Shown here piece after piece: positions 1 through 64,000 of a stretch of 64,000 nt of DNA. The notes beneath the pieces are model-generated. The model ran no database searches. It was not told the DNA's origin and saw nothing but the letters and a program-made list of their open reading frames with translations. The stretch comes from Astropecten irregularis. Lineage: Eukaryota > Echinodermata > Asteroidea > Paxillosida > Astropectinidae. Numbering within the stretch: position 1 is the first letter of the stretch; each line of letters begins with the position of its first letter. The stretch spans positions 1,240,001 through 1,304,000 of the forward strand of contig OZ020255.1 of the NCBI GenBank assembly GCA_963971285.1, written 5' to 3'. The position numbers were made by a program, and so were the translations under genes.

Positions 1-14
1 CCAATGATCTGTAG

Positions 15-240
15 GGCAAAAGGGTGTATCTTGTGTTACACAATTCATATTGCATGTTTCTGTTTTAGCAAAGAAATGTATCTGAAGTTACGATGAATGA
101 CCTTAATGAGAAATCACATGCTAGCTTTAAAACGATGCATCGTACGAACTTGAGATTTCGCCCAATGGAAAAAGCGCCCTCACTTACCCAAAACAGTTTT
201 AATCTGAAAAATGGTGTAAATTGAGTTACACCCTTTTGCC
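15..240. repeat. Short foldback (inverted-repeat) element
   Basis: A perfect 14-bp inverted repeat (GGCAAAAGGGTGTA at 15-28 and its complement at 227-240) encloses about 200 bp. It lies in what would be the first intron of the minus-strand gene whose first exon is at 442-511. No coding content is seen. Confidence 0.6.
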
Positions 241-441
241 ATCACAGGGCCGCCGGAGTCCAAGCTGAGATTGTTGAATGAAAACTTCCATAGTACATGC
301 ATGTTTCTATACACCGACAAGCAATGTTTTTTGGGGGTAAATAAGTTACGACTGTTCCAAATCAACGGTTCACAAATTAGCGAATTAAAACATTATCAAA
401 TTGAAGCATATACAAGTTTTTCACGCAAAAGATCAACTTAC

Positions 442-511
442 TCAGAGTAAATACGAAGAATGCGGTGAATTGGAGAAGACAGACGATTTTGTACAGAGTG
501 CGTGTGTCCAT
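442..511 (-). CDS. First (membrane-anchor) exon of a GT77-like glycosyltransferase, gene cut by left edge
   Basis: Read on the minus strand, an ATG at 511 opens a 23-codon exon starting MDTRTLYKIV. It has a short basic tail then a hydrophobic run (CLLQFTAFFVFTL) and stops one base into a codon at a consensus GTAAGT donor. Length (70 nt), phase 1 and sequence match the first exons of genes C, D and E in this window almost residue for residue. The stem and catalytic exon should lie left of base 1, so only the cytosolic tail and signal anchor are visible. The sequence just upstream (about 535-595) also resembles the sequence upstream of the C and D first exons. Whether the gene is intact cannot be judged. 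Confidence 0.7.
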
Positions 512-625
512 CGTTTCCACACAATTAGTACCCTAGGAGGAAATAAAGAGGATTTTCTTATTTGAGAACTTGCAATCGGCGTACAAACTACGCTGTCGCA
601 TCTCATCATCCATTAAGCCTGCTGC

Positions 626-826
626 ACACAAGCGCCAAGTGCGTACGAATGAACTTTTACGTATACGCACTTGGCGCTCGTGTGCGGACTTTGGCGTACG
701 CACTTGGCTCTCGTGTGAGGGCTTTGGCGTACGCACTTGGCTCTCGTGTGCAGACTTTGGCGTACGCACTTGGCGCTCTTGTGCAGACTTTGGAGTACGC
801 ACTTGGCGCTTTTGTGCGGCAGGCTT
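626..826. repeat. 33-bp minisatellite with a head inverted copy
   Basis: About five copies of a 33-bp unit (core GTACGCACTTGGCGCTCGTG then TGCGGACTTTGGC) run from about 658 to 826. An inverted copy at 626-648 can form a hairpin with the first unit. The period is a multiple of three, so open frames through it are an artefact. It lies about 115 bp upstream of the left-edge anchor exon. Confidence 0.8.
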
Positions 827-859
827 TATGGAATGAGTTGCCCTCCTCTGACCAACCTC

Positions 860-1215
860 TCTATTCGTCCGAATCTCAAATAAGTTGGGACAATTGGTCT
901 TGTTGTGGACCTGTTGATTTTCAAATTGACTGCCAGCTCAATGTAATGTAAATCACTCCCTTCCAATGCATCAATCAGCCGTTCCCGATCAACATCAAGA
1001 TATTCTCGCGTATAACGCCAACAACCTGCCTTTGTTTTTGAGGATTCTCCAGTTATACAAGCAACCGTTACCAGGAAATTAATAAAAGTGAATTTACTGA
1101 AAGAAGTTAACCATTTTATACCCTTTTAAATCTTGCGGCACAGCACAGCCATAATTACAACTTACAAACGCCAAATTTGCTGAACATTCGCAGAAATGCC
1201 TGCCCCAAAACGAAT
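860..1215. other. Intergenic, nothing recognised
   Basis: I see no coding exon, RNA gene or clear repeat in this stretch. The open frames are short and lack family resemblance. Confidence 0.5.
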
Positions 1216-1221
1216 TCGATT

Positions 1222-1345
1222 GACAATACGCACGCTGCCAAAAGCCGTTGTGTGAATTTGAATGCTGTTCGAATAGAATTTTAAATTGAAAGGCGATTCT
1301 TTTTAATCGCTTATGAACATTTGCTTGCACATGAAGTGAAAATTG
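1222..1345. repeat. Interspersed repeat, inverted partner at 44560-44680
   Basis: This stretch (GCTGCCAAAAGCCGTTG ... GCACATGAAGTGAAA) matches, in opposite orientation, the segment at 44560-44680. Both carry the AGGCGATTCTTTTTAATCGC region and the AATGCTGTTCGAAT box. The element class is unknown. Confidence 0.6.
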
Positions 1346-1673
1346 AATGACTATTTTGATGTGTTTGCAGTTTCACGTGGAATGGGATGACGCAACGTTT
1401 AAAAAGTCCGTTTATTTGCGGAACATGGCCAGGATAATATTAATAATAGAAACTGTAAAGTGTGACATTTCCAAAGACTATTGTTCCCTCCGTGTGCTAC
1501 GTATATTGTCTCCTGCTTTTACTCAACCCCTGCCCTTTACGCTTGACTGGTTTTACATGAAAAATTCACCACCAGGATGCCATTATCCGTGTTCATTACT
1601 AATGTGGGCTTGCATGCTTGGCGCCGTACTATAGTGGTTTTTCCACTTACATTTATTCCCACAAAAATATTGA

Positions 1674-2376
1674 TTAAAGGTGATATCATACTTTGGTTTT
1701 TGACAAAGAAATACAGATTCATGGGCAGAAATATCAAGACAGATACGGTAACGATCATCTGTGAAAATTTAAGCCCCATACGGCGCCCACTTTTTGAGAA
1801 AACAGTTAAATACGGCCACAGTATTTCTTAAGTCTTCTCTCTTTTATTTTTGATCTTATGTTTTACTCTTTTCTGGATAAATACAGCATTTCATGCGGAA
1901 AAATGTAAACGGTATGTTTCTACCAGCACCATCTTTATACCCGCTGTAAGTTATACGTAAATCTGTGAACATTTCTGTTTTGGCTTCTTACCAAAGTTAT
2001 CATACTACCTTTAAAGTTAGTATACTTTGGTAGCATACCGAAACCGAAATCTTCACAGATTTACCTATTACTTACAGGGTATACAGATGGTGATGGTAGA
2101 AATATGCCGTTAAAATTGTTCTGCCTGAAAATAATGCTGTATTTATCCAGAAAAACGGTACAATCGGTGACCAATTTTTGGGGGATCTTTTAAAGATCAA
2201 CAATAAAAGTGAAAAGACTTAAGAAATACTGTGGCCGTTTTTCACTGTTTTCTCAAAAAGTGGCCACCGTATGGGACTGAAATTTTCACAGATGATTGTT
2301 ACTGTATCTTCCTTGATATTTCTGCACATGAATCTATATTTCATTGACAAAAACCAAAGTATGATATAACCTTTAA
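1674..2376. repeat. Two head-to-head copies of the AAAGGTAGTATCATACTTTGG MITE family
   Basis: Copy one runs 1674-2014 and copy two about 2009-2376 in opposite orientation, sharing the TTAAAG at their junction. Each has termini of the form TTAAAGG...ATCATACTTTGG. Each also carries the internal blocks seen in the other members: a TCATGGGCA/ATCAAG block, an ACAGTGAAAACGG block and a GGTATGTTTCTACCA block. Together they form a roughly 700-bp imperfect palindrome. This is the most abundant repeat family in the window. Confidence 0.75.
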
Positions 2377-2652
2377 TAAGGAATGGCATGTACAATATAA
2401 TTATTGTATTACGGTTGGCACAAAATGAAATGGAGGTTTACTATTTTAATATTAGCACAGGCTAAGGTGTCTACACTACTAAACATAAACTGAGGTTTAC
2501 TTTTTTACAGCACCAGCTGCGGGTTATCTCATTGGTTAAACCTCTTTGAGTTATGGATCGATAAGGCCTGGGTAGCTCTCGATAAACCTCCCAGGTCATA
2601 GACTAGATCGTACAGACTAAACCTCGACACTGTATAGCCCTTTTCCAAACCT

Positions 2653-2709
<57 letters not shown>

Positions 2710-2711
2710 TT

Positions 2712-2799
<88 letters not shown>

Positions 2800-2801
2800 A
2801 T

Positions 2802-2838
<37 letters not shown>
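2653..2838. repeat. Expanded (GGCTCC)n array
   Basis: Roughly thirty near-perfect copies of GGCTCC with only two or three substitutions. The minus strand reads as Glu-Pro or Arg-Ser dipeptide repeats depending on frame; these are not genes. It is an expansion of the hexamer found a few times in the termini of sister elements. Confidence 0.9.
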
Positions 2839-2979
2839 AAGCTCCATTTCGTGAATCCATTATACAAATTACAGGTAGGCCTATCAAAATAGAGATTCTA
2901 GGGCTGCGATTCGGAAGTAGATACTCTATTTTGAACAAGTAAACTGACCTTCAGCTTCAATGAAATGCCACAACCTATA

Positions 2980-3415
2980 CAGGGTGTCCCAGAAAAAAAC
3001 GCAACACTGTGTCGGGACCCATTTTGTTAAAAGTAAAGTGTTAACCACTTCAAGATTCGGATATGTGATACAGCCATGTCTTGCCTATCACCATGTAGAA
3101 TTTGAGCATATTGGAGCTCAAATTGCCGAAAATATGACCAATTGAAAAAGTTCTCCTTAAAAACAAATGTGCAAGGATAACATGCATAGTGGTCAATATA
3201 CACATAATGTGTATAAAAGAAAGATGGAAATCAGGTTTTGAGGTTGGGTGATTCAGTCTTAGTTTTTTCACTCAATTTCCGTCCAATTTGGTTCAAATTC
3301 TACATGGTGATAGCCAAGACATGGTTGTATCACATATCTGAATCTTGAATTGATAAACAGTTTAATTGTCATATAATAGTTCCGACGGAAAGTGTTGCGT
3401 TTTGGGGACACCCTG
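2980..3415. mobile_element. Mariner/Tc1-type MITE, copy 1
   Basis: The terminal inverted repeats are CAGGGTGTCCCAGAAAAAAA and, at the other end, TTTTGGGGACACCCTG. They are flanked by TA on both sides (2978-2979 and 3416-3417), the target duplication typical of Tc1/mariner. It is about 436 bp long with no transposase frame, hence non-autonomous. Sister copies lie at 6554-7299 and 38409-38820. Confidence 0.8.
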
Positions 3416-3528
3416 TACACGTACATTTTCAGCCGACAGCGCCGGAGCTGGAGCCGGAGCCAGAGCCTGAGCCGAAATTTGGAAAAGGAACATCTTAAAT
3501 CTAACTATAAACCTCTCAGCCTATACAC

Positions 3529-3749
3529 TGGGGCCAATTTCATAGAGCCGCTTAAGCACAAAATTTGTTTAAGCATGAAAAGTCTTCCTTGATCAAACTT
3601 TTGACATGTATTTGGCCATTGATTGCTGTGCATAACATTCACAAGTACATGTGGTTTTGGCTGCACTGGCATACTGATTTTATTTACCAAGGTTTCTGGT
3701 GCTTAAGCAATTAAATTTGGTGCTTAGCAGCTCTATGAAATTGGCCCCA
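3529..3749. repeat. Foldback element with GGGGCCAATTTCATAGAGC termini
   Basis: The inverted ends are TGGGGCCAATTTCATAGAGC and GCTCTATGAAATTGGCCCCA, about 220 bp apart, with GCTTAAGCAC-type inner repeats. Related right halves occur at 17937-18132 and 35326-35549. Confidence 0.75.
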
Positions 3750-3784
3750 GACCACACGATTAACCCTCTCGTCACACAATCCCT

Positions 3785-4132
3785 TGCATATTAAAGGCAT
3801 AATACATGATTGGTAAATTTGATTTGTCATGGGATAAAAACAAACCTATGAAATTTCCATCTCACACCACCATCGGAAACTGTAGAAAGCAATGAAAAAA
3901 CGCTCACGGTTTTTCAAATTCATTTATAAGATTTTTGATCTCACCCAGAGATCGAAACAGTTTTCGGTTTTGGTTTTACTAATTTTCTGGATGGATACAG
4001 CATTCCGACTGCAAATGTTTTAACGGTATGTTTCTACCACCACCATCTTCATATCCTAAAAGTTATACGTAAATCTGTGAATATTCTGTTGGAGTATAAT
4101 GTTACCAATCCTGTACTGTACCTTTAATGCAG
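3785..4132. repeat. AAAGG-family MITE, longer subfamily, diverged
   Basis: It contains the ATACATGATTGGTAAA block, the GATCTCACCCAGAGATC block, the AACGGTATGTTTCTACCACC block and ends near CTGTACTGTACCTTTAA. These blocks recur in the same order at 32440-32788 and 34725-35069. Confidence 0.55.
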
Positions 4133-4331
4133 ACAGTAGGCCTACTCTGTGTCTCACTAATAATAATTATTTTGCTTAGTCAACGGTCGCTTACCATAGG
4201 TTGAACTTGGAAGTCCTTCGATTCTTTGTATACCGGTAAACAACCACGTCACGGGTCCGCTTCGGCACACTGCTACGAATATACTACACGCGATCGGCAC
4301 CAAAACAAAAACGCGTACAACATCCCACACT

Positions 4332-4472
4332 GGCTGATTTCACCAAACTCATCGTAACTTACAATCAATCATAGAACGTATCTAAGATAGCAGCCCTACG
4401 TATAGGATACCATGGGTTATCCCTCGTAACTCGAGTTACGATCGATCGTAGGGGTTGGTGAAATCGACCACT
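4332..4472. repeat. Foldback element with GATTTCACCAAAC termini
   Basis: The inverted ends are GATTTCACCAAACTC and GGTTGGTGAAATC, with inner ACTCGAGTTACGATCGATCG palindromes. Relatives are at 19213-19290, 30743-31125 and 53005-53140. Confidence 0.6.
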
Positions 4473-4858
4473 ATTGATGGTTTCCTCACTGATAAACCTC
4501 ACGCACATGAACTCACACACGATGTTTACTAACCAGTGGCTAAATGGCAACTGAAACTGTAAACTAAAGACAGCGTTAGGGCGCCCTCTGGGCAATGTTA
4601 CAAATTAGGTTTGCCTCCGATGGTGAGCATACCACGCCGTGCCACGCATTGTCTTCTGCATCAGTACTGAGCCTACTCCTCCCAGTATCAAGTGTGATTG
4701 GATTTACGCAAGAGATTAAGCATCTCATCAGACTGATATTCATATCCACATCTAATTGTACATTACATGCATTTGGTGCCGTATACACACCACGCAATTG
4801 GATACTGTGAAGTCTCCAAATAATTGCCAGATTTTAGCACATCATCACACGTGAGAAG

Positions 4859-6185
4859 ATGGCGTCGGCACAGCATGTTGATAAAGTCTTGTTCTTCGTT
4901 CTATCATGTGGCTGCATCATCTTTCTCATCAGTAAGTCAACTTGGAAACAAAAGGCTTTATTTGCTTATTAACTGTTGCGTCTTCTTTATTTTGCTGGTT
5001 TGTAATTTATTTCATGAGTCATCGTGGACTGGTCGACCTCGTTCATGTTTGGGCGTGGAGAGTCAGTGTCTGTCTCTATTTACTGCACAACCGTGCAAGT
5101 TTGTAACTCAGAACGAAACAACTCTGGAGCCCGATAGGTAATAACATTCGTATATTTCTTTGTTTCTTTGTCAAGATGTGACGATCGTGTATTTTTGTTT
5201 ATTTATCGCAGATCTTTCGCAGAAACAATATATCAAACTTACTCCAGTCGCCAGTGCTGATCGACATGCCTACGATTTAGACGTCTGCAAATGTAAAACG
5301 CACAGCATGATCTTTGGCTCCTCATCAACGCACAACGCGACATTGGGCTCCCCAACAGCCCGTGGACCACTGACCAACTGCAGCATAGATGACATCAAGA
5401 AGCGTCCCGGTGTGGTCCTGCTGACCACAGCTAATCTGGCCTTTCTGGACGTGGCCATCAACATGCTGCTGAGTATCAAAAAGACAGGAGTCTGCGTCAA
5501 CACTACCTTCATCGCAGAAGACAAGACAGTCTATAAGCAGATGACCACGAGGGCAAAGGATGACCCGACACTGAACGTGCTCTTGACCGATTCTGGAGAG
5601 ATGGACGCCATAGAGCATCCACGTGGTGATCGAAGCCAGTACTACGGCCTGATGAATAAGCGTCAAGCCTACATCCTTAGGCTTCTTAAGCAAGGATATG
5701 AAGTTCTCTTCAGTGACGCTGACACATTTTGGTTCAGAGACCCATTTCCTTTCTTCAAGGGAGACTTCGATATTTCCTTGATAGACACTAGAAATCCTTT
5801 CGGAGTGCGGACGTCTAGATCCAATTTCTGCGCTGGTTTCATTTACTTCAAGCCAACTAATGCCAGCCTGAAGCTTGTAACAAACTGGACGAATACAATG
5901 CAGGCTAACAACAAGAAGATAAGATACCCAATGGATCAAAAAGTGCTCAACGACCTCTTGAAAAACAACAAACCAGTCTATGTCAACATCAAGCCCTTGG
6001 ACACCAACATTTTTCCGTGGGGTCCAAAGTTTTACTCCCTACTCGACAAGAAGGCCAACTACTCGACTGTCATGATGCACGCTGCCAGCATCCGTGGACA
6101 CACGGTCAAAGTCACTAAGTTCAAGAGTTCCAACATGTGGCTGGTCAACAAATCGACCGAGGAATTGTTGGAGGAACTGTTATGA
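4859..6185 (+). CDS. Gene A: type II membrane nucleotide-diphospho-sugar transferase (GT77-like)
   Basis: Two exons, 4859-4931 and 5212-6185, give 347 residues. Exon 1 starts MASAQHVDKV, followed by a hydrophobic anchor (LFFVLSCGCIIFLI), and ends at GTAAGT. Exon 2 begins after TTTATCGCAG; the junction codon is Asn in phase 1. The stem holds a C-x-C (DVCKCK). The catalytic domain starts at RGPLTNCS and carries a D-A-D motif at residues 193-195 in LFSDADTFWFRDPF, the metal and sugar-nucleotide site expected of this fold. Several N-x-S/T sequons support Golgi-lumen orientation. By family (PF03407, as in plant RGXT xylosyltransferases) it should be a retaining glycosyltransferase; the donor and acceptor are unknown. 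Exon 2 alone stays open upstream to 5160, but that start would lose the anchor. Closest paralogues here are B and G. Confidence 0.88.
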
Positions 6186-6550
6186 GTTTGGACGAATTCT
6201 GTTTATACTTTATCGCAATGCAGATTCAGTGTTCAGTTTTCGGTATTCTCAAGTATATATCAAGTTATAGCTATACGGAAGTTGTAAAATTACAGTTGAA
6301 TAGAACGCGATTGGTGGTCTTAAAACTAAGTCGTAATGTGTTATTTTGTAGATAAACGTTTACTGTGAATGAAATGTAACACATTCAATCTATTTTGCAC
6401 AACTGAAAGTATCGGATTTGCCGATTAAATGGTTTAAAAACAAAGACATGTGTACAAAATGTGAATCGGTTAAGAGGCTGTTCATCATTTAAATTTGTCG
6501 TTTTGTAAAACCAAAACAAAGTAAACAATAATTATTACTATGATCAACCT
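6186..6550. other. 3' flank of gene A, nothing recognised
   Basis: AT-rich sequence expected to include the gene A 3' UTR. No canonical AATAAA close to the stop is evident, so the cleavage site is not placed. Confidence 0.4.
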
Positions 6551-6553
6551 ATA

Positions 6554-7299
6554 CAGCGTGTCCCACAAAACCGTAACACTTTGTTGGGATCATGGGTGTC
6601 GATCCCGGGGGGATGGGGAGGATATATCCCCCACAACATTTGAGCTGGGGGGATGGCGTGTATTATCATCCCCCAAAATATTTCGAGGTTGAATGTCATT
6701 CAAGTTTACTGTATAAAATTTTTACATGATCCTTGTTGTTGTTTTTAGTCTTCGCAGTGTTTAATTCTTCTGAATATCATTTTTAAATGCTCTAAAATGC
6801 GACTTTTCATCTCTGTTTTTATTAAAAAGTCCCTGGTTTGGGAGGGGGTATCCCACCTCCTACAACCTCCCCGCTCGGTCGCTTCGCTCCCTCGCATAGG
6901 ACACCAAAATCACCGTCAATCATCCCCCCAATCATGAAAAAAAAATCGACACCTATGGTTGGGATTCATTATGTTCAAATTGAACTGTTTATCACTTCAA
7001 TATTCAGTTATATGATACGACCATGAGTTGGCTATCACCATGTAGAATTTAAGCAAAAAAGTGGTCAATTCACACGTAATGTGTATTGACGAAAAGATGA
7101 AAATCTGATTTTAAGGTTCGATAATTCAGTCTTAGTTTTCCACTCAATTTCTGTCCAATTAAGCTCAAATTCTACATGGTGATAGCCAAGACACGGTTGT
7201 ATGACATATCTGATTCTTGAAGTAGTAAACAGTTTAATTTTATTATAATGGCTCTCGACACAAAGTGTTGCATTTTTTTTTTGGGGGGGGGACACGCTG
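6554..7299. mobile_element. Mariner/Tc1-type MITE, copy 2, split by another MITE
   Basis: The termini CAGCGTGTCCCACAAAA and GGGGGGGGACACGCTG are flanked by TA (6552-6553, 7300-7301). Internally it matches the copies at 2980 and 38409. It is interrupted at 6591-6957 by a second element with its own 8-bp target duplication. Without the insert it is about 370 bp. Confidence 0.8.
6591..6957. mobile_element. hAT-like MITE nested in the mariner MITE
   Basis: The ends CATGGGTGTCGAT and (complement of the right end) CATAGGTGTCGAT are 12/13 identical. It is flanked by perfect 8-bp direct repeats GTTGGGAT at 6583-6590 and 6958-6965, the duplication length of hAT elements. It is 367 bp, G/C-run rich, and has no transposase frame. 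Confidence 0.75.
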
Positions 7300-7495
7300 T
7301 ATAGCGCAAACACTATACAAATTATTCTACTGTACTGCACAGAGCTCCAGATATGATGAATAATGATATTTCAAAACATAAACAGATGGTTATTTACGAA
7401 TGTGGTAAATTCATGGGCTGTGTATACAAAATGAACGATCGCCAAGAGTTCGTTTGTTTTATTTGATGGTATTTGTAAAAGAGAGCAAATACATG

Positions 7496-7875
7496 TAGGA
7501 TTTGCAAAGATGTGCGTTTTGGCTGAATTTGGTACTTAAACAGTAGTGAAGGTCTTAAACTTCCTTACAGACGTTGTTGCATGTACCTTTTTAACGCTTT
7601 GTTCATCTGGATAGCAGAAATACGGCCGAAATAATCTTGCCCCCCTCCGAATCCTTCACGGTTACACCACTCTTTCGAAATGCTAAAAAGATCATTCGGA
7701 CGAACAATCTTTGGAAAAGACACTAAATCTTGATTTCCTTGAAAAACCCAGCATCTGATGAACCAAGATTTCCCATGGTGACTGTTTGCACTGTTTACGA
7801 ACTGTTGAGACCATTTTCTGTCTCAAACTCAAAATGTTTTTTAGGCCTTGCAAATCCTGTACGCTGCCTTTACGC
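7496..7875. repeat. MITE-like repeat, inverted partner at 55992-56387
   Basis: About 380 bp collinear, in opposite orientation, with 55992-56387. Shared blocks include TTTGCAAAGATGTGCG, TCCGAATCCTTCACGGTTAC and CCCATGGTGACTGTTTGCAC. The ends near GTACGCTGCCTTTA and GGATTTGCAAAG are weakly inverted. Open frames across it are not genes. Confidence 0.7.
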
Positions 7876-7919
7876 ACGTTATTATGTCTACATGATTTCA
7901 AGTTTAGCAATTCATTAAC

Positions 7920-9070
7920 GTATTCGGGAGCTAGTACCAAATAAATGGCTGTCTTTTGCTAAGGGGGAGTAAATTTATCAAACTTGTTGCAGCTCGTGAA
8001 TAAAAACAGAAGTTCAAATATTTGTCAGTATTGTACCACAACAAGGTTGTTCGTAACTAATGATTACAACATTTTATTATTATTATTATTTTGATTAATA
8101 GCAATAAGTATCTTATAACACTTCACAGGACGAAGTGTAAAAGTACCCAACCAAACCCAATCCTGACGAAACCACACTTTTGATGAACCATTTACATGGT
8201 TGTTCTCAGATATGCATTTTAAAATCTAGATGACGTGAAAAAGTGCCCCTCCCCAAAAATAAAATGAAATTAATCATTCAAATCAAATAAATCAAATTAA
8301 TTAAAAAACAAATTACAAATGAAAAAAGAACTATCCCAATAGGCCCACGAAAAAAAAAATGAAAAAAGTAGACATTTATGCCCGTTGCAAACATAACATT
8401 AGGCTTTTCCCCATTGATATCAAATACTTCGTCCTAACATATTACGCACCATCTTTAGTTACGATCTTATGTTTTCTGTACATGTACTTATGAAGATGAC
8501 GAAAAGAAAGATCTTCCCTAACATTGGAATTTGGTGAAAGAGTCATGATCCTAGCTCTAGTCACTTTTGAATGAGGGGCTACTTCCTGTTTGACCGGACG
8601 TAGAGGTCACAGAGGTCAATCAATGTGTCACAAAGAAATACCTTGCGTAACATTGACATTTGTGGAAAGAATCAACTTAATAGCTCATACGGTTGATCAT
8701 CTTTAATTGTCTTTTTTTTATGATTTTGATTATTAAATTCAAATCAACCGATGACGTCATGGTGACACACGTTCACGCGGCATATCTACAGTATAGGGAC
8801 TTTGTGTGGACCAAGTTTGGTTTAGATCGACTGCTTAAAAGTGGGTGCTACCAAAACGTGTACAATGTCTATAGGACTGGACGACAAGAAGAGTTAGAGA
8901 AAAAAAAATGAAAAAGAAAAAAAAAACAGAACAAATGCAAAAGCTTTTTCGGTTCGCTCGTGAAAACCACAAATGAAAAAAAAATGAAAGAACACAAGAA
9001 AACAACCAAAAAGTCTCGACTAGGTTTTATATAATACCTCTAAATTGCACCCAAGAAAAGCTGATTTTAA
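7920..9070. other. AT-rich intergenic stretch with poly-A runs
   Basis: No gene is supported. The part from about 8480 to 8990 contains a diverged repeat ending in A-rich runs and a CTTTTTCGGTTCGCTCG box. A similar composition and order occurs at 59100-59310, so it is probably an old interspersed repeat. Confidence 0.45.
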
Positions 9071-9400
9071 GATAATAATAATAATAATATAGACATTTAT
9101 AATGCGCAACATATCCACCCAGAGGGTGCTTAATGTGCTTACTATTATTATCCCTGGTCATCAAGCCCCACTAACATTCCTGAAACAATCTCAACTCCCT
9201 GGGGAGTATACAGCCCCAGCTACTAGTAGAGCGCACGAAGGCTTATTAAGCACACCGTGAAGCCATCTCTACCCTCACATGTACCCATTTACTCCTGGGT
9301 GAAGAGAAGCAACATGTGACAATGCGTCTTGCCCAAGGACGCAAGCACCACTAGCCCATGGCTGGACTCGAACCAGAGTCCTTTAGCATTTTATGGCAGC
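9071..9400. repeat. SINE-like interspersed repeat with (AAT)n and a TpsiC-like box
   Basis: An (AAT)n run at about 9076-9090 is followed by ATTTATAATGCGCAACATA. The far end has GTCTTGCCCAAGGACGCAAG and GGACTCGAACCAGAGTCC, the last resembling a complemented tRNA T-arm. I recognise the general pattern from marine-invertebrate intergenic repeats; exact class not assigned. Confidence 0.5.
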
Positions 9401-10103
9401 TATGACATATGGCATAACGGGCGAATCACAACCACTAACTGCACCTTGTTATTGCGCAAGTCGTGGCAGTTGATCGCCGTTTTAATCACTTTTGTGTGCA
9501 TTTCCCTTGATTTCTTCGTACCGTAACTATAAATAAACAGATTATTCAGAAAAAAACATGCCAAATATGAAATTACACAAAATAAATGTGCACATCATAA
9601 AACTGCGCAGATATATATAAATTTGTAATATACATGTATCAAAAATCACAAAAATGTGCCCAGATATTTCGTGATGTTCATGTCCCTCCTGCGCCATCAT
9701 TCTTTGCTGTCTTGTGCATCAAGAAGAATCATATTCACACTATGATTAATGGAACACGCGCCCCAAGTGTCATGTGTCATGGCGACCTCCATACCTACGA
9801 AACCACACTATTATTATTATGAACGAAAACCTATTCTTCAAAAGGTATGCCACACCTTGACTTACACAATCGAAATTTCTGTATTGGTGGTGTAATGCAA
9901 AAGCCATTCAAAGTGCACGTGCGTGGTATATGTTAGGCCCCCTTACGGGCAGTGCCATATCATAACAATGATACCGTCACTGAGCTCTATAGATCAGTTC
10001 TCACAGGGGATATCGTGTACTTGTTGATGTAGTAAAGGCCAGTTAGACTTGTGATTCCACTTGGCTTATGATTATCTCATCAGTATCTGGCAACAAATCC
10101 AAA

Positions 10104-11358
10104 ATGGCGGCAGCGGGGCACATTTACAAAATCGTGTTCGTTCTCCAGTCGCTGGCTTTCCTCGTCTTTCTCATGAGTAAGTCTTTGTTTTGAGATTTAA
10201 TAAGAGAAAAATAATCAAACTTGTAGTCTTTTTAGCATGTTAGCGGTTGGTTTTAAAAACCGTCATTTCGTGATTCGCGGGAAACTGCGAAAGGCCTTTT
10301 TCTCAAAACCCATTGAAGATGTGCACGTAGAATCTGCTGTAGTCCGTTTTGTTTTCATTAAAAAATGCCGCACATTTTCTTTTTTGGCAGGTTTCGTGCA
10401 AAGACGTCGGGATCCTGTACGCCCAGTCTCTACCAGCCTTACCGACCGGCACTCCAGTAGCTTAGACCTCTGCCACTGTACAGAGCACATTATAAGGGAT
10501 CCCAGCGTTACAGAGTGCAAGTTGACTTCAGCCCGTGGACCACTGACCAACTGCAGCATAGATGACATCAAGAAGCGTCCCGGTGTGGTCCTGCTAACCA
10601 CAGCTAATCTGGCCTTTCTGGACGTGGCCATCAACATGCTGCTGAGTATCAAAAAGACAGGAGTCTGCGTCAACACTACCTTCATCGCAGAAGACAAGAC
10701 AGTCTACGAGCAGATGGCCAAGAGGGCCAAGGATGACCCGACACTGAACGTGCTCTTGACCGATTCTGGAGAGATGGACGCCATAGAGCATCCACGTGGT
10801 GATCGAAGCCAGTACTACGGCCTGATGAATAAGCGTCAAGCCTACATCCTTAGGCTTCTTAAGCAAGGATATGAAGTTCTCTTCAGTGACGCTGACACAT
10901 TTTGGTTCAGAGACCCATTTCCTTTCTTCAAGGGAGACTTCGATATTTCCTTGATAGACTCAAGAAATCCTTTTGGAGTGCGGACGTCTAGATCCAATTT
11001 CTGCGCTGGCTTCATCTACTTCAAGCCAACTAATGCCAGTCTGAAGCTCGTAACATCCTGGACGAATATTATGGAAGGTAACAGTAATAAGGGGAAATAC
11101 CCCACGGATCAAGGGGTACTAAACGGCCTCTTGAAAAACAACAAACCAGTTTATGTCAACATCAAACCCCTGGACACCAACATTTTCCCGTATGGACCAA
11201 AGTTTTACGACCTGCTCGCCAAGAAGGCCAACTACTCGACTGTCATGATGCACGCTGCCAGCATCCGCGGACACTCAGCCAAAGTCACCAAGTTCAAGAG
11301 TTCCAACATGTGGCTGGTCAACAAATCGACCGAGGAATTGTTGAAGGAAATATTCTAA
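10104..11358 (+). CDS. Gene B: type II membrane nucleotide-diphospho-sugar transferase (GT77-like)
   Basis: Two exons, 10104-10176 and 10391-11358, give 346 residues. Exon 1 starts MAAAGHIYKI and continues into the anchor VFVLQSLAFLVFLM. The donor is GTAAGT, the acceptor TTTTGGCAG, and the junction codon is Ser in phase 1. The stem has C-x-C (DLCHCTEHIIRD). The catalytic domain begins at RGPLTNCS, with D-A-D at residues 191-193 and the NFCAGF, YSTVMMHAASIRGH and SSNMWLVN blocks shared by the family. Its 5' catalytic half is almost identical in DNA to gene A, while the stem and the 3' middle section (FYDLLAKK, GNSNKGKYP) differ. The intronic frame open from 10237 is not a plausible start because it lacks an anchor. 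Substrate unknown; Golgi location inferred from topology. Confidence 0.88.
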
Positions 11359-11837
11359 GTTTTGTCGAATTCTTTTGTAAATGCTTTTTTCGCAATATAG
11401 TATGTCATAGTGTTCTCTTCGGTATGATCAAATATTCAAGAAAGCTACGGTAGTCGCACTGAAAACATTTCTCTCGTAATTTGTAGACAGGGTGCCGGCA
11501 ACACAAAACCCTAAACTTGTACTGTGTAATTATGTTTGAAAAGTCGGCCTATGAAGTATCATTACCCGTATTAACAAAAAAGAAGAATAAGTTATAATCA
11601 TAATAGATGGATCACTGATACTGACAAATCCCCTTCCCCCCAAATGACTTGTTTCGTGTTCCACAAAAAGTAATTTAAATTGGGAGTAATCTTTTTAAAC
11701 CTTGTTCGTATTTTTGGAGAGGCCTACCAAAAAGATAACCACAACTAGAGGAATTTCTAACCGAGCACAAAATCGTTCTTTGTGATGATGAATTTAGAAG
11801 ACGAAAATAGATTGAATGATTTGATACATTGTGTATT
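11359..11837. other. 3' flank of gene B, nothing recognised
   Basis: AT-rich, no exon or clear repeat. It presumably includes the 3' UTR of gene B. Confidence 0.4.
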
Positions 11838-12192
11838 TTTAAAGGTTGTATCATACTTTGCTTGCATACCTAAACAGAAATCTTCACAGATTTGCCTATA
11901 ACTTACAGGGTATAAAGATAGTGATGGTATAAACATATTTTTGAAAGTGTTCTGCCTTAAATGCTGTATTTATCCAGAAAAGAGTAAAACCAATGACCAA
12001 AATTATTTTTGATCTTTTAAAGATAAAAAAGAGAAAAGACTTAAGAAATATTGTGGCCGTTTTCACTGTTTTCTTAAAAAGTGAGCAACGTATGGCACTG
12101 AAATTTTCACAGATGACTTTTACTGTATCTTCCCTGATATTTTTGCCCATGAATCTGTTTTTCTTGAACAAAAACCAAAGAATGATATTAGT
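11838..12192. repeat. AAAGG-family MITE
   Basis: It starts TTAAAGGTTGTATCATACTT and ends AAAACCAAAGAATGATATTA, with the internal ATTATTTTTGATCTTTTAAA and CACTGTTTTC blocks. A near full-length member of about 355 bp. Confidence 0.7.
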
Positions 12193-13072
12193 GTGCCAGG
12201 AATTAAAAATATAATCAACATCCATGTACATGTGCGAACCGATTCCAACCAGTACCCAACAAAGGGGTTGAATCTTGGGAATGCATTTTCATTGTGTTCT
12301 GTGGCCCATAAGCCCCTACGGCGGTATTGGTTTTATAGTTCGTGAAATCCAATGGGAATCAAACTGTACAAAGTATAGGAAAAAATATATACACGTAGTG
12401 CCATTTATGGATTATTCAAATATTGCATGAAATATGGATGTAGCAATATTTGAGGAAATGCTTACTGTTCTTCTAGTAGTGAAGTGGGCGTGTGGAGTAA
12501 GGTATCATTGATATCCACAGTGGAAGATCGGGGAATTTCGTTGAGAAAAATTAAATAATTGCATTATTTTTGTTGGATTTTCGGCCTTTTAAGTCAGTTT
12601 ACTTCTCCATATAGCGAAGGGGTACTTATTCTTTAGTATTTCGAGACAGACCACATATACCGCGTGGGACTTTTATTCACCCATTGACTTTGTACGTAAG
12701 TCTTTTCTCCCAGATATACTGAATAAGGAACAACATGTACTGCAGAATCCAAAATGGCTTCCCTTTTTAGGTTGAAAACTAGATTAATAGAAGCCTACTT
12801 ATGCGTATTAACAACATCATATATTAAATACAACATAAAGGTCAACTTCCCACAAATGGGACACCCCAGTGAACTCAATTTGTATGCGAGTTATTGATTT
12901 CAAGGTAAACTTCAGCAATGAAATATACTGGATCTAAGCCAACCTACCCACAGCCATTGTCAGCAATTTCTAAAGAGCACCTCATTTGAATATGACTAGA
13001 TTTTCAGGTAGACCTGCACAACACAAATAAGTATCTAAATTTATAAGGCTGGCCCACAATGGCTGACAGTTC
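12193..13072. other. Intergenic, nothing recognised
   Basis: No exon, RNA gene or recognisable repeat found by eye. Confidence 0.4.
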
Positions 13073-13073
13073 T

Positions 13074-13366
13074 GGGCCCAATTTCATGGAATCCGTTACG
13101 GCCTATGTTTGTGCTAACAGGCACTGCTACGCGTGAAATCTGTTTAATTGAATCCGTAAGCAAGACCTCGGTTAGCGAAGAATTTCTAGGGTAACTGTGA
13201 TCATTTTCTGCTAACGGGCTGTTGTATGCATTCTGCACAAATTCCTTGCTTACCGTTACCAAAAAGGAAACTCTTCCGTGAAATACGCTAACCGTAACCA
13301 ACATAATTCTGCTACCGTAAGCGAAGAAATTTTGCTAACGGTAACGGACTCCATGAAATTGGGCCC
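13074..13366. repeat. Foldback element with GGGCCCAATTTCATGGA termini
   Basis: The ends GGGCCCAATTTCATGGA and TCCATGAAATTGGGCCC are inverted. Inner repeats of CCGTTA/TAACGG and GCTAACGGTAACG make a long imperfect hairpin. Confidence 0.75.
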
Positions 13367-14029
13367 TGTTTGGGACATGTTTGGAGGAGTATTCTCAGTC
13401 TCATATGAGCGAGTTCCATTTTGGAGGTTGCCAAATCATGTTCAAGTCTAGCATTCTGAGTGTTTTTGGATGCCATTAATTAAGTAGATGGTGGTTTGAA
13501 TGGCCTGAACTGTGTTGTATTAGATTAACGATTCCCATGCATTCAATGTTAAATGTAATATCATTGTCACGAAGTGAAGAATGTTTTTAAGAGAAATTAC
13601 TCTTGGGTACCTATACTGTTAGGCAAAGTTTTATTTTAATTCTTGCCATGGTATCATGGGTATATGGTAACCATAAAACAAGACGTTGAATTGTTATGGC
13701 CAATGTTTCAGATGCCCGTGAGGCATTTTTATTTAAATCAGTTAGTTTTCTTGGAAGAAGATACCATTCGCTATTGGTCAGTTAATTCATGCTTCAATGA
13801 ACACTTTGTGTGAGGTCATAGGGGACATGATACCCAGAGACTGAATTGTCACGGGAACGTTTTTTTTTCGCGGGGTTCAAAAAATTGTTTTCTGAGGAGA
13901 GGACATGTTTTCTGCGTAAACGTTTTCTGCGTGAGGAAATTCCGAGGAGAGAGCAGTTAGCTAGCCTCGGCGAATAATAGAATTGGAAATTGGGATTTGC
14001 CAGCTACAGAGACAGATGAAGACAATTAA

Positions 14030-14612
14030 AAATTAATCTGAGAAAATATCGGCAAAAAATGGCCCAGGCAGTATCCTCCCGACCGAACCACGCCAGAAAC
14101 CAATTTACACCTTTCAGACCTGAAGACCCAGGTTCCAACCCAACCTGGTCCTATTGTGGGAGAGCAAACGGATCGACCGCACCCCAGACATCCCCGTTGG
14201 TACGAAGACAGACATTACAGTGACACCGCTTGCACTTGGAGGCTCTGTCCTGCGAAGGTGGACACGACGCCAGAGGTTCAGGGGAAGGGCACACCACTGC
14301 ATGTGAAGACTGGCAACACCCGAGAGCGGTCAGCACCCATTGGACCTACCATGGTGCACAAAGACCAAGAAACATGTAGAGAGAACTATAGTCGAAACCT
14401 TTTTAATTTATTTGACACGCGAATTGTAGTTGAACCGAAAAATTGCCATTTCAGGATGTAAATATTGTGAATGTTTTGTTAGAATTTGTGTGTGTGTGTA
14501 AATAATACTTGATCACAAGAAACATTCGTTGTCATTCTGTGTTTTATTATGTGTTATCGCATCAACTACCGAGGGTTACGTTCAGTGGATTGGGGAAAAG
14601 ACCAGGAACGTG
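14030..14612 (+). mobile_element. Possible LTR-retrotransposon 3' remnant
   Basis: A proline- and arginine-rich decayed frame (about 14050-14370) is followed by a segment starting TGTAGAGAGAACTATAG at about 14374 and ending CAGGAACGTGACA at 14612. TG...CA ends and the GGGTTACGTTCAGTGG motif near the right end resemble a Gypsy-type LTR. No second LTR, reverse transcriptase or target duplication is seen, so the call is tentative. Confidence 0.35.
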
Positions 14613-14728
14613 ACAATCATACTTTGGTTTTTGTCAAAGAAATACAGATTCATGGGCACAGTAACAGTTATCTGTGAAATTTCCGGTCCCATACTGTGCC
14701 CACGTTTTGAGAAAACAGTGAAAAATGT
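14611..14728. repeat. AAAGG-family MITE fragment
   Basis: It contains ATCATACTTTGGTTTTTGTC, ACAGATTCATGGGCAC and GAGAAAACAGTGAAAA, the left-hand blocks of the family. The right half is absent. Confidence 0.6.
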
Positions 14729-15339
14729 GTTGGCGTACTGGTCTCCGAACTCGACAAATTGTACTCGGTGAACTAGAACCCAGTTACGAGTACTCGAAAG
14801 AGTTAGGAATGTTTTATATTAATTTTTCGGTACTAAACTTGATGAATGTATTGCGCTGTCGACTCTATGCAGCGCATGCAGTACCCATAACGTTCATTTT
14901 TGTATCGTCCTATTCCTATGAAACACTACAAAAATACCAGCGAAATAAATTACAACCTTCTTTCCACGGGCTGCATTTGCATTCATCAGACACTGTATTT
15001 TCTAACTAACAAGGCGAGGAAAGATCGTATAATGTTGGGGAGAGGTTATGCACATGTACACAAACTCGTCATATTTTCTAATGGGTGCATGGCGCAATCT
15101 TCTAGTTTTAAAATGTACTCGGGATGTACTCAATGTCTTTGTACTCGAACTTGGCCCGTACTTGGCACAATGTGTACTCGGGAAACTCGGTACTCGACTA
15201 CAACACTGCTATATTTAGAATTATAAATCACCAAAATGCCAAATATAATGTGTGCTAAAGTAACATAATACACTCTCAATTAATGTCAAACAACCATTTT
15301 CAACGAGCTATTGTCGAGACTTTAACATCAACTAGACAT

Positions 15340-16000
15340 TCAAGTGTTCATGGACGAACACGGAGCTGTTCCGACGTTATTAAATAAGCTTTATAGGTTC
15401 TAACTTCCAAGTCATAATGACGTCATCACAGGAACATTCTTGGAGTAGTACAGACATCACATATACCAAGTTTTGTGGCAATCAGACATTGCTTTCTATA
15501 TGGAAGATCAGCCTTTTGATGACGTCATGATGACGTCACAGTTAATTACACAACAGCGTGTTCATCTACAAGATCTAACAACGCCTTTTTTTTTTTACAG
15601 AAAGAACCACTACGGTAGCACTTGCCGTTCTCGAGATATGCTTTTTGGTGACGTCATGATGACGTCACGGTAAATCTCGTGGCAGCATGCACAACTACAT
15701 GTTACAAAACTTCTGCAAAAAGAATCACTTCCCTAGCATATTTGTCGTTCTCGAGACACGCATCGAACAATATTTACCAATTAAATATTCAAATGACTGT
15801 CACATGACTAACTAATTAAGAATTTTAGCTTAGCTTATAAGCTTTCATTTACTACCTCAAATAAGATGATCGGAAGAAGATTAGACAAGATAAGCAATAA
15901 ACAAACTTACTGCACAAAGCTATGGGAACCCTTGCGATAAAGTATAATGAAAAATCCGAACGAAAACAAAACCGATGTCGGAACAGCTAATAAATTCTAG
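15340..16000. repeat. Twin-CRE repeat element with GGAACAGCT-type ends
   Basis: It begins with GTGTTCATGGACGAACAC and GAGCTGTTCCGAC and ends with GATGTCGGAACAGCTAATA. Inside are two monomers, each with TGACGTCATGATGACGTCA (near 15519 and 15651). Related copies are at 31412-31620, 57230-57960 and 60400-62075 with different numbers of monomers. Confidence 0.65.
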
Positions 16001-16186
16001 GCGTGCCTTCGTCATGCTAATCGATACTAGTACATGTATAATAATTCGTTTACAAAAAACAATCCTAAAAGGTTGACATCAAAACCAATGATATTAATAA
16101 ATCAAACTTCAACTCACGGTTTTCTTGTGATCCTGGAATGCTGATTTGACGTCACGATACATCTCACAACGCCCTTCTAAGCAGCC

Positions 16187-16558
16187 TGAGTAAAGATCAA
16201 TCCGACGGCACGATATACTGTCCGGCATTACTGCAGTGTCCCCGGCTGCCTTTTGTCCGGCAACAAAAGAATGTACGCCCCGCCGCACTCTATAATTGCA
16301 GGGTGTACGTCCCATGATTAGGGGACGTACACCCGGCAATACACGGGTTTACACCTTGGCAGCCATCTTAGATTTTGATCGCAACTTCAAAACGAGGCAC
16401 TATCACGCATTCGCACTTTTCGAAGTGTAAATCCGTGTATATAGAGTGCGGCGGACGTAAATTATTTTGTTGCCTGACAAAATACGGGCGGGGACACTGC
16501 AGTAATGGCGGGTGTTTCCTACCTCCATGGTCGCGCCGTCGGATCGATGTATATATCT
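16187..16558. repeat. Long imperfect inverted repeat (foldback)
   Basis: The arm at about 16196-16300 (GATCAATCCGACGGC ... CGCCGCACTCTATA) is the imperfect inverse of about 16438-16556 (TATAGAGTGCGGCGG ... GCCGTCGGATCGATG). Both include CTGCAGTGTCCCCG or its complement. The spacer holds a smaller palindrome, GTGTACGTCCC/GGGACGTACAC. Confidence 0.7.
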
Positions 16559-16559
16559 G

Positions 16560-17230
16560 CTTCTAGTTTTTGGCAAACGCTGGCACAATCAGAAACACAA
16601 CAATTCGCGTAGCACTGGCATCAGGCACTTCATATCTCACACCGTTATCCTGATGCACCAATCTGTAGTGTGCTGCTTGCTACTCTACATCACACCTATA
16701 CTCAATACAGTCAGTAGTAACTCATTCAAATTCAAATCACAATCACACCCTTCTCTTTTCAATTCACCCAAACTGGACTAGTCTCTACAAAAGAAAGCTA
16801 AGCCAATACAAAAGAACACACTACTGCTTCTAAATTCTTAAGTGGGAGAAAGATTTGCATAATTATGGGGTATAAGAAAGCCCTGGTCGTTGATGCATAC
16901 ACTGGGAGTAAAGTAATGAATAAGTAGTTATTCTCCTATGAGTGTTGTGAGCTCTGAAATCAAAGATATCTGGTACTATTACTTAACCCGCTGAGAACAG
17001 AAGGGTAACATTAAGATTAAGCAAAGGGAATTCTGACAATGTAGGTTGCTAAATGAGAAAAACTCGAAAAATAATGTTCCCAATTAGTCTAATTACCCAG
17101 TCTCCAGTATAGCCTAGATAAAGCCTTATAACTTGGTATACAGGCAGATATACACACAAATAGTCAAAATCTGTTATAAAACATTCACATTGGTGAATAA
17201 GCATTCGTGCACTTCTCACACGTGTCAATT
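16560..17230. other. Intergenic, nothing recognised
   Basis: No supported exon or repeat. Confidence 0.4.
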
Positions 17231-17233
17231 ATA

Positions 17234-17327
17234 GGCACGTTCACAAACACCAAAAAGCGCGACTATTTGGGTCGCGATTCGGAGCGCGACCCAAACAGTC
17301 GCGCTTTTTGGTGTGTGTGAACGTGCC
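17234..17327. repeat. 94-bp hairpin element
   Basis: A near-perfect inverted repeat: GGCACGTTCACAAACACC then AAAAAGCGCGAC, a small loop with GGTCGCGATTCGGAGCGCGACC, then the complement ending GAACGTGCC. As RNA it would form a strong stem. Confidence 0.8.
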
Positions 17328-17689
17328 TTCCAATTCAGACCTACGTGGCAATTAATGCAACGAGCGTCAGTAAATTGAGGGTTAAGAAAAAACTGAACAG
17401 GGAAACTAAACACATACAAAACAAATTTGTATAAAGCAACGACGTAACAAGGGAAAACGGCGCCCGGGGCAAACGCTAAAACTGCGCCCATTATTCAAAT
17501 AACTGACAAACAAATTAGACTATTTAAAATTTGAATCTTTATTTGTTTGTTAAATTTTATGATACAACCAATATCCCATCCGGCGAGTTAAATAAATCTG
17601 CGTAACAATGCTGGTTTGATAATGTGCAATGGACACCATCATGGGCTGGACATCTGTTGGGCTTCTTTACATCGATCTACTTTTGTTTA

Positions 17690-18132
17690 AAAATGCCAGT
17701 GGCCGTGAATGACAATACGGAGATACAACCTGATAATGGCCTATCCACACTGTCCAAAATCACAGGACTGAAGCCGGCTCACGGAGATGGCACAAATTGA
17801 CACGTTGCACTGCCGCATCTGGACTATACAACCACACATCGATATGGGGTTAACATCATGACCTGTTTTCACATAGACAATGGCTACTTTACCAATTTGG
17901 GGCCATTTTCACGGCGCTGCCTAGTACACAAATTTGCTAAGCTTGACATTTCTGTCGTTATAAAACAGGGTTAACAACCAAATTTCCATGTGTTGTGTAT
18001 CGCTTATGATTGTTCTTTGCCTGTTGTTCACATACCATGAACATCAAATTAAATTTTTAACGGCGGTTTGTTTTATTGGGCAAGACATTTTTGTGAATTT
18101 ATTTGTGCTTAGCAGCTCCGTGAAATTGGCCC
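17690..18132. repeat. Interspersed repeat pair shared with 35326-35800
   Basis: The segment 17690-17800 (ATACGGAGATACAACC ... GGCTCACGGAGATGG) resembles 35690-35800. The segment 17937-18132 (CTTGACATTTCTGTC ... GAAATTGGCCC) resembles 35326-35549. The order of the two segments is swapped between the loci. Confidence 0.55.
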
Positions 18133-18139
18133 AAGAAGT

Positions 18140-18728
18140 CCAGTCCGATCGGCCCAGAAATCCTTTCCTTTCTATTAATTATATATTTTTGTTGCCCACA
18201 AAACAATGGATGTCTGTAGTCACTAGCCTTTCGTTACCATGTACTGTACTGTACTATTCGTTACAACGTACAAAATGTTTTAAAACCACGGTCTTTGGTA
18301 AATTTCTCGACTCAAAAAGTTTTAAGTGCTAACGGCATTAAGATTGACACTTTTGAAGTTTAACAACCGTCACAGATGAATTTAAGTCCAACCGAAAGTG
18401 GCTAAAATTACCGGCCAACTTCTGCCACGTAAATCAATCAATCAGTTGAAGCATGTGCCGCGGCAGCGCGTTGCCGCAACTTCCTGCGAGCGGTACTCCT
18501 TCGGTCTCCTGATAGCCATCCCCAGGCAGCCACATGACCCATCCCCATCCCAGCAAAATAACAATCTATCTGACACAACCACGTGTCATGTGGACGCCCT
18601 ACCACATTAGTCCTACCAGTAGGTTCTCCAATAGAGAGAATCCGCCTGGCAGGATCGCTCGCAGGGAATCTAGCCACATGAACGTACAGTCACATCTGAC
18701 GCTCACGTATCATGCAGGTACGTGTAAC
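18140..18728. other. Intergenic, nothing recognised
   Basis: No exon with splice support. Short frames on both strands look random. Confidence 0.4.
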
Positions 18729-18835
18729 AGGTCTCATATGACCCTCCCTGAGTAACCTTGTCAGAGGTCTCATATGACTCTTCCTGAGTAACCTCTGGTC
18801 GGAGGTCTCATCTGACTCTCCCTGAGTAACCTCTC
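18729..18835. repeat. Short tandem repeat, GGTCTCATATGAC/CCTGAGTAACCT units
   Basis: Three diverging copies of a unit of roughly 36-40 bp containing GGTCTCATATGACTCTCCC and TGAGTAACCTCT. Confidence 0.75.
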
Positions 18836-18894
18836 ATTAGACACATGTTCCAACCAGCGGTACCCAAGGATCCTCCTCAGAGACCCAGTAGCGT

Positions 18895-19025
18895 AACAAC
18901 ATAGCATGACATAGCACATCATAGCCTTGCCTAGCCTATAGCTTAGCATAGCATATTGCATATCATTGCGTAGTATGGCATGGCGTGGCGTGGCGTAGCA
19001 TAGCATAGCATAGCATAGCATAGCA
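18895..19025. repeat. (ATAGC)n-like pentanucleotide satellite
   Basis: Runs of AGCAT/ATAGC pentamers, purest at 18995-19025. A related (GACAT)n satellite sits 3' of genes D and E. Confidence 0.8.
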
Positions 19026-19212
19026 TGTTATTTTCATTACAAGGGCGCCTTTTCTAAAGTAAGAAAGCACTAGGAAGATACTTTAACATTAACATAACAA
19101 AGAACAAAAATTATGACATCAAACATCCATACTAACTAAATTTCAGGAAGGTCTTCAGTGTTGTTATGGAAATCAAGGTTGTTGTATACCTCCGTCTACA
19201 AGGTTAGTACAG

Positions 19213-19290
19213 GGGTCGATTTCACCAAACTCTTCGTAGCTTACGATCAATCGTAGGACTTTCGATGCATTGAAATCGTGAAATCGACTA
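19213..19290. repeat. Small foldback with GGTCGATTTCACC termini
   Basis: The inverted ends GGTCGATTTCACCAAAC and GTGAAATCGAC are about 78 bp apart. Same family as 4332-4472. Confidence 0.55.
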
Positions 19291-19748
19291 GCATTCCAAG
19301 TGACTAAGTCTAGAAAGATTTGACGCTTTGCATGGTTACAATTGGTATATGTGGATCGGTTAGCGGAAACACCATCTAAGAATCGTTCGTACTTTCACAC
19401 TTCTGTTTCGTTCGCATTTCTCGCAAGGTCTCAACGTTTCGAATAGCCTGTTCTAGTCCTCATCAGGAGACCTCTGGTATTGGATCGTTGGACTAAGTTG
19501 ACTAAGTCGTTGACTAAGTCTAGACAGAAATAAACTGGTAGAAAGTTCAAACTACATGTACATGTATTAGTGATAAGTATTTACAGTATTACACCAAAAT
19601 ATTACACCAAAATATAACACCAAAATGCACATGGAATGTCATCGCTAGTCTCAGTTTTTGGCAAGACGTGTGATACGTCTACTGTGTTATCACTCTGGAA
19701 TCAGTTAAGAATCTTCGCTCTTGCAGTCTCAGACGATGTCAGTCGTCT

Positions 19749-21669
19749 CTAGGTTTTCGAGGCTCTCATGATGTCTTCATTGGTGATGTTCACCAGCCAC
19801 ATATCGGAACTTTTGAATTTAGCAACTTTCGCTTCGTGTCCGCGGATACTTGCGGCGTGCATGACGACAGTCGAGAAGTTGGCCTTCTGGGCGCGTAGCT
19901 TGTAATACTTGGGTCCCCACGGGAAGAGGTCAGTGTCAAGGTGACCAATGTTCACGTGCTTCGGTATGTCTCGGCCCAGAAGACCGTTCATGATGCCTTG
20001 ATCCGCTTTAATCCTTCCCGTGCGAGATTGGTTATTCATAGCTTCGATCCAAGCCCGAATGAACTTGAGGGTGGTTTCCGTTGGCTTCAGATAAATCAAA
20101 CCGGCGCAGAAATTTGAATCACTGTGTCGTTCGCTATACTTGGAATCAATCAGAGATATGTCAAAGTCTCCTTTGAAGTAGGGGAAGGCATCCTTGAACC
20201 AGAACAAATCAGAGTCACTGAAGAGAACGTCAAGACCCTTTTCTAACAGAGAAAGCATGTACGGTTGGCGCTTCATAAAGAGCTTGAAGTACTGCTGACT
20301 GTATCGTTGTATTGATCGAGACATTTCACCGGAGTCTGTCTGTACCACATGCACCGCTGGATCAGTCGCGGCTCTCATGTGCATGTACCGATACCCTGTC
20401 TGATCCTCAGCAATGATGGTGGTGTTCACACACACTCCAACCCTTTTGATGCTCTCTAAGAGGTTCATGGTCATGTCCACGAAGGCTGTGTTTGTGGTCA
20501 ACAGCATCATGACGCCTGGCCTCTTCTTGACGTCGTTCAGAGTGCAGTTGGACAACGGTCCTCGGACCTGTGATACAGCTGATGTCGACGTCGCAGAGGG
20601 ATGAGATGACACTACCTTGTGCGACGATGACAGGACAGCACGTGGCGGCACGGCAGGATTGGACGACACGGCGTCGTGATGCGATTGGTTGCAGACCAGG
20701 ACCTCCCTCATGGCGCAGTTGCACGAGGAATGAGCCTTCACGGGTTTATGAAAAACCGCACTCCTTGATGCATAACCTAGAGTGAAAAACGATTCAAAAT
20801 CAAACGTTACTTGACCAATTTTCCTGGCTGTGACAAATATTAGTACCTTTCATTATAAAACAACACCGGCCCCTCCTTTACAGATTTACGGACAGCAGAA
20901 ACATGAAAATTGATAACTTGACACAAGAATGCAGAGAAAGGCGTCCATTGACGTGCTTGTCCCCAATAAACTGATGTACAACAATGTTTCAAGTAAGTAG
21001 GCCCTGACGTTTCGATCATTGCAGGATCTTTGTTAAAGGCTAAATAGTTAGCACCCAATCGCGACGCTATACACAAATGCTCTCAACTATTGAGAAATTC
21101 TCTCATGGGTCTGAAGTCTGGACCTCAGTCAAAATCTCTCAATGGTTCACCAGGGACGTGGGTCACTCTCAAGCATTGGTGTCCTTTCACACGATGACAC
21201 TTTTGTAATATTTCGCAACCATGAGAGCATTTCTCGAAGGGTTTTTACCGTCGTGGGAAAAGGCCTTACATTGCAAAGCAACGGGTTACAAATGACATGC
21301 AATGACGCTATACACATGAAGAACGCGCATTTATGGCTGCGTTTGAGCGTATGGCCCTACTCCCGGTAACACGAATGATGCGCGCACAACACTCCCCTGT
21401 GCAGGAGTATACTCCCCATATCCAGAGAGTATACTCTCGCTGACCCGAGTGTCGTACTCCAGCCGTACGAGCGCTCAGGAGTATACTCGTGTATAATGCG
21501 AGTAGCTCGCTCGAACGCACCCAACATGTTCATATAACATACATGTGTAAGTATATACACGTGTTTTCCAATAGATAAGATAACAAAAGTTCAACTTACT
21601 GATGAGAAATCCGAAGAATGCGGTGAATTGGAGAAGAAAGACGATTTTGTACAAAGTGCGTGTGTCCAT
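19749..21669 (-). CDS. Gene C: type II membrane nucleotide-diphospho-sugar transferase (GT77-like)
   Basis: Two minus-strand exons, 21669-21600 and 20776-19749, give 365 residues. Exon 1 starts MDTRTLYKIV, continues into the anchor FLLQFTAFFGFLI and ends at GTAAGT. Exon 2 follows TTCACTCTAG; the junction codon is Ser in phase 1. The stem is longer than in A or B, with YASRSAVFHKPVKAHSSCNC (C-x-C) and a Ser/Thr/Pro-rich stretch. The catalytic domain starts at VRGPLSNCT, with D-S-D at residues 211-213 in LFSDSDLFWFKDAF. The 823-bp intron holds about 355 bp absent from gene D. It forms a tandem duplication with D and E and belongs with them to a subfamily distinct from A/B/G. It should be a Golgi glycosyltransferase; substrate unknown. 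Confidence 0.88.
20816..21170. repeat. Insertion in gene C intron absent from gene D
   Basis: The intron of D reads straight from TTGATCAATTTTC into AGCATTGGTGTCC. In C about 355 bp separate these points. The extra DNA has GACGTTTCGATCATTGCAGG and no coding signal. It could be an insertion in C or a deletion in D. Confidence 0.6.
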
Positions 21670-21780
21670 CTTTACCACAAAATTAGTGTCCTAGAAAGAA
21701 AGAAAAAGAAGATTTTCTCATGAATTAGCAATTTGAGTACAAACTACGGTATACTACAGTACGGAGTTTCGGAAATATTC

Positions 21781-21896
21781 TAACGGTATGTTTCTACAAA
21801 CACCATCTTCATATCCTGACAGTTATACTGTATACGTAAATCTTTCAACATTTTTGTTTGGGTACGTTACCAATTATGTACTGTACTTTTAGCTTA
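21781..21896. repeat. AAAGG-family MITE fragment upstream of gene C
   Basis: The right-hand blocks of the family (AACGGTATGTTTCTAC, CACCATCTTCATATCC, GTACTGTACTTTTAG) lie about 110 bp upstream of the gene C start. The same fragment is duplicated upstream of gene D at 24895-25005. Confidence 0.6.
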
Positions 21897-22053
21897 TAGC
21901 AGTATAACTCTGGACGTTATATTGTGAGTAATTATTGAGTATATAAATGGGATTAATGTCACACAAACTCGTCATGTTTCTATTCTGTAGTCCTTTATTT
22001 TACTTTATATTTCAGTTAAACCAACATAACAACCGCCACCAACATTATCTTCT

Positions 22054-22306
22054 GGGCCATTTTCCAAACCTCAGCTCGGACTCAGACTCCGGCTCCATTT
22101 CGTGAATCCATTCTAGAATAACGGGTGTCAAAATAGAGCCTTTTGGCTGCGGTTTAGAAGTACATGTAGATACTCTATTTTGAACAAGAAAACAGAGCCT
22201 CCGCTTCCATGAAAAGCTACAACATTATCTTCAGCATATGGATGACAGAGCCGAAGCCGGAGCCGAGCCGGAACCGGAGACGGAGCCGAGCTTTGGAAAA
22301 AGGTCC
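22054..22306. repeat. CCGGCT-hexamer foldback element
   Basis: The ends GGGCCATTTTCCAAACCTC and GAGCTTTGGAAAAAGGTCC each border short GGCTCC/GGAGCC runs. Duplicated with the whole unit at 25165-25418. Confidence 0.7.
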
Positions 22307-22779
22307 TGCAAAAAAAACCTCCATCACCAATTTCGTAGTCAAAAGTATCAATCTATGTTGGATTCTGATACATCATTACAGAGTTATTGGAACGTTTAAA
22401 ATACGTGTCATTGCTGAGGTTACTACATACCAACTTGAGTATACATGGAGGCTACAATGACATTTGGGGACGGACCGGGATAAACAAAGTGGCAATTGAC
22501 GAAATACAGTAAAATCTTTCATGGCAAGTTTGAAATTTATACATGTCAGTTTGTTTTCTAAACGATTCAATGTACCAAAACATGATTATGTAAAATACAA
22601 TTGCTCTCGTGCTCTGGCTTTACCGATGACCTCTGCAAATCAAGCTGACCATTGCTTAATACATGTACATGTATGTGGTATTTGAAACGAACACAATATA
22701 CTACTATGAATGGCATTAAAACACGTTGAGGTTTCCTATGGAGCCAGTGGGGTGACATGCTCCACTCAGCAAACTATGC

Positions 22780-23155
22780 CACCTATAATATAACATAACA
22801 TAATATGAATTGGCAAAGCACGACATAATAATATAACATAATGTAACACAACGTTAAGTGATGTGACGTGATGTGACATCACGTGACGTAACTTGATGTA
22901 ATAAATATGACGTAACGATAAGATGACATGACATAAAATGACAAGACTAAACAACACAACACACAAAAGACAAGGCATTTGTAACATAACATAACATAAC
23001 ATGACATGACATGACATGACATGACATGACATAACATGACATAACATAACATAATATAACATGACACGATACGCATGGCATACATAAAATGACATGACAT
23101 GACATTTCATGACATGACATGACATTACATGACATGACATGACATGACATGTCAG
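22780..23155. repeat. (AACAT)/(GACAT)n pentanucleotide satellite
   Basis: Long runs of GACAT and AACAT pentamers with interruptions, purest at 22980-23155. They end about 45 bp from the gene D stop codon, at the boundary between the C and D duplication units. Confidence 0.85.
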
Positions 23156-23199
23156 TTAAGAATCTTCGCTCTTGGAGCCTCAGATGATGTCAGTCGTCC

Positions 23200-24785
23200 C
23201 TAGGTTTTCGAGGCTCTCATGATGTCTTCATTGGTGATGTTCACCAGCCACATATCGGAACTTTTGAATTTAGCAACTTTCGCTTCGTGTCCGCGGATAC
23301 CTGCGGCGTGCATGACGACAGTCGAGAAGTTGGCCTTCTGGGCACGTAGCTTGTAATACTTGGGCCCCCACGGGAAGAGGTCAGTGTCAAGGTGACCGAT
23401 GTTCACGCGCTCGGGTATGTCTCGACCCAGAAGACCGTTCATGATGCCTTGATCCCCTTTAATCCTTCCCGTGCGAGATTGGTTCTTCATAGCTTCGATC
23501 CAAGCCCGAATGAACTTGAGGGTGGTTTCCGTTGGCTTCAGATAAATCAAACCAGCGCAGAAATTGGAATCACTGTGTCGTTCGCGATACTTGGAATCAA
23601 TCAGAGATATGTCAAAGTCTCCTTTGAAGTAGGGGAAGGCATCCTTGAACCAGAACAAATCAGAGTCACTGAAGAGAACGTCAAGACCTTTTTCTAACAG
23701 AGAAAGCATGTACGGTTGGCGCTTCATAAAGAGCTTGAAGTACTGCTGACTGTATTGCGGTATTGATTGAGACATTTCACCGGAGTCTGTCTGTACCACA
23801 TGCACCGCTGGATCAGTCGCGGCTCTCATGTGCATGTACCGATACCCTGTCTGATCCTCAGCAATGATGGTGGTGTTCACACACACTCCTACCCTTTTGA
23901 TGCTCTCCAAGAGGTTCATGGTCATGTCCACGAAGGCTGTGTTTGTGGTCAACAGCATCATGACGCCGGGCCTCTTCTTGACGTCGTCCAGAGTGCAGTT
24001 GGACAACGGTCCTCGGACCTGTGATACATCTGATGACGCCGTCGCAGAGGGATGAGATGACACCACCTTGTGTGACGATGACAGGACACCACGTGGCGGT
24101 ACTGCAGGATTGGACGGCATGGCGTCGTGTCGCGATTGGTTACAGACCAGTTGCTCCCTCATGACGCAGTTGCACGAGGAATGAGCCTTCACGGGTTTAT
24201 GAAAAACCGCACTCCTTGATGCATAACCTAGAGTGAAAAACGTTTCAAAATCAAACATAACTTGATCAATTTTCAGCATTGGTGTCCTTTCACACGATGA
24301 CACTATTGTAATATTTCGCAACCATGAGAGCATTTCTCGAAGGGTTTTTAGCGTCGTTGGAAAAGGCCATATATTGCAAAGCAACGGGTTACAAATGACA
24401 TGCAATGACGCTATACACATGAAGAACGTGCAATTATGGCTGCGTTTGAGCGGTTAGGCCCTACTCCCGGTAACACGAATGATGCGCGCGCAATACTCTC
24501 CGGTGCAGGAGTATACTCACCATATCCAGAGAGTATACTCTCGCTGACCCGAGTGTCGTACTCCAGCCGTACGAGCGCTCAGGAGTATACTCGTGTATAA
24601 TGCGAGTAGCTCGCTCGAACGCACCCAACATGTTCATATAACATACATGTATAAGTATATACATGTACATGTACACGTGTTTTCCAATAGATAAGATAAC
24701 AAAAGTTCAACTTACTGATGAGAAATCCGAAGAATGCGGTGAATTGGAGAAGAAAGACGATTTTGTACAAAGTGCGTGTGTCCAT
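23200..24785 (-). CDS. Gene D: type II membrane nucleotide-diphospho-sugar transferase (GT77-like)
   Basis: Two minus-strand exons, 24785-24716 and 24227-23200, give 365 residues, exactly the length of gene C. Exon 1 encodes the same anchor as C (MDTRTLYKIV and on). The donor is GTAAGT, the acceptor TTCACTCTAG, in phase 1. The stem has HSSCNC and a Ser/Pro-rich section. The catalytic domain has VRGPLSNCT, CVNTTIIAED, D-S-D at residues 211-213, NFCAGL and YSTV-like FSTVVMHA blocks. The second exon frame stays open through much of the intron, which would give a false 406-residue protein without an anchor. Differences from C are few and scattered, so the duplication is recent and both copies look functional. 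It is probably a Golgi glycosyltransferase of unknown substrate. Confidence 0.88.
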
Positions 24786-24894
24786 CTTTACCACAAAATT
24801 AGTGTCCTAGAAAGAAAGAAAAAGAAGATTTTCTCATGAATTAGCAATTTGAGTACAAACTACGGTATACTACAGTACGGAGTTTCGGAAATAT

Positions 24895-25005
24895 TCTAAC
24901 GGTATGTTTCTAACAGCACCATCTTCATATCCTGACAGTTATATACATAAATCTTTGAACATTTTTGTTTGGGTACATTACCAATTATGTACTGTACCTT
25001 TAGCT
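24895..25005. repeat. AAAGG-family MITE fragment upstream of gene D
   Basis: Duplicate of the fragment at 21781-21896, carried along in the segmental duplication. Confidence 0.6.
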
Positions 25006-25164
25006 TATAGCAGTATAACTCTAGACCTTATATTGTGAGTAATTATTGAGTATATAAATGGGATAAATGTCACACAAACTCGTCATGTTTCTATTCTGTA
25101 GTCCTTTATTTTACTTTATATTTCAGTTAAACCAACATAACAACCGCCACCAACATTATCTTCT

Positions 25165-25418
25165 GGGCCATTTTCCAAACCTCAGCTCGGACTCAGACTC
25201 CGGCTCCATTTCGTGAATCCATTCTAGAATAACAGGTGTCAAAATAGAGCCTTTTGGCTGCGGTTTAGAAGTACATATAGATACTCTATTTTGAACAAGA
25301 AAACAGAGCCTCCGCTTCAATGAAAAGCTATAACATTATCTTCAGCATATGGATGGCAGAGCCGAAGCCGGAGCCGAGCCGGAACCGGAGACGGAGCCGA
25401 GATTTGGAAAAAGGTCCT
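25165..25418. repeat. CCGGCT-hexamer foldback element
   Basis: Near-identical to 22054-22306, part of the duplicated unit. Confidence 0.7.
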
Positions 25419-25909
25419 ACAAAAATAAGACCCGCAGCAAATAAACTCCATCACCAATTTCGTAGTCAAAAGTGTCAATCTATGTTTGATTCTGATACAT
25501 CATTAAAGAGTTATTGGAACGTTTAAAATGCGTGTCATTGCTGGGTTTACTACATACAACTTGAGTAAACATGGAGGCTTCAATGACATTTGGGGACGGA
25601 GAGGGATAAACAAAGTGGCAATTGACGAAATACAGTAAAATCTTTCATGGCAAGCTTGACATTTATACATGTAAGTCTGTTTTCTAAACGATTCAATGTA
25701 CCAAAAGATGATTATGTAAAATACAATTGCTTTCGTGCACTGGCTTTACCGATGACCTCTGCAAATCAAGCTGACCATTGCTTAATACATGTACATGTAT
25801 GTGGTATTTGAAACGAACGCAATACACTACTATAAATGGCATTAAAACACGTGAGGTTTCCTATGGAGCCAGTGGGTGACATGCTCCACTCAGCAAACTA
25901 TGCCATGTA

Positions 25910-26215
25910 TAATATAACATAACATAATATGAATTGGCAAAGCACGACATCATAATATAACATAATGTAACACAACGTAAAGTGATGTGACGTGATGTGA
26001 CATCACATGACGTAACTTGATGTAATCATTATGATAAAACGATAAGATGACATGACATAAAATGACAAGACTAAAACAACACAACACACAAAAGACAAGG
26101 CATTTGTAACATAACATGACATGACATGACATGACATGACATAATATAACATGACACGACACGCATGGCATACATAAAATGACATGACATTTCATGATAT
26201 GACATGACATGACAT
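25910..26215. repeat. (AACAT)/(GACAT)n pentanucleotide satellite
   Basis: Same satellite type and flanks as 22780-23155. It ends about 50 bp from the gene E stop codon. Confidence 0.85.
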
Positions 26216-26264
26216 GTCAGTTAAGAATATTCGCTCTTGGAGCCTCAGACGATGTCAGTCGTCC

Positions 26265-27475
26265 CTAGGTTTCCGAGGCTCTCATGACGTCTTCCTTGGT
26301 GATGTTCACCAGCCACATATCGGAACTTTTCAATTTGGCAACTTTCGCTTTGTGTCCGCGGATTCTTGAGGCGTGCATGACGACAGTCGAGAAGTTGGCC
26401 TTCTGGGCGCGTAGCTTGTAATACTTGGTCCCCCAGGGGAAGAGATCATTGTCAAGGTGACCGATGTTCACGTGCTCGGGTATGTCTCGGCCCAGAAGAC
26501 CGTTCATGATGAATTGATCCCCTTTGATCTTTCCCGTGCGAGATTGGTTCTTCATAGCTTCGATCCAAGCCCGAATGAACTTGAAGGTGGTTTCCGTTGG
26601 CTTCAGATAAACGAAACCGGCGTTGAAGTTGGAATCATTGCGTCGCTCGCGAAACTTGGAATCAATCATTGCTATGTCAAAGTCTCCTTTGAAGTAGGGG
26701 AATGGATCCTTGAACCAGAACAAATCAGTGTCACTGAACAGAACGTCCTGACCTTTTCTAACATAGAAAGCATGTACGGTTGGCGCTTCATAAAGAGCTT
26801 GAAGTACTGCTGACTGTATGGCGATATTGACCGAGGCATTTCACCGGAGTCTGTCTGTATCACATGCACCGCTGGATCAGTCGCGGCTCTCATGTGCAAG
26901 TAACGATACCCTGTCTGATCCTCAGCAATGATGGTGGTGTTCACACAGACTCCAACCCTTTTGATGCTCTCCAAGAGGTTCATGGTCATGTCCACGAAGG
27001 CTGTGTTTGTGGTCAACAGCATCATGACGCCGGGCCTCTTCTTGACGTCGTCCAGAGTGCAGTTGGACAACGGTCCTCGGACCTGTGATACAGCTGATGT
27101 CGCCGTCGCAGAGGGATGGGATGACACTGCCTTGTGTGACAAGGTGTCGTGTTGCGATTGGCTACAGACCAGGACCTCCCTGCTGACGCAGTTGCACGAG
27201 GGATGAGCCTTTACGGGCTTATGAACAACCGCACTCCTTGATGTATACCCTAGAGTGTTTCAAAATCAGACATTACTTCAGCAATTGTGATCAATTGTTG
27301 CAAAGCAACGGGTTACAAATGACAAGTCACGAGTCGATATACTATATACATGTACAAGTATATACACGTGTTTTGTAATAGACAAGGTAACAAAAGGTCG
27401 CTTACTAATCAAAACTCCAAAGAATGCGGTGAATTGGAGAAGAATGACGATTTTGTATAAAGTGCGTATGTCCAT
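26265..27475 (-). pseudogene. Gene E: frameshifted GT77-like glycosyltransferase copy
   Basis: The exon structure is kept: 27475-27406 (MDIRTLYKIV and anchor, donor GTAAGC) and 27249-26265, acceptor CTCTAG, phase 1. Relative to D there is an in-frame loss of 14 codons in the Ser/Pro stem (near 27142). There is also a one-base loss in a T run at 26754-26757 that shifts frame just before the D-x-D segment. The first frame dies after LEKVRTFCSVTLICSG, while the second resumes with LFWFKDPFPYFKGDFD. Downstream the conserved NFCAGL cysteine is Asn (NFNAGF). Together these suggest a decaying copy. A sequencing error could explain the shift but not the lost cysteine. Confidence 0.8.
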
Positions 27476-27567
27476 CTTTACCACACAATTGGTACCCTAG
27501 GAGGAAAAAGTACAAAGTACGGTTTACTACAGAACGGAGTTTCACAAGTGCCACACCACTTACCATT

Positions 27568-27940
27568 AAAGGTTCGGTACAGGATTGATAGCATACCCAA
27601 ACAATAATGTTCACAGATTTACGTATAACTTTCAGGGTATGAAGATGGTGTTGGTAGAACCCTACCGTGAAAATATTTCCGGCTGAAATATTGTATTTGT
27701 ACAGAAATTAATAAAACAACGACCGAAAAGAGTTTTGATTATCACAGGGTAAGATCAAAGGTAAGATCATTCTTTATGTTTAATATAAACAAATGAGTCG
27801 GGTTTTCGGTTTTGTTTCGGAGCTAGCTCGGATGTCCGATTGAGTCAAATGTTCACAGGCTTATCATTTCATGTACATGTTGGATCTGACAAAGTGTGAG
27901 TGCTGTTCTGTGACATTTACCAATCGTTTATTATTGATAG
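27568..27940. repeat. AAAGG-family MITE, longer subfamily
   Basis: It starts TTAAAGGTTCGGTACAGG and contains ACGTATAACTTTCAGGGTAT, AGATCATTCTTTATGTT and TGTGAGTGCTGTTCTGTGAC. Collinear with 45835-46171 and inverted relative to 32440 and 34725. Confidence 0.65.
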
Positions 27941-27949
27941 GTAACCTCG

Positions 27950-30700
27950 TAAAATCATGGATCTGCGCCTGGAAGAGTATACATAGGTTGGTCAGTAGGA
28001 GATGGGACAGGTCCTGGTATGGCTGTAGAGGCCCACCCGAGAGTGGCAGTCTCTATTGCAGTGGCTGCACTTGGAGAAGTCTGTACATAGGTTGGTCATA
28101 GGGAGATGGAACAGCTCCTGATATGGCTATAGAGACCCACACGAGAGCGACAGTCTCTGTTGCAGTGGCTGCACTTGGAGAAGTCTGTACATAGGTTGGT
28201 CAATGGTAGATGGAACAGCTCCTGGTATGACTGTAGAGGCCCACACGAGAGTGGCAGTCTCTATTGCAGTGGCTGCACTTGGAGAAGTCTGTACATAGGT
28301 TGGTCAGTGAGAGATGGAACAGCTCCTGATATGACTGTAGAGGCCCACACGAGAGTGGCAGTCTCTATTGCAGTGGCTGCACTTGGAGAAGTCTGTACAT
28401 AGGTTGGTCAGTGGTAGATGGAACAGCTCCTGTATGACTGTAGAGACCTATGCGAGAGTGAGTCTCTGTTGCAATGGCTGCACTTGAAATTGGAGTCGCC
28501 GGTCGTTGCGTTCTTTCTGTTCTTGCAGCGAGTACGCTTGTCCTTCTTGCCTGCTGGAATTTGGCTTCCCCTCTGTGAAGTCCCAAGGAGAGCCCCCTTT
28601 TCCACGGTCCCCTGTCAGCAGCGACCTTCTCACACTTGTTAAGATCCAGCTCGAGCACATTCATGTCTCACTTGCATGAGTCTTTGAAGCGTAGAATGGG
28701 CGACTTCTAGCATGACTACCGAATGAAAGCTCGCCGTACAGCATGTCCTTTGGAATCCTCCCATAAGGCATTCAGATGACATGACCGAGCCAGCGGAGGC
28801 GGGGCTGTCGGAGGAGTGTGCAGAGACTTGTGACCCCGGCTCGAGAGTGCACCTCTCTGACCCAGTCAGTCCACTTGATGTCTAGTATGCTCCACAGTAT
28901 GCGCATCGTCCAGCTCCTTCCTGACGGGCAGGCACTCTAAGGCCTCGAGTGTGGCACTGGTGACTATGGTTTCCCTACTGAAAGAGCTCTGAGTAATGCT
29001 CGACCCATCTGCTTTCCTTTGTCAGTGATGTTCTCGCCAGACGTGGTCTTGAGTGGCGCTGGCCTGCTTTTGGTGGCCGTAAGGGTTTCTGTAACCCGTC
29101 ATAGACCCCCACGGATATTGCCAGTATCAGCTGCAAGCTGGATGTTTTCACACAGCTGTAACCAGAAGCTGTTGGCGCAGCGCCTGGCTGTCCTTTGAAC
29201 TAAGTTGCTTCTGACCGATCTGAGGGTCTGCAGTGATGACTGGATTGGGTTCTGTTTGTGGTCTAGTGCTGCCATGCGCTTCTCTTTAGTGACGGCAGTC
29301 ATCTCAGCAGAGTTAGCTGCAAACCAGTCCTGTGACTTCCCAAATTTGGAGAAAGCAATGTCATAGGTGGTGTTCCGTAAGCAGCTCCACCTCTGATATG
29401 TGCATATCCACCCGGTCGGTTAGATCAGATGGCATCGCACAGGGACCTGGAGATTAGACCAGCTGGCGCTTTGGAATGAGTCATGCTGGTGTTGATGCGT
29501 GGTTTTCCTGGCGGCTTAGCCCTATGCAGCTTCTTCGGCAGCAGCCTGGTGTTTGAGCAGACAAGGGAGTGGTCAGTGTCACAGTCGGCGCTGTGGTAGT
29601 TGATGATGAAGTCCAGCTGATGCCAGTGCTTGGAGCGGGTTGTCGCTACGACACCTTGTGTTAGGGCTTGATCTTAAAGTAGGAGTTGGTGGTGCTGCAT
29701 AGCTCGTGGAGAGTGTACAGCTCAAGCAGCCGTTGCCTGTTCTCATTCACGCTGCCAATTCCGTGCGGACCAACTTGACAGTCAGGCCAGGAGTCGTGGT
29801 CAGCGCCTACAAAGGCATTAAAGTCGACCAGAAGCTCCAGATGTTCCTGACTAGGAATCCTGCGGATGATGGTCTGCAGATGGTCGTAGAACTCATCCTA
29901 CGTGTCCTGTGGGGAGTAGAGGGTGGGAGCGTACGCGCTGATGAGGGTGACTGGACCGTAATTATATGGAGTCGGAGGGTGTAGACACGCTCCGTTCCAC
30001 CCTCACCAGGCTCTGTCATCCTAAGCAGAGAGTGTCTGGTGTCGAAGCAGACTCCGTGATCTCTGGTGTCGTCAGCAGCCTTCTCCCTTCAGATGAAGGT
30101 GAAGTCCTTCTCTATAATGGCACTGGATTCTGCCATGCGTGTCTCCTGCAATGCAGCAATATATCCACAGGGAGTCTCAGCAGTTCGTTGTTGATCACAG
30201 CTGCCTTCCTTACCTTATCTTATACCTATCCTCTTCGGGCCCACTAGCCCATAAGGCTGCAAGTTTCTTCCTCCAGTCTGTCCTATCCACGGCTACAGCT
30301 TTGGCTTCCCTCCATAAGTCCATCCTAGGCCTTTTCTTTCCTTCTCCACAGTCCTTCACAAGGTTGTTCTTGGCCGTCCAACCCTCCTTCTTCCTTCAGG
30401 TGCCAGGTAAGGGCTGTTACACAGTGTTACACACCTGCCTTCCTTGCGTCGTCAATTACTTGGAGGTCTGTCGACACTCCCGTGGACAGGGTTCTGACAT
30501 TCCAGCAGCCCAATCGGAATGCAGGTTTCCTTTCCTGATTTGTATTTTGGGGTTTTGTCTGGTGCAAGGTTTACAGTGTGCGGGTCGGGCTGGTCAGAGA
30601 CCTGAAGCCCCACGCACCCAGTGGAGCAGGCAGACTGTGGAGGGACAGAACCTTAGTTGCAGCTGGGGGCTGCCCTGTTGAGGAAACCCTGGCGGTAACT
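27950..30700 (-). mobile_element. Internally deleted LINE (non-LTR retrotransposon) relic
   Basis: Read on the minus strand, broken frames give AP-endonuclease pieces: an AALQETRMAE stretch near 30150, SAYAPTL-like near 29930, and SKHWHQLDFII with TDHSLVCS near 29570-29630. A linker follows (ARRCANSFWLQLCENIQLA near 29130-29200). Next come the post-RT pieces (RLRWLGHVIRMPYGRIPKD near 28750-28830). Last is a C-terminal zinc-knuckle (CSHCNRDCHSRVGLYSH). The reverse-transcriptase core is missing: the linker runs directly into the post-RT section. Many stops and shifts; not active. Confidence 0.75.
27960..28480 (-). repeat. About 104-bp tandem repeat of the LINE 3' end
   Basis: Five copies, each containing ACATAGGTTGGTC and GCAGTGGCTGCACTTGGAGA. 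On the minus strand each encodes the LINE C-terminal motif C-x2-C-x3-C...H then a stop codon and a short tail. The period is not a multiple of three, so this is DNA-level reiteration and not a protein repeat. Confidence 0.8.
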
Positions 30701-30742
30701 GTTCAGTGAGGTGTAATGACCTCTTCCACTGACGGAAACAAT

Positions 30743-31125
30743 GGGGTCGATTTCACGAAACCCTGCGATCGATCTTAACTCGAGTTACGAATGATAACCC
30801 ATCGTAAGGGGGCCTATTTTACGTAGGGCTTCAATGCATCAAAGGTCCTACGATTGATAGTAAGTTACGAAGAGTCTGAAAGTATCGTCAGTGTACCTGT
30901 TTTCGAGTTATTCAATTTTCGAGGGTTGCCTTCTATACGTCACTTAATAGCGACGTGTAGGCCTGGACCACACATTCAACCAGTTGATTTGTTTTGTGTA
31001 CGGTATGTGTGCCACCGCAAGCCAAACTACAGTACCAACAGTTTACATCTGTATGTAACTTCTTGTCTTGCTTCGACAACTGGTACATCGAAGATACGTT
31101 ACAGAGAGTTTGGTGAAATCGACCG
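30743..31125. repeat. Foldback with GGTCGATTTCAC termini, split by an insertion
   Basis: The ends GGGGTCGATTTCACGAAAC and GTTTGGTGAAATCGACC are inverted, with inner ACTCGAGTTACGA. The right arm is interrupted by about 222 bp (30876-31097) between near-repeats GTTACGAAGAGT and GTTACAGAGAGT, which looks like an insertion with target duplication. Confidence 0.55.
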
Positions 31126-31178
31126 CTGGCGTCTCAATACTCTGCGCCAATGGAGATGGACTTCAAATTGTGTATTAT

Positions 31179-31412
31179 ACCTTTAAGGGTGATATCACAC
31201 TATGGTTTTTGTCAAAGGAATGCAGATTCATGGGCAAAAATATCAAGGAAGATACAGTAGCAGCCATCTGTGACTGGAAAATTCCCAGTCTCATACATTA
31301 CCCGCACTTCTTGAGAAAACAGTGAAAACGCCCACGTATTTTTTTTTTTTTTGGGGGGGGCTAATTGATTTTCCTTTTTTTTTTATAGATAAATACAGCA
31401 TTTCAGGCACAA
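31179..31412. repeat. AAAGG-family MITE fragment
   Basis: CTTTAAGGGTGATATCACAC, CAGATTCATGGGCAAAAATA and GAGAAAACAGTGAAAAC mark the left half. It degrades into T- and G-runs at 31339-31360. Confidence 0.6.
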
Positions 31413-31620
31413 ACTAGACATTAAAGTGTTCGTGGACGAACACAAAGCTGTTCCAACTTTATTTAATTAGCTTTAAGTATTGTTCCTAAAAATTTAATCA
31501 AACTGTCATCACAGAAACAACTAAGTCTTGGAGTAGCACAGACATCACACCTACCAGGTTTCATGACAATCAGACACTGATTACTAATGTTTGTATATGA
31601 AATACAAATCAGCTTTTGGG
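31412..31620. repeat. End fragment of the twin-CRE repeat element
   Basis: AACTAGACATTAAAGTGTTC, GACGAACACAAAGCTGTTCC and GGAGTAGCACAGACATCAC match the left end of 15340-16000 and the inverted end at 60640-60830. No CRE monomer remains. Confidence 0.6.
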
Positions 31621-32439
31621 TGCCGTGTTTACTGTGTACTACCAGTGCACCAGAACAGACGTATAGCACCCACAGCAACATCAGCGAAACACCGCCAGCC
31701 TCAATATGCAACCGAAGATAAATTGTTCCTGATTAAACAAATATGACTTGGAACAAAACAAACTTAGTTTTGCGGGCCGTTTGGATTCCATTTGCAGCAG
31801 TTGTATTAATAGACCAATCAATTATACTACAAAAGGTAAGCATATGCTAGCAATTGATTTTCAACAAGGACTGAGCCGCTTTTTAACCATTTTGATCGTA
31901 AAGAGAATACATGTACATGTAGTCCTATCTGCTATTTAATATTAACAGAAACACAAACTGCAGCTGTGCCAATTTTTATAGATCTGCTTCAGCAAAGAAG
32001 TGCTTAAAGGGAGCATAATATGATTTTCAAAGATGTGCGTTTTGGCTGAATTCCAAGGGGGACTTTTTAGGGGGGGGGGCCTTTGCATACTGATTTTGTA
32101 ACTTTTTGTAGTCAGAACCCCATATCCGCAAGCTTTGTTAATATAAACCTGGTTAAGTATATTGCGAGTGAAACACAGACCAAAATGGCCGCCGATTTCT
32201 ATAGTGATGATTTTCATTTTACAGGGGCCTATAGAAATTCGCACCTGTGCAGTTAACTTGAATGCAAAATGTAATTAAGTTAAATTGTTCTGTCATGGTA
32301 TTAAAAAAACCGATCTGTCTGCTGTTATCTTCTTGTCACGCGCGGCTGTTGCTTGGGCGTGAGCAGTCGAACGTGGATGTAGCAGTCGATTGTGTTCAGT
32401 ATTACAATGTATGAGGCTTTGTTAGTTTGTTGATCCATG

Positions 32440-32788
32440 ATTGGTAAAGGTCATAGAACAGCACTCACACTTTGTCTGATCAAACATGTACATAAAATAA
32501 TAAAACTGTGAAAATTTGAGCTCAATCAGACATCTGAGTCAAAATGGCGAAAACCCGACTCAATTATTTCTTAAAACTTAAAGAATGGTATTTGATCTTA
32601 CCCGGAGATTAAAACTGTTTTCGGTCTTTGTTTTACTATTTTCTAGATAAATACACGATTTCAGGTGGGAATATTTCAACGGTATATGTTTCTATCAGTA
32701 CCATCTTAATATCCTGGAAGTTATAGGTAAATCTGTGAACATTACTGTTTATGTATGTTAACAATCCTAAACTGTACTTTTAAGTTTC
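32440..32788. repeat. AAAGG-family MITE, longer subfamily
   Basis: It runs from ATGATTGGTAAAGGTCATAG to CTAAACTGTACTTTTAAG and includes the CTTACCCGGAGATTAAAACT and CGGTATATGTTTCTATCAG blocks. Confidence 0.65.
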
Positions 32789-32910
32789 CCTTAAGGTTAT
32801 TTGATGATTTATGTATTAAAAAACTGCAGTGCTATCGTGGCGTACAGACACATTATATGCAACACAGATGACCCCCATCCATACATTGGTGCATGGAAAA
32901 CCAACAAACT

Positions 32911-33200
32911 AAACCAGCAGTAGGACACAGCAGTAGGACGCAACAGTACGACACAACAGAGGACACAACAGTAGGACAAAACAGTAGGAAGAAACAGTAG
33001 GATGCAACAGTAGGACGCAACGGTAGGACGAAAAAGTAGGATGCAACAGTAGGACGCGACAGTAGGACGCAACAGTAATGCAACAGTAGGACACAACAGT
33101 AGGACACAACAGTAGGCCGCAGTATCTTGCTATTAGGTCAGTAAGTAGCAACAGTAATGCAACAGTAGGACACAACAGTAGGACGCAACAGTAGGACGCA
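32911..33200. repeat. 13-bp minisatellite (ACAGTAGGACGCA)n
   Basis: About twenty imperfect copies, with one interruption near 33115-33150. The minus-strand Cys/Tyr/Leu-rich frames are artefacts of it. Confidence 0.85.
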
Positions 33201-33832
33201 ATTTTGGCGGCAATTGGATCAACTTAGTAAGACGTATCGATAGGTAATGAAGCAGAATTCAATTTAAATCAACTGTAACGCTATCTTGTATACTTCGGTT
33301 CTAATGTGCCTATGCAATACAGGCGATTTTCACATTAGAGGTTGTCTGTGTTGGTTTCGAACCCTTATCGTCAGACTTGGCTGACAAGCAGCTGCCGACA
33401 GCACACCTGGCTTTGATATCCGCCTCAAATGCAATCCCTGCTAAATGCCACACAACGTTTGTTTTTCAATTTGTGGGGGGGAAATTAAAAATAAATTAAT
33501 TTCGATGACGATAGTGTTTTTCAGAGGAAATCCTTTCACAGAAAAGATCGATACTAACAATAATGCCACAGTATTGCAAACACGTAAGCTTATAATGATA
33601 TGCAGCAAGCTGTCCTGGAAAAAAATATAAAATTAATAACGGGTCTAGAAATGTACAAAGCTAAATCTAATTTAAGTTAATTGATCATTCTGATCGTAAA
33701 AGAACGGGAAACACGATCGTGGAACAGCTGTTGTTTACATTTCTAGTCAACTGCGATTTAGCTGTGCACGTCTACAATCTAGTTAAAATATGAGTCCCGG
33801 AATTTGTAATGTTCTATTTTTTTTCAATACAA

Positions 33833-34165
33833 TTAAAGGTACTATCATGCTCACATAATTACCTATAACTTACAATGTATAAAGACGGTGATGGTAGAAA
33901 CATACCGTTAAAACAGCCTGAAATGCTGTATTTATCTGGAAAAGAGTAAAACCAATGACTAATATTATTTTTGATCTTTTACAGATCGAAAATAAAAGAG
34001 GAAATACTTAAAACATACTGTGGCCGTTTTCACTGTTTTCTCAAAACGTGGGCACCGTATGGGACTGGAATTCTCACGGATGACTGTTACTGTATCTTCC
34101 TTGATATTTTTTTGACATGAATCTACATTTTCTTTGACAAAACCAAAGTATGATATTACCAATAA
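33833..34165. repeat. AAAGG-family MITE
   Basis: It starts ATTAAAGGTACTATCATGC and ends AACCAAAGTATGATATTACC, with all central blocks present. About 330 bp. Confidence 0.7.
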
Positions 34166-34169
34166 ATTT

Positions 34170-34720
34170 GGCGCGTCAAGTGCCATGTCTGCACAAACCT
34201 GTACCAGAGTTTGGTTTCATATTTTTTTTGATCTGCAGGGCTTAAAAAGTTTACTGAAATCATTTAGGAAAGGGATAAAATTGGTGCTTTAAAATAATTG
34301 CTTAATGCATAATTAATTACTATACATTGAAATGTAAGTACTTAATTTTGCCCCACAAGTTAAAATAAAATCAGTACATGTATGGGACCAATCCACGCAT
34401 GCGCGTAACGTCACTTACAGAACTGTAGCTCATACTCACTGGTGAACGTTGTATGTAGGATTTTGCTCTTCGATTTGAAAAACAAAACGCGGGGTCGGTT
34501 GCGAATTCTTCATACTATGTGGCGTTCTGCATGATTGTGACGTAGGCAAGTTGTTTCGTCGCGAAAAGTAGGGTGCTAAATCATGGGTCTAAAATGCCTC
34601 CTTTTTTTTTACATACAATTATTCTCAGCACCAACAATGAAAGACATGTTGAGTTTAAAAACAATACACATGTACTTCATAATTATGAGTTTTGATTACA
34701 GTAAACATTTAAATGTTTAT
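34170..34720. other. Intergenic, nothing recognised
   Basis: AT-rich, no exon or clear repeat. Confidence 0.4.
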
Positions 34721-34724
34721 ACAT

Positions 34725-35069
34725 GATCGGTTAAGGTCACAGAACAGCACTCATACAGTGTCTGATCAAACATGTACAATGAAATAATAAACCCGTGGAA
34801 ATCTGAGCTCAATTGGACATTTGAGTCACGAGAAAATAGCAAAGACCCGACTCAATTATCTTATAAAATATTAAGAATGGTTTTGATCTTACCCCGAGAT
34901 CCAAACTGTTTTAAGTCCCTAATTCCAGGGTAAATACACCATTTCAGGCGGAAATATTTTAATGGTATGTTTCTACCACCACCATCTTCATACCCTGAAA
35001 GTTATACGTAAATCTGTGAATATTTTGTTTGGGTATGTTAATAACCAATCCTGTACTGTACCTTTAAAG
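34725..35069. repeat. AAAGG-family MITE, longer subfamily
   Basis: It runs from ATCGGTTAAGGTCACAGAAC to CCTGTACTGTACCTTTAAAG, collinear with 32440-32788. Confidence 0.7.
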
Positions 35070-35325
35070 AGGCCCACCATGGAATAATATGACTGCAGTA
35101 ATCATATGCAAGCACTAGCTAGCTTGTTTGTACTACGTACAGGATATTGGATATCACTCACTGCACATAAACAAACATTGTTCGCCAATCAAGTATAATA
35201 CACGATAAGGCTAAAGGTATATTTACTGATATGGATCATGCACAGGAAACGGTATTTCCCCGTCACTTCACTTGATCCTTATGTTCAAATAAAGAAAAAC
35301 AAAACAGAACAAAGACGCGATGCTA

Positions 35326-35800
35326 AGCATAAACATTCGGTAAGCATGACATTTCTGTCTTAATTAAAACAGAATTAACAACCAAATTCCCATGAGTTAT
35401 GTATCATTTGCAATAATGTTCTTTGGCTATTGTTCGCTCATCATGAATATTCAATGGTGGTTTGTTTTATTGGGCCAGCTATTTTTGCAAGCTATTTTTG
35501 TGCTAAGCAATTTGTTGTGCTAAGCAGCTCTATGAAATTGGCCCCAGGTGTATGGAATAATGAAATGATAACAAATATAATGAGCATTAATTAAATGACC
35601 GTCATGGACACGTGTGTCTTGCTATTATATCCGTGGAGGTGCCGGCGATTGGCGATTTATGTTTACATAAAATATGTCCGTGGCAGCGGTGTTGTCTGGT
35701 TTATGTATGGCAATGTAGAGGTACAACCCGTTAAAATGGCATGTGGTGTTCAAAATCCCGGGGTTGGTGCCGGCCCACGGCGATGGGAAGAAACACGTGC
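35326..35800. repeat. Interspersed repeat pair shared with 17690-18132
   Basis: 35326-35549 ends GCTCTATGAAATTGGCCCC. 35690-35800 has GAGGTACAACCCGTTAAAA and CCGGCCCACGGCGATGGG. The second piece runs directly into the Penelope-like coding region, so it may mark the element's upstream sequence or an older host repeat. Confidence 0.5.
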
Positions 35801-35819
35801 ATAGCACTGCCACCGTTCG

Positions 35820-37300
35820 GTTTGAAATTGAACTTCCCGTGAACACAATTCTTGCCACCATGGATGTTGCCTCACTCTACACCAACATACCTCATGCCGA
35901 TGGACTGAATGCCATTCGTAACACCATCTTGAAGACTAACACCAGTACTACGACCTGCCAACTTGCCAAGTTTGTGCTTACACACAATGACTTCAAATTT
36001 GAGGACATGCTCTATCTTCAAACTAGAGGTACTGCTATGGGGACACGCATGGTTCTTCAGTATGATAACCTCTTCATGGCCGATCTTGAACAGCGCTTCC
36101 TCCAAACTCAACCCTTGAAACCTCTACACTACCCCCGGTACATTGATGACATATTCCACCCTACTATGAAGCTCACACTGGAACATTCGCAGCAACACGT
36201 CAGCGTTTTAGATACAACCGTTAGCATCAACGATGGCAAGCTCGCAACTTCACTCTACAAGAAACCGACTGATCGTGCAAGTTATCTTCACGCATCCAGC
36301 TTTCATCCTCCCCACACCACCCGATCTATAGTGTACAGTCAAGCATTAAGGTACAACCGCATCTACTCAGACACCATGGACCGTGACGCACACCTCACCA
36401 ATCTCCAGCAGTCATTCCTCGACTTGAAGTACAGCCACCGCACTGTGGATGAACAAATCACCAAAGCGAAACAAAAATCTCGAGATGAGCTCTTGCACTA
36501 CAAGACACGAGACCATGGAGACAGAACACCCCTTGTGGTCACCTACAGCCCCCAACTCAAATCACTCCAGAAATCATAGATGAACTGAACCCTATCCTCC
36601 AGGAAGATGACGCCCTAAGACAAATCTACAAGGAACAACCCATAATCACCTACAAGCAACCCCCTAATCTTCGTGCCCATCTCGTCAAGAGCAGCCTCAC
36701 ACCTCCTGTCAACAATGGTACATCCCCTTGCAGAACCCCAAGATGCCAACTCTGTCACCACATAAACACTACCACCTCCATAACTGGCCCTAACAATGCT
36801 ACCTTCACCATCAAGGGATCACACACCTGCAAGTCCTCTGCAATTAGTTTCCTGCAATGCTCCAGAGCAACGTACATTGGTCAAACTGGTCAGTTACTAA
36901 AGCAACGGATCAATGGCCACAAGTTTGACATTCGACACATGGATGTGGAGAAGCCAGTGTCCCAAACGCAGTGTCCCTGGCCATTCTATCGCTGACCTGA
37001 GAGTGGCCATGGAGGTATAAAAAGACCTTCAAAACCAGAATGGACAGAGAAGCAAAGGAACAAAAGATAATCCACAGACTGGACTGCGTTGACCCTGGAC
37101 TCAATAGGGACCGTGCTTTCAGGTCCCACTCCTTCTCCCATGCAATTATGACTCATCGTGCCCCCTTTCGTTCGGGCATGCTTCATTGCTTTATACCAGT
37201 TTATATACTCGTGTTGATGATGCTCCACTTCATTACATCTGATGAAGTAGCTGTTTCTATGAAAGCTTATGTAGTTTTTCTCATAGTTAGTCTTTAACTT
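35820..37300 (+). mobile_element. Penelope-like element: reverse transcriptase plus GIY-YIG endonuclease, degraded
   Basis: The first frame (to 36579) gives RT motifs: TILATMDVASLYTNIPHADG, then YLQTRGTAMGTRM, then HYPRYIDDIF with the catalytic Y-x-D-D-like YIDD, then VSVLDTTVSINDGKLATSLY. About 30-40 residues normally between IDDIF and HPT are missing. A frame change near 36555 opens 36561-36995, with Cys-rich CRTPRCQLCHH and the GIY-YIG nuclease core YIGQTGQLLKQRINGHKFDI. A further shift gives REAKEQKIIHRLDCVDPGLN near 37050-37110, the usual C-terminal end. The order RT then GIY-YIG on one strand identifies the Penelope class. Two frameshifts and the internal deletion mean it is dead. Confidence 0.85.
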
Positions 37301-37410
37301 ATTGCTACCCTAATTTTCATTAAATTTAACTTGGTACAACTCGCCGCCACGTGGTCCAATGCCAGCCTGTTAAGTGCCACGACAACACGCAAGCGCAAGA
37401 AATTAAGAGG

Positions 37411-37455
37411 AAGAAGAAGAACAACAACAACAACAACAACAAAACAACAACTAAG
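37411..37455. repeat. (AAC)n microsatellite
   Basis: An (AAC)n run following an A/G-rich stretch, near the 3' end of the Penelope-like element. Confidence 0.8.
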
Positions 37456-38076
37456 ACAACAAAAACTTTAAACTATAATTACCTGTTAAGCGGCCTGGCG
37501 TTTTCGAAGGGAGCACTCGGTGAACTCAACAATCACGTGCACAGGTAATGTTGACTTGCTCAATGCACTTTACTGACAGTTACAGAAGCCGTGTCGCGAA
37601 TACACGCAGCTCACAAACCCTTCTGGTGTTGGTTGATGATCATTGAGCTAGTAACCACAAAGTGTATTAGCTCCATGGTTATATATTAACTAGCTTAGAT
37701 TCTACGTCGCGACCTTCGAACTCAATAATCGGTAAATAACAAACAAAAAGTGCATGTGCGATCGAAACAAGCGGCGCCCAGGAAGCGCAGTCATTTTGCT
37801 GCGATTCCAGATGTTGTCGAGACAGCTAACATTAATATTGTCATTATGAACACAGGATGTGTGTCCGTGCAGGATTTCAAAATCGATGTTTTAAAAAAAC
37901 TTCGCTCATTGGTGGTTGAAAATACCACTAGTCTCCAAACGTTGCCCCAACAGCTCAGCGTCATCAGAATGACGTGGAAGTTATATTCTTAGGCCCTAAC
38001 TTTTCACCAAACTTGCAGTATTGTGTTCTCATCTATTCATTGCTACAGCTTGGTACCGACCTACAGACCGTGTAAA

Positions 38077-41000
38077 ATGGCATCGGCAGACATTTACAAG
38101 ACCTTGTTCTCATTGCAGACTGTGATGTTCCTCATCTTTATATTCAGTAAGTGCATCTTCTGTTTCTCATGTAACTTATTGAAAAGTGAACAAAGAAAAA
38201 TTGACAGGAGCGGGATTCGAACCAGCGACCTCCGGAATAACGTACCGGTGCTCTTACGAACCCTTGTTAGGCCTATCTAGATATTTCGTACACATTATGT
38301 GTGCATTGACCACTTATTCTGAAATACTGCAAACTCTTTTTAAAGAGCACTCTTTCAGTTGGTCATATTTTTTTGTTAGGCCTATCTAGATTGCGTAAGC
38401 ACAATATACAGGGTGTCCCCCCAAAACGCAAAACTTTGTGTCGAGAACCATTACATATATATTAAAATTAAATTGTTTATCACTTCACGATTCAGATATG
38501 TGATACAGCCATGTCTTGGCTATCACCATGTAGAATTTGAGCAAAATTGAACTGAAATTAAGGACACTACCTAAGACTGAATCATCTTTCTTTCATGCAC
38601 ATTATGTGTGCATTGACCACTTATTTTGAAATACTGCAAACTCTTTTTAAAGAGCACTCTTTCAATTGGTCATATTTTCGCAAATTTCAACCCGATGTTG
38701 CTTACATTGGTGATAGTCAAGACATGGCTGTATCACATATCTAAATCTTGAAGTGCTTAACAGTTAATGTTCATATAACAGTTCTCGACACAAAGTGTCG
38801 CGTTTTTGGGGTACACCCTGTACATGTATACAGTTTTCAACGCTTGTTTAACGGCTGAAATGAACGGAAAGGCTACCCGTCATTAACATGACGGACACAC
38901 AATTCCGACTACCATCTCTATCTGACACGTACTAATAATGTTCTTCACTACAACCTGGCACCGCCAGATCGATGTCCAACAATATAGGCTTAAAATAATT
39001 TCCCCGAAATTAATTGAGGCGTTCATTTCAGCCTATAGAAATTTGAAAAACAACTGGCATCAAATAATTTAAACACTAATATAACGTACATGTATCTTTT
39101 CCACTCAAATCGCATGCTCTATTTCTTCCTTATTTTAAAAGCCTTGTATGCAAGGTCAAGTTATTCATGTGTGAGAGAGGAAATTTTTACATGAATTTTT
39201 TATATGATTTTAATTCCTTTTCCATTATTGTCTACCCTGTACTCATGTTACCCCTGGATGAGTGATTTTGCGTTGTGTGTCCATTACATGGTCCCTCGTT
39301 TTTTGTGTACTCAATTTGTCAGTTGAGTACACATACAGTACGTTGTCTTAAGTTTCTTGTAAATGCAGAGTGTACACTGACCGTTTTTGGTAACGATCTC
39401 GGTAACATGTTGCCCATGTACTTTTTAACTGAATGTTGTCAGTGTACACAGAGCAAAACGAGTTGGGTAACATGTCGCAGCAACATCTCGGTAACATGTT
39501 GGCCAAAATGTTGCTAGTGTGCACAGTGCCCAAAGTCGTGTTGCCCAGGTGTGTTGCCCTAACTGGACAACATGCTACCGCAAAGTGTTGACATGTAAAA
39601 TCAAAAATCAAATTGCCACGCATAAAAAGACGCGTGTACACTATGATTGGCCTCCCTACCTTCTCACATGGTTGACAGCACACTTAGTCAAAATTTTGAA
39701 TGGGTAAACTGTAAACACACAGAGCTGTCGTGTACAGCGCATTATAGTCAGTGCCTCCATAATCAGTGTAATATGTACACAAAACACGTCTCTCTACAAC
39801 AAAATGGACGCCGTAATTATCGAATCCTAGTCACAACCACATGTGTATAGAGATCAGTGGATACAATACGATAGGTGTGTGTTAGTTGTCCCTCCGTTTT
39901 CTTCAGTAAACAGCTTTATCATATAAAATCAGATATATTGGATGGCATACAATTTACAAAATAAAACAACATCCCCTGTGGCCAATATCCTTCCAGCCGC
40001 CATGCTTATAAACACCATGGAGAAATATGCTTTCTACTATGGTAGGCCTACAACTAACTACACATAGGGTAGGGGGAAATTGTATTTGTATAACTTCGTA
40101 AAGGGTTGGGGGTCAAAGCAAGAAGCAGATGAAAGTTAGCTTACCTATACCTCTCAGGGCACAGCAAGAATCCACTCTACCACACTGGGTCACAGCACCT
40201 TTACGACGCACATGTACATTGTACACGGTGCCAACTGAGATACGGTTCAGTGCACCTCGGTGGTTCGGTCCGTGACCAGCACGCTATCTGCCTTGAATCA
40301 TAACACTGGTCCAGGCCTACGTCAGTTTTGTCACCGCTCGTCATCTATTATGTTCATACCATCAATTTGTTATCGTTATTTCTATCCTCTTTCCATTAGT
40401 CACGAGCTTTTTACCAATGGTTGGGCAAGGGTTAATCAACTGACGTTATTCTATGCTGGTACTGAGTGTGTTTGCTCCATGCATTAACAGATCATATGGT
40501 GGTCTGTCCCTATCTCCCACGGTATTTGTCATAATCACGCACGCATCTTCATTACGTAAATTAGATGGAAGCTCGAATGGCCGTTCCGGTCCACTGCACA
40601 ATCGTTTCTCTATGAGGGTCAAAGGGCATCACACCACATGTATATCGTGGGCCAAAATTAATACATTTGTATAACCATAGAGTAAGGTTTTATGGCTGGA
40701 CCTACCCAGGGGTGCAGTAAAGTAATTTTCCATAGGCTCCCATCATAGCTAAATGGCCATTTTCAATTTTTTTTCCTCAGGCAATCAAGCTATATACCAA
40801 AATGAAGCTGAAAACTTACATTTTAATTTTCCTTTCAAGTTTCTATAAGGTGACCAACTTTTGAGAGTGTTGAGAAAAATCCATCCAAAGGAAAATACCC
40901 TGAAAACGGCAATGTTGACTGGTGCCAGACTAAAACAAACGTACCCCTAAAAAAAAATGCCAAAGTAGAGCGAGTTTAGGGCCTGATTTCATCCGAACAG

Positions 41001-43099
41001 CTCAAAGTGGAAAGTACAAACTTTGGTGACCGAGTTCCATTCATTTTCTCTACAAGAATTCCTTTGTAGGGTGCAGAAAATTATTATATATAAAAAAATG
41101 AGGTTTACAAAATTAATGAGCTCCGCGGACAAATTTTCACCTATTTACTAGGGTGCACCCCTAGTTATCATAATTTGAAACCCTGAACCATTATGTCAAT
41201 TAAAAGCTTTTGTTGGAATCGTGCAAGCAATTTAAGGTAATTTAATGCTGTGGTTTTCGTCAATGCAATGCAGATTGATCGGCAAACATATCAAGAACGA
41301 TACAATAACAGTCATCTGTGAAAGGTCCAGTCCCATATGGCGGCAACTTTTTTAGAAAACAGTGAAAAATGCTTGCGGTATTTTTTTTATTTTTTTCACA
41401 GGAGTATTGATCTCTGTGAGATCAAAATACATGTAGTTTGAGGGTAATTGACTTTAACAGAACAATTAACACCCACACTGTACTCGTGTGTAGATGAAAT
41501 AATAAACCTGTGAAAATTTGAGCTCAATCGGACACCTGAGTATATTTTTAACGTGTATCAACTGGCGTAGGGTAATCAACCTTTTGCACATTAAAACTGA
41601 ATAGTATCTGACACACAAGACTACTTCATATTTGTCCCAGTTTGCGGAATTTCCCAGCAAAAGCTTGCATCTCATCATGTGATATAGCAACAGTGTCTTT
41701 AGTCTGGGAAATTCAATCTAGCTTGTTTATATGGAAATGAAAGAAGTCTGTGTACCAGATCCGTGTTCAAATGTAATGTGCAAATGGATTATTGGTGGAT
41801 ATACCTTGCCCATGCTTTGATATACCATGCCCACTTGACATACCGTTAGACACATGTCAAAGCTTTGATATACATGTACATACCATGTCAATGCTTTGAT
41901 ATACCATGCCCATGCTTTGATATAGAATGCCCATACTCTGATATACCACGCCCATGCTTTGATATACTATGCCAATTCTTTGATGGCCATGCCCATGCTT
42001 TGATATACCATGCCCATGCTTTGTTATAGGCTCATACCATGTAATTCGTGCTCTGCCATTTACAGCCCATGCTGCAATATTATTCTCTTATGCTCTTCTT
42101 GATATTATTGCACGACTCAATACTTGTTTCTTTTCTACACGTTCTGTCGTAGATTATTATAGAACCACCGATGTTATTCATGTACCCAAACCTTCCAGGA
42201 CCGATGCTTGTGAATGTCAACGAAGTGGCGCGGTGGGAGATGTAGACCTAGGGGACACCCGTGGTCCGCTCTCAAACTGTTCCCTGAGCGACATCAGGAA
42301 GCGGCCTGGTGTGATTCTACTCACCACGACAAATACGGGCTTCCTAGACATGACAATCAACCTGTTGATGAGTATCAGACGAACAGGTGTCTGCGTCAAC
42401 ACTACCATCATCGCCGAGGACGACAGCACGTACAGGTATCTGCAGAAGAAGGCCGAGAGAGACCCGGTTGTGTTCGTAGTTAAGACGGCATCTGGAGATC
42501 TAGACGATAAAGAAATACTACGCAAAAATCCCAAGGAATACTACAACATGATGAACAAACGCCAGGCGTATATTCTGCCGTATCTTGAGAAGGGTATCGA
42601 TGTTCTGTTCACCGACAGTGACACGTTCTGGTTCAGAGATCCCTTCCCATTCTTCACGGGGCAGTTCGATATCTCTTTGATCGACTCCAGAAATGCTTTC
42701 GGTGTTCGTAACACGCGGTCTAATTTCTGCGCAGGGTTTGTGTACTTCAAGCCCACGAATGCAACCATCTCGTTCATCAAGGGCTGGATTGGGGACATGG
42801 CCAGGCACGGTTGGAGAAGATCTGACCAAACCGTTATGAACGGGCTTCTCCACGGTGACAAGCCCGTGCACGTTGACATCAAACCCCTGGACACGAACCT
42901 GTTCCCCTGGGGTCCAAAGTTTTACTCCCTGCTCGCCAAGAAGGCCAACTACTCGACAGTCATGATGCACGCTGCCAGCATCCGCGGACACGAAGCCAAA
43001 GTGGCCAAGTTTATGAGTTCCGATATGTGGCTGGTGAACGCAACGAGCAAAGAACTCGTGGGCAATTCAAGTAGTCTGGTAACTCCAAGTAGCCACTGA
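38077..43099 (+). CDS. Gene H: type II membrane nucleotide-diphospho-sugar transferase (GT77-like)
   Basis: Two exons, 38077-38146 and 42153-43099, give 338 residues. Exon 1 starts MASADIYKTL, with anchor FSLQTVMFLIFIF and donor GTAAGT. The 4006-bp intron ends in a pyrimidine-rich tract and GTCGTAG, and the junction codon is Asn in phase 1. The stem is short, with a C-x-C (DACECQ). The catalytic domain begins at TRGPLSNCS, with CVNTTIIAEDD and D-S-D at residues 178-180 in LFTDSDTFWFRDPF. NFCAGF and MMHAASIRGHEAKVAKF follow. It is intermediate between the A/B/G and C/D types, with an extended Ser-rich C terminus (SSSLVTPSSH). The exon pairing across 4 kb of repeats rests on phase, size and similarity of exon 1. 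Confidence 0.82.
38179..38270 (-). repeat. tRNA-derived SINE fragment in gene H intron
   Basis: On the minus strand it ends in GGTTCGAATCCCGCTCCTGTC, a tRNA T-arm and acceptor end. The tail sequence AAAAGTGAACAAAG is shared with 63305-63402. The 5' half is truncated at about 38262. Not a functional tRNA. Confidence 0.65.
38409..38820. mobile_element. Mariner/Tc1-type MITE, copy 3
   Basis: The ends CAGGGTGTCCCCCCAAAACG and CGTTTTTGGGGTACACCCTG are flanked by TA at 38407-38408 and 38821-38822. 412 bp, no transposase. Confidence 0.8.
39100..41230. other. Gene H intron, middle part, nothing firm recognised
   Basis: No exon of the family or other gene is seen. 39390-39600 has several diverged copies of AACATGTTGCC/GGTAACATGT words suggesting an eroded repeat. 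The rest is plain AT-rich sequence. Confidence 0.4.
41232..41400. repeat. AAAGG-family MITE fragment
   Basis: AAGGTAATTTAATGCTGTGG, ATATCAAGAACGATACAA and AGAAAACAGTGAAAAATGC mark a diverged left half. Confidence 0.5.
41813..42028. repeat. Tandem repeat GCTTTGATATACCATGCCCAT
   Basis: About ten imperfect copies of a 21-bp unit, ending about 125 bp before the gene H exon 2 acceptor. The unit GCTTTGATATACCATGCCCA is the common form. Confidence 0.8.
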
Positions 43100-43850
43100 A
43101 TGACACAGGCTCAGACTTAGGCACAGTCAGACCGAGTTGAGTCGGTTGCCACTCCCGCCCTCGTGGACAACATCTTGCCCCGCCCACCGATCAGAAAAGC
43201 AAACACACTGTACTGTAATGTCGATTTGACTCAAAACTTCAGAAAAGCCTTATGTTCTGTTTACAATTACAAACATTATGTCTCCTTTATAACTGTGTTG
43301 TCTTTTCGTCATTGTGATCCATAACCACTGGTTTGGGCTAAGCCTCCGTCAAGTACGACTAGCAGCATTGCCTGGAACCAGTGAATCCCCGTATTCCTGT
43401 TCTCAAAACAGAGTGTCTACGACGAAGCCTTAGCCAAAACGGATCTACTTTGGATGTGCGACATTAAAAAAAAGAATGAACACAACCGAATCGAAGCCAC
43501 AGCCTAAGTTAAAGCCAAAGCCTTGACAGGAGTCCGAAGATGATGTATCTGAATCATAATAATAATCACAAACTGCTTTTATAGCGAATATCACAATCAA
43601 AGATGCCTCTATGCACTTGGAGATAATGCCAAAGACTGTAATTTTTAATTGAATTAATTAGGACTCAGGAAATTGAACATAAATTTAACTGTTTGAAATT
43701 ACGCGCTTGTGATAGGCCTACATGTATTTTAAAATTTTTGGCACTTAAAGGGTCTCTGCAATAGGAATATTATGGCTTGAACATGTGCCAAAAAGCAACT
43801 GTTTTATGGGGCCTGTGATTTTACCCACTTCCTCACACTGTTTCAGGGTT
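43100..43850. other. 3' flank of gene H, nothing recognised
   Basis: It presumably carries the 3' UTR. CAAAAC/GTTTTGG words around 43330-43450 (GGTTTGGGCTAAGCC and GCCTTAGCCAAAAC) form a weak inverted repeat. Confidence 0.4.
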
Positions 43851-44169
43851 TACAACATGTTTTTTTTTGCATGCTAATTAGAATTTCCATATTCATGAGC
43901 AAAACTGTGATTTTTTTCATCTGGGTAACTGAGAGCAGCTGTAACCCAATAGTTGGGGTTGTTTTAAAGGTTTTCTGACAGACCTTTTCCTCCTCAATGG
44001 GTTTTATTGTGCCGAATATGTTCCTTTCACTCAACTGGTGGTGGAAATTGTTTGTCAAACCATTTCTGCTGGGCAAGTTTGAGTAATTTTTTGCCAAACC
44101 ATTTCTGTTGCAATGGGCAAGTTTGCCTCTTAATTTTGTATGTTTTTTCGTTATTCTTTTCCTGTTGTT

Positions 44170-44292
44170 TTGGATTTCAAACTGAAATTCTACAGTTTAC
44201 ACTTTTTGTGTTGTTGAACATGAGCCAAGGGTTCGTCCCTTTTTTCCCTTTCAGTTCCGGTAAACGGTTAGTAAAATACGTGTAACCGGATA
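44170..44292. repeat. Interspersed repeat, inverted partner at 52470-52600
   Basis: CTGAAATTCTACAGTTTACAC and AACATGAGCCAAGGGTTCG match the complement of 52500-52590 (TGTAAACTGTAGAATTTCAG). Class unknown. Confidence 0.55.
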
Positions 44293-44559
44293 AATAAGCA
44301 CCCAATAATCCCAGCACTACATGCTACCGTTAACAAAATGGAATATAAGTACTTTTAATTTATATAGTAAGTCTTTTTTCTCTACTAATTAGTTTAGAGT
44401 GCATGATTACACTTGATTACATTATTCTAATTTGTAAGGATTGGCATCTGTCTGCACTATAATTAAAAATAACAGTTTTAAAATTTTAAACATTTAAACG
44501 CTGCGTCATTACATTTCGCGTGAAACTGCAAGGCACCTCAAAATAGTCATGCGATTTCA

Positions 44560-44680
44560 CTTCATGTGCAAGTAAAATGTTCACAAGCGTCAGGCGAATA
44601 AAAAGAATCGCCTTTCAATTAAAAATTCCATTCGAACAGCATTCAAATCGACGGCTTTTGGCAGCGTGTTAAATTGAATG
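44560..44680. repeat. Interspersed repeat, inverted partner of 1222-1345
   Basis: Same blocks as at 1222-1345 in opposite orientation (CACTTCATGTGCAAGTAAAA ... GGCTTTTGGCAGCGTG). Confidence 0.6.
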
Positions 44681-45188
44681 CCGATTTGGCATGGCTAAAC
44701 TGAACGACTGTTGAATTTAATTGAATGAAATGATATATAAATACGGATGCATCAAAGTGAAATCGAGTGACGGTTTCAACCGAGGAGACAAACGCGAGTC
44801 AACACGAATGCGTGAAAATGACCGGGAAAACCTACAAGAAAGATAGCTAATACCTTGCGCACAGTGGAAAGGTAAAAATGTATGGAAATGCCACAGTAAA
44901 AAGGACCCGTCACCCCAAGAGCCATCAACACATGTCAATTGCTTAATACATGAACTGCACATCATAATTAGCCAGCTGCAGGCTAGGGCCTTTAACATTT
45001 TTACCCTGACTGGCAAAACTAGCAGAAGTTATCGACGAGCCTTTGTCAACACCAATTCAATTGCGCCCGAGCGTGACATTACGAATAGATAGGCATACCA
45101 CATGACAAAAGCATTATAATTGCCTTCTGTGGTCGCATAAAGACAACGAGCAACATAATAATTACATGTACATGTAGTTTGTTGATAT

Positions 45189-45292
45189 TATAGGGCGCCT
45201 CCGCGCGGCGAAAATGGGGAGAATTCTGTCTCTCGGAGTTCTGGACCGTCCCACAGAATTCTCCCCATATCCGCCGCACAGGGGCGCCCTAT
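45189..45292. repeat. Foldback with ATAGGGCGCC ends
   Basis: ATAGGGCGCC and GGCGCCCTAT are perfect inverted ends. An inner pair ATGGGGAGAATTCTGT/ACAGAATTCTCCCCAT makes a near-complete hairpin about 104 bp long. Confidence 0.75.
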
Positions 45293-45330
45293 GGGCCGCG
45301 GGAAAGCAACAACGAAGGTCTTGGAACCAA

Positions 45331-45524
45331 GGCCCTTTTCCAAACCTCGGCTCCGGCTCAGGCTCCGGCTCCAGCTCCATTTTTATTGAGTCCATTTTAA
45401 AATAACGGGTATCAAAATAGAGACTTTTGGCTGTGGTTCGAAAGTAGATTCTCTGGTTTGAAAGGGAAAACGGAGCTTCAGCTTCAATGAAAACCCACAA
45501 CCTCTATTTTCAGCATATGGATGA

Positions 45525-45559
<35 letters not shown>

Positions 45560-45573
45560 TTTGGAAAAGGGCC
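45331..45573. repeat. CCGGCT-hexamer foldback element, most complete copy
   Basis: The ends GGCCCTTTTCCAAAC are perfectly inverted. GGCTCC words sit in the left terminus and five GGAGCC copies in the right. About 243 bp, uninterrupted, so it serves as the reference for the copies at 2637, 22054 and 25165. Confidence 0.75.
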
Positions 45574-45834
45574 CAAGACTACCAGTTGACATGACCTACA
45601 TACACAGTCCACAAACGAATTGCGTGTGGAAGAAAATGATCCCCAAATGTTATTAAATTACTGCTCCAGTTCTGTTTCAAATATAACTGTGTCATTTCAC
45701 ATCCTTAACGAAGGATATATTAAGGTAATGTGTCCGAAAAATCAGCGCGATTGGACAAGAATTTCGTTAGTTACGAGCCAGCATAATTATGCATATAATT
45801 TGTTCACATTTTTGGGAGATTGGGATTCAATTTG

Positions 45835-46171
45835 ACAGAAATGTTCACTGACTTACGTATACATGTACATGTAACTTTCAGGATATGAAGATAGTGCTGG
45901 TAGAAATATACCGTTAACATATGTCCACCTGAAATGATGTATTTCTCCAGAAATAAGCAAAACAATGACTGAAAACAGTTTTGATCTTGTGCCGAGATCA
46001 AAACCATTCTTTATGTTATATAAAAAAGATTGAGTCAGGTTTATCACTATTTTCTCGTGACTCAGATGTCTGATTGAGGTAAAATTTTCACAGGCTCAAT
46101 GTACATGCTGGATTAGACAAAGTGTGGGTGCTGTTCTGTGACCTTTACCAATCATGTATCATACCTTTAAT
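45835..46171. repeat. AAAGG-family MITE, longer subfamily
   Basis: It contains ACTTTCAGGATATGAAGATA, TTGATCTTGTGCCGAGATCA and ends ATGTATCATACCTTTAA. Same orientation as 27568-27940. Confidence 0.65.
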
Positions 46172-46329
46172 AATAATAATGTAATTTATCAGGGACCAAA
46201 TTCATTTATAAATACCTGGGTGCCAATTCAGAATTGACAGCGAGTCTGCAGCTGATATACCCAATGTGAACAAGTGGTGCTATTAAAATTACAAACACAG
46301 TGTTCTTTCCGCTTGCTAAGCGTGAAAAG

Positions 46330-46485
46330 ACCTCCAAAAAATGGTGAAAATACAGGCGGCGTTTTTTCACTATTTTCTCAAAAAGTTGGCACCGTATAGG
46401 ACTGAACATTTCACAGATAACAGTACTTCTTGCTTTAAGTTTTTTCACACGAATCTGCATTTCTATGACAGAAACCAAAGTATGG
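46330..46485. repeat. AAAGG-family MITE fragment
   Basis: CACTATTTTCTCAAAAAGTT, GGACTGAACATTTCACAG and GACAGAAACCAAAGTATGG match the right-hand blocks. Confidence 0.6.
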
Positions 46486-46747
46486 GAGATTTGAACTTGA
46501 ATTGAGCACGTGCAACGAAGTGCTCGCATACTTGCATGCACTCAACAAAACCATTATTTTCTCAACGTCCGAGATTTTTCCAACCAAACGAAAGACTAAA
46601 CAATGCGGATCCACAAATGCAAAACAGAAATCAACAACAAAGAACCAAAGTCTGTATAAAAGCAAACAAAGATAGATGTACATGTATTTTTTTGAAATTC
46701 GCAAACATCTTATTTCTGGTCACAACGTTTGTCGAGAAAACGGGCGA

Positions 46748-46874
46748 TTCACAATAGTGCGCCACCATGAGTTTGCAACGCAATGGCCAATCACAATGCG
46801 CGGAATTAAACTGCGCATGTGGAAAGATGCGCAGTTTGTCGACAAATTGGCTATTGGTGGCGCACTGTTGTGAA
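46748..46874. repeat. Foldback element with TTCACAATAGTGCGCCACCA end
   Basis: The left end TTCACAATAGTGCGCCACCA pairs with TGGTGGCGCACTGTTGTGAA at 46855-46874. The centre AAACTGCGCATGTGGAAAG / GCGCAGTTTGTCGAC is a second hairpin, which recurs alone at about 60128-60170. Confidence 0.7.
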
Positions 46875-46879
46875 AAGCC

Positions 46880-47470
46880 CATACATTATTTAAGAAACTG
46901 CACATAATTATTTGGCCACGGATATGCCATACAGATCGGCTTATTAAGCACGTCACACAACATTTCCATTGACAAGCTTATATTGTAGTAAATCACCTTT
47001 CACCCCATAATACAAAAATATCAGTTCCGTATAGATAATTAGTTTTAATTACCATTATATAATTTTACATAAAAGTGCTCTTGTACATAGTAAATAAACT
47101 CAAACCAATTAGGGATTATTAAATACAACCAGTTTTTAAATCATTTTATGAATTTATATATTACAACATAATTATTCAAATAATTTCATTCCATACGTTT
47201 ATTGTACTGTATTCAATCAAAAATAATTAGAAGCATTCCACAAGGTGCCGATTTCATAAAGTCGCATGGCAACATAAATTTGCTAAGCACGAGCAATCTT
47301 GGCTTAGCAAATCCAGGTGACCGCCCAACAATTTTACATAATGTACAGTACACATACATTGCTAGAGACTGGTCCTCAGCTGGCTAATGCTAAATAAATG
47401 CTTATCGATAGTTGATAAGCAGTTTCCCAAGTGCTTAAGCAAGCTCTTACAAATTGCGCCCCATGATTTG
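46880..47470. other. Intergenic, AT-rich
   Basis: No gene. 47220-47470 shows a diverged copy of the TTTCATAAAG/GCTTAAGCA foldback family. Confidence 0.4.
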
Positions 47471-47559
47471 GCACTACTTAGGCCTTAATAAAAATAACGT
47501 ATCCCGTGTGACCTGTGAATATACATTATATACACGTGTACCAATGGGAGCAAAGTACC

Positions 47560-48470
47560 AGGTGGATGTATACAGGCAAATAACTGGAACGGTATTGGAA
47601 AATAATGGGATATGTATGGGAGCAATACTGCTGGGGGGGGGGGGGGCAGGAAAAGTACTGGATGTGGTGCTGGAAAATGATGGGAAATGTATGGGAGGAA
47701 TACTGCAAGAGGGTACAGGAAAAGTACTGGAAGTGGTGCAGGACAAGTACTGGAGGTAGTATGGGAAAATTGACGGGAAATGTATGGGAGGAATACTGCG
47801 GGAGGGTACAGGAAAAGTACTGGAAGTGGTGCAGGAAAAGTACTGGAAGTGGTGCAGGAAAAGTACTGGAAGTGGTGCAGGGAAATGATGGGAAAGGTAT
47901 GGGAGGAACACTGCGGGAAGGTGCAGGAAAAGTACTGGAAGTGGTATGGGAAAATTGACGGGAAATGTATGGGAGGAATACTCCGGGAGGGTACAGGAAA
48001 AGTACTGGAAGTGGTGCAGGAAAAGTACTGGAAGTGGTATGGGAAAATTGATTGGAAAGGTATAGAAGGAACACTGTAGAGGGTACAGAAAAAGTACTGG
48101 AAGTGGTGCAGGAAAAGTACTGGAAGTGGTGCAGGAAAAGTACTGGAAGTGGTATGGGAAAATTGACGGGAAATGTATGGGAGGAATACTGCGGGAGGGT
48201 ACAGGAAAAGTACAGGAAGTGGTGCAGGAAAAGTACTGGAAGTGGTATGGGAAAGGTATGGGAGAAACACAGCGGGAGGGTACAGGAAAAGTACTGAAAG
48301 AGATGCAGGAAAAATAATGGAAGTGGTGCAGGAAAAGTACTGGAAGTGGTGCAGGAACAAATTATGGGAAAGGTAGGGGAGGAACACTGCAGGAGGGTGC
48401 AGTAAAAGTAATGGAAGTGGCCTAACAGGAAAATGATGGGAAAAGTACTGCATGCAGATTACGAGGAAAG
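47560..48470. repeat. 21-bp-based compound minisatellite
   Basis: The core GTGCAGGAAAAGTACTGGAAG is repeated. It alternates with a longer module (TATGGGAAAATTGACGGGAA then ATGTATGGGAGGAATACTGC), giving higher-order units. A G run sits at 47633-47646. The period is a multiple of three, so several frames on both strands stay open for up to 322 codons; none resembles a known protein. Confidence 0.85.
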
Positions 48471-48804
48471 GGACGGAAAAAGTATAATTATTGCATTATG
48501 AGAATGATATGAAGTTATATACAAAACAATAATTATAAATATAGTGATTCAACTATTATAAAAAAAAGCACTTCTTTGATAGCACTTTTGGTGAATATCC
48601 TTTCGAGTGGCATTTGTGACATAATTGTCCAGACATAATCATTGTACATGTACATGTAATTGTATACAAATATAACACACTAAATCTCACTGTCTTACTG
48701 TTTTTGACGTTAAATGCACGTCATATCATTGTATGACGTCATTGAAACGTCATCACTAATGTGTACCTGTCCATCAATGGGTTCACTTTTCAAGCTCAAA
48801 TCTA

Positions 48805-48934
48805 ACCAGGGGCCGATTTCACCAACACTTTGCGATCATCGTTAAAGCCCAAATCCATCCCTAAACGGAACATTGGTAAGATGGTAAGATCGATTTTCCG
48901 TTTAGCGCAAATCGTTAATGAAATCGGCCCCTGG
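48805..48934. repeat. Foldback with CCAGGGGCCGATTTCA ends
   Basis: CCAGGGGCCGATTTCA and TGAAATCGGCCCCTGG are perfect inverted ends 130 bp apart. Inner AACGGAAA/TTTCCGTTT-type pairs extend the stem. Confidence 0.75.
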
Positions 48935-49398
48935 TGTCTCTTGTCAGTCTTTTCGTTAATGCGTACTGCACGCCCACTGGGTCCGACAAACCCTAGCTCA
49001 AAGTGCAGGCGACACCCAAAATGGACAGTAAAGCTTCTCTCCCAAGAACATCGTGATGATATCAATTAATTGACTTTTGCATTTAATACGATATAGCACG
49101 TTCAACAATAACATGAAGAAACACGGATCATGGCATGGGAGCAATGCACAATCTTCTCCAAGTTCCAAGTTCTCCAACTTCTGACATCACGCGTGTATCC
49201 AGTCAAGGTATTTGGTGTGCATTCTGGACACGGACATAGATAGACGTGTACTTTATGAGGACAAGTAGGGTGCAGACGAAGGCGCAATCCCGTCTAGTAT
49301 TCTGCCTCTTACAGGACTAAAGCTGGTGCGATCGAGACTACCATGTCAGGGTGAGCAAACGGTAACTGCACAGGTCCTCCTGAAAAGGTTTGTCCTCG

Positions 49399-52300
49399 CT
49401 AAGGTTCGGCAATCAATTCCTCGGTCGATTTGCCAATCAGCCACATGTTCGAACTCTTGAACTTGGTGACTTTGGCCGTGTGTCCGCGGATGCTGGCAGC
49501 GTGCATCATGACAGTCGGATAGTTGGCCTTCTTGGCGAGAAGGTCGTAAAACTTTGGTCCATACGGGAAAAGGTTGGTGTCCAAGGGCTTGATGGTCACA
49601 TAGACCGGCTTGTTGTTTTTCAAGAGGCCGTTTAGCACGTTCTGATCGGGGGTATAACTACCCTTCTTCTTGTTGTCATCAAGGGCTTTAACCCAAGCCC
49701 TCATGAGCTGGAGGGTCACACTGGTTGGTTTGAAGTAGATAAAACCAGCGCAGAAATTGGATCTGGAGGATCGAACGCCAAGAGGATTCACCGAGTCTAT
49801 CAGTGAAATATCGAAGTCTCCCTCGAAGAACGGGAATGGGTCCCTGAACCAAAATGTGTCAGCGTCACTGAAGAGAACCTCGTATCCTTGCTCTAGCAAC
49901 CTCAGAACGTAGGCTTGACGCTTATTCATCAGTCCGTAGTACTGGCTTCGGTGTCCACGTGGATGCTCTATGGCGTCCATCTCTCCAGAATCGGTCAAGA
50001 GCACGTTTAGTGTCGGGTCATCCTTGGCCCTCTTGGCCATCTGCTCGTAGACTGTCTTGTCTTCTGCGATGAAGGTAGTGTTGACGCAGACTCCTGTCTT
50101 TTTGATACTCAGCAGCATGTTGATGGCCACGTCCAGAAAGGCCAGATTAGCTGTGGTCAGCAGGACCACACCGGGATGCTTCTTGATGTCATCTATGCTG
50201 CAGTTGGTCAGTGGTCCACGTGTTGAGGTATTTACGCAGTGAGAAACTGTGTCCCTCAGTATATGTTCTTCGCAATGACAGTGGTCCGACCGCTCAACTG
50301 GTGCAGGCGAAAAGACTACATCGGAGTTCTGAGAAAAAGCTACAAATAGAGCCAAAAACAACCCAGTTTTTATTCAAAAGTATAAATTTCGAAATACTAA
50401 TTAATCCATTGGGTTTGCATCTGATTAATGGCCATTAAGCCTCCTCCTAATTATTCCAAAAGCATCCTGGAGGTTTCTGGGGGATTTTGGTGGAATGAGG
50501 TTACGTAGAAGCTGTGATAGAAACGACCGCAAGTCTGCCCAGACGATAAGCCCGAAGTATAGCCTGTACTATAGATGTCTAATTCATTCTTGACTTGGTT
50601 CGTGAGTGTACGTGGACAGCTTCAGCCACGAAATACAAATGTTCAAACGCCATGGCAAGCAGATTAGTGAACAAGCCTAGCTATGGGAACCTTTTCTTTT
50701 GAACAAAAAGCTCCCAATTCTGACGTCACGAAATCACACAGATTTGTCTGCTGCCCCCATTGACGAAGTTAAGAGAATCTGAATTTTAGGGAACTTGCGG
50801 GCTGAGCATGTTGAGAGAAAAATCATCCAAAAGGACTCTTTCTGTGTTAAGTGTGAGATAAATATTTGTTTTTCTCATGTCAAGTTATTTAAGGATTATA
50901 GTTCTAACAAATAAAGCGAGGTTTTTTTAGCGTTGAACATCCCCTTTAAAAGCATTTTCTGAGCTTCGCGCGGGAGGTCTAGGGGCCTGTTTGTTTAATG
51001 CACAGGATCAATGATTTTGCGGATCCGGATCCCATTTTAGCGTATACCCTGCATAGGAGGTGGATCCCTAAATATGGGATCCTTTGCATTAAACAAACAG
51101 GCCCCTAGTAAAAACAAAATGACATCAGGTCCCCAAAGTTTGTACTTTCAAAACTGTGAGCTGTTTGGATGGAATCGGGCCCTAAATTGCTCTGATTTTC
51201 CATAAGAGGGATGATTTTTCAGTGATAGGCCAGTTAAATAGGGAGCTACACGTACGGGGGGAAGTTGTCTTTGCATGTACACGTACTTTTCAACTTAAAG
51301 GTAGTATCATACTTTGGTAAGAAACCAAAACAGAAATGTTCACAGATTTACGTGTAACTTCCAGGGTATGAAGATGGTGGTGGTAGAAACATACCGTTAA
51401 AATGTTTGGACCGCCTGAAATGGTGTATTTATCAAGAAATTAGTAAAACAGCGAGCGAAAATCTTTTTGATCTTTTAAAAGATCAGAAATAAAAGAGAAA
51501 AGACTTGAAATACCGTGGCCGTTTTCACTGTTTTCTCAAAAAGTGGACACCGTATGGAACTGAAATTTTCACAGATGACTGTTACTGTATCTGTCTTGAT
51601 ATTCTTGCCATTGAATTAGTATTTCTTTCATAAAAACCAAAGAATGATACTACCTGTAAAGGGGCCGTCCATAAAGTACGTACGCACGAAATGCCGACTT
51701 TCTGCCCCCCTCCCCCTCTGTATACGCATGGCGTACGCAATGGTCCCAACCCCCCCTCCCCCCTGTACGCATATGCATTCCACATTAGGCTTTTCACTTC
51801 TCGTGGTCCCTTCCTTTAGCATCATTAAAATGTCACAGTAATCCGGGCCAGTACCGTTATTGGGACGTCACTTTCAAATTCTGAAATGAATGACTAAAGT
51901 TTAACAGGTTTTTATACATTTACAGATGGATTTTACTATTTTTTATCATGCTGAATAAGAAAAAAAAGGAAAGATCAGAACAATCCCGGTGCTTTTTTTC
52001 ACGTTTTTTACCTCTCTTTTCGCGAGATAATACTATGCAAATTTTTCGTTTGCGTACGGTACGCATTGGCCTGAACCCCACCCCCCCCCCCCTCCCCCCT
52101 GTACGCATGCCGTACGCATCGGTAACAATTGTTGACAGTGTACACTCTGCTTCAAAGTCAATGATAAACCTATATGGACAATTGAAACGAAAATGAAAAT
52201 GTAAGATTCCAGCTTTATTTGTTCTGTATGGCTTTGATTTTTCTAATAATTATTTGTTTTTAAATTTGCCATTTCGCGTGGCTACGTACGGGAAATTCTG

Positions 52301-54166
52301 TACATGCCTGCATCCTACGACTGTTTGATTGACTTGTAAAGCTGGAGGGAGTATCTAAAGCTTTTAAGTCAACATATGATGGCCTAACCTCTGGTAAACA
52401 TCACGTGGATGTCATTGGTGCTTGGCAAGGGATGAAAAAAAAATCACCGGGCGCTGTCGGATCTAATTATCCGGTTACAAATATTCACTAACAGTTAAAA
52501 TAAACTAAAAGGGAAAAAGCAGAGACCAACGTTTGGCCCATGCTCAACAACCCAACAAGTGTAAACTGTAGAATTTCAGTCAGTTATTTTGTCCATTTTG
52601 CCAAGTAGAAACACGCTTTTCACCTTTTCACCTGATCTAAAAGAAACAGTGGGTGCATTCGTTTAACTCCCCCGGTTCGATACCAGTCAACCTCGTCCCC
52701 ATTCTCTCGCTTGTTGTGTGCAGTACAGTATATAGCCCGACCATTCCCAGTAATTAAGGGCTGACCCGTGTCAGCTAAACGAATGCACCCATTGTACGTA
52801 GTCTCTGTACTTGATCTAAATGCTCAGTAATAGCAAAAATAGACTTCAGTCTGCTGCCGCCAACGTCTCAAAAGCCTCCCATTGCAATTTCTTCATCAGA
52901 AACCACACCTCTGTTTGCACTGAACATTTTAATCATTTTTGCCGTACTATTCTGCAAATTCACGCTCCTTTACTGAATGTATACCACATCAGAGTCATTT
53001 CACCATTTCATAAAGCCTAACGATCGATCGTAACTCGAGTTACGAAGGATAACCCGTCCTACGTGGGGTTGCAAGCCTGCAACACATCATAATGTTTACG
53101 ATTAATCGTATTTTACGATTAGTTTAGTGAATCGACCTCAGTATCTAGGCCTTTATTCCACCACTGTATTCCACCACTGATCTGATTTACATTTATCCCT
53201 TAATGGTAGTATCATACTATGCTAAGAAACCAAAACAGAAATATTCACAGATTTATCTATAACTTTCAGGGTATGAAGACGGTGGTGGTAGAAACATACC
53301 GTTAAAACGTTTCCCACTGAAATGGTGTATTTATCCAAACAAAGTAAAACAACGACCGACAATCTTTTTGATCTTTTAAAAGATCAAAAATAAAAGAGAA
53401 AAGACTGAAGAAATACTGTGGCCGTTTTCGCTGTTTTCTCAAAACATGGGCACCGTATGGGACTGAAATTCTCACAGATGACTGTGATTGTATCTTCCTT
53501 GATATTTTTGCCCATGAATCTGTATTTCTTTGAGAAAAACCAAAGTATGATATTACCTTTAAACCAAGTTACCTATTTCATTCAATACCGGGATGAGTGC
53601 ACCAACGACAAGGGATATGACCCATGAAAAGGGAAAACAGGGGTGCGGGACTGAGGGTATTTATTTAAGCAAAATCCACCCTGCAATAATTCGTGTCTAG
53701 ACCTATAGAACACGGAGCACTTGGTGAAGCAGAAAAATGTTGAAGTTCATTCAGACTACCCAACAAAAACTTCATAATGATGAATGGCTTTTCAATGTTC
53801 TTTAATCCCTCCCAGTCCCTTGGCAAATAAAATTGTTTGCTCAGTGTGTCCTCAATAATAGACATAATGTGCGACCAAAGTTTACGTAGCCGAACAGCGT
53901 TGGGAATTGTGCAAAGAAGTATGTGGACGATATAATGGTCTTCTTTGCTGTTTCCACAGCTGTTCTGCACCAAATAATCATGACAAAATACCCATGTCAC
54001 GCAATCGCTCTATTTGTGCTTTGGGCTGGATTAACTATTTGATTGTGAGATATTTTCTGCATGACGACTGTTGAAATATAAACTACATGTACTTACTTAT
54101 TAGCAGGACGATAAAGGCAATAGACTGCATAAAGAACAGGATTTTGTAAATGTGTTCCCCCGCCAT
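49399..54166 (-). CDS. Gene G: type II membrane nucleotide-diphospho-sugar transferase (GT77-like)
   Basis: Two minus-strand exons, 54166-54097 and 50339-49399, give 336 residues. Exon 1 starts MAGEHIYKIL, with anchor FFMQSIAFIVLLI and donor GTAAGT. The 3757-bp intron ends CTCTATTTGTAG, which keeps phase 1 (junction codon Thr). A second AG 12 bases further on does not keep the frame. The stem has C-x-C (DHCHCEEHILRD), very like gene B. The catalytic domain has RGPLTNCS, CVNTTFIAED, D-A-D at residues 182-184 in LFSDADTFWFRDPF, NFCAGF and MMHAASIRGH. The anchor HIYKI matches gene B exon 1, supporting the long-range pairing. The second-exon frame continuing to 50361 is read-through into the intron. 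Substrate unknown; Golgi inferred. Confidence 0.82.
50980..51107. repeat. Foldback with TAGGGGCCTGTTTGTTTAATG ends, in gene G intron
   Basis: AGGGGCCTGTTTGTTTAATG and its complement CATTAAACAAACAGGCCCCT enclose 128 bp, with inner GGATCC/GGATCC and GGGATC repeats. Confidence 0.8.
51296..51660. repeat. AAAGG-family MITE, full-length example
   Basis: It begins AAAGGTAGTATCATACTTTG and ends CAAAGAATGATACTACCTGT, about 365 bp. It contains the central TTTTTGATCTTTTAAAAGATC palindrome in split form, making it a good family reference. Confidence 0.8.
51658..52140. repeat. GTACGC-rich repeat with C-runs, in gene G intron
   Basis: GGGGCCGTCCATAAAGTACG at 51661 and two related blocks with GTACGCAT.. 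and CCCCCCTCCCCCC (near 51745-51770 and 52060-52105) flank about 270 bp. The blocks share the word CCTCCCCCCTGTACGCAT. It looks like a diverged element with related ends. Confidence 0.55.
52650..52791. repeat. Foldback with TGGGTGCATTCGTTTA ends
   Basis: TGGGTGCATTCGTTTA at 52650-52665 and its perfect complement at 52776-52791 bound a 142-bp element in the gene G intron. Confidence 0.8.
53005..53140. repeat. Foldback relative of 4332-4472
   Basis: It carries ATCGATCGTAACTCGAGTTACGA-type words and ends TAGTGAATCGACC. The left arm is eroded. Confidence 0.45.
53198..53563. repeat. AAAGG-family MITE
   Basis: It starts TAATGGTAGTATCATACTAT and ends CAAAGTATGATATTACCTTT, with all family blocks. 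Very close to 51296-51660. Confidence 0.8.
53665..54000 (-). mobile_element. Possible LINE ORF2 C-terminal fragment
   Basis: A 111-codon minus-strand frame contains CGNSKEDHYIVHILLC followed by RLRKLW. This is loosely like the C-x-E-x2-H-x3-C zinc-binding-like segment found after the RT domain of some LINEs. No RT part is next to it. It lies inside the gene G intron, 97 bp from exon 1. It could equally be a chance frame. Confidence 0.3.
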
Positions 54167-54337
54167 CTTGTCCACAACATTCAACTGTAAGGAAGAAAAA
54201 TGTACACATGTATAATCAGTGTTGACGATGATGGTAGTCTTTATTCAATGCCGTTTCGTTCTGAAAACCGCAAAACTATATACAGGCATGAGAATGGGTT
54301 ATGGTAAAAAAGCAGGAAAATATGGAAGTCCCAAATT

Positions 54338-54412
54338 CGTGTGCGAAGCACACGACACGCGCGCAGCGCGTTACGGCGGGGTCCAGGGCCCGCTTAAGGG
54401 CCCTGGAAGCTC
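54338..54412. repeat. Cluster of GC-rich palindromes
   Basis: Three adjacent hairpins: CGTGTGCGAAGCACACG, CGCGCGCAGCGCG and CCAGGGCCCGC/TAAGGGCCCTGG. The composition is sharply GC-rich against AT-rich surroundings. Confidence 0.65.
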
Positions 54413-55181
54413 TGGGTATCTTAGATGCTTTATGGTGGTCTCTGATGCATTCCTGACACCTATTTTCCTAGTTAGAAGTGAGCTTCTCTGGTAAATTTTT
54501 TTATCTTTTCTTTTTGTTGAATATGGTATATAATATACCATATTCATGGTGCATCCATCCTACATTCGAAGCAGTGCAATCAAACCGAGACTGGAATTGA
54601 AAATAGTCTGGTACCCGTTTTCCTGTTTAGAATTTGTGTTATCTTTTCCGATGGGTATACACGGAATGGGACAAGATGCGCCGTGAATAATAGACCTTTG
54701 CGGAGGGATTGGGTCACATTTTGTGCCCCACGTTAATGAGGACACAACATGGCGGTAGAAAAATAAATCTCAAGCCTAGCCTCAAGCCTCATTACGTAAA
54801 GGACTATAGGCATATTACCAAAGTATGAACATCCAAGAAGAATATAGAGAAGAAGATAATTTATGAAAAATGTCAAGATATTTTTATTCGGTTTCAGCCA
54901 ATTTATGTATTTTAGTTTTTGTTTTGCTTTTCATTTTTATCTCCCCAACCCGCAATTTGTCCGGTTCGTGAACATTCACCAATGGCAGATTTTAGACTTT
55001 TATATTTGTTTTACGAGTATAATTTTCGGTGGGATTTCATTTCCAGTAGTAGGCCTACAAGTCCACCAACGCAGCGATAAATATAAAAACCATAAACCGT
55101 TGCCTACCAACCTATGTGGACTCAGTGATAATAAATGACTGCATAGCAAAATACAACCATAAGACCATAAGCAGTTCGCCT

Positions 55182-55535
55182 TAAAGGTAATACATGTAGG
55201 CCTATCATACTTTGGTAAAATTAATAGAACAGCTGCGGTCTGTGAATAATTTGATTTGTCATAGAATAAAAACAAACCTATGCTAATTTCAGCTCAATTG
55301 ATAATTGAAAACAGCGAAACCCCGATCTTGCAATTGTTACACGAAATTGTGAAGTAATTGTAATGTTGAGGTTTCGATCTCGGATATCAAAACTGATATT
55401 TTCTTTTACTCATTTCTGGAAAACGTACAGCATTTCAGGCAGAAACAATAACGGTATGTTTGTGTTATACCATATGAGCTATACGTACATCTGTTAACAT
55501 TTTGTTTTGGTTTCCTACCACAGTATGACACAAAG
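55182..55535. repeat. AAAGG-family MITE, diverged
   Basis: CTTAAAGGTAATACATGTAG, TATCATACTTTGGTAAA, TTTGATTTGTCATAGAATAA and a right end CTACCACAGTATGACA identify it. Confidence 0.55.
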
Positions 55536-55991
55536 GCTTCAAGACCATAAGGCTAATGATTTAAACAATAACAGTGTTATCTGCAATAGCACAAATCCAT
55601 TATCCAAACGAACAACATTAATTGCCAAACAATTGTATTGATTTCTTTCCGCAAAGAAATACAAACAGAAATCAAGATTGCTCAATTCCAAGGCTGATCT
55701 GATCTGGCAGAAAACAAATAATATAAAATTATTTGTAATAAATACATGTTATTTTTAAGTTCCTCATTTTAGGAACAAATCATCACGTTTTCCTTCAAAC
55801 CTTGGCCGATCATGTCCATCAATAATTATTGACACTTTTTGTTTACATTTAATAAAAAAGAAAAGAAAAAAAAAAGGCCTTTGAAATATGAATAAAATGG
55901 AGTCGTGTCACACAAACATGAAACCATAATCAATTATTTATTTCGTTTTTATTTATTAATTTAATTTTTTTGTGTGGTTCAATCCTATGGT

Positions 55992-56387
55992 CTTAAAGGC
56001 AGCGTACAGGATTTGCAAGGCCTCCAAAAAGATTATGCAGTATGAGACAGAAAATAGACCCAACAGTTCGTCAACAGTGCAAACAGTCACCATGGGAAAT
56101 CTTGGTTCATCAGATGCTGGGTTTTTCAAGGAAATCAAGATTAAGTGTATTTTAAAAAGATTGTTCATCAGAACGATTTAGCAGCATTTTGAAAGCGTGG
56201 TGTAACCGTGAAGGATTCGGAGGGGGCATGATTATTTCGGCCGTTTTTCTGCTATCCAGATGAACAAAGCGTAAAAAGGTACATGAAACAACGACTGTAA
56301 AGAGGTTTAAGACCTTCATTTCTGTGTAAGTAAGTACCAAATTCAGCCACAATGCACATCTTTGCAAATCCTTTATGTCCCCTTTAA
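55992..56387. repeat. MITE-like repeat, inverted partner of 7496-7875
   Basis: It begins TTAAAGGCAGCGTACAGG and ends ATCCTTTATGTCCCCTTTAA, giving TTAAAGG...CCTTTAA termini. Collinear in reverse with 7496-7875. Confidence 0.7.
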
Positions 56388-56767
56388 CAACACAAATACC
56401 ATTGCACTTGTAATGATTGGCTGAAATCAGACCCAATGGCAATTTTGATCTGCAGAAAAAAAATCGCATCCGGGTCCCCGTTATCGTATGGAATTTGACC
56501 CTAAATAAAGGTTACACGAAAGAAGCCCCATGCAAACAATCAGGATTTATCAGCCGGTGTCAGTGCACAAACCATCGGGGTGCACCATGCTAAATAAACT
56601 CCCATTGACGTTAGTGTAAAATCCCTCAACTTTTAGACAAATTTATATTTATTTGATTTTGCTAATTGCCTTAAGAAAAAGAAACACCCCGAAATGTCCC
56701 TTTCCCGTAACCGACATCCTACCAGTTTTCATGAAGCAACCCTCCACGTTCAAAACGATGTATAATG

Positions 56768-57018
56768 ACCTGAAATGCTGTATTTCTCCAGGAAAGAGTC
56801 AAACCAATGACCAAAAATAATGTTGACCTTTTAAAGATCAAAATAACGACGAAAAGATTTCACAATACTGTGGGCGTTTTTTTTTTTACTGTTTTCTCAA
56901 AAGATGGGCACCGTATGGGACTGAAAATGTCACAGATGACTGTTACTGTATCTTTCTTGATATTTTTGCCCGTGAATCTGCATTTGACAAAAACCAAAGT
57001 ATGATATTACAACTTTAA
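56768..57018. repeat. AAAGG-family MITE, right-hand part
   Basis: CCTGAAATGCTGTATTTCTC through CAAAGTATGATATTACAAC. The left terminus is missing. Confidence 0.65.
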
Positions 57019-57229
57019 AATTTTGAAGTGTGTAACTTTGCCATTAATTAAGAATAAGGAGTAGGCCTATGCCTATTTACAATATAGATCGTTTTTAAAT
57101 TAAGGTCATGGAGTTCTATTTCCATGGTAAGATTTAATTAAATAGTTAAATAGTTTTTTTCACAATTTATCGACGACCAACTAAAAGTTTGATATTAGAC
57201 AAGTCATATGAGCCATCTCCGTGATAAAA

Positions 57230-57960
57230 TTGTGACCTTTTTCAGACGATATCGACTGGGTTACACGTCATGATGACGTCATGGTCAATTTTATGGCAGC
57301 ATGCACAACTACATGATGTATCCAAGCTTTTGGAAAAAGAATTATTTTCGTAGCATATGCCGTTCTCCAGATACGCTGGTTACAAAATTGACTAATTAAA
57401 TATTCAAATTAGCTGTCACGTGCCTAATTCATTAAGAATTTTTACAACTTAGGAATGATCCTTAGCTTATAAGCTTTCATATGATACCTCATCTAAGCTG
57501 ATCAGAAGAAGCTAAGAAGAGATAATCAATAAACAAACTTAAGTGCGAAGGAATAATAATAATAGTGAAAAATCCGAACAAAAACAATACCTGTTCCGAC
57601 ATCGGAATGTCGGAACAGCTAATAATAATAATAAAAATCCGAACAAAAACAATACCTGTTCCGACATCGGAATGTCGGAACAGCTAATAATAATAATAAT
57701 AATAATAAAAATCCGAACAAAAACAATACCTGTTCCGACATCGGACATGTCGGAACAGCTAATAATAATAATAATAATAATAAAAACCAGAACGAAAACT
57801 AAACCTGTTCCGACATCAGAAATGTCGGAACAGCTAATCAGAACAAAAACAAAACCTGTTCCGACATCAGAAATGTCGGAACAGCTAATAATAAAAATCA
57901 GAAGAAAAACAAAACCTGTTCCGACATCGGAAATGTCGGAACAGCTAAAATTAAAACTGA
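57230..57960. repeat. Twin-CRE repeat element with expanded tail repeats
   Basis: One CRE monomer (CGTCATGATGACGTCATGG near 57268) and a flank ending CAAACTTAAGTGC match 15640-15925. From 57541 a unit of about 50-70 bp is repeated six times. It has a variable (AAT)n, then AAAAATCCGAACAAAAACAA, then CTGTTCCGACATCGG and ATGTCGGAACAGCT. Each unit contains the palindrome CTGTTCCGACAT...ATGTCGGAACAG. Confidence 0.75.
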
Positions 57961-57969
57961 CTAAATATC

Positions 57970-60380
57970 TGGTTGGGAAGGTGAGGTCGGACCACCCGCA
58001 AGTGACCCAAAGGGCGCCCTCACAGACTGGTTATTTCAACCCATCGTACCCATGGGTCCGTATACCAGACTACACTAAGCCATCAGCCCATCCTTTGATG
58101 AAACGGGGTTCGCGATTTGACAGAAAAAGTGCAACCAGTTCCCCTCAACCATGAAAACGAATGTTACATAAAATGAAAGCTTATTTCGTCAGCATTCAGA
58201 AACCGCTTGATACGAGCCACCTAGCGCGAGCGCCGTTGAATCTTGTAAACTTCCACCCTGATAAACCAACGAAACGTGACTTGACCTCCATAGGAAATGG
58301 ACAATTCCGGATTTTCGTCTTGTTTTTCAACTCAAAAGTGCATATTATTACACCGCCCAGAGAACAGCGAAACTACATTCATTTGAAAGAGAATAAGATA
58401 TACTTTATGATTCCAGGCGAAGTGGTAGGTTTAATAAAAGGACTTTCCGCATACGGATGAAAGTTTGCCGGGCGAGTCCTGATTCAATGCAAATTCCCCG
58501 TGTTAAATAAACAAAGCCCCACAGACGTTAGTTAAGTGAGCAAATGCCCTCCATATTGGGGTCAAACCTTATGGGTAAATGCATTGAAATTTTATGTGGC
58601 TAGCTTTCAGACTATCAAGGTCACTTTTTGGGTAAATCTGTTCGCAGGCAAAAATAATATAGCTTTGTCGTGTTTCGCTTCTCGCACAGTTGATTTGAGA
58701 TTTCCTGACCTCCCTTTTTTAACTGATCGCCGGCTTGTTTTGTATTGTATTTTTTGTTTTTGTAGGTCTTTTTGGTGTGTTCCGTTCTGTACTCAAATTC
58801 ATTTGGAGTTTTCGCTCGGTGTGTCGTTCTCTATAAGGCCTTTACAAGTGTGGCACTGCAAATATTATTGTGGTTAATGAAGCCAACGGTTTCCCCTTGC
58901 CTACGTTACATGCACCTTCATCCAGAGATTTTAGGAAGGATCATATCATTATTATCATGTTATAAATGCACCTTGAAAGAAGAAAATATCACCAGAGTCC
59001 TGTGATATTGCAAAGCACAGGAAATTCAAACATATCTTATTTTGTTCACTAGATATCTTTAAAAGAACATTGATGACCCAAAACGTTGAAAATCGTAAAG
59101 GAAATCAGAGGATGGCGTCATGATGAAACGAATCTTCACCAAGCATCTACGCCATTGACTTTCCTGCGACCAAATTTGGTTAGGTTCAATTGTTCAAAAG
59201 GAACGTAAATGGGGTCCAGAACGCACATTTACAAAATCTATAGATGTGATTTTAAAAAGACGAAAAAGAGGAAGAAGAACAAAATGCTTTTCCGCTTCGC
59301 TCAAAATTAACCCTTCTGGGAATTTCTACACGATTTTATAAAACAATACCAAAATAAAACAAAATACATATTTGGGCTGAAAATTTCAAAGTTTGTCATG
59401 TAAAATATATATTGTTTTATTTACACACGTTTCTACACATGTAAGTGGGATAAAGTTTCAAATGAAAAGAAAACGCGAGATTTGTATGACAAACTTCAAA
59501 GCACATGAAGTGTCTCAAGTGGCAGTCGGCTCAGTATAGGACTAAGCGGGGGACTCTGTGATGCAGGGCTCATCTACGTCAGTGAAAGTGTAGGAGAGGG
59601 AATTTGAACATGTATTTTTTATTTGATTTTAACCATTATTGTGTGAACATAGAAAGACTGGGCTGTTTTTTACCAGAGATCAGAAACTTATATTTTGCTG
59701 TTGTTGGGAACTTATTTTGCTTTGGCCTTGAAGACCAGTTTTAAGGAATTGTTTTATTTTTTTATTTGTCCTGTTTCTAGATGTTTCTATAAGGATTCAG
59801 TGTTGTTGATCATGGTGGCCCACGGCAAACAGCATAGTGTTTTGTGCACAAAGTTTTTACTTTTTGGCACTCACTGAGCGAGACCGTCACCATTCCTCGC
59901 AAAACATAAGAGTTTCACCTCACTTTGTGTTTGCGGGCATTCAAATTGGGGTGGGCAGCAATGTGTAGCTAAAAGTTAATTGTAAATGTCCTGAATGTTC
60001 ATAGCATTTTCCTGTGTTTTTTTTTGGAGAGTTTTTGGACAATCGCGGTCGCCGTATTTCGTGTACAAAAGTTTTCAGGAGTCCGACTGTTTGCTGCCCC
60101 CTATCGACAGCTCCAAGTCTCAAATTTTCTCGACAAACTGCGCATGTGGAAAGAGGCACAGTTTGTCGAGGAAATTATTTAAAGACCGAATTCATCATCA
60201 TAGGTTCGAAGCATCGTACAAGATTCATGCTCTGTCCATGGTTTAATAATTATTTGATCCATCCCTAACCACGAAAACACAAGTATAGCAATTTTCGGCT
60301 TGTCAATCCATACAATCCAGAACACATGGGAAAATTGGCCAATGCACGACAGCATTACTTGGTCATGCGTTCATCACATC
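57970..60380. other. Intergenic, no gene supported
   Basis: Open frames of 70-113 codons (for example 58161-58460) show no motif, splice partner or composition that would support coding. 59100-59310 resembles the repeat at 8480-8990. A short hairpin CTCGACAAACTGCGC...GCACAGTTTGTCGAG sits near 60119-60165. Confidence 0.4.
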
Positions 60381-60399
60381 CAAACTAGACTTGGAACCA

Positions 60400-60835
60400 A
60401 GTCGTTCAAAGTTGCGGTGATCGTAATTTAGCTCTTCTTTCACGCAACACTCGCGAACCCGAAAGGTCATCATGACGTCATCAAAAAGGTCGATTTTATT
60501 GTTAGCAGCATATATTTATTGAGAACGGTAAGTGCTACGGTACTGGTTCTTTTTGTAAAAGCTTTGTTAGATCATGTAGATATGCATGCTGCTGTGAAAT
60601 AACCAGTGACGTCATCATGACGCCATTAAAAATGCTGATTTGTATTCAATATAGTAGTCAGTGTCTGATTGTCATGAAACCCGGTGAGGTGTGATGTCTG
60701 TGCTACTCCAAGACTTAGTTGTCTCCGTGATGACAGTTTGATTAAACTTTTAGGAAAAAAACTTCAAGCTAATTAAATAAAATCGGAACAGCTCTGTGTT
60801 CGTTCACGAACACTTAAATGTATTGTGTATTATTA
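60400..60835. repeat. Inverted end of the twin-CRE repeat element
   Basis: Contains CATCATGACGTCATC (60470) and GTGACGTCATCATGACGCC (60605), then GTCTGTGCTACTCCAAGAC and AATCGGAACAGCTCTGTG, the reverse of the left end at 15340. Confidence 0.65.
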
Positions 60836-61189
60836 AGGGCGTGTCCACCATAGGACCATGCAGAAAGTGAAAAGGTGGAGGGTCAACGGATTTTGCTGAA
60901 ATTTGGTGGTATGGGGGTCCTAGGTAACCTTGAAGTTGTATAATTTTTTAGGCCAATTCGAACTTCCGATCAGCAAAAATGGCCAAAAAATACTTTTGTG
61001 GTAAAAGAAAAGGCATGATTAGTATGATTTTAGGGGTACAAAATATTCGGCAAACGCTTGCTGTGTCACAATGGAAATTAGTAGAGTATTGAAATTTTGA
61101 TGCACGACGTTTCTTAGGGGCACACCAAAATTTGAGTCATATATATAGCTATCTTTGAGTTCCGACTTATTTAATCAGCTCTAAAAGCT

Positions 61190-62075
61190 CTGATGATGTC
61201 ATGATGACATCACGGTCATTTCCAAAGCAGCATGCATATCTAAACGTTCTAACAAAGCTTTTGCGAAAAGAATCATTACCATAGCTTTTGTCATTATCAA
61301 GATATGCTGCAAACATAACATGCCTTTTGATGACGTCATAATGACTTCACAGTTAATTTCACAACAGCATGCCCATCTACATGGTCTAACAAAGCTTTTA
61401 CAACAAGAACCATTACCGTATCAATTACCGTTTTCGAGATATACTGCTAACCAAAATTTACCTTTTTGATCATGACGTCATCACGACGTCAATGTAAATT
61501 TCGGGGCAGCTTGCATAATTACATGATGTAAGAAAGCTTTCATAAAAAGAATCATTACCGTAGCACTTACCGTTCTCGAGATATGCTGCTAATAATAAAA
61601 TCAGCATTTTTGATGACGTCATGATGACGTCCTGGTAAATTTCTTGGCAGCATGCATATCTAGAGGATCTAACAAAGCTTTTGCAAAAAGAATCATTACC
61701 ATAGCATTTGTCGTTCTCGAGATATGCTGCAAACATTAAAATCAGCTTTTTTGATGACGTCATGATGACGTCATGGTTAATTTTGTGAGAGCATGCACAA
61801 CCACTTGATATTACAAAGCTTTTGCAAAAAGAATAATTACTGTAGCACTTACCGTTCTCGAGATACACTGCTAACCAAAAATCAGCTTTTTTGATGACGT
61901 CATAATGACGTTCACGCTTAATTTCGTGGTAGCATGCACAACTACAGGATATTACAAAGCTTTTGCAAAAAGAATCATTACCATATCATTGTCCTTCTCG
62001 AGATATGCTGCAAACAAAATTCAGCCTTTTCATGACGTCATGATGACGTCACGGTCAATTTCATGGAACGGAGAC
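61190..62075. repeat. 141-bp tandem array, each unit with paired CRE-like palindromes
   Basis: Seven monomers with the paired motif TGACGTCATGATGACGTCA or close variants at about 61194, 61330, 61471, 61613, 61754, 61895 and 62033. Spacing is 136-142 bp. Each unit also has GCAGCATGCA, ACAAAGCTTTTGCAAAAAGA and CGTTCTCGAGATATGCTGC. Because 141 is a multiple of three, a minus-strand frame of 132 codons is open; it is not a gene. Confidence 0.85.
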
Positions 62076-62348
62076 CTCCTCTAACAGATTCGGCCGGATG
62101 CAGCCTTTGTCACTTGTCACAATTTAAGTTAAAATGCTTGGTGGCGCTATAACTGTGCTTCTATCGACCCCGATCTACGTGTACCTTCCATAGAGTTATA
62201 TTAAAAAACTAGAGGGCGCACCTCTGAATTGTCGCGTCACGAATTGAAGAATTGGCCGCCATTTTTCTAAGTGGGCAAAATGGGCATTCACGGGGTCATG
62301 TTTACGTTTCGCGTTTGGCTGTGACGTGTGTTTGCATTATGGCTTGAA

Positions 62349-62419
62349 ATGCCCAAAAATTGCGCAGCCTTTGGCTGCAGGAATCGGAGTAATAAGACCA
62401 ACAACGTTTCAATTCATAA
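62349..62419 (+). CDS. Probable first exon of a THAP-domain protein
   Basis: ATG at 62349 opens MPKNCAAFGCRNRSNKTNNV then SIH and two bases of a Lys codon before a GTGAGT donor at 62420. This matches the start of a THAP zinc-coordinating DNA-binding domain: M-P-x2-C-x4-C, then a basic loop ending in S-x-H-K, where many THAP genes have a phase-2 intron. The next exon (F-P and the C-x-H half) was not found before 64000. The gene may continue past the right edge, or this may be a copy from a THAP-bearing transposon (P-element-like). About 23 codons are visible. Confidence 0.55.
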
Positions 62420-62569
62420 GTGAGTAGTACTGCTTAGTCTAACCTAAATATCATTAAATTTAGTCGATTTTTCATGGAGTAAAGAAGGGGTTAACGTTAC
62501 TTTAGGTCTATAAAAAGGCTTTAGGAATTTGTGCTGCTATATTTTGTATTTTATTACTTAGTCGACTCT

Positions 62570-62605
62570 GGATCTGGATTTGGATCTGGATCTAGGTCTG
62601 GATGT
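62570..62605. repeat. (GGATCT)n short array
   Basis: Five imperfect copies of TGGATCTGGATTTGGATC words. Confidence 0.7.
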
Positions 62606-62867
62606 TTACTTCGGCAAAGCTGGTTCCCGCATCATGTCAGAGGTTGAAATCATCCATGTAACTTCAGGAAATGATCAAATAATGAAAGAAACAGGTCAGA
62701 TCATCCTTGAAAAGTTGCCACCACCTTCCTCATAGTGTTGCCACTTTATTTACCGGCACAATGAAGCGGAACATCGCATGGACTACCGTATTTCATTCGT
62801 TGTAACTAATTCTTTTTTAAACTAACTTCTTTTTACAAATTTATTTTTACTAATTCCAGATGCAAAA

Positions 62868-63030
62868 TTAAAGATAAGATACAAGATCCAAGTTTCAAGA
62901 TTCAAGTTTCAAGATCCAAGTTTCAAGTTCCAAGTTTCAAGATCCAAGTTTCAAGATCCAAGTTTCAAGTTCCAAGTTTCAAGATCCAAGTTTCAAGATT
63001 CAAGATCCAAGATCGACGTTTCAAGATGGA
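62868..63030. repeat. Tandem repeat AAGATCCAAGTTTC
   Basis: About ten copies of a 14-16-bp unit (CAAGATCCAAGTTT / CAAGTTCCAAGTTT variants). Confidence 0.85.
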
Positions 63031-63304
63031 CGATTCTTCAGGGTTACCACCACCAACAAAATGGCCCTTTTCAGGACCACCAAATCATCCCAAAAGAGAT
63101 TTATATTCAAGTCTGTTGATAACTGCCAAAAGATGAAATCCATTTTCTTTTTTTCAATTTCATTTTTTACCACTCTCCTTCAAGAATACAGGTCCAGATT
63201 TCAGGAATGGCGACATGACTCAAGATTCATGATGCAAGATGTCACTAAGATGCAAGATTTAAAGAAATAACTACTAACTAGATTTTACAAAAAATGTATT
63301 GTCA

Positions 63305-63402
63305 TTGAAAAGTGAACAAAGAAAAATTGACTGGAGCGGGATTCAAACCGGTGACCTCCTGAATACCATACAGGCGCTCTACCAACTGAGCCTTCCAGCC
63401 CT
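63305..63402 (-). repeat. tRNA-derived SINE (tRNA-like head at 63329-63400)
   Basis: On the minus strand GGCTGGA pairs with TCCAGTC as a 7-bp acceptor. D-arm GCTC...GAGC, an imperfect anticodon stem with loop ATGGTAT and T-loop TTTGAAT follow. T-stem mismatches and the shared tail AAAAGTGAACAAAG with 38179-38200 favour a SINE over a working tRNA. Confidence 0.65.
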
Positions 63403-63981
63403 AGGTTGATGGTGTCTCTAATTATCTCTTGTTCATCTCTTGTAGTCTATTATCTTTGTTCATTTGGCAGTGAGAAGGCATGAGAACGAACTTTACCACG
63501 AATATTATGAGTGCGAGTACCTGAGCACTTTTCCATAAATGCGAGTATGAGTACGAAAACAGGAATTGACAAAGTTCATCAATGTAAACACATAGGCCTA
63601 GTTAATCCTTGTACTGGTGAGCTAAAACAATTACCGGTACATAATTATAAAGTGTCTGTAGTCATGGACATAGTGTAAACATTGCTGAGATAACTTATGT
63701 ACATTTTGAGCTTGTCAAAAAAGTTTGTTCTTTCCCAGTCTGTTGATCTTTCATATACTGTTTCGACTTGTTAAACTAATTAACTGTGAAGAGCAAGTAA
63801 TACTGTAAATAATTAGCTGTTTCGCAGTTCAGATAAAGGTGCACTTGCTTTTTGGCGAAGTGCTGCGAAGCAGTGCGAGTTAATATACCGACTTCCATCT
63901 GTCCGTCCGTACGTCATTTTGGCCACTCCAGAAGCATATTAGTTTGTCACAATTTATTTATTTAAATGTTTATATAAAAAC

Positions 63982-64000
63982 TGGTTTTTGTCAAAGAAAT
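63982..64000. repeat. AAAGG-family MITE start, cut by right edge
   Basis: CTGGTTTTTGTCAAAGAAAT matches the inner left block of the family. Confidence 0.5.

Follow-up and report, generated by a model that had tools for sequence, protein, structure and literature searches.

How does a single stretch of the Astropecten irregularis genome come to hold eight loci of one glycosyltransferase-like family, and what might their products do? The window (by which we mean the whole stretch of 64,000 nucleotides that was analysed, C19:1240001-1304000, in a genome of 475.7 Mb and 168 contigs) almost certainly carries part of a tandem array whose two-exon genes belong to the PF03407 nucleotide-sugar transferase family. 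Genes of this type were known before; the copies here are numerous, recently duplicated and exchanging sequence.

The array and its gene plan

Seven PF03407 catalytic exons lie within the window, six of them open and one (that of g5) frameshifted, together with eight anchor exons (about 25 codons each) that encode a short tail and a hydrophobic segment. The window genes follow one plan, a short anchor exon and a catalytic exon; all eight anchor exons of the window end in a GTAAG donor, with the last codon split after its first base. The eighth gene (g0) has its anchor exon inside the window and its catalytic exon just outside (C19:1238395-1239375). The initial annotation had described a cluster of eight loci of one family between positions 442 and 54166, comprising six intact genes, one broken copy and one gene truncated by the edge. 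Its coordinates and its count are both correct, and the three classes correspond to the six open catalytic exons, the frameshifted g5 and the anchor exon of g0. The features, in positions of the window, are the following.

440-511, minus strand: anchor exon of g0; the gene runs off the left window edge
4859-4933, plus strand: anchor exon of g1
5212-6185, plus strand: stem and catalytic exon of g1 (acceptor 5212 or 5176; open frame 5280-6185)
from 5286 and from 5361, plus strand: C-x-C and RGPL motifs of g1, respectively
10104-10178, plus strand: anchor exon of g2
10391-11358, plus strand: stem and catalytic exon of g2 (acceptor 10391 or 10244; open frame 10465-11358; mosaic)
19749-20776, minus strand: stem and catalytic exon of g3 (open frame 20732-19749)
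21598-21669, minus strand: anchor exon of g3
23200-24227, minus strand: stem and catalytic exon of g4 (open frame 24183-23200)
24714-24785, minus strand: anchor exon of g4
26265-27259, minus strand: broken copy g5 (catalytic exon 27205-26265)
27404-27475, minus strand: anchor exon of g5
38077-38148, plus strand: anchor exon of g6
42203-43099, plus strand: part of the stem and catalytic exon of g6 (acceptor further upstream)
49399-50339, minus strand: stem and catalytic exon of g7 (acceptor 50339 or 50297; open frame 50286-49399)
54095-54166, minus strand: anchor exon of g7 (intron of about 3.8 kb)
21172-24271 and 24275-27286, minus strand: two tandem copies of a unit of about 3.1 kb, 90.7% identical

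The first copy of the 3.1 kb unit holds the anchor exon of g3 and the catalytic exon of g4, and the second the anchor exon of g4 and the catalytic exon of g5. The broken copy has a frameshift near 26.76 kb and a shorter stem.

The family extends well beyond the window. A profile search of the genome's contigs gave at least 46 PF03407 matches (a lower bound), and 14 of these fall within a C19 region of 278 kb, including the seven inside the window. Such clustering is not due to chance, with 14 of 46 matches confined to 278 kb out of 475.7 Mb, and within this genome the array is indeed expanded. The C19 genes from outside the window interleave with the window genes in the tree, which shows that the window captures a section of one bigger C19 array, about twice what the window displays. 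An anchor exon adjoins 13 of the 14 catalytic exons of C19; the fourteenth had none within the approximately 3.9 kb examined upstream. A lone anchor exon lies at C19:1214713-1214642 on the minus strand with no catalytic exon near, about 24.6 kb upstream of the fourteenth, and is a candidate first exon for the gene at C19:1189185, from which a long intron would then separate it. The search for anchor exons covered the window and 42 loci, and only loci on C19 matched; many of the loci elsewhere are short stretches, so we draw no inference on their anchor exons.

Other sequence in the window and genome

The initial annotation had seen no other clear host gene except a possible THAP exon. Its negative part stands for the ten other long frames that were scanned (of 33 listed), none of which passed a Pfam cut-off; for the THAP exon, two motif scans gave nothing convincing. 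The best of these ten frames, at 35719-36995, resembles a reverse transcriptase (RVT_1, E 1.3e-5, below the cut-off) and is probably a retroelement remnant. The window also contains tandem repeats, detected by self-alignment at short offsets (27972-28486, 47573-48447, 57552-57956 and 61191-62066), and a repeat of about 350 bases that looks like a mobile element, with an inverted pair and dispersed copies that are 73-87% identical.

1674-2376: repeat of about 350 bases
near 11838-12190, 33847-34166, 51295-51660, 53200-53563 and 56769-57019: copies of this repeat

Elsewhere in the assembly, the mitochondrial contig is 16,335 bases long. Its large rRNA and the frames that we interpret as ND1 and ND2 are on the strand opposite COX1, presumably the usual sea-star gene arrangement. 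In its COX1 stretch, four of four AAA codons stand at what we take to be conserved Asn positions and ATA codons at presumed conserved Ile positions, in agreement with the echinoderm code. On the strength of these Asn contexts we rejected amphioxus as the source of the DNA; a search for the GFP family, which amphioxus carries, was negative too, by itself a weak sign from a search with no positive control. A COX1-like stretch with seven TGA codons at C25:9951047-9952018 is probably mitochondrial DNA that was copied into the nucleus, and a COX1 frame of 552 aa on C131, free of stops in the standard code, possibly comes from a bacterial associate.

Duplication of the copies

The relationships of the copies come from a midpoint-rooted tree that includes 43 of the 46 genome matches and leaves out C14:17121062, C9:19273102 and C9:19253400; in it C1:22124226, which has an in-frame stop, is represented by its open part and g5 by its C-terminal piece. 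In this tree of one genome, a branch with support 100/99 separates the 14 C19 copies and one C14 copy from the rest, and support is lower (81/70 and 87/84) at the forks that connect the C19 subfamilies. Three subfamilies occur in the window, with catalytic parts approximately 55-63% identical between them, and the closest copies reach 97.7% identity in the catalytic protein. The array grew by tandem duplication. A separate PF03407 subfamily on C1, with copies on C11, C23 and C27, has a stem made of seven-residue repeats resembling S-D-Q-R-P-V-S, in variable number.

Selection and gene conversion

Among the 78 pairs formed by the 13 intact C19 genes, 33 were outside the usable range (saturated or failed); in the 45 usable pairs dN/dS was always below 1, with a median of 0.22 and a range of 0.11-0.47. 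The intact copies are under purifying selection where the rates can be computed. Silent divergence is unevenly spread over the domain: in 24 close pairs the mean dS of five successive stretches was 0.05, 0.18, 0.65, 0.42 and 0.28. In a seven-gene subgroup, three members of which are inside the window, silent differences fall in clusters (sum of squared fragments, permutation p = 0.0002; longest run, p = 0.0004), and this subgroup carries the mark of gene conversion. The same test was not significant in a three-gene subgroup of the minus strand (p = 0.057 and 0.21).

The gene g2 is a mosaic. From about position 10529 onward, its catalytic part matches the copies at C19:1218565, C19:1224038 and C19:1467016 with 95-96% identity, whereas its anchor, intron and stem have 64-77% identity to the same three copies, in a gapped alignment. 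This fits conversion of the catalytic part, although a segmental duplication fused to a different 5' end could produce the same picture.

The most variable part of the seven-gene subgroup is a patch at codons 150-180, between the NFCAG and D-Q blocks, where 21 of 30 codons vary in protein, against 42 of 226 elsewhere. The initial annotation had suggested a diversifying pathway. In the sense of selection this is not supported, and we set aside positive selection on the patch, because dS is raised there as well as dN: over codons 150-170, dS could not be computed in six of the 21 pairs and was 0 in three, and in the other 12 the ratio stayed under 1 except for a single pair at 1.03. Given that the silent rate is raised too, the patch may simply have escaped homogenisation between copies.

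Family membership and predicted activity

All six open frames match PF03407 (Nucleotid_trans; curated cut-off 22 bits) with 99.9-110 bits (E 2.6e-28 to 2.1e-31), as the initial annotation had anticipated. The C-terminal piece of g5 matches as well (80.6 bits, E 2.1e-22), and its N-terminal piece gave no PF03407 match in the Pfam scan. Across the eight frames scanned no other Pfam domain was above its cut-off, and two of the eight gave a GT8 signal below it. Of the blocks that every copy had been said to share, C-x-C, NFCAG and the two Asp of D-[AS]-D do not vary among the six open proteins; the claim fails for g5, in which NFCAGF reads NFNAGF and the Cys is replaced. For the D-x-D, D-Q and His motifs we assume their usual functions. 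Spliced models were built for six of the eight window genes, with two acceptors each, and have hydropathy maxima of 1.7-2.6 (19-residue span) near the N terminus. A search for relatives in prokaryote and viral contigs confirmed none of 51 and none of 78 pattern matches, respectively.

Solved structures gave no match by sequence (best E = 1). The predicted structure is weak (mean pLDDT 46.1, pTM 0.52); with this weak model Foldseek returned 18 matches at E <= 0.001, of which 17 are glycogenins, all at TM 0.31-0.35 to the model. Glycogenins, of GT8, are the best fold matches, and two of the eight frames gave the GT8 signal below its cut-off mentioned above, but they belong to another family and are 14-17% identical in the glycogenin rows at E <= 0.001.

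The CAZy family named for the window genes is GT77, a retaining family. Among its members by description, the plant enzymes RGXT1-RGXT4/MGP4 presumably also carry PF03407, but they act on pectin. They are alpha-1,3-xylosyltransferases, and the source describes RGXT3 and RGXT4 as shown to use fucoside or fucose and cites, by its title, a work that places RGXT1 and RGXT2 in the Golgi (PMC12168206). AgtA of Dictyostelium, the Skp1 alpha-3-galactosyltransferase, is described as a GT77 enzyme too and forms an alpha-3-Gal bond; it differs in acting in a nucleocytoplasmic pathway and in having a WD40 domain (PMC8724618), whereas in the window proteins an anchor exon accompanies PF03407, the single Pfam domain above its cut-off. 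Titles and abstract openings among the matches listed contain no animal GT77 array, and the literature searched contains no mention of amphioxus together with GT77.

These elements suggest a mechanism. Each gene would encode a Golgi type II membrane protein with its catalytic domain in the lumen, and this domain would be a metal-dependent retaining GT-A transferase, attaching a sugar in alpha linkage (most likely a 1,3-linked galactose or xylose, with fucose as a possible acceptor). The targets would be secreted or cell-surface glycans, and different copies may serve different acceptors or tissues. That the proteins are lumenal retaining transferases is likely; that fucose is the acceptor is possible, short of probable. 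Taken as a whole, the reading that we favour from sequence, and consider probable, is that of Golgi-type retaining transferases of alpha-galactose or alpha-xylose, perhaps onto fucose.

Possible roles of the array

What would so many such enzymes be for? One tenable, if tentative, answer is that the array varies the decorations of mucus, coelomocytes or N-glycans for immunity or digestion and is unrelated to gametes; enzymes of surface glycans commonly form tandem families. Sulfated and sialylated N-glycans are noted in echinoderms by one source (PMC8724618), which agrees with such a role, but the sequence gives no pointer to any tissue.

The history of the array invites a second answer, in which a birth-and-death process expanded it in tandem and the copies differ little in function, being kept by dosage or drift. 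The near identity of the closest copies, the presence of a broken one and the conversion between copies are all consistent with it. Yet the three subfamilies of the window have diverged far from each other and dN/dS is below 1 in every usable pair, and we consider this explanation rather unlikely.

A more specific role would be in the acrosome reaction-inducing substance (ARIS) of starfish egg jelly, described as a sulfated Xyl-Gal-Fuc3 repeat recognised by sperm: some members of the family could make its Gal-alpha-1,3-Fuc bonds. The repeat is given as [->4)-b-D-Xyl-(1->3)-a-D-Gal-(1->3)-a-L-Fuc4S-(1->3)-a-L-Fuc4S-(1->4)-a-L-Fuc-(1->], and the inner chain also has Gal-(1->3)-Fuc (PMC3528131). 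Among the five bonds of the repeat, that of alpha-D-Gal alone keeps the anomer of the usual donor, and beta-Xyl and alpha-L-Fuc would presumably need inverting enzymes. GT77 enzymes are described as using fucose (PMC12168206) or forming alpha-3-Gal (PMC8724618), a bond like that of ARIS. Against this, the structure was solved in Asterias amurensis, and similar components in other starfish are, in the words of one source, 'apparently not investigated' (PMC10146216); moreover, a single bond needs no dozens of genes. The main text of a paper on expression in gravid starfish has no word beginning with 'xylosyl' or 'glycosyl', and that of a paper on the starfish egg transcriptome has neither a word beginning with 'xylosyl' nor 'glycosyltransferase'. 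The link between the array and ARIS is an inference, which we judge unlikely. It is very unlikely that the array supplies the Gal-alpha-1,3-Fuc transferases of ARIS and that, in addition, conversion, which leaves the N-terminal half of the domain uniform and a patch near the presumed acceptor site different, underlies species differences in gamete recognition.

Glycosylation of saponins is scarcely credible as a role: sea stars make steroid glycosides (according to abstracts) and asterosaponin sugars include xylose, fucose and quinovose, but attaching sugars to saponins is usually the work of GT1 enzymes that face the cytosol, whereas the window proteins are predicted to be lumenal and of type II.

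The array has two kinds of interest. The enzymes that build ARIS are named nowhere in the parts of the literature that were searched, and a large family of a biochemically plausible type would provide a candidate set for them. The array is also an example of tandemly repeated enzyme genes whose copies have had part of the catalytic domain homogenised, with one patch and the stem remaining distinct.
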